Positions 1 through 30,135 of a stretch of 30,135 nucleotides of DNA are shown piece by piece. The notes under the pieces are model-generated. The model did not search any database. It worked only from the letters and a program-made list of their open reading frames with translations, and was not told the DNA's origin. The DNA lies in IMG/VR virus record IMGVR_UViG_3300042350_003018, positions 1 through 30,135 of that record. One strand, given 5' to 3'. Origin of the DNA: a virus. The position numbers were made by a program, and so were the translations under genes. Position 1 is the stretch's first letter. Each line of letters starts with the position of its first letter.

Positions 1-67
1 GGTTCCAACCAAATCTAACGCCTTCTTCAATTGCCATCTCCAATACTGGACGGAATTTGGGTTTCAT
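1..67 (-). CDS. Partial small hypothetical protein (3' end outside window)
   Basis: Only the first 22 codons are visible; the protein begins MKPKFRPVLEMAIEEGVRFG and runs off the low-coordinate edge. The ATG at 67-65 overlaps the TGA of the preceding gene (66-64) in an ATGA junction, which supports the start by translational coupling. The start resembles short conserved cyanophage proteins of unknown role, judged from memory of the family style. No function can be assigned. Confidence 0.65.
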   Translation of the reverse strand, partial: MKPKFRPVLEMAIEEGVRFGWN

Positions 68-279
68 TCAATCACCTCCCAGTGTGCGTCAGATTTGTCA
101 CCGAAACGATTAGTACCACTACGAGTACTAACCCAGAAAAAGTATTTGCGATTTTCTGATGCTAAGAACAACTCACCACCAGTATCTTGCTCTACAATAC
201 AGATGGGGTTATTGTCCATAATGTTAGCTAGACGGTTCTTCGCCTTGCTGCTTTTGGGTTTGACTGTTACCTTTCTCAT
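64..279 (-). CDS. Small hypothetical protein, basic N-terminus
   Basis: A 71-residue protein starting MRKVTVKPKSSKAKNRLA. The first 18 residues are rich in Lys and Arg, which would suit nucleic-acid contact. The rest is a short beta-rich looking part with aromatic residues (RKYFFWVSTRSG) ending HWEVIE. The start at 279 gives a 56-bp overlap with the upstream gene. An internal Met at 219 (MDNNPICIVEQDTGG) would start just after the upstream stop and give 51 residues; I prefer 279 because the basic N-terminus looks like genuine protein. It is in the unit started by the promoter at 525-584. Function unknown. Confidence 0.6.
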   Translation of the reverse strand: MRKVTVKPKSSKAKNRLANIMDNNPICIVEQDTGGELFLASENRKYFFWVSTRSGTNRFGDKSDAHWEVIE

Positions 280-499
280 TTTTGATCTCAAGTTTGAGTT
301 TGCGGATACCAGTAATAAAGTAAGCAAAGTCTCGTGTCTCTGTGATACGTTTAGTTTCACCACAGACATCACACTTTGCTTCATACACAGATGAACAACC
401 TACAGAATACACGCCATATTTCTGACCACAATCAAAGCATGTATTGTATGCTGTCTCAAGTTTCTTCAGCAGTGCTCGTTTTTCTCGGATAGTAGTCAT
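224..499 (-). CDS. Zinc-ribbon-like small protein
   Basis: A 91-residue protein with two CxxC knuckles, CFDCG at about residues 21-25 and CDVCG at about 43-47, spaced about 22 residues apart as in a zinc ribbon. The N-terminus (MTTIREKRALLKKLE) is probably helical and the C-terminus is a polar Lys/Gln/Glu tail. Small zinc ribbons often contact nucleic acid or proteins, but no specific role can be read here. It is the first gene after the composite promoter at 525-584 (expected transcript start about 15-20 bp before its ATG). That promoter lies inside the upstream gene, with which this gene overlaps by 44 bp. Confidence 0.8.
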   Translation of the reverse strand: MTTIREKRALLKKLETAYNTCFDCGQKYGVYSVGCSSVYEAKCDVCGETKRITETRDFAYFITGIRKLKLEIKNEKGNSQTQKQQGEEPSS

Positions 500-650
500 C
501 AGGGAACTTTTTGTCTATGAGGTAATCATACAGCAACTGAGCGAACCCGTAGTGGGGTCGTATGCCAGTTTCTAAACTGCCACTCGTTGCCACCGTCCAC
601 ATGATGTCTAGGTGATTCTTATCAGGTATCGGTTTCGGGTTCTCCATCAT
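456..650 (-). CDS. Conserved-looking small hypothetical protein
   Basis: A 64-residue protein, MMENPKPIPDKNHLDIMWTV at the start, with an aromatic/acidic C-terminal part containing HYGFAQLLYDYLIDKKFPDD. The second Met (647) may be the real start. It overlaps the upstream 117-residue gene by 29 bp and the downstream zinc-ribbon gene by 44 bp. Its codons 23-30 also carry the palindromic promoter element described at 525-584, and the -10 box of that promoter falls in its LLYDY codons. It resembles a recurrent cyanophage hypothetical family; role unknown. Confidence 0.75.
   Translation of the reverse strand: MMENPKPIPDKNHLDIMWTVATSGSLETGIRPHYGFAQLLYDYLIDKKFPDDYYPRKTSTAEET
525..584 (-). promoter_or_regulatory. 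Composite accessory promoter, copy G
   Basis: The palindromic element lies at 561-584 (minus strand AGTGGCAGTT, TAGA, AACTGGCATA), followed after exactly 30 bp by a -10 box TATGAT at 530-525. There is no good -35 hexamer at the usual distance (CTACGG with a 16-bp spacer). The downstream bases GATTACC match the start region of the promoter at 6321-6379. It would drive the zinc-ribbon gene at 499 and the two genes after it. It lies wholly inside the 456-650 gene. Called from similarity to six other copies. Confidence 0.55.
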
Positions 651-975
651 GGCGCAAATCCTCCATTAGTTCATCAATTGAATAAGTTTCTACTTTACCT
701 AGCTCAATATCTTCTACCATCTGCAGTAGATATTCTAGGAATTCTTTTGGGTAAACATCATCCTCGTTGAGTGATGCCCAGAACCATTCTATACACTCTG
801 TTTCTGGATCTTCTACTGTTCTAGGTAGAGCATAGTGATCATAGTTGAATGTCATTAAGTCAGCCCATATGCGAAATGTCATTCGCATACTCTGCCATCC
901 TGTCATCCAGCAATGACCAATCCAATATTCCCACCAGTTCAGAGTAGTTTTTGTTTTTGCTGTACTGTACGCCAT
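622..975 (-). CDS. Hypothetical protein, acidic C-terminus
   Basis: A 117-residue protein. The N-terminal half is aromatic (LNWWEYWIGHCWMTGWQSMR) and the C-terminal half is strongly acidic and probably helical (EFLEYLLQMVEDIELGKVE). The Trp-rich segment at residues 13-40 could be a membrane-associated helix but carries polar residues, so I do not call it transmembrane. Its ATG at 975 shares a base with the stop of the upstream gene (TGATG junction), which fixes the start. Function not recognised. Confidence 0.75.
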   Translation of the reverse strand: MAYSTAKTKTTLNWWEYWIGHCWMTGWQSMRMTFRIWADLMTFNYDHYALPRTVEDPETECIEWFWASLNEDDVYPKEFLEYLLQMVEDIELGKVETYSIDELMEDLRHDGEPETDT

Positions 976-1274
976 TATCGTGATGTCCCAGGTAGACTAC
1001 TCATCTTCCATGTATAAGAGAAAAGGTCTATGTCAAATCCAAATTTATACACCCAGAACATGAAACTCAGCACACCACTACTACCAGATGTGATCTGCAT
1101 GTATGGCCAACTAGGATAATCAGACCAGGAGAATGACCACTGTAGGAATGATCGTCTCTTGATAGGTACAGGGAAGTGCTTATTGAAATTCAATAGTTGG
1201 AAATACCACGTATCACCAAAGTCTTCTGAGTATGTGTATCTAAACAGATCTAGTTTTGCGCTTGAATAGTTCAT
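975..1274 (-). CDS. Aromatic-rich hypothetical protein
   Basis: A 99-residue protein unusually rich in Trp, Tyr and Phe (for example SFLQWSFSWSDYPSWPYMQ at about residues 42-60 and FMFWVYKFGFDIDLFSYTW at 71-89). A run of this kind may be a membrane-associated or membrane-inserting segment, but charged residues interrupt it. It overlaps the upstream 135-residue gene by 35 bp and is coupled by TGATG to the downstream gene. No family recognised. Confidence 0.7.
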   Translation of the reverse strand: MNYSSAKLDLFRYTYSEDFGDTWYFQLLNFNKHFPVPIKRRSFLQWSFSWSDYPSWPYMQITSGSSGVLSFMFWVYKFGFDIDLFSYTWKMSSLPGTSR

Positions 1275-1647
1275 AGTCCATTACTTTGCCATATTTGAAG
1301 TGTATTATAGCACGGGGCCAGTCTTCCCACTCACCACCCCATGTTGATGTATAGACTTCAACATATTTGGTGATCATGCATGGTTGATATCTACCATGAG
1401 CACCAGTTGGTATCCATTCGTAGTTCAAGAAACCACGTTCGGGATCATACCTAGGATCATCCTGTTTGATAGTCTCAAATATATGAGTACCGACGTAAGT
1501 TGGATACCACAATTGACCAGCAGGATCTAACCAATATGCTGTCATGGTGCCACCAATACCATCCTCAATATCTTTGGTTTGACACTCTACATTTGTGAGT
1601 TCTGGTCCTAGATCATAGGATGATCTAAAGTAATCGAACATGCCCAT
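1240..1647 (-). CDS. Conserved phage hypothetical protein (MGMFDY type)
   Basis: A 135-residue protein starting MGMFDYFRSSYDLGPELTNV, with FQTKD-like ECQTKDIEDGIGG at about 22-34 and a later block IIHFKYGKVMDYELFKRKT. The MGMFDY start followed by a QTKD segment is typical of a small family of unknown function that recurs in phages and bacteria (family knowledge from memory). The fold is probably beta-rich, with the DPAGQLWYP and HFKYG strands. Gap to the upstream gene is only 5 bp. Role unknown. Confidence 0.8.
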   Translation of the reverse strand: MGMFDYFRSSYDLGPELTNVECQTKDIEDGIGGTMTAYWLDPAGQLWYPTYVGTHIFETIKQDDPRYDPERGFLNYEWIPTGAHGRYQPCMITKYVEVYTSTWGGEWEDWPRAIIHFKYGKVMDYELFKRKTRSV

Positions 1648-1652
1648 GATAA

Positions 1653-1925
1653 TTATTCAAATGGTTTGGTTCTACTTACACGCATATCCTGTTGCTGGGG
1701 CGTGTCATATGGCGTGACGCAAGCAACAGAAATTTCCATCGCTTTAGATGCTTTTGCCATCTCACGATACCCAAGTCCAACATACAATTGTCCACCACAT
1801 ACAGCGGCTGCCATAATGCCCCAGAACACATAGTACCAATTCGACTTCACTTGCCCAATTGGTTGACGGAAGGGGCGCTCACGGATGGTCTGTCCCCTGT
1901 CGGGGCTCTCATACACAGTTTTCAT
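1653..1925 (-). CDS. Small single-span membrane protein
   Basis: A 90-residue protein with a polar basic N-terminus (MKTVYESPDRGQTIRERPFR), one likely membrane helix at about residues 29-54 (NWYYVFWGIMAAAVCGGQLY and on), and a polar tail ending TKPFE. The positive residues precede the helix, suggesting an N-in orientation. It overlaps the upstream AbrB-like gene by 17 bp. Function unknown; it would sit in the host membrane during infection. Confidence 0.78.
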   Translation of the reverse strand: MKTVYESPDRGQTIRERPFRQPIGQVKSNWYYVFWGIMAAAVCGGQLYVGLGYREMAKASKAMEISVACVTPYDTPQQQDMRVSRTKPFE

Positions 1926-2124
1926 CGTCTTCTACCTTACGTAGTACAATTTGGTCATCTTCGACAATCCATTCCAACAAGTCATCCTCTTGCCAACCAA
2001 GTTCATCGAGGAAGTCTGCTGGAATAGGCATGAACAAGTCACCATTGTCATCCTCATCGAGTATAACAGTATAGTCTGTATTCTGGATTGTATCGAGTGA
2101 TGTATTTTCGGGCATGGTCTTCAC
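1909..2124 (-). CDS. AbrB/MazE-like small DNA-binding protein (putative)
   Basis: A 71-residue acidic protein. Residues about 17-65 have the pattern of a swapped-hairpin AbrB domain: a beta strand (DYTVILDED), a turn DNGDLFMPIPADFLDELGW with the characteristic 'P-I-P..F/L..LGW' core, then DDLLEWIVEDDQIVLRKV. In bacteria this fold makes dimeric regulators and antitoxins. Here it is unusually acidic for a DNA binder, so it might bind protein or mimic DNA. No toxin partner is visible next to it. An alternative Met at 2115 removes three residues. It overlaps the upstream ORF by about 70 bp. Confidence 0.65.
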   Translation of the reverse strand: MKTMPENTSLDTIQNTDYTVILDEDDNGDLFMPIPADFLDELGWQEDDLLEWIVEDDQIVLRKVEDDENCV

Positions 2125-2491
2125 ATTGGAAATAGCAGGTTTTCTTTTCGCTTGTATCTTCTAGACGATATGGGAACATATCGACATATGGAAAGAGTGC
2201 TAGATCAGAAGAATATACGAGCTCCTGTGACTTCGTATTCTTCGTCTTTCGTGTCGATTTGACTGGTGTTTTCGCTACCTTGCTCGCCTTCTGTGGCGAC
2301 TTCTTGGCGCTGGTTGATGGCGTTTTCGATGATGTCTTCGATGGAGACTTCTTCGTTGTCAGGGTCGTCAGATTCTGCGATAACTTTTTCGCAGTGCGAG
2401 CGGACACACTCGATGAAGTCTTCTTCTGTCCAGTCGTTAAGGATGCTTTCTTTGGGGTCTTCTTTGTCCCAGTCGATCGTGAAGGTGCCAT
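2054..2491 (-). CDS. Lys/Ser/Thr-rich protein overlapping the acidic gene
   Basis: A 145-residue ORF in two parts. Residues 1-90 are very rich in Lys, Ser and Thr, like a histone-H1 tail (for example KKTPKKASLTTGQKKTSSSV). Residues about 95-145 look like a compact domain (DMFPYRLEDTSEKKTCYFQC, then EDHARKYITRYNPEYRLYCY). The C-terminal part lies beyond the stop of the overlapping gene, so it needs a start of its own, and the only in-frame ATG is at 2491. That ATG overlaps the TGA of the 39-residue gene (TGATG). The basic part overlaps the acidic gene 2205-2519 for 287 bp in another frame, and runs of Glu codons tend to read as Lys when shifted, so the basic tail may be a by-product. Confidence 0.5.
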   Translation of the reverse strand: MAPSRSTGTKKTPKKASLTTGQKKTSSSVSARTAKKLSQNLTTLTTKKSPSKTSSKTPSTSAKKSPQKASKVAKTPVKSTRKTKNTKSQELVYSSDLALFPYVDMFPYRLEDTSEKKTCYFQCEDHARKYITRYNPEYRLYCYTR

Positions 2492-2519
2492 CAGTGTTTT
2501 CGATTACGGAGATTGTCAT
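2205..2519 (-). CDS. Acidic small protein
   Basis: A 104-residue protein beginning MTISVIENTDGTFTIDWDKE, then DWTEEDFIECVRSHCEKVI, and a low-complexity acidic tail. The start at 2519 is chosen because residues upstream of it do not look coding in this frame and because the N-terminus fits a recurring cyanophage small-protein type (an MTISV-type start followed by a strand-turn-strand and an acidic helix). It is nested between the 39-residue membrane peptide gene and the Lys-rich ORF, overlapping both. The strong negative charge might mimic DNA or bind a basic partner; this is inference only. Confidence 0.7.
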   Translation of the reverse strand: MTISVIENTDGTFTIDWDKEDPKESILNDWTEEDFIECVRSHCEKVIAESDDPDNEEVSIEDIIENAINQRQEVATEGEQGSENTSQIDTKDEEYEVTGARIFF

Positions 2520-2610
2520 GTTCAATAGTGTCGAGGTGGTTGAACACAGGTGAGTATAATGCAAATAGTGCCCAACCCACAGCTGCTGAAATAATTAGAA
2601 ACTCAAGCAT
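2491..2610 (-). CDS. 39-residue membrane peptide
   Basis: A tiny gene. The protein starts MLEFLIISAAVGWALFALYS, a clear hydrophobic helix at residues 2-20, followed by a polar tail (PVFNHLDTIEHDNLRNRKH). The ATG at 2610 overlaps the end of the upstream gene (its TGA is at 2605-2603), and the TGA at 2493-2491 overlaps the ATG of the Lys-rich ORF. Both junctions support it as a translated unit. It probably inserts in the host inner membrane. Role unknown. Confidence 0.65.
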   Translation of the reverse strand: MLEFLIISAAVGWALFALYSPVFNHLDTIEHDNLRNRKH

Positions 2611-2929
2611 TAATAGTTTCTACTTCTACTAGTGCTTCTTTGATCGCTGTTTTCAGATCACGATGAGGAATGAACACCTCATCAATTTCATCTTTGTATT
2701 CTGGTTTTTCATCCTTGAAGGCATCAGATGTCTGATAAATCAGAGATCGTGTGATATCATTCAGAACTTCAAAGCACGATCCAGGGAGATTAGAGTAGTT
2801 ACCATTCCCCTTGCCATACAGTTCTTCCCTCACCTTATCCAACATAAACTTGTATGTGGTAAGATTATCTTCAAAGATATTGTAATACAGTGTTTCGTCT
2901 TCGGGTGTCTTGAATTTAGGAAAGTTCAT
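2603..2929 (-). CDS. Hypothetical helical protein
   Basis: A 108-residue protein, MNFPKFKTPEDETLYYNIFE at the start, mostly charged and probably alpha-helical, ending KTAIKEALVEVETINA. No catalytic motif or membrane segment is visible. It overlaps the upstream 56-residue gene by 14 bp and is coupled to the downstream membrane peptide gene. Part of the long unit that begins at the 4407-4465 promoter. Not recognised. Confidence 0.75.
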   Translation of the reverse strand: MNFPKFKTPEDETLYYNIFEDNLTTYKFMLDKVREELYGKGNGNYSNLPGSCFEVLNDITRSLIYQTSDAFKDEKPEYKDEIDEVFIPHRDLKTAIKEALVEVETINA

Positions 2930-3086
2930 TTTCGTCAGGGTTCTTGGGATTTGCGAATGTACCGAAGTTGTAAGTGTAGTACAGGAAGTTGTTGATGCTA
3001 CGCTCGATGCCTAGACTTTCTTTGACTGCTAACCAGCTCTCATATTCTAGTTGTATGTCTGGTCCCAATTCAAGCGTCACTTCCAT
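2916..3086 (-). CDS. 56-residue hypothetical protein
   Basis: A short gene starting MEVTLELGPDIQLEYESWLA, then VKESLGIERSINNFLYYTYN and a polar tail ending DENELS. It overlaps the upstream 51-residue gene (stop at 3070) by 17 bp and the downstream 108-residue gene by 14 bp. Continuous tiling with short overlaps between neighbours is the main support. No function can be read from the sequence. Confidence 0.65.
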   Translation of the reverse strand: MEVTLELGPDIQLEYESWLAVKESLGIERSINNFLYYTYNFGTFANPKNPDENELS

Positions 3087-3225
3087 CTGCTTCCCTCTTT
3101 TGTCTGATGTTGTGTAGGATGCTCTCAGCTAGAGCGAAATTGTCGTTGTTGTATGCTGTAATATAATCCAGTATGAGAGACCTGAGATCAGGATCTAATG
3201 GATTGATAGAGTTGTCCGAGTTCAT
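3070..3225 (-). CDS. 51-residue hypothetical protein
   Basis: A short gene starting MNSDNSINPLDPDLRSLILD, followed by YITAYNNDNFALAESILHNI, a probable pair of helices, and a basic/acidic tail. It fills the space between the 74-residue gene (38-bp overlap) and the 56-residue gene (17-bp overlap). Alternating leucines suggest a small helical bundle or a protein-binding helix. Function unknown. Confidence 0.62.
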   Translation of the reverse strand: MNSDNSINPLDPDLRSLILDYITAYNNDNFALAESILHNIRQKREADGSDA

Positions 3226-3412
3226 CAGCGTCATAGAATAACGTAACTTCGTTATCTAGTTGTTCAGGATCCAACCATTCAAAGAACTCGTCAGCAAATG
3301 CCAACGCATCATCAACCCGATCTTCAGTAATCAGTTGCTTAAAGCGAACACATGCCCACTCGTAGATGTCATCACGATACTGGGAAATCCGCAGGCAGTC
3401 TTCGTTGTTCAT
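3188..3412 (-). CDS. 74-residue acidic hypothetical protein
   Basis: Starts MNNEDCLRISQYRDDIYEWA and continues with acidic helices (VDDALAFADEFFEWLDPEQL). Its ATG lies in an ATGA junction with the upstream gene (stop at 3409), so the start is well supported. No motif seen. It is in a run of three genes coupled by 4-bp overlaps (3938 to 3188), which suggests equal expression and possibly joint work, but nothing more specific. Confidence 0.75.
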   Translation of the reverse strand: MNNEDCLRISQYRDDIYEWACVRFKQLITEDRVDDALAFADEFFEWLDPEQLDNEVTLFYDADELGQLYQSIRS

Positions 3413-3663
3413 TTTTTGAAAAGAGTAAGTTTGTTCTGGAGGTGATCGTAAGACTTGAATTCTACATCATGAGGGAGCGACCTGGCAAGGGCGGCGGCGA
3501 ACTCATTAGGAAATTTACTGAATACACGCCAGTACTTGGCGGTTTCCTCATAGGTCAGATCTTGACGAGGAACCACACTGATACTATACTCACCCATCGT
3601 ATAGCGATTGGGGAATGGTTCTACCAGCGTCTGGATGTATTCAACCAGTGGATTGTATTTCAT
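3409..3663 (-). CDS. 84-residue hypothetical protein
   Basis: Starts MKYNPLVEYIQTLVEPFPNR, then a strand GEYSISVVPRQD and a helical part ending NKLTLFKK. It is joined to both neighbours by ATGA overlaps (3660-3663 and 3409-3412). No membrane helix, signal peptide or catalytic motif is visible. Not recognised. Confidence 0.75.
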   Translation of the reverse strand: MKYNPLVEYIQTLVEPFPNRYTMGEYSISVVPRQDLTYEETAKYWRVFSKFPNEFAAALARSLPHDVEFKSYDHLQNKLTLFKK

Positions 3664-3938
3664 TTGATAAAGACCTCCAGGTGCTCTTCAGATAGTTTAG
3701 CGATCTCTTGAAGGTGATAGGCAATGTGAGCTACATACTCACGCTCTTCATCTTCAAGATTGTCCCACGCAATATCATATGATCCTTCCCAATCAATAGT
3801 GCCATCTTCGAGCACAGGAGCACCATAAATGGCATCTTTGGGATGATCGATAGCGTAGGCGTTGTCGTTGGTAACGATGTAATGCATGGCAGAAACGAAC
3901 TCTGTAGGTAATTTAGCAGGACTGAGAGCGGATGTCAA
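3660..3938 (-). CDS. 92-residue acidic hypothetical protein
   Basis: Starts MTSALSPAKLPTEFVSAMHY, has a middle part rich in Asp/Glu and Trp (DGTIDWEGSYDIAWDNLED), and ends in an acidic helix (IAKLSEEHLEVFIK). Gap to the upstream 147-residue gene is 3 bp, and it is coupled by ATGA to the downstream gene. Function unknown. Confidence 0.75.
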   Translation of the reverse strand: MTSALSPAKLPTEFVSAMHYIVTNDNAYAIDHPKDAIYGAPVLEDGTIDWEGSYDIAWDNLEDEEREYVAHIAYHLQEIAKLSEEHLEVFIK

Positions 3939-3941
3939 GCA

Positions 3942-4385
3942 TCAGCGAGCGTAGAGATAACCGCCAGACCAGTCAGCATTCTCCAGCAACCACTCACGAT
4001 CAGCAATCAAGCGCAGATCGTAGCGCACACCTTTAGCAGGTGCCTTCCAGGAAGCGGATTTATACACTTCACCAGTCTTTTTGTCCACGAAAGCATGGAC
4101 AGAGCGGGAGCTACCACCATCAATCATGATGATCTTGTGGTATTTTTTACCGCTCTCGATCACATAATTGATGGGCGAAGTGCCTTGCTTCAGTTTCTCG
4201 ATGCAGGCAGTGTGATACTCAACATTCTCACCCTGCTCAACATAACGCTTGTGTCCACGAATAGCACAATCGTGGTAGTTTTGAACCAGAGCATCACAGA
4301 GCATGTAGCAGTGCTTCAGAACGTTGATCTGAAGAGTGTTGCGGGCAGTCTGCTCAGAAACGAACTGGGCGAAGGTGGTGGTCAT
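3942..4385 (-). CDS. Conserved cyanophage hypothetical protein (147 aa)
   Basis: Starts MTTTFAQFVSEQTARNTLQI. The C-terminal part holds a beta-rich module with SVHAFVDKKTGEVYKSASWK then APAKGVRYDLR, a pattern I associate with a common cyanophage hypothetical family. I chose 4385 and not the longer ORF start at 4481: it follows the -10 box at 4412-4407 at a sensible distance, and the extra upstream codons overlap the end of the 43-residue gene. First gene of a long unit of about 15 small genes. Function unknown. Confidence 0.82.
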   Translation of the reverse strand: MTTTFAQFVSEQTARNTLQINVLKHCYMLCDALVQNYHDCAIRGHKRYVEQGENVEYHTACIEKLKQGTSPINYVIESGKKYHKIIMIDGGSSRSVHAFVDKKTGEVYKSASWKAPAKGVRYDLRLIADREWLLENADWSGGYLYAR

Positions 4386-4406
4386 GTGTCTCTCGCTGAT
4401 GTAATC

Positions 4407-4465
4407 AGTATAGGGCAGATCAGAGCAGTTCCAATGCCTCCTGTGACAGCTCTTCAACTGGCACA
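4407..4465 (-). promoter_or_regulatory. Composite accessory promoter, copy F
   Basis: This copy has the most complete palindrome: minus strand TGTGCCAGTT, GAAG, AGCTGTCACA at 4465-4442. After 29 bp comes the -10 box TATACT (4412-4407). A -35-like TTGGAA lies at 4434-4429 with a 16-bp spacer. Around the start region the plus strand reads CTGAT-GTA-ATCAG, a short inverted repeat. It drives the gene at 4385. The palindrome lies in the coding sequence of the 43-residue gene, encoding VPVEEL. Confidence 0.7.
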
Positions 4466-4551
4466 TCGCTGTCCCAGTCATGCTCAGAAAGGTCTAGATC
4501 ATATGCATCGATCTGATCCAGGATGTAACGGTCAAGCAAAACTTCTTCCAT
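4420..4551 (-). CDS. 43-residue acidic peptide
   Basis: Starts MEEVLLDRYILDQIDAYDLD and ends with SQEALELL; strongly acidic and leucine-rich, so probably helical. It begins 3 bp after the stop of the RlpA-like gene and ends inside the -35/-10 region of the promoter for the next unit. Codons 30-36 contain the palindromic promoter element. Support comes from the open frame, position and composition; there is no family match. Confidence 0.6.
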   Translation of the reverse strand: MEEVLLDRYILDQIDAYDLDLSEHDWDSDVPVEELSQEALELL

Positions 4552-4553
4552 AA

Positions 4554-4859
4554 TTAACCAATAACTCGATAACAAACGGTAGCGTTACCCTTACGGGCAG
4601 ATTGAATGTGAGAGAAAGCAGAGTAAGATAAATCTAAATCTGCGTGAGAATATGGCCCACGGTCGTTGATACGAACAATGACCTGCTTGCCATTATCTTG
4701 GTTGGTCACCCTGATTTTACTACCCATAGGTAGATAAGGATGAGCTGCAGTCCAACGATAAGCATCAAACCGTTCACCATTAGCGGTTTTTTGTCCATGG
4801 AAACCATCTCCTACTCCATAAAATGTGGCAATACCACACATCAAACCAGCAATAATCAT
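4554..4859 (-). CDS. RlpA-like double-psi beta-barrel protein, putative lytic transglycosylase
   Basis: A 101-residue protein that is almost only the RlpA barrel: GIATFYG (9-15), KTANGERFDAYRWTAAHPYL (24-43), GSKIRVTNQDNGKQVIVRIN (46-65), then DRGPY and DLDLSYSAF. RlpA enzymes cleave peptidoglycan strands lacking stem peptides. Glu29, Asp32 and His40 keep the spacing (3, then 8) of the catalytic Glu/Asp/His of Pseudomonas RlpA, so it may be active. The N-terminus is a short hydrophobic stretch (MIIAGLMCG), too short for a classical signal peptide, and a stop lies just upstream in frame, so no longer start exists. It is coupled by ATGA to a 51-residue gene with a signal peptide. Possible roles are lysis help or envelope remodelling. 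Confidence 0.85.
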   Translation of the reverse strand: MIIAGLMCGIATFYGVGDGFHGQKTANGERFDAYRWTAAHPYLPMGSKIRVTNQDNGKQVIVRINDRGPYSHADLDLSYSAFSHIQSARKGNATVCYRVIG

Positions 4860-5011
4860 TTGGTCTTAGCAAAAATACAATCAGGGTGTCCTTTGGGTAG
4901 TTCAGCACAAGCTTTATCGTATGCTTCAAACATGTTCTGATCTCTCTTAGCGAGAGCAACATTATACATCAGAATGCTGATAGCAATAAGAAAGATGTAA
5001 GAGATTTTCAT
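4856..5011 (-). CDS. 51-residue secreted protein
   Basis: Starts MKISYIFLIAISILMYNVAL with a Lys, a hydrophobic core and a probable signal peptidase site after ALA (residue 21). The mature part of about 30 residues (KRDQNMFEAYDKACAELPKG and on) has two cysteines (35 and 45) that could form a disulfide in the periplasm. It is joined by ATGA overlaps to both the 68-residue gene and the RlpA-like gene. The pairing suggests a shared envelope role, which is inference. Confidence 0.75.
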   Translation of the reverse strand: MKISYIFLIAISILMYNVALAKRDQNMFEAYDKACAELPKGHPDCIFAKTK

Positions 5012-5214
5012 TTGATGTGACCTTCAGCAATCTGGTTGACAACGTTACGGGCAGACTTCATGAATTGAAAGGGAGTATAAAGTCCCATGTCTACACCATC
5101 AAGAACATCAGAACCATTGTAAGTGTTGACAATCAACAGGCAAGCATCATAGAGAGCAGCAAGGTGCTCTTCTTTAGATTGAAATTGCATGGCGTTGTAA
5201 GAAGGAAGTGTCAT
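5008..5214 (-). CDS. 68-residue hypothetical protein
   Basis: Starts MTLPSYNAMQFQSKEEHLAA, then LYDACLLIVNTYNGSDV and a helix ending NQIAEGHIK. Appears soluble and helical. ATGA junction with the downstream secreted-protein gene; 14-bp gap to the upstream 40-residue gene. Not recognised. Confidence 0.75.
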   Translation of the reverse strand: MTLPSYNAMQFQSKEEHLAALYDACLLIVNTYNGSDVLDGVDMGLYTPFQFMKSARNVVNQIAEGHIK

Positions 5215-5228
5215 GATCAGTTAGTAAG

Positions 5229-5351
5229 TCAGGAGTTCCAATAAACATCATACTCTTCTTCAGACATGGCAAATACTTTCGCCATCTCTTCACGGTCTTC
5301 GTCAGAGATATCGAAGATCTCGCCAGGCATGTCTTGGATTTCATCCCACAT
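5229..5351 (-). CDS. 40-residue acidic peptide
   Basis: Starts MWDEIQDMPGEIFDISDEDR and ends EEYDVYWNS; very acidic. It is the first gene after the promoter at 5380-5438, with a leader of roughly 20 bases. Position right behind a strong promoter supports it as a real gene. It could act as a small inhibitor or DNA mimic, but nothing in the sequence proves this. Confidence 0.65.
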   Translation of the reverse strand: MWDEIQDMPGEIFDISDEDREEMAKVFAMSEEEYDVYWNS

Positions 5352-5379
5352 GGGGTGGTGCTCCGTTGATTACCTTGTA

Positions 5380-5438
5380 ATTATAGGGTCAATCCAGCTC
5401 GCTCAAGGCGCTCTGTAGACAGTTCCACAACTGGCACT
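5380..5438 (-). promoter_or_regulatory. Composite accessory promoter, copy E
   Basis: The element at 5438-5414 reads AGTGCCAGTT, GTGG, AACTGTCTACA on the minus strand (one inserted base in the right half). After 28 bp comes a perfect -10 box TATAAT (5385-5380); TTGAGC (5406-5401) is a possible -35 with a short 15-bp spacer. The palindrome GATTAC-CTT-GTAATT (5368-5382) covers the -10 and probable start site. It drives the gene at 5351. Confidence 0.7.
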
Positions 5439-5583
5439 GAACTGCCACATCATCCACGCCATGATGCTTTGCTGTCTTGCGACTGTCACGGGGATCGTGT
5501 CCCCAGAGCAGATCGATCAGAAACTTGATCTGCTGGGTGTCCAGGGTCACGTTGGTGACCACAGAGGGGCAAGGATAGGTCAT
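5389..5583 (-). CDS. 64-residue hypothetical protein
   Basis: Starts MTYPCPSVVTNVTLDTQQIK, followed by FLIDLLWGHDPRDSRKT, a segment I associate with a recurrent cyanophage small protein, and a Cys/Leu-rich C-terminus. Its last codons carry the palindromic promoter element (encoding QCQLWNCLQ, a different frame from the copies in Dam and the 43-residue gene). Last gene of the unit that starts at 6321-6379. Function unknown. Confidence 0.75.
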   Translation of the reverse strand: MTYPCPSVVTNVTLDTQQIKFLIDLLWGHDPRDSRKTAKHHGVDDVAVQCQLWNCLQSALSELD

Positions 5584-5604
5584 AGGGGTCAGAGGGGGGT
5601 TACA

Positions 5605-5620
5605 GGCGCTCCTAGGCGCC
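5605..5620 (-). other. GC-rich stem-loop between genes
   Basis: GGCGC (5605-5609) and GCGCC (5616-5620) pair around a 6-base loop, immediately after the stop of the 93-residue gene. There is no T-tract, so it is not a clear intrinsic terminator. It could stabilise the upstream mRNA end or affect translation of the next gene. Confidence 0.45.
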
Positions 5621-5902
5621 TCAGACGAACGACAGGACGCTAGGGCGAAGGGGCTTCAGGATCTGCATGGCACTATAGGGTGTGGTATCTTGAATGTCAA
5701 CCACTTTGCCAACTGTTTTAGAATTTACTGGTGCATAATAGCACCGTTTCTTTGTATCATAAAAACCCCAGATAGACTTTGGAGTTTCATCAGTATAGCT
5801 AAATTGACCATGATTGCAAATCCATATGGCAACCACGTTACGTTTATGTTCTACAGTTTCATAAGAGTATCCTTGCGGAGGTGTGTGCGGAAATTCAAGC
5901 AT
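5621..5902 (-). CDS. Conserved cyanophage hypothetical protein (93 aa)
   Basis: Starts MLEFPHTPPQGYSYETVEHK, then RNVVAIWICNHGQFSYTDET, SIWGFYDTKKRCYYAPVNSK and DIQDTTPYSAMQI. The order 'TPPxGYxYE - AIW - SIWGFY - YYAPxN - DTTPYxAMQ' is what I recall for a widespread cyanophage family of unknown function, probably an all-beta domain. It overlaps the upstream gene by 8 bp and is followed by a GC-rich stem-loop. Confidence 0.82.
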   Translation of the reverse strand: MLEFPHTPPQGYSYETVEHKRNVVAIWICNHGQFSYTDETPKSIWGFYDTKKRCYYAPVNSKTVGKVVDIQDTTPYSAMQILKPLRPSVLSFV

Positions 5903-6083
5903 CTTTCTTCATATGCTCACGGACACACCCGACGAATTGTTGCCATTCTTTTTCTGAGAAGTTGTCAGAAGCATAAGGGATGCCAACAACAGCAGCACAA
6001 TGGCGACGGATATTTTCTGGAGCAACATAAGGATCTTGAAGAGCGGTGACAGTAGCGAGAAAAATGCTAAACATCAGCAGCAC
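5895..6083 (-). CDS. Small exported protein (62 aa)
   Basis: Starts MLLMFSIFLATVTALQDPYV: a hydrophobic core with a probable signal peptidase site near TALQ (residues 13-16), though there is no Lys or Arg before the core. The mature part has two cysteines (RRHCAAVVGIPYASDNF and FVGCVREHMKK) likely to form a disulfide. It overlaps the neighbours by 10 and 8 bp. Similar short exported proteins recur in cyanophages. Likely periplasmic; role unknown. Confidence 0.72.
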   Translation of the reverse strand: MLLMFSIFLATVTALQDPYVAPENIRRHCAAVVGIPYASDNFSEKEWQQFVGCVREHMKKDA

Positions 6084-6295
6084 ACCATCATTTTGATACG
6101 GGGAGAAGTGTTAAACTTGGTCACTTGATAACCATACTGATTGATACGCTCATCTGCTTGGCGCTCCATATCACGCTTGCTGATCAAACGCTCGCTCATC
6201 TCCGCACCATCAAACGAGGTAACTTGAACAAACTTATCGGTCATACCAGCAGCAGGGTAAAAATCAACCTGCATGGCGCCTTGGACAAGTTGCAT
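6074..6295 (-). CDS. 73-residue hypothetical protein
   Basis: Starts MQLVQGAMQVDFYPAAGMTD; the middle is basic and helical (RLISKRDMERQADERINQYG) and the end is FNTSPRIKMMVCC. First gene behind the promoter at 6321-6379. An internal Met (MQVDFYP) at 6274 is an alternative start. Not recognised. Confidence 0.75.
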   Translation of the reverse strand: MQLVQGAMQVDFYPAAGMTDKFVQVTSFDGAEMSERLISKRDMERQADERINQYGYQVTKFNTSPRIKMMVCC

Positions 6296-6320
6296 GGGTG
6301 TGTCTCTCGATTACCTTGTA

Positions 6321-6379
6321 ATCATACAGCGTCCAGGTGCTGGGTCACGGTGGGGTGTGCCAGTTCCTCAACTGGATAG
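6321..6379 (-). promoter_or_regulatory. Composite accessory promoter, copy D
   Basis: The element at 6379-6356 reads CTATCCAGTT, GAGG, AACTGGCACA on the minus strand; 29 bp later is the -10 box TATGAT (6326-6321), with GTGACC (6348-6343) as a weak -35 at 16 bp. A perfect palindrome GATTAC-CTT-GTAATC (6309-6323) covers the -10 edge and probable start. The whole promoter lies in the last 20 codons of the methyltransferase gene; its stop codon is part of the -10 box. Confidence 0.7.
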
Positions 6380-7167
6380 TTTGTGATGTAAAGGTGCTGA
6401 ACTTTGGCATTAGAATGATTTTTGTTCTTCCCAAATCGTTGGGAGTATACGAAGTCTTTGGTCATGATATTATAGTCTTTATAACTGTCACGATAGAACT
6501 CATGATCAGAGTGAATTATCAACCACTTAGCAGATGTTGTCTTGAGACAACTCAAGAGCTTCTCATGTAGACTTGAACCACCATCTCCAGTAGTATAACC
6601 AAGACGATCTAGGTAAGGTGGATCAATGAAAATAAAGTCATTCTCATTGGCATCTTCAAAGCAGTGCTCAAATGAAGCATGAGAGATCTTACATTTCAAA
6701 AGAAAGTCATGGTGATCCTTCGAGAGATTACAAGAGAATGATTTGTAATGTCCAAATGGTACATTGAACTCCCCATTTGCATTATACCTTTCCATACCAG
6801 AGAAACACAACTGCCGCACGACAATGTACGAGAGTGCTCTCCGCAGAGGATCTACACAATCCCACGGTTGATTGATTGCTTCTCTAGCTGAATAAAACTC
6901 TATCTCAAGATCATCATGCTCTAGAGTTTTGATGATATCAACTTTTTCTTGAAGTTCCTGATACTGATCCGATGCCACAACCTGATAGAGATTGATAATA
7001 TCTCGGTTGACATCACTCAGAATAGACTGTCTCTGATAGTGAAATGCTACAGCAGCACCACCACAAAATGGTTCAATAATCTTTCCAGTAAAAGAAGGCA
7101 GCAAACCCGTGATCGTTTTGATCTCACGGGATTTGCCACCTTGATACTTAACAATAGGTTTAACCAT
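6322..7167 (-). CDS. dam: DNA adenine methyltransferase (D12/Dam class)
   Basis: A 281-residue N6-adenine methyltransferase of the alpha (D12) class. Seen in order: VKYQGGKSREI (residues 6-16, first AdoMet-site motif), EPFCGGAAVAF (32-42, motif I binding AdoMet), and DPPY (182-185, catalytic motif IV). Length fits the family. Start chosen at 7167 (MVKPIVKYQGGK), which overlaps the endonuclease stop by 8 bp; the longer ORF from 7245 adds residues with no family character. Relatives methylate GATC or similar sites; the exact site cannot be read here. Next to an endonuclease gene it could be the protecting half of a restriction-modification pair, or it may shield phage DNA from host enzymes. Confidence 0.93.
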   Translation of the reverse strand: MVKPIVKYQGGKSREIKTITGLLPSFTGKIIEPFCGGAAVAFHYQRQSILSDVNRDIINLYQVVASDQYQELQEKVDIIKTLEHDDLEIEFYSAREAINQPWDCVDPLRRALSYIVVRQLCFSGMERYNANGEFNVPFGHYKSFSCNLSKDHHDFLLKCKISHASFEHCFEDANENDFIFIDPPYLDRLGYTTGDGGSSLHEKLLSCLKTTSAKWLIIHSDHEFYRDSYKDYNIMTKDFVYSQRFGKNKNHSNAKVQHLYITNYPVEELAHPTVTQHLDAV

Positions 7168-7735
7168 AACGCTTTTCCGCAAGAATAGGACCAACAACTT
7201 CACGCATAAACGTGAAGTATTCTTCAATGGTAAATGGGCAGTCAATCATCTTCATCATATCAGAGACACCAATGATCTTCATGCCTTTGTTGGTATATTT
7301 TACCTGCCACTTATGTGGCACAGCATCCACCACAGGGCAGAAATATGCTCCAGTAGCGTCCTCCATGGTCGCCAAAACTGCTTTGATCTTAGCGTTAGAT
7401 GCTTTGTCCTTCTCACTGTCAAAGTTGAGATTGCACTTGCTCTCAAGGTAGAGTTTGTATACGTTCTCACCGACTCTATACTTAAACAGATGATCAAGTT
7501 GGCGCTCATCTTTACCAACCATGATCATGTTGTTCTCTGCAATCAAATTTTCAGCGTTCTTTGCATCGCTGATAACTTGGTTCCAAAACTCTTCAATCTT
7601 ATTACCAAACTGAATTCGGATGCTCTGAACGCTATTCTCAGGTTCCCACCCAAGGCAGGCATCGATATAACTCTCTACCTTTGTGGGGTTGATGGAGAGA
7701 ATGAGGGGAAGCAGATGACGCTCTAAGTAAGACAT
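7160..7735 (-). CDS. Putative type II-like restriction endonuclease (PD-(D/E)XK)
   Basis: A 191-residue protein directly upstream of, and overlapping, the Dam-type methyltransferase gene. A PD-(D/E)XK-like core is visible: KIEEFW (46-51), Asp81 in RQLDHLF, then Glu98-Ser-Lys100 in KLYLESKCNLNFDSEKDK, with hydrophobic strands around each. The ESKCNLNFDSEK segment, with KxNLNxDxEK character, resembles several type II restriction enzymes. Length is short to normal for that group. Role expected: cleave unmethylated DNA, for example host DNA, while phage DNA is protected by the neighbour. Nuclease assignment is fairly good; recognition site unknown. Confidence 0.75.
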   Translation of the reverse strand: MSYLERHLLPLILSINPTKVESYIDACLGWEPENSVQSIRIQFGNKIEEFWNQVISDAKNAENLIAENNMIMVGKDERQLDHLFKYRVGENVYKLYLESKCNLNFDSEKDKASNAKIKAVLATMEDATGAYFCPVVDAVPHKWQVKYTNKGMKIIGVSDMMKMIDCPFTIEEYFTFMREVVGPILAEKRYG

Positions 7736-7757
7736 GTGTTTGATTGATTACCTTGTT

Positions 7758-7817
7758 ATTATGCCATAAAAAAAGAGGTCTGGTCAAGACCTCTGTGACA
7801 CTTATTCAACTGTCCCC
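7758..7817 (-). promoter_or_regulatory. Composite accessory promoter, copy C (endonuclease-methyltransferase)
   Basis: The element at 7817-7794 reads GGGGACAGTT, GAAT, AAGTGTCACA on the minus strand. After 30 bp comes the -10 CATAAT (7763-7758); TTGACC (7787-7782) is a good -35 with an 18-bp spacer and sits in the loop of the terminator. The palindrome GATTAC-CTT-GTTATT (7746-7760) overlaps the -10. It drives the endonuclease and methyltransferase genes. Confidence 0.7.
7768..7794 (-). terminator. Intrinsic terminator embedded in promoter C
   Basis: On the minus strand AGAGGTC and GACCTCT pair over 7 bp with a 7-base loop, followed by seven T residues (7774-7768). It ends the unit of the helicase and following small genes. 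The stem and loop occupy the -35 region of the promoter for the next unit. Confidence 0.85.
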
Positions 7818-7857
7818 AAAAACTGGGTGAATTTCAGTTTTAGCATGTTCTGTCATG

Positions 7858-8127
7858 TTAACATGCTGCTCCCACAAGATCGCATCCTCTAGATTGTAGA
7901 AAATAGCTTGTTGTTTCGCCTTCTTGTTCTTCTTTTGTTTGATCCACACAACAGCGTACTTCATTCCAATGCTCACGAAAAACTAGTAAATTTGCCTGAT
8001 ACCTACCATTATGCTTGGTTTTATCAGGAATGTCAAGAAAACAGACTGTGATGTATCCATCATCAATAAAGCTGATCCAACCGTGTGTCCCACGGTACTC
8101 TACCAGCATACCGTATTCGAATTTCAT
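7858..8127 (-). CDS. Hypothetical beta-rich protein (89 aa)
   Basis: Starts MKFEYGMLVEYRGTHGWISF, IDDGYITVCFLDIPDKTKHN: short strands and turns resembling a small SH3-like barrel. Relatives in cyanophages usually have such an N-terminal module. The C-terminus (KEEQEGETTSYFLQ and on) is polar and then Cys-containing. Coupled by ATGA to the upstream coiled-coil gene; followed by 63 bp and then a terminator. Function unknown. Confidence 0.75.
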   Translation of the reverse strand: MKFEYGMLVEYRGTHGWISFIDDGYITVCFLDIPDKTKHNGRYQANLLVFREHWNEVRCCVDQTKEEQEGETTSYFLQSRGCDLVGAAC

Positions 8128-8333
8128 GCGTCTGGTGCGTCGATGACTTCGAATGGTTCTCTATTTTGATTTTCTAGTTTAGGCAACCTAAACAATTGTT
8201 TTAGATCATTCAAGTCATCTAATTGACGTTGCAACTCATCAACCTGTAGTTGGAGTGCCTGAAAATTATACTGGTTGTTAGTTTGAATTTCTAGCAAATT
8301 CTCAACCACTTGTTTCAAATCATCTTCAGTCAT
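8124..8333 (-). CDS. Coiled-coil small protein
   Basis: A 69-residue protein starting MTEDDLKQVVENLLEIQTNN. Residues about 5-50 have a heptad pattern of Leu/Val (LQLQVDELQRQLDDLNDLKQ), so it likely forms a coiled-coil oligomer. The tail (LENQNREPFEVIDAPDA) is acidic and flexible. It overlaps both neighbours (8 bp upstream, 4 bp downstream). Partner unknown. Confidence 0.75.
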   Translation of the reverse strand: MTEDDLKQVVENLLEIQTNNQYNFQALQLQVDELQRQLDDLNDLKQLFRLPKLENQNREPFEVIDAPDA

Positions 8334-8475
8334 AATGGCTCAGTTGTCGTGACAGTTCTACATCAATACCAATCAGCTTAGAATACAAAAACTTCTCGTA
8401 TTCGTTACCTTTCAGCAGTTCAACGAGGTTATTTATTTGCATCTTAGCAAGGATCAGTTTAGTTTTATCGTCCAT
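8326..8475 (-). CDS. 49-residue hypothetical protein
   Basis: Starts MDDKTKLILAKMQINNLVEL, then LKGNEYEKFLYSKLIGIDVE, ending SRQLSHYD; helical and amphipathic. The ATG at 8475 shares a base with the upstream stop (TGATG), and its TGA lies 2 bp past the next ATG, so both ends fit a coupled chain. The codons for VELSR contain a half copy of the promoter element (AACTGTCACG) but no matching -10 follows. Role unknown. Confidence 0.7.
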   Translation of the reverse strand: MDDKTKLILAKMQINNLVELLKGNEYEKFLYSKLIGIDVELSRQLSHYD

Positions 8476-8780
8476 CAGTAGGAAGGTTCACCAGGAATGT
8501 CATTTTGTTCTTTTTCGTCCCTGGGTTTGCCATGGACCAGCAGCAGGGCACCCTCAGCTTTCTCAGCGAAGGTTTTATGATAAGTGTTCATTTCCACGAT
8601 GATGTCACGCAAATCGTTATAGAATTCAAGGATAGATGTGCTAGCATCATCCAGATAGTCATGCACAGCGTCAGTCAGACGATCCTTACGCTGCTCACGG
8701 TAACGTGCTTCCCAATCTTCATCGATGTTGGGGCGTCCTTCAACAGTCATAGTAAATTCGTAGGGGGTTTGGAGTTTCAT
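8475..8780 (-). CDS. Hypothetical helical protein (101 aa)
   Basis: Starts MKLQTPYEFTMTVEGRPNID; the middle is charged and helical (DEDWEARYREQRKDRLTDAV, then DYLDDASTSILEFYNDLRDI). I chose 8780 over the longer ORF start at 8975 because the extra 65 codons are a shadow of the helicase gene and 8780 lies 10 bp after the helicase stop. It follows the helicase in the same unit, so it may act with it, but no motif shows how. Confidence 0.78.
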   Translation of the reverse strand: MKLQTPYEFTMTVEGRPNIDEDWEARYREQRKDRLTDAVHDYLDDASTSILEFYNDLRDIIVEMNTYHKTFAEKAEGALLLVHGKPRDEKEQNDIPGEPSY

Positions 8781-8790
8781 TTTAGCACAA

Positions 8791-10035
8791 TCATTCAGTA
8801 GGGGCAATACCTTTGACAAAGATGGCATCCACAACACGCTGCAGTCGCTTCTCAGTCTGCTGACCGTAGTTACTAAACACAGGAACAGTAACGAAACCAG
8901 TAGATTTGCGATACAGACTGAGCTGACCAGCAGGGATCTTACCAGACTGAATATCAGCGGCATCCTGCTTGTCAAGACGGATCACACGACCGATGGTTTG
9001 CGCCATCTCGATCACAGGCAGGTTACGCAGCAGAATACAATGGGTCAGACCAGGAACGTTGATACCCTCAGACAGGATGCTGTAGTGGAACATGATGAAC
9101 TTACGGCTGGGATCTTTACCCCAGAGGTCAAGAGTGTCAAAGAATTCTTGACGACCAACTTTCTGCTTGTTGATGTAAGCACCGTGCTTGCTGGTGATGT
9201 GGAGCACATCATAACCACGAGCAGCAAACTCTGCCATCACGTTGGTGTTAGAGAGCAAACGCCACAGCACACGAGTGTTAGGAGCAGCAACCAGGATCTT
9301 CTGGGCACTATCCTCATCGAGTTGCGATACGATGTCAAGCAACACCTCACGGTCATTCTCTGCAGCAAGCAGAGACTTGTTACGCTCAATATCGACAAGG
9401 TGAGACTTGATGGTAGGAGGAATGATACTACCGTTAGCTACCAGTTCAGGAGCAGGAATGTTGATCAGTTCCTTACCATACACATCGGTATTGTGCATAC
9501 TGATGTTGCCACCACGATACTTGGGGGTAGCAGTAAAGTAGTATGCGTTACGAGCAGTCAGACTAGCAGCAGCAACTTCCATGTAAAAGTCACGACGCAC
9601 AGAGTTGTGTGCCTCATCATAATAGATCAGGTCAACATCAATACCTGCCTCGTTGATACGACGCAGAGAGTTGTAAGTGGTAAAGATAATCTGGTGAGAA
9701 TTGGCAGCTTTGCAGATGCTATCGTGAATAACAATCTCACGAACTTTGGTGGTGTGGTGGCAATCAACCTCACCGCTGTGAACGTGAAGCACAGTAGCAT
9801 CAACTTTGCCGTTCAGTTCAGACCAGAACTCTTCATACAGTTGAACTGCCAGCAGGATGCGAGGAGCGCACACTACAACGGTCTGAGGGGTCTGTGCTGC
9901 CTGAAGGCGACGCAGACAGTCAAGGATCATCACGAGGGTCTTGCCGCCGCCCGTAGGGCAGGTGACACGACCGATACCAGCAGTCAGCAGGGCATCGAGC
10001 ATACGCTGCTGGTGGGGGCGGAGGGTCAGGGTCAT
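8791..10035 (-). CDS. Superfamily 2 DEAH-type DNA/RNA helicase
   Basis: A 414-residue two-domain helicase of the ResIII/RAD25-like type. Motifs in order: Q-like RPHQQRML (6-13); Walker A CPTGGGKT (26-33); motif Ia CAPRILLAVQL (56-66); DEAH in IYYDEAHNS (137-145); motif III TATP (168-171); SEGINVPG (322-329, motif V) and QTIGRVIRLDK (346-356, motif VI with the arginine finger). It should use ATP to translocate on or unwind nucleic acid. Start at 10035 chosen because the family begins right before the Q-like motif; the extra 71 codons of the longer ORF read through the promoter and terminator. It lacks extra domains seen in UvsW-type proteins, so I do not name it uvsW. Locally higher GC than the structural genes. 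Confidence 0.93.
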   Translation of the reverse strand: MTLTLRPHQQRMLDALLTAGIGRVTCPTGGGKTLVMILDCLRRLQAAQTPQTVVVCAPRILLAVQLYEEFWSELNGKVDATVLHVHSGEVDCHHTTKVREIVIHDSICKAANSHQIIFTTYNSLRRINEAGIDVDLIYYDEAHNSVRRDFYMEVAAASLTARNAYYFTATPKYRGGNISMHNTDVYGKELINIPAPELVANGSIIPPTIKSHLVDIERNKSLLAAENDREVLLDIVSQLDEDSAQKILVAAPNTRVLWRLLSNTNVMAEFAARGYDVLHITSKHGAYINKQKVGRQEFFDTLDLWGKDPSRKFIMFHYSILSEGINVPGLTHCILLRNLPVIEMAQTIGRVIRLDKQDAADIQSGKIPAGQLSLYRKSTGFVTVPVFSNYGQQTEKRLQRVVDAIFVKGIAPTE

Positions 10036-10057
10036 GCGGTTCGCTGTTGATGAAATA

Positions 10058-10117
10058 AGTATAGGGCATGAAAAAGGGGGCACAGAGCCCCCTTGTGACA
10101 GTTTTTGAAGTGGATCA
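10058..10117 (-). promoter_or_regulatory. Composite accessory promoter, copy B (helicase unit)
   Basis: The element at 10117-10094 reads TGATCCACTT, CAAA, AACTGTCACA on the minus strand (right half conserved, left half weak). After 30 bp comes the -10 TATACT (10063-10058). The -35 position is weak (CTGTGC) and lies in the terminator stem. The bases around the -10 match copy F closely. It drives the helicase gene at 10035. Confidence 0.65.
10071..10092 (-). terminator. Intrinsic terminator embedded in promoter B
   Basis: On the minus strand GGGGGC and GCCCCC pair over 6 bp with a 5-base loop, followed by TTTTT (10075-10071). It lies just after the ParB-like gene stop and ends that one-gene unit. 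Its T-tract runs into the spacer just upstream of the -10 of the next promoter. Confidence 0.88.
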
Positions 10118-11197
10118 GAAAGAAACCCTGATCGCTTCTTCTTCACCTTCAATCTGGGGGATCCAGTAGAGTTCCAAAGGAAGAGAATTAACATCGACCT
10201 TAGGAAGTTTGAAGCTAAAGAGAGAACCAACATTAAGCATACCCTCAACTTTGGAGATATACCAGTTGATAGTGCTATTCAAAATGTCGTTAATAGCATC
10301 GACAATTTCTTGACGCTCAGCCTCAATCTCATGTTCACAAGTTGCTTTACTAGCGCAACTAACACGGACAGTTTCACCCGCCAAAACAGCTTCAAATGCC
10401 CACTTCAGAATATCGTTAGCATAACGATATGTGAAACTGTTATCAAGAACTTTATGGCGAGTACGGGCACCATCAACACTAGAGTAGTTGTTCTCACCAA
10501 ACAACTCGTTTTTCTCGTACCAATCTTTGATCTCAACCTTCGAAGTGTTAAACACTCGCTGAGAAGGTTTCTCGTTGCTGAGGATTTTGTTACGAATGGT
10601 GCCGATAGTAGATTTATGCCCCTTTAAAGGGAAGTGCTCATAGATACCAGACACAGAAAACAACTTTTCTAGATTTTTCTTGGTGCGGGGGATACCTTCA
10701 TCCTCCATAACACGAGAGAGAATCAGAAAATCTGCACTAGAACAGTTTTGAGGGTTGCCACCGTCAGTAGCATTCACAAAAATACCGCTCAAAGTCATAA
10801 CTGAACTGTCAGAAAGACTATCAAGCAAAGCGTCACCAGTAACCTTACGACGATAACGAGCCACGGGTGCAGTACGCCAATCATTCTCCTTCAAAGCAAG
10901 AAGAAGGTGGCGGTGATCGAATTGCTCTTCTTTATCTTCAGAGATAAAGACACTAATAGGCCAAGCACGAGAGAGCCAACGGTAACCAGAAGTAGAGGCA
11001 ACAAGACCATCAAGTTTGTTTTGGATTACCTCAGACTTACGAGGATAGTTTGCTTCTGTGGGGGTGATCTCACCAACCTGACGAACAGCAAAATCTACAT
11101 ATTCTAGAAGAGGATACGAAGGTCCATCTTCTGGGTCAATCTCAAGATACGAGAGGTTGAAATCTTGCGATTGATCGACTACAACTTTCTTAAACAT
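10115..11197 (-). CDS. ParB-like domain protein (putative), own transcription unit
   Basis: A 360-residue protein starting MFKKVVVDQSQDFNLSYLEI. At about residues 78-113 is a stretch like the ParB/sulfiredoxin N-terminal fold: WPISVFISEDKEEQFDHRHL then LLALKENDWRTAPVARYRR, where ParB proteins have a nucleotide-binding 'D-G-H-R-h' and 'A...G......V.V'. Here the motif is DHRH. The rest is helical with no family I recognise. The start is uncertain: an upstream ATG at 11233 adds 12 residues (MLSIPHNYFQKI); both are downstream of a strong promoter and neither has a clear ribosome site. It stands alone between promoter A and a terminator. Could be a DNA-binding or nucleotidyl-type enzyme. Function unproven. 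Confidence 0.6.
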   Translation of the reverse strand: MFKKVVVDQSQDFNLSYLEIDPEDGPSYPLLEYVDFAVRQVGEITPTEANYPRKSEVIQNKLDGLVASTSGYRWLSRAWPISVFISEDKEEQFDHRHLLLALKENDWRTAPVARYRRKVTGDALLDSLSDSSVMTLSGIFVNATDGGNPQNCSSADFLILSRVMEDEGIPRTKKNLEKLFSVSGIYEHFPLKGHKSTIGTIRNKILSNEKPSQRVFNTSKVEIKDWYEKNELFGENNYSSVDGARTRHKVLDNSFTYRYANDILKWAFEAVLAGETVRVSCASKATCEHEIEAERQEIVDAINDILNSTINWYISKVEGMLNVGSLFSFKLPKVDVNSLPLELYWIPQIEGEEEAIRVSF

Positions 11198-11250
11198 AAT
11201 TTTTTGGAAGTAATTGTGCGGTATGCTCAACATCGTTGAGGCATGAGAGT

Positions 11251-11308
11251 AATATAACAGAGATTTTTGGGTCTGTCAACCCCCTGTGACAGTTTCCTCA
11301 TCGTCCAC
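11251..11308 (-). promoter_or_regulatory. Composite accessory promoter, copy A (near-consensus sigma-70)
   Basis: TTGACA (11279-11274), a 17-bp spacer and TATATT (11256-11251) form a near-perfect sigma-70 promoter. Upstream, 28 bp before the -10, is the right half of the palindromic element, AACTGTCACA (11294-11285 on the minus strand is AACTGTCACA); the left half is degraded. The -35 overlaps the stop codon of the 82-residue gene. It drives the ParB-like gene, with transcript start near 11244. Confidence 0.8.
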
Positions 11309-11524
11309 TCGATCGACAGATGCGATGTCACACACAGGCACCTCATGTTCGTTAGCAATCAAATACCATGGCATGATTTGACCATGATACTCTGGATGAG
11401 CTTGATATTCAGTTGTATATTCACGATCACCAAGATACTTTACTTCTGTATCTGGAATATTGTGATCACGCAACATCGCTTGGAGTTGCAGGTGGATCAA
11501 CTCAGGTTGTGTGGGGACTTGCAT
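11276..11524 (-). CDS. 82-residue hypothetical protein
   Basis: Starts MQVPTQPELIHLQLQAMLRD; then a polar, histidine-rich middle (EYQAHPEYHGQIMPWYLIAN) and an acidic end DDEETVTGG. The final codons ETVTGG carry the promoter element and the stop overlaps the -35 of promoter A. It may have its own promoter at 11548-11576. Not recognised; no membrane segment. Confidence 0.72.
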   Translation of the reverse strand: MQVPTQPELIHLQLQAMLRDHNIPDTEVKYLGDREYTTEYQAHPEYHGQIMPWYLIANEHEVPVCDIASVDRVDDEETVTGG

Positions 11525-11547
11525 TATAAAACTGGATTGTTTCTAGC

Positions 11548-11576
11548 AGTTTAGGTTATCTACAAACAGTTGTCAA
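11548..11576 (-). promoter_or_regulatory. Possible sigma-70 promoter for the 82-residue gene
   Basis: Consensus TTGACA (11576-11571), 17-bp spacer and TAAACT (11553-11548, 4 of 6 matches). The -35 contains the stop codon of the oxygenase gene. The palindromic element seen at the other promoters is absent here. The site marks the change from the AT-rich block to the accessory region. Confidence 0.45.
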
Positions 11577-12151
11577 GTCCACATCGGACCACACGCCCAT
11601 CCAACTAAAACTTTACGAATACCAGAAGTAACTGGCAAAACTCTATGGCTAATTAATGATGGAAAGACAAGCATATCTCCTTTATTCAATTCCATAGTTT
11701 CAGTTACTGGTTTATCTCCATGTAAAGATTGAAATTCAAAGGATCCACCTTCATAATCAGTTCCAACTTGATTTAACATCAAAGTCATCGATAATTTTCT
11801 GATGCTGCCATTTTCAAATTGCATCCAATCTGTATGCCAGGTATAGTGTTGATTAGTTTCATAAACAATATACTGAATTGGAACCATGCTATGAATAGAA
11901 AATCTCCAGAGAGATTTATTTGCCTTGATTAATTCTGAAAAAATAAAATTATTGACATAATCATCATTCAACACAGATACTCTGCAGTCTCTCACATCAT
12001 TCTTAAATGATTCTATATTCTCTTCGTGATTTTTAACCTTTCCTTCTTCCCAATTGGATTCTAGTGTATCGATGTATGCACTAATTTTATCAATTGTTCC
12101 AGCTGGCAACGATGCTTTTGCCCATATAGTTAATGGATTTGTAGAATTCAT
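11573..12151 (-). CDS. 2-oxoglutarate/Fe(II)-dependent hydroxylase (prolyl-hydroxylase-like)
   Basis: A 192-residue dioxygenase. The iron ligands are visible: His106 and Asp108 in YTWHTDWM, and His169 in SLISHRVLPV; Arg179 in GIRKVLVGW is placed to bind 2-oxoglutarate. Between them lie beta strands KLSMTLMLNQ and GGSFEFQS typical of the jelly-roll core of prolyl 4-hydroxylase/PKHD enzymes. Such enzymes hydroxylate proteins or small molecules; T4-like cyanophages often carry several, sometimes near fibre genes. Substrate not visible; a virion protein or a host protein are both possible. The start forms an ATGA overlap with the 105-residue gene. Confidence 0.92.
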   Translation of the reverse strand: MNSTNPLTIWAKASLPAGTIDKISAYIDTLESNWEEGKVKNHEENIESFKNDVRDCRVSVLNDDYVNNFIFSELIKANKSLWRFSIHSMVPIQYIVYETNQHYTWHTDWMQFENGSIRKLSMTLMLNQVGTDYEGGSFEFQSLHGDKPVTETMELNKGDMLVFPSLISHRVLPVTSGIRKVLVGWACGPMWT

Positions 12152-12465
12152 TCTTTTTCTTTCAAATCATTCAAATACTCTGAGTATCTTTCCATGTAAA
12201 GATCTTCAACTTCTGGTAACGGTGATCCAATTGATACTACAGAAGAGAAAGATACATCAAATTCAGTATCTGCTGATGCTCCCATCCATGCAAGATAATT
12301 CACATCAAATTTTGTTTGTCCATTTTCATCTGCATTTGGAATAACAATAATCTTATAGGGAAAATGAAACTTAAATCCTATGATATTATTATCTGTGTCA
12401 TACGAATGACTAACTTTACAGATTACTTCTTCTCCAGTAATCAACTTAATAATTTTTGTTTCCAT
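12148..12465 (-). CDS. Conserved cyanophage hypothetical protein, possible Sm-like fold
   Basis: A 105-residue protein starting METKIIKLITGEEVICKVSH. The N-terminal pattern 'KLITGEEVICKV' and later SVVSIGSPLPEVEDLY resemble a common cyanophage family whose predicted fold is a short Sm-like beta barrel (family knowledge, not proven here). A hydrophobic block NYLAWMGAS lies in the middle. It is coupled to the oxygenase gene by ATGA and separated from the glutaredoxin by 16 AT-rich bases. RNA binding would be a guess. Confidence 0.7.
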   Translation of the reverse strand: METKIIKLITGEEVICKVSHSYDTDNNIIGFKFHFPYKIIVIPNADENGQTKFDVNYLAWMGASADTEFDVSFSSVVSIGSPLPEVEDLYMERYSEYLNDLKEKE

Positions 12466-12481
12466 AATAATAAATTATAAT

Positions 12482-12736
12482 TTAATCTTTTTTGGGTGCT
12501 ATTACTAATCCTTCTTTTAATAACATTACTGCAACATCGGCAACAGTTTGATATTGTCTGCCATCAATTACAGTAAAGGGAGCTCCTTTTACCTGTGGAT
12601 ATTCTGCCATAAATTGATCGACAGGAATATCTTGTCCTACGACACATTCATCCCACTCAAGGTTTGCTCTTTTAAGCAAAGTTTTTAAATGAGCACAATA
12701 AGAACATCCAGGGGATGTATAAATTTTAATTTTCAT
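12482..12736 (-). CDS. Glutaredoxin
   Basis: An 84-residue classical glutaredoxin. Seen: first strand KIKIYTSPGC with the dithiol active site CSYC (residues 11-14), helix AHLKTLLKRANLEW, GAPFTVIDG (50-58) with the conserved cis-proline position, and a final helix VADVAVMLLKEGL. It would reduce disulfides using glutathione, typically to support ribonucleotide reductase during phage DNA synthesis. It overlaps the 114-residue gene by 11 bp. T4-like phages commonly carry one. Confidence 0.95.
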   Translation of the reverse strand: MKIKIYTSPGCSYCAHLKTLLKRANLEWDECVVGQDIPVDQFMAEYPQVKGAPFTVIDGRQYQTVADVAVMLLKEGLVIAPKKD

Positions 12737-13070
12737 AAATTACGCTATCCGCATCTACAACACGACAGTGGAAATAATATTCATCCGAAAGATCTCCCAA
12801 CTGTTCTCTTGTTGGGAACCAAGATTTAGCATTAATTATAGCAGAATCTGACGTAGAAAATTTAATGATATTATCTTTACCAGTTTTGATGATCAAGGTT
12901 AGATCTTCTGGTAAAAATTCTTCGTAATATTCATAAACTCTTTTTTTCAATTCGCTATCTTCACATAGATCTAGTTTTGTGTTTGTAAAGTATACATAGA
13001 CACAATTATTTTTTTCGGAACTATCGTAAAGAATATCCAGTATATCTAAAGAATTGAAAACTTCAATCAT
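12726..13070 (-). CDS. Hypothetical protein (114 aa)
   Basis: Starts MIEVFNSLDILDILYDSSEK, then strands VYVYFTNTKLDLC and TLIIKTGKDNIIKFSTSDSA, and the end HCRVVDADSVIYEN. Probably a mixed alpha/beta soluble protein. Coupled by ATGA to the upstream chaperone-domain gene and overlapping the glutaredoxin gene by 11 bp. AT-rich codon use like its neighbours. No family recognised. Confidence 0.75.
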   Translation of the reverse strand: MIEVFNSLDILDILYDSSEKNNCVYVYFTNTKLDLCEDSELKKRVYEYYEEFLPEDLTLIIKTGKDNIIKFSTSDSAIINAKSWFPTREQLGDLSDEYYFHCRVVDADSVIYEN

Positions 13071-13942
13071 GAGTTATTTTCCTCCATTTCTGCTATTTGC
13101 ATCAATAAATTATCAACTGCTTCTTCTGACTGATCTTCTGACCATGGACTATTTTTGTTAGGAGCTGTCAGATATTCTCTGTATGCCTTATAGTTTAATG
13201 GATTGGCAACAGATTGTCTGAGCATTAGATATTTAACAATTCTTTCCCTGAAGTTATTAATGTAATAACCAGATAATTTAATGTAATGATCTGTAGACTC
13301 AAGATATTCTGATTTATCAGGAGAATTATCTTTATAAAATATCATCCAATCAAATGGGGACATGGGGAAACGAACGTCAATAGGTTCATTAAATTCTTCG
13401 ATCTGTGGAATATTTCGTAACGCCTGTCTATATTTAATCCAAAGAGGTTTATCTTCTTCTGAAACTGGACTGTCTGGTAACATAGTCCAATCCGAATCTT
13501 CAAGTAAAAAGTTTCTAACTAGACGAATTCCAAACCAACTAATATTTCTTGTTTCATAATATGCGTCTGATAAATCTTTTTGAAAACTTTCCTTCTCGAT
13601 GCTATCCATCAGATAGAAAGCTTCTTTCAATTTCTCAAAAATTGTTTTCCCTTCTGCTATGTCAGGGGATTCCATTTCATAATCTTTCCATTCATACTCG
13701 TTAGTAGTAAAATTCTTTACGAACTTTCTTCTTTTAGCATGAAAGGCTCCAGTATCGTAGTAATTTAGCTGGATTAATTTGTCCTTATCGGTATCCCAAT
13801 TAGGATATAGTAACGGACCAATATGTTCCGTCCAATAAGTGTGAGTTATTTCTCTTTCGATTCCCTTATAATTTACAATTTTTTGAATTGAATTCAATTG
13901 CAAAATTAGTTTAGGAACATAAGATTCTGTTACGATACTCAT
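13067..13942 (-). CDS. Tail-assembly-chaperone-domain protein
   Basis: A 291-residue protein directly after the fibre genes. Residues about 136-195 match the phage tail assembly chaperone domain (PF16778-like): RLVRNFLLEDSDWTMLPDSP then PLWIKYRQALRNIPQ and a final FPMSPFDW, with the hallmark 'R..LL..SDWT..PD.P....W..YRQALR.I'. The domain is known from proteins next to tail-fibre genes in many phages. The first 130 residues start MSIVTESYVPKLILQLNSIQ and the last 95 have no family I know. Likely helps fold or attach the collar-domain fibre proteins. Coupled to the downstream gene by ATGA; 9-bp gap to the fibre gene upstream. Confidence 0.85.
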   Translation of the reverse strand: MSIVTESYVPKLILQLNSIQKIVNYKGIEREITHTYWTEHIGPLLYPNWDTDKDKLIQLNYYDTGAFHAKRRKFVKNFTTNEYEWKDYEMESPDIAEGKTIFEKLKEAFYLMDSIEKESFQKDLSDAYYETRNISWFGIRLVRNFLLEDSDWTMLPDSPVSEEDKPLWIKYRQALRNIPQIEEFNEPIDVRFPMSPFDWMIFYKDNSPDKSEYLESTDHYIKLSGYYINNFRERIVKYLMLRQSVANPLNYKAYREYLTAPNKNSPWSEDQSEEAVDNLLMQIAEMEENNS

Positions 13943-13951
13943 GATTTTAGG

Positions 13952-16900
13952 TTAGAATGCCTTTATCAAGTATTTAGTCAAGGCATATGGTTCCAATAAT
14001 GGTATGCTTCTAACTGGATCTAATGCTGGTGTTGGATTTAGTGGTGTACCAGCAGTAAGAGTAAACGTCATATCATTTACTTCAATACCAGCAGTATATG
14101 GAGAATTTTGTGATCCCTCAATAATATAAACTAGTTCACGATTTTCACTTGAGATTTCACCTGGAGTTGATATAAATCTTTGTTCCGTTGCAAAGTCATA
14201 ATAATAAAGGAATTCACAAATTCCATAATGATCATTATTACCACCATTATCATTAGATACGTTTGGTGTTATTCTTTTTTGAACTATCTTAAATCTGGTT
14301 CCAGGAGCTCTAGCATCTTCTGGTAGATTTAAAGTATAAGTATACCACAGAGTTGCAGTATCTCCAGAACCAGTTCCATCATAATTATTAGCAATATCTG
14401 TATCAGAAGGTCTGGGAACTAATATTCCAATAAAATTGGTGGTCTCTGGGAAATTTAGAGTTGAATCTGTATTGTAATACAGAAGCAATTCATCACCGCT
14501 ATCATCTGGTCTTTCTCCACCGTTAATATTATTTCCTCTGGCACACTTAACTCCAAACTCTTTAACTGTGGTTGTATCTACACCAGTAACAATAATAAAT
14601 CTTTCGAGTTCTGGACCACCAAACTTAACATATCTAGTATATGCTGTAGAACTACCAGCAACAAGACTAATACCTGTTACAACGCCACTAGAGTTTATGA
14701 CCGTTGTTGCTTTGGTTCCAGCGCCAGCTCCACCCAAAAATCTAACCGTAGGGGCAGAAACATATCCACTTCCGCCATTTCCAAGAGCAACGCCAGTAAT
14801 CACCGATCCAGAAACTGTACAAGAAGCAGTTGCTCCAGAACCAGTTTGTTGTCCCTGAGCAAGAATTTGAACAACTGGTGCTTGTGTGGTAGGTAATTTA
14901 AATCCACCAGCTGTTCCAATTCCAGTTCCACTACTATAAATTTCTATTCCACTAGATGCCTTTATAACAACATCACCAACTGTTAAATCACTATTTCCAC
15001 CACTTTCACCCAGTAATTTTTTCGTAACTAGTTTTACATATCCATTTGATGCTTGATCTGATGTTGTAGCATTTGCTACTTCATTCCAAGTAGAAACACC
15101 ATCAGTTACAAGTCTGTTAAGACTTGATGTAACTCCAGTAGCACCAGTTCCAACAGTAATGGTAACAGAAGAAGCAGCAGATGCTGTTAAAACTGATGAT
15201 GGAATTTCAAATCTAGTATAAGCACCAGCTCCCCCACCACCAGCTGCTGAAGACCAGAAACTTCTATTTTCACGAACAGTAGCTACAACTCTACCATCAG
15301 AGTAGATAGAATTACCACTAGAGACAAGATCAAAATAATTTGTTCTGTAGCTACTCAATCCTCTGGCACCGCCATATCCACCACCGTGACCACCAGCTCC
15401 ACCACCGCCGCCACCAGGACCACCAGCAGATCCAGCACCATCTCCACCACCTTGAGCGTTTCCAGTTTGAGCGGACGTTCCAACGCCGCCACCGCCGCCA
15501 CCGCCGCCACCTCCAGTACAACCGTAGTTTCCTCCAGCTCCACCAGCACCAGTAAATAGTGATTCGTTTACTCCTTGAACACCATCATTAATAGCATTAC
15601 CAGTTGCATCGTCTCCACAAGCTCCTTCGCCAGCGCCACCGCCGCCACCGCCGCCTCCAGCGCCTGCAACTAATTGACCAGTAGCAGTAAAGAGAATTGT
15701 TGATGCACCACCGCCGCCACCATTTTGTAAGTATCCAGCACCACCAGGACCACCACTTCCAGTTGCATCATAAGTTGATGTGGCAGTTCCCCTACTACTT
15801 CTACCACCTTGTCCAGGATAAGCAGTAAAAGATCCACCAATTACACTATTACCATCTGGTCTTACAGATAATCTAAAAAACTTTCCAGGATTTCCTCTGC
15901 CAGTTACACAACCACCAGCATTTGTGCTGTATTGTCCAACTCCAGTTGTATATGATCCACCGTAGTTATCGCAGTTAACTCCAGTGGCACCATACATATC
16001 AATATATGCAGCTATAACTTTATATTTTGCTGCATCAGCACTTGCCATTTGGAAAGAACCTGTATTTGGATATGCTACAGTTGCAACTTCTCTATCCAAT
16101 TGAGATGCAACAGCAAGAAATCTTCCTAGACTACCAGAACCATAAAGTCCAGAAGATCCTGGTTGACCTTCCCATGGAGTATTTGTTTGTGTAAATGGTG
16201 CTGTTGGAGGTCCAGTATAGATGCCATTCCAGAATTTTCCAGAAGCACCTTGCCCACCAACAGCTTCTGTGGTTTGCTTGCTATTAATGACAGTTATTGC
16301 GCTAGCATATGTTCCAGAATAAGTAAGTGCTCCACCGTTTCCTCCAGCACCACCAGACTCCAAATAAGGAGCACTACCAGGAATTACGTTTTCTGGAACT
16401 GCACCACCACCTCTACCACCACCAGCAGTAACAACCAAATTAGAACTATTACCTAAAGTTACAACAGTATCTCCACCATTAGCACCAGTTGTTGTCCAAA
16501 CTCCACCAGATCCGCCTGCACCATATGCTTCAATTTCCAACGCAGTAACTCCAGCGGGAATTGAGAAAGTTTGTGTTCCTGGATTAGCATATATGTAATT
16601 AAAAGTTTCATAAATTGGTGTTCCACCAATAGTGACTGTTCTTCCACCAATCACAGAGCTCTCAACAAATGTTTTTGACAAAGGTTGAGCTGTATCAGTC
16701 ACATCAATAAATCTTCCAGAAGGACCAGATCCATAATAATTTCCGTTTGTCTTAATACTACCAGGACCAGTATCTCCACCCTGCCAATTGTATATGTCAT
16801 AACTGGAAACGTTATTTCCTGGAATTCTTCTCTTACTCAAAGCATGTGAGTGAGTTAATTTCAAACCATTTGGTGGAGAAAATCCAGCAAGTCTTCCATT

Positions 16901-17650
16901 TCTATTTCTATAACTTGATAGATATGGATCCTCATTTCCTCCAGATGGGAATCCTTGAATCCCTGGTGCTTCTGAGTGTAGTAAGTAGTGATTATGCTGT
17001 GGTACACCATCTAGATCGGAATCTCCAAGAAGGACTTTAACTTGTTGCTGTCCTATGACACTACCTGGAATTGTTCCAATAACATTAGTATATCCAGTTG
17101 TTCTTATGTTACCAAGATCAAAATAACCTTTTTGTGTATCCTTAGAAAAATACCAAGATCCACCAGTAGCTCGTACTGCCATCTCAATATTTCCAATTGT
17201 TGGAGTACCAGAACCATAAACTGGACCATATCCAACTAATTTTTTGGCGAGAAGATCAGGAACTCTAAAAGTTCCCATCGTTGGATCAGGCCAAAACTCA
17301 AAAACATTATCCCTAGTTACATCTGTCCTTGGTGTTCCACCGTAGTCATTTCCAATCACAGAATATAGTAGAGGATAATCACTTATTTTATATTCAGAAC
17401 CATCACAATAAAGATAACCATAATACTGATAATCTGGATTATTTTCTGGTTGTGCATTTCCAGTTTGAGTGGAATAATAAGTAGCACCATTTAAAGGAGT
17501 CTGAGATGGTATAAATTGCGAGTCAAAAGATTTTTTGTTTGGTTTAGTTTTAAGAACATTAATAATACTACCAACAGAAACCATATCAGGACCGACTTCC
17601 TGATAATAATGTTTTCTCTTATTTCTATAGATCGGATTCTGTGCTGGCAT
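13952..17650 (-). CDS. Glycine-rich collar-domain tail fibre/adhesin protein
   Basis: A 1232-residue virion protein. The N-terminal part contains a phage tail collar domain at about residues 40-140 (GYLYCDGSEYKISDYPLLYS, GNDYGG, TFRVPDLLAKKLVGYG). A second low-complexity region of about 450 residues is very rich in glycine, with runs such as GGGGGGGGGG and GGHGGGYGGARG. A later module carries INGGERPDDSGDELLLYYN, shared with the 676-residue protein. The last residues are EPYALTKYLIKAF. Poly-glycine sandwich domains are known in the distal adhesins of some T4-like phages (S16 gp38 type), so this may be the host-contact protein. Exact placement on the virion is inference. 9-bp gap to the chaperone gene. 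Confidence 0.9.
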   Translation of the reverse strand: MPAQNPIYRNKRKHYYQEVGPDMVSVGSIINVLKTKPNKKSFDSQFIPSQTPLNGATYYSTQTGNAQPENNPDYQYYGYLYCDGSEYKISDYPLLYSVIGNDYGGTPRTDVTRDNVFEFWPDPTMGTFRVPDLLAKKLVGYGPVYGSGTPTIGNIEMAVRATGGSWYFSKDTQKGYFDLGNIRTTGYTNVIGTIPGSVIGQQQVKVLLGDSDLDGVPQHNHYLLHSEAPGIQGFPSGGNEDPYLSSYRNRNGRLAGFSPPNGLKLTHSHALSKRRIPGNNVSSYDIYNWQGGDTGPGSIKTNGNYYGSGPSGRFIDVTDTAQPLSKTFVESSVIGGRTVTIGGTPIYETFNYIYANPGTQTFSIPAGVTALEIEAYGAGGSGGVWTTTGANGGDTVVTLGNSSNLVVTAGGGRGGGAVPENVIPGSAPYLESGGAGGNGGALTYSGTYASAITVINSKQTTEAVGGQGASGKFWNGIYTGPPTAPFTQTNTPWEGQPGSSGLYGSGSLGRFLAVASQLDREVATVAYPNTGSFQMASADAAKYKVIAAYIDMYGATGVNCDNYGGSYTTGVGQYSTNAGGCVTGRGNPGKFFRLSVRPDGNSVIGGSFTAYPGQGGRSSRGTATSTYDATGSGGPGGAGYLQNGGGGGASTILFTATGQLVAGAGGGGGGGGAGEGACGDDATGNAINDGVQGVNESLFTGAGGAGGNYGCTGGGGGGGGGGVGTSAQTGNAQGGGDGAGSAGGPGGGGGGAGGHGGGYGGARGLSSYRTNYFDLVSSGNSIYSDGRVVATVRENRSFWSSAAGGGGAGAYTRFEIPSSVLTASAASSVTITVGTGATGVTSSLNRLVTDGVSTWNEVANATTSDQASNGYVKLVTKKLLGESGGNSDLTVGDVVIKASSGIEIYSSGTGIGTAGGFKLPTTQAPVVQILAQGQQTGSGATASCTVSGSVITGVALGNGGSGYVSAPTVRFLGGAGAGTKATTVINSSGVVTGISLVAGSSTAYTRYVKFGGPELERFIIVTGVDTTTVKEFGVKCARGNNINGGERPDDSGDELLLYYNTDSTLNFPETTNFIGILVPRPSDTDIANNYDGTGSGDTATLWYTYTLNLPEDARAPGTRFKIVQKRITPNVSNDNGGNNDHYGICEFLYYYDFATEQRFISTPGEISSENRELVYIIEGSQNSPYTAGIEVNDMTFTLTAGTPLNPTPALDPVRSIPLLEPYALTKYLIKAF
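15224..15760 (-). repeat. Glycine-codon low-complexity repeats
   Basis: Irregular tandem CCGCCA/CCACCA units (plus strand) encoding poly-glycine tracts in the 1232-residue fibre gene. Densest at about 15370-15545 and 15620-15665. Locally raises GC inside an AT-rich gene. Confidence 0.85.
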
Positions 17651-17657
17651 GGTTATA

Positions 17658-19688
17658 CTAAGTTTTTATTAAATATTCAACAACAATAAATGGTGACGTA
17701 GCTACATCTATAGATGCTATAGTAGATGGAGTTAGCTGTAACGTAGTATTTAGATTGTCTGGTTCAATCAAAGTAGCATTAGTGACGATGGAGAAAACTG
17801 GAGTTCCTCTAGTAACTTCAATTTTATGATCATGTATTGTTGGATCTCCATCCAAATCAACTTCCTGAACTTCAGAATAAACATTAGTTGCTTGTGGATA
17901 AACTTCAGATGATGTAATATAGGAATTAATTGGTAAAACATCATCTAAAGGAAGACCTTTCCAGTCAACTGGAAATTCTGCTGCTGGATATCTAAAAGTT
18001 TCTTTCGCTGTTCCAGTATTAGGCCAAGGGCAGCGATCACATACACCAAATCCAAAAGCGCCACAACTACCAGCAAAAGAAGTATAATCGTTGTATCGTG
18101 TTCCTTCAATACCAAACCAATTCTGAGTCAGATCATAAGTAACTCCATCTTTCAATAAGCAATAGCATCGCAAATCATCAAAAGAACAACCAGTATTACA
18201 GAAGTTGTATCGTTGAATAACTTCTGTTGCAACAACAGCTGGATTTGTATCTTGAACCTCTGATCCAGCAAGGTTTCCAGATGCCATAGCCCAGCAAGCA
18301 GGTTGTCCACTACCAGGAGAATTATTATTTGGATCTCTTGCTTTTGTGGCATTCAACCAAGAATTTATATTGATTGTACTGGCAGATTTAAAGTAATTAA
18401 TTCCAGCTGGAGTGTCATTTAGATTTCCACTTAATGTTGGATCATTTGTAAATCCACCAGATAAACCAATTCTAACAACACCAGCCATGTCGTATGCGTT
18501 TGGTACATTAAGAGCCTGAGTTACGGTTCCTTGTTCATCTCCTGCAGGATCAGTTGGGTTTAAAGTTATATTTCCATTCGCATCAGTTCCTCTTGCTCTA
18601 ACAATTTGTTCTAGTGTAATTCTAAAAGTTCCAGTTCTATACTGCTCTGGTATTGTTAAACTCTGGTCTCTCCAGTTAGCATACTGAGAATCATAGCTAC
18701 TCAATCCCAATCCAGATTCTTGTCTTGCTGGTAGAAGTGGACCAGAACTTTTTGTTCCATCTGGCCAAATAACATATATGCCTTCACCTGGGTTATTTGG
18801 TCTTTCTCCACCATTTGCATCATTACCAACAATAGAAGTAATTGTTATTAGAGTATTTCCATTTGTGTTAGTTAAATCAACAGAATATCTTCTAACTTCT
18901 GAAAATGCTCCAGCTCCACCAAAAGCAACATAACCAGATCCATAACCAGGACTAGCGAATCCTCCTGATTCTCCAGTACCACTACCATATCCAACAAATG
19001 CTGTACCGTTGTAACTAGGATTTAGCGATGGATCATTAACACTTATAATATTTTCTGGTAGAGGAACAACACCACCAGTAGCTCCACCCTTGTTTAATAA
19101 TCTAACTCTAGTAGTATTACTAAAGTGCATGTGAGGATGAATCTGAGCATTTTCAACCGCTTCTGGATCCGTTCTAGAATTAGTTCCCCAAGTCCATTTG
19201 GGTTTACCTTTTAATGGAATCGTTTGTGCAGGGACAATAAAACTTCCGCTATATGTGACAGTAGCAACAGATCCAACATTAGAAGAAATATCAACACCCA
19301 TTCCAGATCTTTTAATGAATGTGTTGTTTTTTGTCTGCTCAATTATATTGTTAAAAACTCCAGCATCACCACCAGAAACTGGTCTTGGAAATTTTGATCC
19401 TAAATCTGGCACAACAAATTCATCAGTACCAATTGTAATTACAGGATCTCCATTTTGATCTAGTTTTGCAAACTTACATGTTGGTCCAGTACCACAAACT
19501 TCTGCAAGTAATGGATAATCTGCAGCTTTATACTTTGATCCATCACATCTTAGATATCCAGCAGGAAGTACTTTTGCATTATCTATATTATTTGGATTAT
19601 TTGGAGACGCTACTTCAACTGGCCAAACAATGATGCTACCAGTTAGCGTTCCATACTTAGTTCTTTCTCGTGTGTAATGTACTGGCAT
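17658..19688 (-). CDS. Collar-domain tail fibre protein with Cys-rich insert (676 aa)
   Basis: Virion protein. An N-terminal collar-type domain spans about residues 12-110 (GSIIVWPVEVASPNNPNNID, then GYLRCDGSKYKAADYPLLAE and EFVVPDLGSKFPRP). The middle has NDANGGERPNNPGEGIYVIW, matching a module in the 1232-residue protein. Residues about 470-557 hold eight cysteines (QPACW, FCNTGC, RCYC, SCGAFGFGVCDRC). The end is SPFIVVEYLIKT. Likely a tail-fibre component next to the baseplate or tip. The start shares a base with the stop of the 520-residue gene (19688), fixing it by TGATG coupling; 7-bp gap to the next gene. Confidence 0.88.
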   Translation of the reverse strand: MPVHYTRERTKYGTLTGSIIVWPVEVASPNNPNNIDNAKVLPAGYLRCDGSKYKAADYPLLAEVCGTGPTCKFAKLDQNGDPVITIGTDEFVVPDLGSKFPRPVSGGDAGVFNNIIEQTKNNTFIKRSGMGVDISSNVGSVATVTYSGSFIVPAQTIPLKGKPKWTWGTNSRTDPEAVENAQIHPHMHFSNTTRVRLLNKGGATGGVVPLPENIISVNDPSLNPSYNGTAFVGYGSGTGESGGFASPGYGSGYVAFGGAGAFSEVRRYSVDLTNTNGNTLITITSIVGNDANGGERPNNPGEGIYVIWPDGTKSSGPLLPARQESGLGLSSYDSQYANWRDQSLTIPEQYRTGTFRITLEQIVRARGTDANGNITLNPTDPAGDEQGTVTQALNVPNAYDMAGVVRIGLSGGFTNDPTLSGNLNDTPAGINYFKSASTININSWLNATKARDPNNNSPGSGQPACWAMASGNLAGSEVQDTNPAVVATEVIQRYNFCNTGCSFDDLRCYCLLKDGVTYDLTQNWFGIEGTRYNDYTSFAGSCGAFGFGVCDRCPWPNTGTAKETFRYPAAEFPVDWKGLPLDDVLPINSYITSSEVYPQATNVYSEVQEVDLDGDPTIHDHKIEVTRGTPVFSIVTNATLIEPDNLNTTLQLTPSTIASIDVATSPFIVVEYLIKT

Positions 19689-21250
19689 TAGAAAACCCTA
19701 ATAATATACACAATATTTTGTGATGGATTAGCAATATTTGCTGTAATATTTAGAGCACCAGTTAAGGTTTCGGCAAGAAGATCACCTTTACTGACATCAT
19801 TTACTGGATGCGTTGTTGGTCCCTTCAATCCATCTCCCATACTCAATTCAAATGTTCCATGATCATGTGGTCTTAACGTTGCTAAAGAAGGATCTTGAGT
19901 AGAAGGAGTATTACTCAAAGTGGTTGGATATGTTCCATCTCTAAAAGTTACTTCTCTCGTTTGACTACCACTTCCTCCTATATTTTTACTCAACTCTACT
20001 TCATAGGTATAATTTGATGTTCCCAATCTAGTAATACCGACGACTTGCGTTCCTGGTTCCAAATATGTTCCAGAGAGATCAGAAGTTTTTACTAACATGA
20101 ATGGTCTAATCTTTGTTTCATCAGTACCAATATCACCACTCACAACAAATTTAGTTGCTTGAGAAACTAATTGCACACTTGTAGAGAAGGCTGGTCTATT
20201 TTCTGGATCATCAGAGATTGCAGTTGGTCCAATATATGGAGCTCCTCCAGTACCTGTATTATATCCAAAGTAATTTCTAGTACCAAACATTTCTATAGGT
20301 CTTGGAAAATATCCAGTCCATGCTTTCATAGCATGAGTTGTTTTTGCTTTAGCTGTAAAAGTATCAGTAAAAGGACTCAATCCCTCATAAACATAATCCG
20401 CTGTGGTAGAAGGTGGAATTTGAGAATAATCATTTTGTGCTGTACTTATAAATTCACTAAATTCGCTAGTTTGAATTAAGGTTGTATCATCATAATATGT
20501 TACGAAACCAGTTCCACTACACCACCTAGCATGATCTGCTGGACGTTCTGCTCTAAGCCAACTAATACTTGGACAACCAGCAGCTCCAGATTGACTTCCA
20601 CCAACTGTGAATGTAGATGGTTCGAACAATTCGGGACCAGGACCACCACCAGTTGCTGAAGTATAATCACCAGGGTGATTGTGAGATGGGGTATGTCCAA
20701 TACTCAATTTTCTTCCAATAGTATAAACTGTTGTGGTAAAAGTTGGAGGTGTTATTGTAATATTAGTTTCGCCAGTTCCACCAGTTATTTTTCCAACAAA
20801 AACGATATCAGATGGTATAGTAAATACAATATTTGTATCAGCGGATATTAAGGTTGGTATTGATTTTGATAATCCATCTTCAACAACTAAAGATTGTCCA
20901 GCAGAGTCAACCAGTTGAGTGTAAGCATCTTGTTGTCCAGCATAATATCTAGAATCAAATAGCATCGATGGTTCCAAATCTATCATAAGTCTTCCAACTA
21001 GATTTGGAACTTTGACGGTTCCAGTATAATGTGGAAATGTCCCTGCAACTTCAGTTCCTCCATAACTATTGCCAATTATAGAAGTAAAAAGTGGATATCT
21101 ACTTGCAGGCCACACAGCTCCATCACATAGTTCCCACCCACGAGGAATATTCGATGCTAGATTACCATCGTTACCATCACCCGCCCATGGCATAATTGTG
21201 CCAATTTTGGCGGTTTTCATGGTCTTTAATTGACCGTATCTTTGTGCCAT
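19688..21250 (-). CDS. Collar-domain tail fibre protein (520 aa)
   Basis: Starts MAQRYGQLKTMKTAKIGTIM; a collar domain covers about residues 15-100: GTIMPWAGDG, PRGWELCDGAVWPASRYPLF, IIGNSYGG, VKVPNLVGRLMID. Short tail-fibre genes carrying this domain (T4 gp12 and its relatives) bind receptor or attach at the baseplate. The rest is beta-rich and ends PSQNIVYIIRVF, similar to the ends of the next two fibre genes. It begins 10 bp after the giant gene's stop. Cys residues are few, unlike the 676-residue protein. Confidence 0.9.
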   Translation of the reverse strand: MAQRYGQLKTMKTAKIGTIMPWAGDGNDGNLASNIPRGWELCDGAVWPASRYPLFTSIIGNSYGGTEVAGTFPHYTGTVKVPNLVGRLMIDLEPSMLFDSRYYAGQQDAYTQLVDSAGQSLVVEDGLSKSIPTLISADTNIVFTIPSDIVFVGKITGGTGETNITITPPTFTTTVYTIGRKLSIGHTPSHNHPGDYTSATGGGPGPELFEPSTFTVGGSQSGAAGCPSISWLRAERPADHARWCSGTGFVTYYDDTTLIQTSEFSEFISTAQNDYSQIPPSTTADYVYEGLSPFTDTFTAKAKTTHAMKAWTGYFPRPIEMFGTRNYFGYNTGTGGAPYIGPTAISDDPENRPAFSTSVQLVSQATKFVVSGDIGTDETKIRPFMLVKTSDLSGTYLEPGTQVVGITRLGTSNYTYEVELSKNIGGSGSQTREVTFRDGTYPTTLSNTPSTQDPSLATLRPHDHGTFELSMGDGLKGPTTHPVNDVSKGDLLAETLTGALNITANIANPSQNIVYIIRVF

Positions 21251-21260
21251 AGGATTTAAA

Positions 21261-24200
21261 TTATAGTTCGACTAACCACCAACCACGAAGATTGGAAGGA
21301 ATTTCTGTAGCATTTGGATCATTTGGAGCATCAGTATTACCAACATATAGAAGACCGAATGCTGCGTTTCTTGTTTGAACAATTAGTTCACCACCGTTAT
21401 AAGGCGCTGAAAGTAATGTTGTTCCAGTACCAGAAACCAATCTCGATCCAACTGTGTCACCTTGAATTGCAACTGGGTCTGTAGTTGGTGATAGAGCTCT
21501 GATTACAAGATTTGTATTGTAGCTAAGATTACCAGTCAATTCAACGAATCTAATAATATCTCCAGTTACAGCGTTAGATGGTAAGTAAAGAACCATGTTA
21601 CCACCAGTTGATAGATTCAACAAGTAGTTATTATTTGGTTGTAGTGCATTTCCTACTGTTTGTCCAATACCAGTTGGTGATTGAGAAACATAGGTCCATC
21701 TTCTACCACCATTAGCAGTAAAGTATTGAGTAATACCAAATGCATCAACGGATCCATCTTGATACATGATGAAGTCTTTTGGACCAGATGCTGCACTACC
21801 AGCGGATCCAAGATTATCAATATGTAAAATCTTGGTTGATGGAGATGCAGTATCTCTTACCTCGCCCTTGACATATAGACTAGATCCCATCTCAACAGAA
21901 CCATCAAGTCTTCTGACTCTGAAGTTTAGATCATTATTACATGATCCATTTTCTTGACATTGTTGGTTATAAACCAACAGATCACCAAAGATATTAGCAA
22001 ATCCGTTGAGATACATACCAGTCTTGCCAGTATATTCGTCAATAATTGCTCCATCTCCAGAGTGTCCATCATCATTAGCAACGTTGAATACGATGGTAGT
22101 TCCATCGCCACCAAACATTCTCAAATTACCACTAGTAATGTTTAGATCACCATGAGTTGTTAGATTTCCACCACCGAAGAATCTATCAAAATTGTTCTCT
22201 CCATCCAATCTGACAGACTTAGGAAGTCTTACACCAAATATTGGGTCATTTGCGCCATTAATGCTGTCTGGATAGAAGAATTCATTATCAATTCTGATGA
22301 TATGCTCATAATCTAGTTTCTCTGGAATGAGGTCTCCGTTTACTAACTTGATTCTAATCTTATTTGGATTAGTATTTGGAGATTCAACAGATACTCTACC
22401 AGTAGCAGGAATTGCTTCGGAAAGAGTTGTTGTTCTGAAATCTTTTTGGATTTTAACAACTACTGCTCCAGGTTGCCATGCTTGTGCTGTTGTCGTTTCC
22501 TGTGCTCTACCACCAGATGGATATGTACCATTTGAAGAAGTTGGTAGGAAATGAATTCCTGCAGTATCTCCAGTACTTGATATAAATGGATTATCAGTAA
22601 TTCTGATAATTTCCATCTTAGTTGTTGTTAATGTGGTTCCATCAACAATTGCAACCAGATCTCCCTTGGAGAATCCGCTGATACTTACAACAGGAATATT
22701 TGATGTTGATGCTAGAATTGCACCAGTTGCTTGGTTAGCATAAGTTGTTGTAAGTGGACCACCAACCTGAATAGTAAATGGATCTCTACGATAAACATAA
22801 ACTGGTGTTGTTGTGCTATGGGCAGCAGCGGTTGTTCCCGCAAGAGATCCAATTGCAAATACGGTAGCATAAGTGCTTCCTAAAACAGTATCTCCTGTGC
22901 AAACATCAATTTGTGCTGTCGTGTACAATTCATTCTTTAATGTTAGTTTAGTGTTGTCTGCTGTTCCAGCACCACCACATTGACCAGTTAAAGTAAGATT
23001 TCCATAGATGAATGTTGATGTATTGATATTACCAGGATCACCAAGAGAAACACTACCAGTAACACTATCGACTTCAAATACAGTTTCTTCTGCTTGTGTA
23101 TCACAACCATTCTTGATGCTGAACTTCTTAGCGACCTGAGCCAAGAGAGAAGCAATCTTAAATACTTCGCCCTGATCTGCTACACCATCATTATTGCTAT
23201 CATTTCTATCAATAATTACATAATCATTTGTCGTTAGCTGTCCACCAAATTCCGCCAGATACACATTCTCCTGTGTTCCAGATGCATCAATACCCTGAGT
23301 AATCCAAGTTGCATCAAATGCAACGTTTACTTTCCAAACGTTTGTTGTATCTGGGTGATTTGTCTTGATAGCAGTAAATGTACCAAGTGGTTGACGACGA
23401 ACCTTGAGATAGTATGGTGCTTCTTCTGCGCCCTGTAGTCCATCTTCAGTAATTCTAACAATTTCTGGATGTGTAGAACCAGTAATTGGAGTATCGATAA
23501 CCATGTAATCGCCAGCCTTGAAGTATGGGGTTGGCTTATACTTCATAGGAATGTAGTATTCTGATCCAGTTAGTGCTGGTAATGTAGCACCTTCAGGTCC
23601 AGCTCCAGGAATTGCTGCTTGGAAGTTAGAAACACCAGAATTTCCACCCCACACTCCAGCACCAGCAGTATCAATTCTGTTGAAACCAGCAGTTAGTTCT
23701 GCTGGAGTTGGTGCATTCTGATTAACAACGCCAACAACAAATACATTAATGATGTCGATATTAGAGTTATATGTATTTTGTCCAAGAATTCCAGAAGAAT
23801 GACTGAACGATGTAGATCCTAGTTGTGCTCTATTTCCAACGAAGGAGAAGGAAGCAAAACCTCCACAAAGAGTTACATTTGAATTGAAGCGGGCGGCGGC
23901 ATCTACAACTAGGTTATTTCTAACTTTAGTTTGTCCACCCTGACCACCAATATTGATCTCAGATGCATTAGTTGCAAAATCAAGAGTTTGAGTGTTGCCA
24001 GTAAAGAATTGAACAATACCAGCTTCAGTTCCAACAGAAACAACCATCTCTGGATTGAGTCTATTACCACCCTGAAGTTTGTTAGCACCAAATACTACAT
24101 CTCCAGCAAAGTTAACTCTTCTTGTTCCAAAGGTTGTATATGAGTTAGAAGAGTTGTTACCGTATGCTCCACCAATTTGAACTTTAGAAATAGCACCAGC

Positions 24201-27200
24201 AGAATCTGTAATATCTCCAAGGAAGATATTCGAATGATCTGTGTTGTTGCCAATAAAGATAAACTGGTCATCTGTATATGCATCACCAATTTCGATATAC
24301 GAAACATTATTAGCAAATCTGAGACCCTTAGAATTTGCCTTGCTAAGAACTCCACCAGTGACCGATAGTTGACCAGTAAATTGAGTTGAAGTAGAACCAT
24401 TTAAGAAGTTAAACGATCCAGTTGTAATACCAGTTCTGACTTCAGCAGTATCAGTTCCACTATCAGTATAGATCTCAACATCACGCTCAAATCTAGCGTC
24501 TTCGGTAAATCTTGAATCACCAACAACAACAAGTGCTCTATTGAGTTGTTTATCTGCTACAGTTTCATCGGTATTAATACCAATTCTACCTAGATTATTA
24601 CCTCTTGATGCTTCAGTAATTGCAACGGTTCTTGTATCAACTCTTAAGGTGCTATAATCAGTTGGAGATAGACTATCACCACCAACTACGAATGCATCAG
24701 CAATAGCATTCTTATCACGGTCAGCAAAATTAGTATGCTGTAGATAATTTGTAGTCTTCTTACCGCTGATGTAGGAATTACCAACGACATCAAGGTTTGC
24801 ACGAGGATCTGTTGTAGCAGCATCAACAAATGCATTTGTATGTGCGCTATGTGGAGAACGAGCAACTGTGTTAATACCTAACTTGTAATTACCAATTGTC
24901 TCAGTTTCTGTTCTGATAGCTTCAGCACCAATAACACCAACTTCTTTCCAATTAGCGTTAGAGAACTCAATTATTGGAAGAGGTGTTCCAGCACTAGTTG
25001 CCTGAGCAATTAAACCCGCCCAAGACTGCACAAGAGCTGGTCTCTGAGCAAGAATCTGGAAGTAAACATATGGTTTTGATGGAGAGAAAGCATCTCCATT
25101 TGGAGAGTAGATAACCCAAGTTAGATTTAGATTTGCATCTGGATAATTCTTAAATCTGATCTGAGAAGCAGAAGTAATACCAATATCTTGACATGGAATA
25201 GTTAAACCAGTTACAGAAGATCTGAACGTAACTTTAACTACATTACTGCCATCAAAAATAACATTATCAACAGAATTATTTGCAATTACTTGATAGTAGT
25301 TTGCAAAGATCCATCCAAGAGATCCAGACTTACCAACTTCAGATCCCTTCAATAGTATATCACCAGTTGTTGGTAATACACCACCGTAAGTCACAAATTG
25401 AGCAGCATTAACTCTTGTTCCACCAGCAGATATTAGAGGTGATTGATTTGGTGTGATATTAGAAGCAACACCAAGAACACTATGAGTTTGGATTAGATAT
25501 TCCTGACCATTTCCTCTGGAATTGAATGCAAATATCGCAGATTGAATTCTATTCTTACCAAGTTTAATGTCGCCCTTGCTAACTGGTCTGAATGAAGTTC
25601 TATCAAGTCCTGCATCTTGCTGTGGTTGAGGAGGAACAGGATCAACAGGAGAAACATTAGAACGAATGATTAATGCATCACGCTCTTGGATCAAATCATT
25701 ATCCTGTACAGAGATAACAACAGGTGATTCAAAATTAGTTACAAGTGTTCCATCTCCACCAACAACAGTGAAGTTCTCATTAAATGTTACAGGAGTGTCA
25801 AATGTAGTGACGAGACCTCCAATTACGTCATTCTCATCACCATCATCGGTTAGACTTGCTTTATCAATAAATGTCTCTTCACCAGTGATAGCATTAATTC
25901 TTCTGTTACCAATGTAGAGATCACCCTGAGAGTTAATACCCGTGTAGAAGACGATACCAGCGTCCTGTTTCTTAGCTTGGGCATAGAAGTCCTGATCTGG
26001 AGTTAAGACGACTTCCTGACGAGCTGGGAGACCAGTGGAGTAGTTACCAGGACCGAAACCTAGGTATTCAAACGTATGGTTACCAGCACGAGCAATAGAT
26101 GGTCTACGGAGTTCAACATAGTATCTCTGATCAGAGACTACTGTGCTGCTACCAGAGATTGGAATGATACGATCTTCAGATCCAGAAGTTGCATTACCTT
26201 CTTGTGCTTGAATAGAAGCATTTAAGGTCTTGCCGTATTTTACAACTGTTCCACTATATGTGTTACCAGCAAATGCAGACTGCTGAATAAGGTCACCAAT
26301 TGTTTCTCTAGTTACAGAGTTCTTATAATCGTTAACTGTAACTAAACCATGAGTATAGTTATCAGCAGCAGATGATGTTGCTGGTGGATCGATAAGAGCA
26401 GCATAGTAATCCTTCTCTTCGTTAGTTGTTCCGTTCTTCTGGAACCAGAGAGGATCGTTTCTGTAGTTTAGAGGATATAGTCTGCTAACTGGCTGCGAGA
26501 ACTTAAAGTTCTTGAAGTTGTTAGTTACGCCAGCACCAGTTGGGAATGGTGAAATGTTACCACGTAAGCAGGTTAGGTAGTAGATACCATCTTGCTGACC
26601 AGCAATACGACGCTGTAGAGTTTCAGTAGCAAAGATATAGAATGTATCTTCGATGATACCTGCATCTTCTACGCCAGCAACATAGTATTCAATACCAGCA
26701 TCATCTTGGATCTTATCACCAGGAGTAATGGTATAAACATTAGATCCATTCTGTCTCCAGTAGTATTCAGGATATCCCTTACGAATAAGGGTCTTAAGTG
26801 GTAGGGATTTACCCATGTCCTGATCTTCTAGCATATCAGCGAAGACAGAACCCTGAGTAAATCTTACGTCCGCATACTCACTATATTCTAGTTTTCCTCC
26901 ACCAATGCCCTTGATGATCAAGTAATGATCACCACCAACGCTATAGTAAGCATGAATAAAGGCAAATCCAGATGAAGCACCAGTGAAGAATACTTTATTA
27001 GCAAGAATACTTTGTGTCTTATTTGTTACGAAGTCGCCACCCTGAGGAGCAGTAATCTTCACAGTGGTAAAGATTTCGTTTCTTAATCCAGGGAAGTTTA
27101 GAGAATCTACAGTGTGATCGTATACAGTAAGTTCAAGATACTTGATATTTGGATCTAGAACATCTGATACATAACGACCACTCTGAATTGTTGCTTGAAT

Positions 27201-30135
27201 TCCAGAACTGAACTTAGCAAATGCACGGTAATCAATACCCTGATTTGTTAGATCTTTCTTAAATGGATCATAAGCAGCTTCAGTATTCAGATCATTAGTT
27301 TCAAACTGTTCTGCTGTATATCCAATATACTCACCAGCTTGAACTGGGTTTTCAAACCTAGCACCGTATACAGAACCAGAAACTGGTTTCAATAGAATTT
27401 TCTGCGGAACTAACTTACGGGTGTCGTCAGTTCTTGTCTTGAGAACAAATCCATTGATAGGATCTCTTGCATTCTCAAGATACTTAGGAATGACGTAACG
27501 AACTTTATAGGTTCTATCATTAGCACCTCTAGTGTCATCAAGACGCTCATACCACATATCTGTGGTTCTTGGTCTATCAGAGTAATCATCTTCGTTAATT
27601 CTGGTAAAGATATTCTTAGCAATATCGTTAGGAGTTCCACCAGTAACAACATCCTTACACTGGATATACCACTTACCAGTGCTTGACTTAGCATCAGTAA
27701 ATGATGGGTCAAATCTCATAGGAGATCTACGCTTGTTAGCATAGACATCAAATCTGATACCAGCTTGTCCAGCAAAGAACTGAATTGGATTTACATTATT
27801 AATTGCATCAGCATGAGTTTTGTGAATTGTAAATACTCTGTCATTCTGATAACGAGCAAAGAATTCTACTTGAGGATTAATTCTTCCAACATCAGAACTC
27901 TGAGGATTTGTTACTGCTACAGTTGGATCACTCTGATATGTCTGAGAAACTAATGGAAGTTGTCCACCTTCAATTTCTCTAAAGAATACTCTTTGTGGTG
28001 TTGTAGCAGCAGATGGTCTATCAAAGATGTGTGAAACATCTGTCTCAATACCAGCATTAACTGTATTGGTTAAATTACATCTATAGTTGTGAAGATCATA
28101 CTTGTCATCTAATACAAACTGGTAGAGGTCAATTTCTACATTTTGATCAATACTTTCAGTCTCAGAAGCATAGATGTAGATACCAGCAGCTGCATTTTCC
28201 TTAGATGTAGCAAGCATCAACTTGGTTTGATCACTTCCATCGAAGTAAGTTGTGGTGCTATAATCTGCTGGTTGTGTTCTTCTGCCAGGAGCAATTACAT
28301 AATATGTTCTATTTGGTTCGAAACCTTTTGGAAGTCTTACAAGTCTCTTGTCAACTTCAACATACTTACCAGTAGTAATATCAAAACGTGGACGTGGAAC
28401 AAGTCTTACTGGAGTTCCTGTCTCAAAGTTGTGTGCGTTGGTTGAACCATAACCAGTTGTATCAATTGTAAAGACAGTAGCACGAGAAGCAAAGAGAGCA
28501 GTATTAACTGTTTGCTCTTGTAGTGCAACAGTTCCAAGACCACTATTAATGATCGTTGTAATGTTACCAATTAAGGTAATGATTGCATTAGCAGTGCTTG
28601 CACATTCTCTTTGAGTTGGAGCACTTGGAGTGAATGCAGTTGTGTCTTGGATGACATCAGGATTGATGTTCTCTGGTCCTACAGTTACTCTCTGTGGAAG
28701 AATATTTGCCCAAGCACCCTTCTCATAGGTGAAGTATAGTTTTGTGCTTGTGCTTGATTGTAGAGCGTTTACAGTATTACCAGTGGTAAATCTGGAATTT
28801 GCAACACCAAGTTCAATTGTCGTATTGCTTACAATTCTCTTTACGAATGTATCCTTTGGAATGTTGGTGTATATTGGAACAGCACCAGCTTGTAGAAGTC
28901 CATTTACATAAGGAGTTGGAGTATTTGCATACTCAACAACTCTCATTCCAATTACAATACCACGAGTATCCGATACATTGACAAGAGCAGAACCAGTAGA
29001 TGTAACACAATTGACGGCAAGCATGTCAAAGTTACGCATCGCTGCAATCGCAAGATCGCCAACGTAGTTCCAAGCATCAATAGTTTCAGTCTTTTCCCCA
29101 TCGATATAGGTTAGGTTGTTGCCAACATAGTATGCTTCACCAGCTTGGATGGAGTTAACGTTACCACCAAGTCTGAGGTCATTAACAACAGCATCAACGA
29201 TGTAGGATACGTCACGATAGCACTTAGATTGCTTAGCATTAGCAATGAAATCTCCAGCGTTTACTTGTGGTAGACCTGCAAGAGATCCAGTGCCAACTGC
29301 ATCAGTAACAATATCAAATAGGTTTTCAATTGTAGAGCGAACGTTGGCACAATCCCACTCACCGTTGCTTAGAGATGGAAGAGTGTTGAGGTTGCCAGCT
29401 TGCAGGGCGTCACAAACTATACCAATAAGAGTATCAATCGTTGATAGAACATCAGAACAGTTACCTAGAGCATAGGTTGTTGGTTGTGATGGAGCAACTC
29501 TAGTAATGCCAGTTAGGTTACCAACTCCACCATCATTACCAATTGCCTGAATGATGATACCAAGTAGAGTATCTACAGCACCAACTGCAGATCCACACTT
29601 AGGTAGTAGTTCATCAGCATCCCAATCATTGACAATTGTAAGATCTTTCTTCTGAGTGAATGTATTACCAGCAGATACAGAAACAGTTTCGTTTCTTAGA
29701 ACTTGAATTGCAACCTTTTTAACTTCTGTGAAGACCTTAGCAGCTTCATCACGCTCAGCATCAATAAATGTCTGAATTGGTTGTCCGTTGAGTGTATTGG
29801 TTACATAGACATTTGCTGCGTCATAAGTCTTGGAGTTACCACCAAACTTGACGTTCCACATTACTGCATCTAGAACATCATAAACGTCATCAAGACAATC
29901 TTGCTCAGTGTTTCCAGTCTGTGGAACATAAGAAGGATATGCTGACTTCATGCGTAGGTATGCTTCCTTAGCAATGAACTGCTTGTTATCAAGAACAAGG
30001 TTATAAGCATCAGCATGAATGTCAGCAACAAATGCTGGATCTTCTGTGGTATCAAGTGTGAGTGTAAGATCTCTATTGTAGTACTGGTTATTAACAGCAC
30101 GGTTCATTAGATCAGCAGCTCTCTTAAATGCTGTG
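21261..30135 (-). CDS. Giant fibre-like virion protein (5' end outside window)
   Basis: At least 2957 residues; the frame stays open through the window edge (upstream of the Met at 30107 reads TAFKRAADL), so 30107 is probably an internal Met. The visible N-terminal 360 residues contain two kinds of repeated units (see repeat feature). The middle holds many beta-rich modules typical of T4-like cyanophage fibre proteins (for example IGGQGGQTKVRNNLVVDAA and repeated GNSYISGKK-like turns). The C-terminus ends with IPSNLRGWWLVEL. No enzyme motif seen. Most likely a long tail fibre or other distal structural protein, the largest gene of this module. Length itself is notable; the function is inferred from position next to collar-domain fibres. 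Confidence 0.85.
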   Translation of the reverse strand, partial: TAFKRAADLMNRAVNNQYYNRDLTLTLDTTEDPAFVADIHADAYNLVLDNKQFIAKEAYLRMKSAYPSYVPQTGNTEQDCLDDVYDVLDAVMWNVKFGGNSKTYDAANVYVTNTLNGQPIQTFIDAERDEAAKVFTEVKKVAIQVLRNETVSVSAGNTFTQKKDLTIVNDWDADELLPKCGSAVGAVDTLLGIIIQAIGNDGGVGNLTGITRVAPSQPTTYALGNCSDVLSTIDTLIGIVCDALQAGNLNTLPSLSNGEWDCANVRSTIENLFDIVTDAVGTGSLAGLPQVNAGDFIANAKQSKCYRDVSYIVDAVVNDLRLGGNVNSIQAGEAYYVGNNLTYIDGEKTETIDAWNYVGDLAIAAMRNFDMLAVNCVTSTGSALVNVSDTRGIVIGMRVVEYANTPTPYVNGLLQAGAVPIYTNIPKDTFVKRIVSNTTIELGVANSRFTTGNTVNALQSSTSTKLYFTYEKGAWANILPQRVTVGPENINPDVIQDTTAFTPSAPTQRECASTANAIITLIGNITTIINSGLGTVALQEQTVNTALFASRATVFTIDTTGYGSTNAHNFETGTPVRLVPRPRFDITTGKYVEVDKRLVRLPKGFEPNRTYYVIAPGRRTQPADYSTTTYFDGSDQTKLMLATSKENAAAGIYIYASETESIDQNVEIDLYQFVLDDKYDLHNYRCNLTNTVNAGIETDVSHIFDRPSAATTPQRVFFREIEGGQLPLVSQTYQSDPTVAVTNPQSSDVGRINPQVEFFARYQNDRVFTIHKTHADAINNVNPIQFFAGQAGIRFDVYANKRRSPMRFDPSFTDAKSSTGKWYIQCKDVVTGGTPNDIAKNIFTRINEDDYSDRPRTTDMWYERLDDTRGANDRTYKVRYVIPKYLENARDPINGFVLKTRTDDTRKLVPQKILLKPVSGSVYGARFENPVQAGEYIGYTAEQFETNDLNTEAAYDPFKKDLTNQGIDYRAFAKFSSGIQATIQSGRYVSDVLDPNIKYLELTVYDHTVDSLNFPGLRNEIFTTVKITAPQGGDFVTNKTQSILANKVFFTGASSGFAFIHAYYSVGGDHYLIIKGIGGGKLEYSEYADVRFTQGSVFADMLEDQDMGKSLPLKTLIRKGYPEYYWRQNGSNVYTITPGDKIQDDAGIEYYVAGVEDAGIIEDTFYIFATETLQRRIAGQQDGIYYLTCLRGNISPFPTGAGVTNNFKNFKFSQPVSRLYPLNYRNDPLWFQKNGTTNEEKDYYAALIDPPATSSAADNYTHGLVTVNDYKNSVTRETIGDLIQQSAFAGNTYSGTVVKYGKTLNASIQAQEGNATSGSEDRIIPISGSSTVVSDQRYYVELRRPSIARAGNHTFEYLGFGPGNYSTGLPARQEVVLTPDQDFYAQAKKQDAGIVFYTGINSQGDLYIGNRRINAITGEETFIDKASLTDDGDENDVIGGLVTTFDTPVTFNENFTVVGGDGTLVTNFESPVVISVQDNDLIQERDALIIRSNVSPVDPVPPQPQQDAGLDRTSFRPVSKGDIKLGKNRIQSAIFAFNSRGNGQEYLIQTHSVLGVASNITPNQSPLISAGGTRVNAAQFVTYGGVLPTTGDILLKGSEVGKSGSLGWIFANYYQVIANNSVDNVIFDGSNVVKVTFRSSVTGLTIPCQDIGITSASQIRFKNYPDANLNLTWVIYSPNGDAFSPSKPYVYFQILAQRPALVQSWAGLIAQATSAGTPLPIIEFSNANWKEVGVIGAEAIRTETETIGNYKLGINTVARSPHSAHTNAFVDAATTDPRANLDVVGNSYISGKKTTNYLQHTNFADRDKNAIADAFVVGGDSLSPTDYSTLRVDTRTVAITEASRGNNLGRIGINTDETVADKQLNRALVVVGDSRFTEDARFERDVEIYTDSGTDTAEVRTGITTGSFNFLNGSTSTQFTGQLSVTGGVLSKANSKGLRFANNVSYIEIGDAYTDDQFIFIGNNTDHSNIFLGDITDSAGAISKVQIGGAYGNNSSNSYTTFGTRRVNFAGDVVFGANKLQGGNRLNPEMVVSVGTEAGIVQFFTGNTQTLDFATNASEINIGGQGGQTKVRNNLVVDAAARFNSNVTLCGGFASFSFVGNRAQLGSTSFSHSSGILGQNTYNSNIDIINVFVVGVVNQNAPTPAELTAGFNRIDTAGAGVWGGNSGVSNFQAAIPGAGPEGATLPALTGSEYYIPMKYKPTPYFKAGDYMVIDTPITGSTHPEIVRITEDGLQGAEEAPYYLKVRRQPLGTFTAIKTNHPDTTNVWKVNVAFDATWITQGIDASGTQENVYLAEFGGQLTTNDYVIIDRNDSNNDGVADQGEVFKIASLLAQVAKKFSIKNGCDTQAEETVFEVDSVTGSVSLGDPGNINTSTFIYGNLTLTGQCGGAGTADNTKLTLKNELYTTAQIDVCTGDTVLGSTYATVFAIGSLAGTTAAAHSTTTPVYVYRRDPFTIQVGGPLTTTYANQATGAILASTSNIPVVSISGFSKGDLVAIVDGTTLTTTKMEIIRITDNPFISSTGDTAGIHFLPTSSNGTYPSGGRAQETTTAQAWQPGAVVVKIQKDFRTTTLSEAIPATGRVSVESPNTNPNKIRIKLVNGDLIPEKLDYEHIIRIDNEFFYPDSINGANDPIFGVRLPKSVRLDGENNFDRFFGGGNLTTHGDLNITSGNLRMFGGDGTTIVFNVANDDGHSGDGAIIDEYTGKTGMYLNGFANIFGDLLVYNQQCQENGSCNNDLNFRVRRLDGSVEMGSSLYVKGEVRDTASPSTKILHIDNLGSAGSAASGPKDFIMYQDGSVDAFGITQYFTANGGRRWTYVSQSPTGIGQTVGNALQPNNNYLLNLSTGGNMVLYLPSNAVTGDIIRFVELTGNLSYNTNLVIRALSPTTDPVAIQGDTVGSRLVSGTGTTLLSAPYNGGELIVQTRNAAFGLLYVGNTDAPNDPNATEIPSNLRGWWLVEL
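29118..29897 (-). repeat. Internal protein repeats in the giant gene
   Basis: Two repeat types are visible near the start. Type 1: CLDDVYDVLDAVMWNVKFGG (from residue 71 counted from the Met at 30107) and CYRDVSYIVDAVVNDLRLGG (from 296). Type 2, three units: CGSAVGAVDTLLGIIIQAIG (171), CSDVLSTIDTLIGIVCDALQ (217) and CANVRSTIENLFDIVTDAVG (253), the last two followed by GNL..LP- or GSLAGLP-like segments. A further related unit, CASTANAIITLIG, occurs later. Likely repeated helical hairpins. Confidence 0.75.

Follow-up and report, generated by a model that had tools for sequence, protein, structure and literature searches.

A palindrome-containing promoter common to T4-like cyanophages and its match in the promoters of the host small RNA Yfr2

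Introduction

Which regulator, of the phage or of its host, switches on the accessory genes of a cyanophage? The question is raised by a 30,135-nt viral sequence (IMG/VR record IMGVR_UViG_3300042350_003018, hereafter the window), in which a first-pass annotation had marked seven minus-strand promoters, each with a palindrome at a set distance upstream of the -10 box. In a 2010 review, early and middle transcription of the T4-like cyanophages, which lack T4 Alt, ModA and MotA, was called unclear (PMC2984593). Here we describe a concrete promoter code common to the cyanophages examined and name a host candidate, PlmA, whose binding to it is inferred.

Results

Seven composite promoters in the window

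We searched the window with a two-block model (palindrome, spacer and -10 box) trained only on P-SSM2, S-SSM7, S-PM2, P-SSM4 and S-RSM4, with the window held out and a threshold of 22 bits. After merging overlaps, seven places reached the threshold, all on the minus strand, and these were exactly the seven reported, confirming the observation of seven composite promoters (Table 1). Before merging there were 10 matches, against a mean of 0.02 and a maximum of 2 in 200 dinucleotide shuffles; the reversed window string gave no match with the same model, and the next-best place in the window (29445, plus strand) scored 19.8 bits, below the threshold. The palindrome consensus, with up to three mismatches allowed, occurred four times where 0.01 occurrences were expected. 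Equally frequent random matches elsewhere, which would have refuted the observation, were looked for and not seen, there being none elsewhere in the window at 22 bits or more.

The first-pass annotation had placed all seven palindromes and their -10 boxes correctly, and its statement that none precedes the structural genes holds within the window, where no site of at least 22 bits lies beyond 11308. Two details were only partly right. Six of the gaps were correct, but that of the third site (-10 box at 5385) is 29 rather than 28 bp; and the 10+4+10 palindrome is present at all seven places, but its single copies are imperfect, the arms pairing at 4 to 8 of 10 positions (4, 6, 7, 6, 6, 8 and 7, from 11285 down to 561). 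The left arm of the site at 11285 is almost missing. At six sites the leader from predicted start to ATG measures 15-22 nt; at site 7 an ATG coincides with the predicted start, and the 372-aa ORF begins 11 nt further.

Table 1. Composite promoters of the window and the genes downstream of them (gap, distance in bp between palindrome and -10 box).
Site	Feature	Coordinates	Strand	Details
1	Palindrome AGTGGCAGTT-TAGA-AACTGGCATA	561..584	-	28.6 bits, held-out model
1	-10 box TATGAT	525..530	-	Gap 30; predicted start 518
1	Downstream ORF, 91 aa	224-499	-	ATG 499
2	Palindrome TGTGCCAGTT-GAAG-AGCTGTCACA	4442..4465	-	40.7 bits, top score in the window
2	-10 box TATACT	4407..4412	-	Gap 29
2	Downstream gene, 147-aa DUF7717 protein	3942-4385	-	ATG 4385
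3	Palindrome AGTGCCAGTT-GTGG-AACTGTCTAC	5415..5438	-	30.5 bits
3	-10 box TATAAT	5380..5385	-	Gap 29; ATG 5351 of 40-aa ORF
4	Palindrome CTATCCAGTT-GAGG-AACTGGCACA	6356..6379	-	28.4 bits
4	-10 box TATGAT	6321..6326	-	Gap 29
4	Downstream gene, 73-aa phrog_500 protein	6074-6295	-	ATG 6295
5	Palindrome GGGGACAGTT-GAAT-AAGTGTCACA	7794..7817	-	35.9 bits
5	Terminator-like hairpin and T run, between palindrome and -10 box	7768..7793	-	Read from sequence
5	-10 box CATAAT	7758..7763	-	Gap 30
5	Downstream gene, 191-aa phrog_26553 protein	7160-7735	-	ATG 7735
5	Next gene downstream, D12-class adenine methylase	6322-7185	-	
6	Palindrome TGATCCACTT-CAAA-AACTGTCACA	10094..10117	-	35.0 bits
6	Terminator-like hairpin AGGGGGCTCTGTGCCCCCTTTTT, between palindrome and -10 box	10071..10093	-	Read from sequence
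6	-10 box TATACT	10058..10063	-	Gap 30
6	Downstream gene, DEAD/ResIII helicase	8791-10035	-	ATG 10035
7	Perfect right half AACTGTCACA, degenerate left half GTGGACGATG	11285..11308	-	23.1 bits
7	-10 box TATATT	11251..11256	-	Gap 28; TTGACA -35, 17-bp spacer
7	Downstream ORF, 372 aa	10115-11233	-	

Spread among phages and architecture of the sites

The composite is not special to the window's phage: it was present in every one of the 11 T4-like cyanophages whose genomes were examined, with 4-23 sites each at 22 bits or more, weakly in the case of S-SM2, which had only four such sites, two of them with doubtful -10 boxes. Outside the cyanophages, no site of at least 22 bits was found in the 160,000 of 168,903 bases of T4 that were searched, or in the 140,000 bases searched of the Pelagibacter phage HTVC008M. 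In IMG/VR at least 120 stretches held the exact composite, versus none for the reversed pattern, and among the matches listed the gap was 28-30 in 118/122, with 16-31 allowed. Not one of 84,980 genomes of bacteria and archaea contained the exact composite with TATAAT; a looser form occurred in 11 stretches, five of them from non-cyanobacteria.

Syn9 had 11 sites of at least 22 bits, seven of them inside its small-gene region at 43-54 kb. Strict patterns (a one-mismatch palindrome core, or AACTGTCACA or CTGTCACA plus a -10 box) had given one degenerate site or none in this genome, and the resulting view that it lacks the composite was dropped because the trained model found degenerate but clear copies.

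Pooling the phage genomes gave 191 sites, in which the gap was mostly 28-31 despite the 22-37 permitted by the model. The palindrome has the consensus TGTGMCASTT-N4-AASTGKCACA and, in the window, is centred near -53; over the 191 sites its right arm is somewhat better kept than the left (11.1 versus 8.9 bits). The -35 region is weak, only 32 of the 109 sites with a gap of 29 having a TTG with a spacer of 16-17 bp, and the first ATG lies 13-22 nt past the predicted start at 110/191 sites (58%) versus 14% of random positions. If the class is defined by the palindrome, 28-31 bp and a -10 box, all seven window sites belong to it, beyond chance; a gene start shortly downstream, which the class should also show, is provided by the six window leaders and by the 110 sites overall. 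The fixed spacing, the weak -35, the position near -53, the placement of the ATG and the recurrence in all 11 genomes support the first-pass proposal of activator-dependent promoters that define an accessory-gene regulon; binding and activation by PlmA are our inference.

Helicase promoters and spacer hairpins

For the helicase gene we collected 57 related promoters, 48 of them distinct. The composite was present in every one, with a gap of 29 or 30 only and with the right half and spacing always kept. The left half was in register in only 12/57; therefore a complete palindrome is not needed everywhere. The idea, taken from these promoters, that the right half alone matters was dropped, both halves being conserved over the 191 sites. 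These promoters keep the composite although their upstream sequence varies.

In 21 aligned relatives of the site 6 hairpin (chosen from the 57), four G-C pairs are invariant and two more vary, being sometimes broken. Across the 191 sites the spacer reaches a minimum free energy (MFE) of -6 kcal/mol or lower in 67, 26 of which have a T run as well, and the mean is -5.5 versus -3.8 in shuffles; in 51/57 helicase promoters a run of C precedes one of T. Such frequent hairpins and runs would suit a conserved unit that consists of a transcription terminator and the sequence upstream of it, serves to insulate gene units and has only an incidental promoter. This reading seems to us very improbable: 124/191 sites miss the -6 kcal/mol cutoff yet retain palindrome and spacing, five helicase promoters (L169, L170, L171, L185 and L187) have, by eye, lost the hairpin while keeping the spacing, and the palindrome is common to Yfr2 promoters, as described below.

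Chance or coding constraint is also to be weighed, since the 3' ends of upstream genes reach into several of the palindromes. ORFs read through the palindromes of window sites 2 and 4, and in Syn9 the palindrome centre lies within the annotated upstream gene at 9/13 sites, mostly near the gene end. This account, however, predicted equal frequencies in reversed or shuffled genomes, which were tested for and not seen, and the held-out and shuffle tests, the fixed spacing and the conservation of the helicase promoters after varied upstream sequence leave it with practically no credit.

The palindrome detects host Yfr2 promoters

What is new here is that the palindrome learned from phages also detects the promoters of Yfr2, an sRNA of cyanobacteria (Rfam Cyano-1, RF01701). 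In one small-genome cyanobacterial family it reached p≤0.05 in 30/41 Yfr2 promoters, where about 2 were expected, and 29 of those 30 palindromes sit 34-40 nt before the RNA; in other cyanobacteria it did so in 13/25, 11 of them at 38-41 nt. The remaining 11/41 and 12/25, respectively, did not reach significance at p≤0.05. Searching 386 cyanobacterial genomes for the palindrome with at most one mismatch gave 24 places in 21 genomes, and 0/386 for the reversed control. At 11 of these 24 places the start of a Cyano-1 (Yfr2) RNA follows the palindrome by 38-49 nt (nine by RNA search, two by coordinates), and at the other 13 no adjoining Yfr2 was seen, five of their genomes not having been searched for it.

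PMM1637 (PlmA), a GntR regulator of the host, is reported to bind the CGRE1 motif in yfr2 promoters and is described as mediating Yfr2 induction, and CGRE1 is stated to occur nowhere else in MED4 (PMC6778093). We infer that the phage palindrome would correspond to CGRE1, an identity resting on position in yfr2 promoters and not on the CGRE1 letters. An operator of the PlmA/CGRE1 class should resemble yfr2 promoters in letters and in place; by sequence alone, the phage palindrome does so at the 30/41 and 13/25 promoters. The regulator should also be present in hosts, and exactly one GntR domain (PF00392) was found in each of six cyanobacterial host genomes, five from the small-genome family. 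The same domain was found in none of 14 phage records (11 cyanophages, T4, HTVC008M and the window).

A host or a phage regulator

The first-pass annotation had left open whether the regulator is of host or phage origin. The evidence favours the host, because the same palindrome lies before Yfr2, PMM1637/PlmA is reported on that promoter and the phages yielded no GntR gene; a phage-encoded activator, an early or virion-delivered DNA-binding protein, remains a rival. The likeness of the palindrome to Yfr2 promoters would then be convergence, or the phage protein would share a site with the host. Phage factors often control phage regulons, each phage has 4-23 copies of a site that hosts carry only rarely, and several of the small proteins that all 10 site-rich phages conserve have no Pfam match. 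Against this, none of the 14 phage records has a GntR-type gene, and the host match covers the distance to the RNA as well as the letters. A partial Pfam scan of 10 small phage proteins (8 of the 15 families that all ten site-rich phages share and that T4 and HTVC008M lack, with 2 further proteins) gave a late-transcription coactivator as the only DNA-binding family. When S-SSM7 ORFs alone were used as queries for genes present in the site-rich phages and missing in S-SM2, seven families occurred in at least 8/10 and none in all 10; therefore there is no clear candidate for a phage regulator. We regard a phage activator as unlikely, without dismissing it.

PlmA might also bind the phage promoters to repress or modulate them, so that the host switches phage genes off. 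Many GntR factors repress, and sequence cannot tell the direction of an effect. The position near -53 with weak -35 boxes nevertheless suits activation, PMM1637 is described as the mediator of Yfr2 induction (PMC6778093), and 4-23 copies kept per phage would be unexpected for a host brake; repression therefore appears improbable. Operators of the CRP, LexA, NtcA, Pho, Rex and TrpR types were provisionally set aside on half-site or spacing.

Discussion

The control site matches the one before the host sRNA Yfr2, and therefore the virus probably borrows a host regulator for its accessory genes. On the reading we prefer and hold to be probable, the sites are sigma-70-type promoters of T4-like cyanophages with weak -35 boxes that depend on host PlmA. 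A dimeric regulator would sit on the 24-bp imperfect palindrome and aid host RNA polymerase at promoters whose -10 box is good but whose -35 is poor, and transcription would begin about 15-20 nt ahead of the first gene in a small accessory unit. This regulator would most likely be the GntR-family PlmA (PMM1637), acting on Yfr2 at a similarly built promoter. Weighing against this reading are the Yfr2 promoters below significance, the 13 host palindromes with no Yfr2 seen beside them, the weak proximal half and opposite arrangements in small-genome hosts, the lack of the exact composite in bacterial and archaeal genomes, the statement on CGRE1 in MED4, the few S-SM2 sites and the left halves out of register in most helicase promoters. 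The composite, its spacing, its spread through T4-like cyanophages, its place before genes, its match to Yfr2 promoters and the finding of no GntR gene in the phages are direct observations; that PlmA binds the phage sites, activates from them and has a role in early expression is inferred.

Others connect PlmA with nitrogen/carbon signalling through PII-PipX and with the redox state of thioredoxin. If PlmA does act on these promoters, host nitrogen, light or redox state is predicted to tune phage accessory-gene expression via one palindrome. More tentatively, and with confidence just short of even, T4-like cyanophages (the 11 genomes and over a hundred environmental contigs) may each have some 4-23 accessory or early promoters under host PlmA, so that the phage would read host metabolic state when switching on accessory genes and might draw on a scarce factor in competition with Yfr2. 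The PlmA regulon is described as still to be defined in reviews published in 2018 and 2020 (PMC6243067, PMC7344720), and the phage sites are candidate PlmA targets.

In the literature available to us, which was partial and left out many subscription papers, no paper with this phage motif or with a link between cyanophages and PlmA or CGRE1 was recognised, and a prior description is possible. The Syn9 paper or the PMM1637 paper may mention such a phage motif. For the early genes of cyanophage Syn9, Doron et al. (ISME J, 2016) reportedly described a 'novel regulatory element'. Syn9 carries the composite and the description fits it, but identity is unproved.

Among known systems, the early and middle (MotA) promoters of T4 also form temporal classes in which the polymerase of the host is used together with a further determinant upstream. 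The MotA box replaces the -35 and lies near -30, whereas the phage palindrome is centred near -53 and does not have the position of a MotA box. Cyanomyoviruses are reported to lack motA and asi homologues (PMC2984593). The PhoB sites (pho boxes) of cyanophages are a parallel in that a phage uses a host transcription factor, but the factor is another, the site is a direct repeat and few genes are concerned. The Yfr2 promoter with CGRE1 shares with the phage promoters an imperfect palindrome, its side and a nearly equal distance to the RNA start; host copies, however, are few and precede an sRNA family, whereas phage copies are many and precede protein-coding units. A further difference concerns the small-genome hosts: their proximal half is weaker, and by eye the halves stand in the opposite arrangement at L361, L393, L403, L434 and L439.

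A two-block promoter in T4-like cyanophages

The first-pass annotation had described seven composite promoters in the window, and all seven were found where it had placed them; six of its palindrome-to-(-10) gaps were right, and the one at 5385 is 29 rather than the claimed 28. We modelled the promoter as two blocks, the 24-bp palindrome and the -10 box plus 12 nt, with the gap left free over 22-37 and AACTGTCACA and TATAAT as seeds. Training on all 12 sequences gave 470 matches, 435 of them with a gap of 28-31 (false-discovery rate 15% from one shuffle; overlaps and both-strand counts not yet merged). A held-out model, trained only on P-SSM2, S-SSM7, S-PM2, P-SSM4 and S-RSM4, returned from the window at ≥22 bits the seven reported sites and no others. 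The motif search against shuffled controls that the annotation had suggested also came out in its favour, with 10 unmerged window matches at ≥22 bits against a mean of 0.02 and a maximum of 2 in 200 dinucleotide shuffles.

The window is a T4-like cyanophage, judged from its relatives to belong to the Kyanoviridae and probably a fragment of a genome; its closest annotated relatives, Synechococcus phages S-WAM2, S-H9-1 and S-MbCM7/ACG-2014h, matched 11-15% of its first 12 kb. Sites occurred in all the cyanophages listed below, five of which were themselves training genomes.

Merged sites at ≥22 bits, and how many lie in the largest cluster
Genome	Sites	In largest cluster
Window	7	
S-WAM2	17	12
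S-H9-1	19	
Syn9	11	7
S-PM2	22	12
S-MbCM7	18	11
P-SSM2	23	18
S-SSM7	20	17
P-SSM4	20	10
S-SM2	4	
S-RSM4	16	
P-HM1	14	

No site reached 22 bits in the 160,000 bases searched of T4 or the 140,000 of HTVC008M, which had three at ≥18, and the T7-like cyanophage P-SSP7, tested with a strict pattern only, gave no match. S-SM2 (NC_015279) is exceptional, with 4 sites where the other ten cyanophage genomes have 11-23, and could be of use in identifying a partner of the regulator or a system that replaces it.

In IMG/VR the exact composite was present in at least 120 stretches and its reversed pattern in none; among the matches listed, the gap was 28-30 in 118 of 122. The exact composite (gap 24-34) was absent from all 84,980 bacterial and archaeal genomes searched, where a form with a looser -10 box gave 11 stretches, five non-cyanobacterial and six cyanobacterial, two of the latter (L200 and L203) being promoters of the cyanobacterial sRNA Yfr2.

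Anatomy of the promoter

In the 191 sites at ≥22 bits the right half of the palindrome carries 11.1 bits, the left half 8.9 and the four middle bases little; TATAAT (76) and TATACT (31) are the most frequent -10 boxes. The -35 hexamer is poor: of the 109 gap-29 sites, 32 have TTG at a spacer of 16 or 17 bp, and of the 37 gap-30 sites, 9 have it at 17 bp. If transcription begins 7 nt past the -10 box, the palindrome is centred at about -53. In 110 of the 191 sites the predicted start is followed by the first ATG within 13-22 nt, against 14% in the control; the other 81 may include false matches. Three of the seven window promoters share a start-region sequence (table below); similar AAGGTARTC leaders occur in S-WAM2, S-H9-1, S-RSM4 and S-PM2.

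Genes served

The left 11 kb of the window holds small accessory genes, a D12-class adenine methylase and a DEAD/ResIII helicase, followed near 12 kb by a 2OG oxygenase; the long ORFs to the right are taken for tail or virion genes on the strength of where their counterparts lie in the relatives. The phrog_26553 protein and the methylase it overlaps could form a modification or restriction-like unit. The phrog_7930 protein resembles an RlpA-type double-psi barrel.

Coordinates of individual features
Sequence	Position	Strand	Feature
Window	4554-4859	-	101-aa protein, phrog_7930 match (lipoprotein precursor)
Window	6322-7735	-	191-aa phrog_26553 protein (family unknown) directly 5' of and overlapping the D12-class adenine methylase, one promoter
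Window	5368-5378	-	ACAAGGTAATC directly 3' of -10
Window	6309-6319	-	ACAAGGTAATC directly 3' of -10
Window	7746-7756	-	ACAAGGTAATC directly 3' of -10
L194 (Mojavia pulchra contig)	3110		Perfect, longer same-core palindrome
L194	5194		Perfect, longer same-core palindrome

In S-WAM2, S-MbCM7 and Syn9, whose annotation was examined, the largest cluster coincides with the series of small genes surrounding the helicase. Among 13 plus-strand Syn9 sites, all at ≥20 bits, none precedes an annotated virion gene. Twelve fall ahead of or at non-structural genes (gp32 SSB, small hypothetical genes, helicase gp75, peptidase gp150, cobS and gp183); the other, inside nrdA, is probably a false match. For four of the 12 (gp61, gp73, gp150 and gp183) the predicted transcript start falls 4-36 nt downstream of the annotated gene start, with an ATG 15-18 nt further on, so one of these two starts must be wrong.

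A hairpin in the helicase promoters

Upstream of the helicase, the gene behind window site 6, [AG]A[CG]TG[GT]CACA was present at a gap of 29 or 30 in 57 of 57 related loci (48 distinct; three of 60 without upstream sequence were left out). The element is exactly AACTGTCACA in 44, and 12 have the left half in register. A simple C-run plus T-run test placed a terminator-like hairpin and T run between palindrome and -10 box in 51 of the 57; this hairpin likely, by inference, stops upstream transcripts just ahead of the new start. Across 21 members picked from the 57 and aligned, four G-C pairs stay invariant while two more vary (113 of 126 cells pair); we claim no covariation, because invariant pairs are uninformative either way. 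By eye, L169, L170, L171, L185 and L187 have lost the hairpin and retained the palindrome-to-(-10) spacing.

The palindrome and Yfr2 in cyanobacteria

With at most one mismatch, TGTGMCASTT-N4-AASTGKCACA had 24 occurrences, spread over 21 of the 386 cyanobacterial genomes searched, and the reversed control had none in the 386. Twelve loci were run against Rfam; in ten of them the sequence past the palindrome resembled an sRNA by eye, and two others were added. All ten contained Yfr2 (Cyano-1); in nine the RNA starts exactly 40 nt beyond the palindrome and in L344 49 nt beyond it, and L356 has a second copy. Rfam found no Cyano-1 in the other two (L336 and L338). Altogether 11 of the 24 palindromes precede Yfr2: nine by Rfam, among them the one in genome G009, and those in genomes G067 and G142 by coordinates (38 nt each). 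No Yfr2 was seen adjoining the other 13, in a search that did not cover genomes G160, G256, G266, G289 and G371.

In the reverse test, Yfr2 promoters collected by Rfam match, blind to the palindrome, were scored with the phage-trained palindrome, each promoter being compared with 1000 of its own shuffles. The main set, 41 promoters of which 40 are distinct, came from the family of genome G148, whose genomes measure 1.0-3.9 Mb and which is taken to be that of the marine picocyanobacteria. Thirty reached p≤0.05, 19 of the 41 reached 0.01, and 11 fell short of 0.05; 29 of the 30 significant palindromes sit 34-40 nt before the RNA. In this family the strong half is the distal one, often TGTGACAGTT or TAGGACAGTT. 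A second set of 45 distinct promoters, which overlaps this one, gave 28 at 0.05 and 21 at 0.01, and of its 25 best-hit loci from other cyanobacteria 13 reached p≤0.05, 11 of these at 38-41 nt.

The two L194 palindromes are 2 kb apart, with similar sequence downstream of both.

A candidate regulator

We infer that PlmA activates the phage promoters, without binding, start-site or time-course data and without comparing the letters of CGRE1, the yfr2-promoter motif reported to be bound by PMM1637/PlmA (PMC6778093). Reviews identify this cyanobacterial GntR factor with PlmA, a protein that associates with the PII-PipX complex and that thioredoxin reduces (PMC6243067, PMC7344720). No GntR domain was found in 14 phage records (11 cyanophages, T4, HTVC008M and the window), and exactly one in each of six host genomes, five from the small-genome G148 family; the one host protein inspected is a 328-aa ORF with the GntR-type domain N-terminal.

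The Syn9 transcriptome study of Doron et al. 2016 reportedly mentions, in its abstract, a novel early-gene regulatory element. That study may already contain the phage motif, and the primary PMM1637/CGRE1 paper (PMC6191309) may already mention phages; we therefore file the window's promoters as additions to a class perhaps partly described.

A TGTACCAGTTTTGCAAGTGGCACA-type palindrome is common to four cyanobacterial genomes (loci L351-L354). In L351, L353 and L354 a 606-aa ORF ends just ahead of it; L351 and L352 have a related 93-96-aa ORF that begins 136-167 nt downstream of the palindrome and is another candidate target of that regulator.
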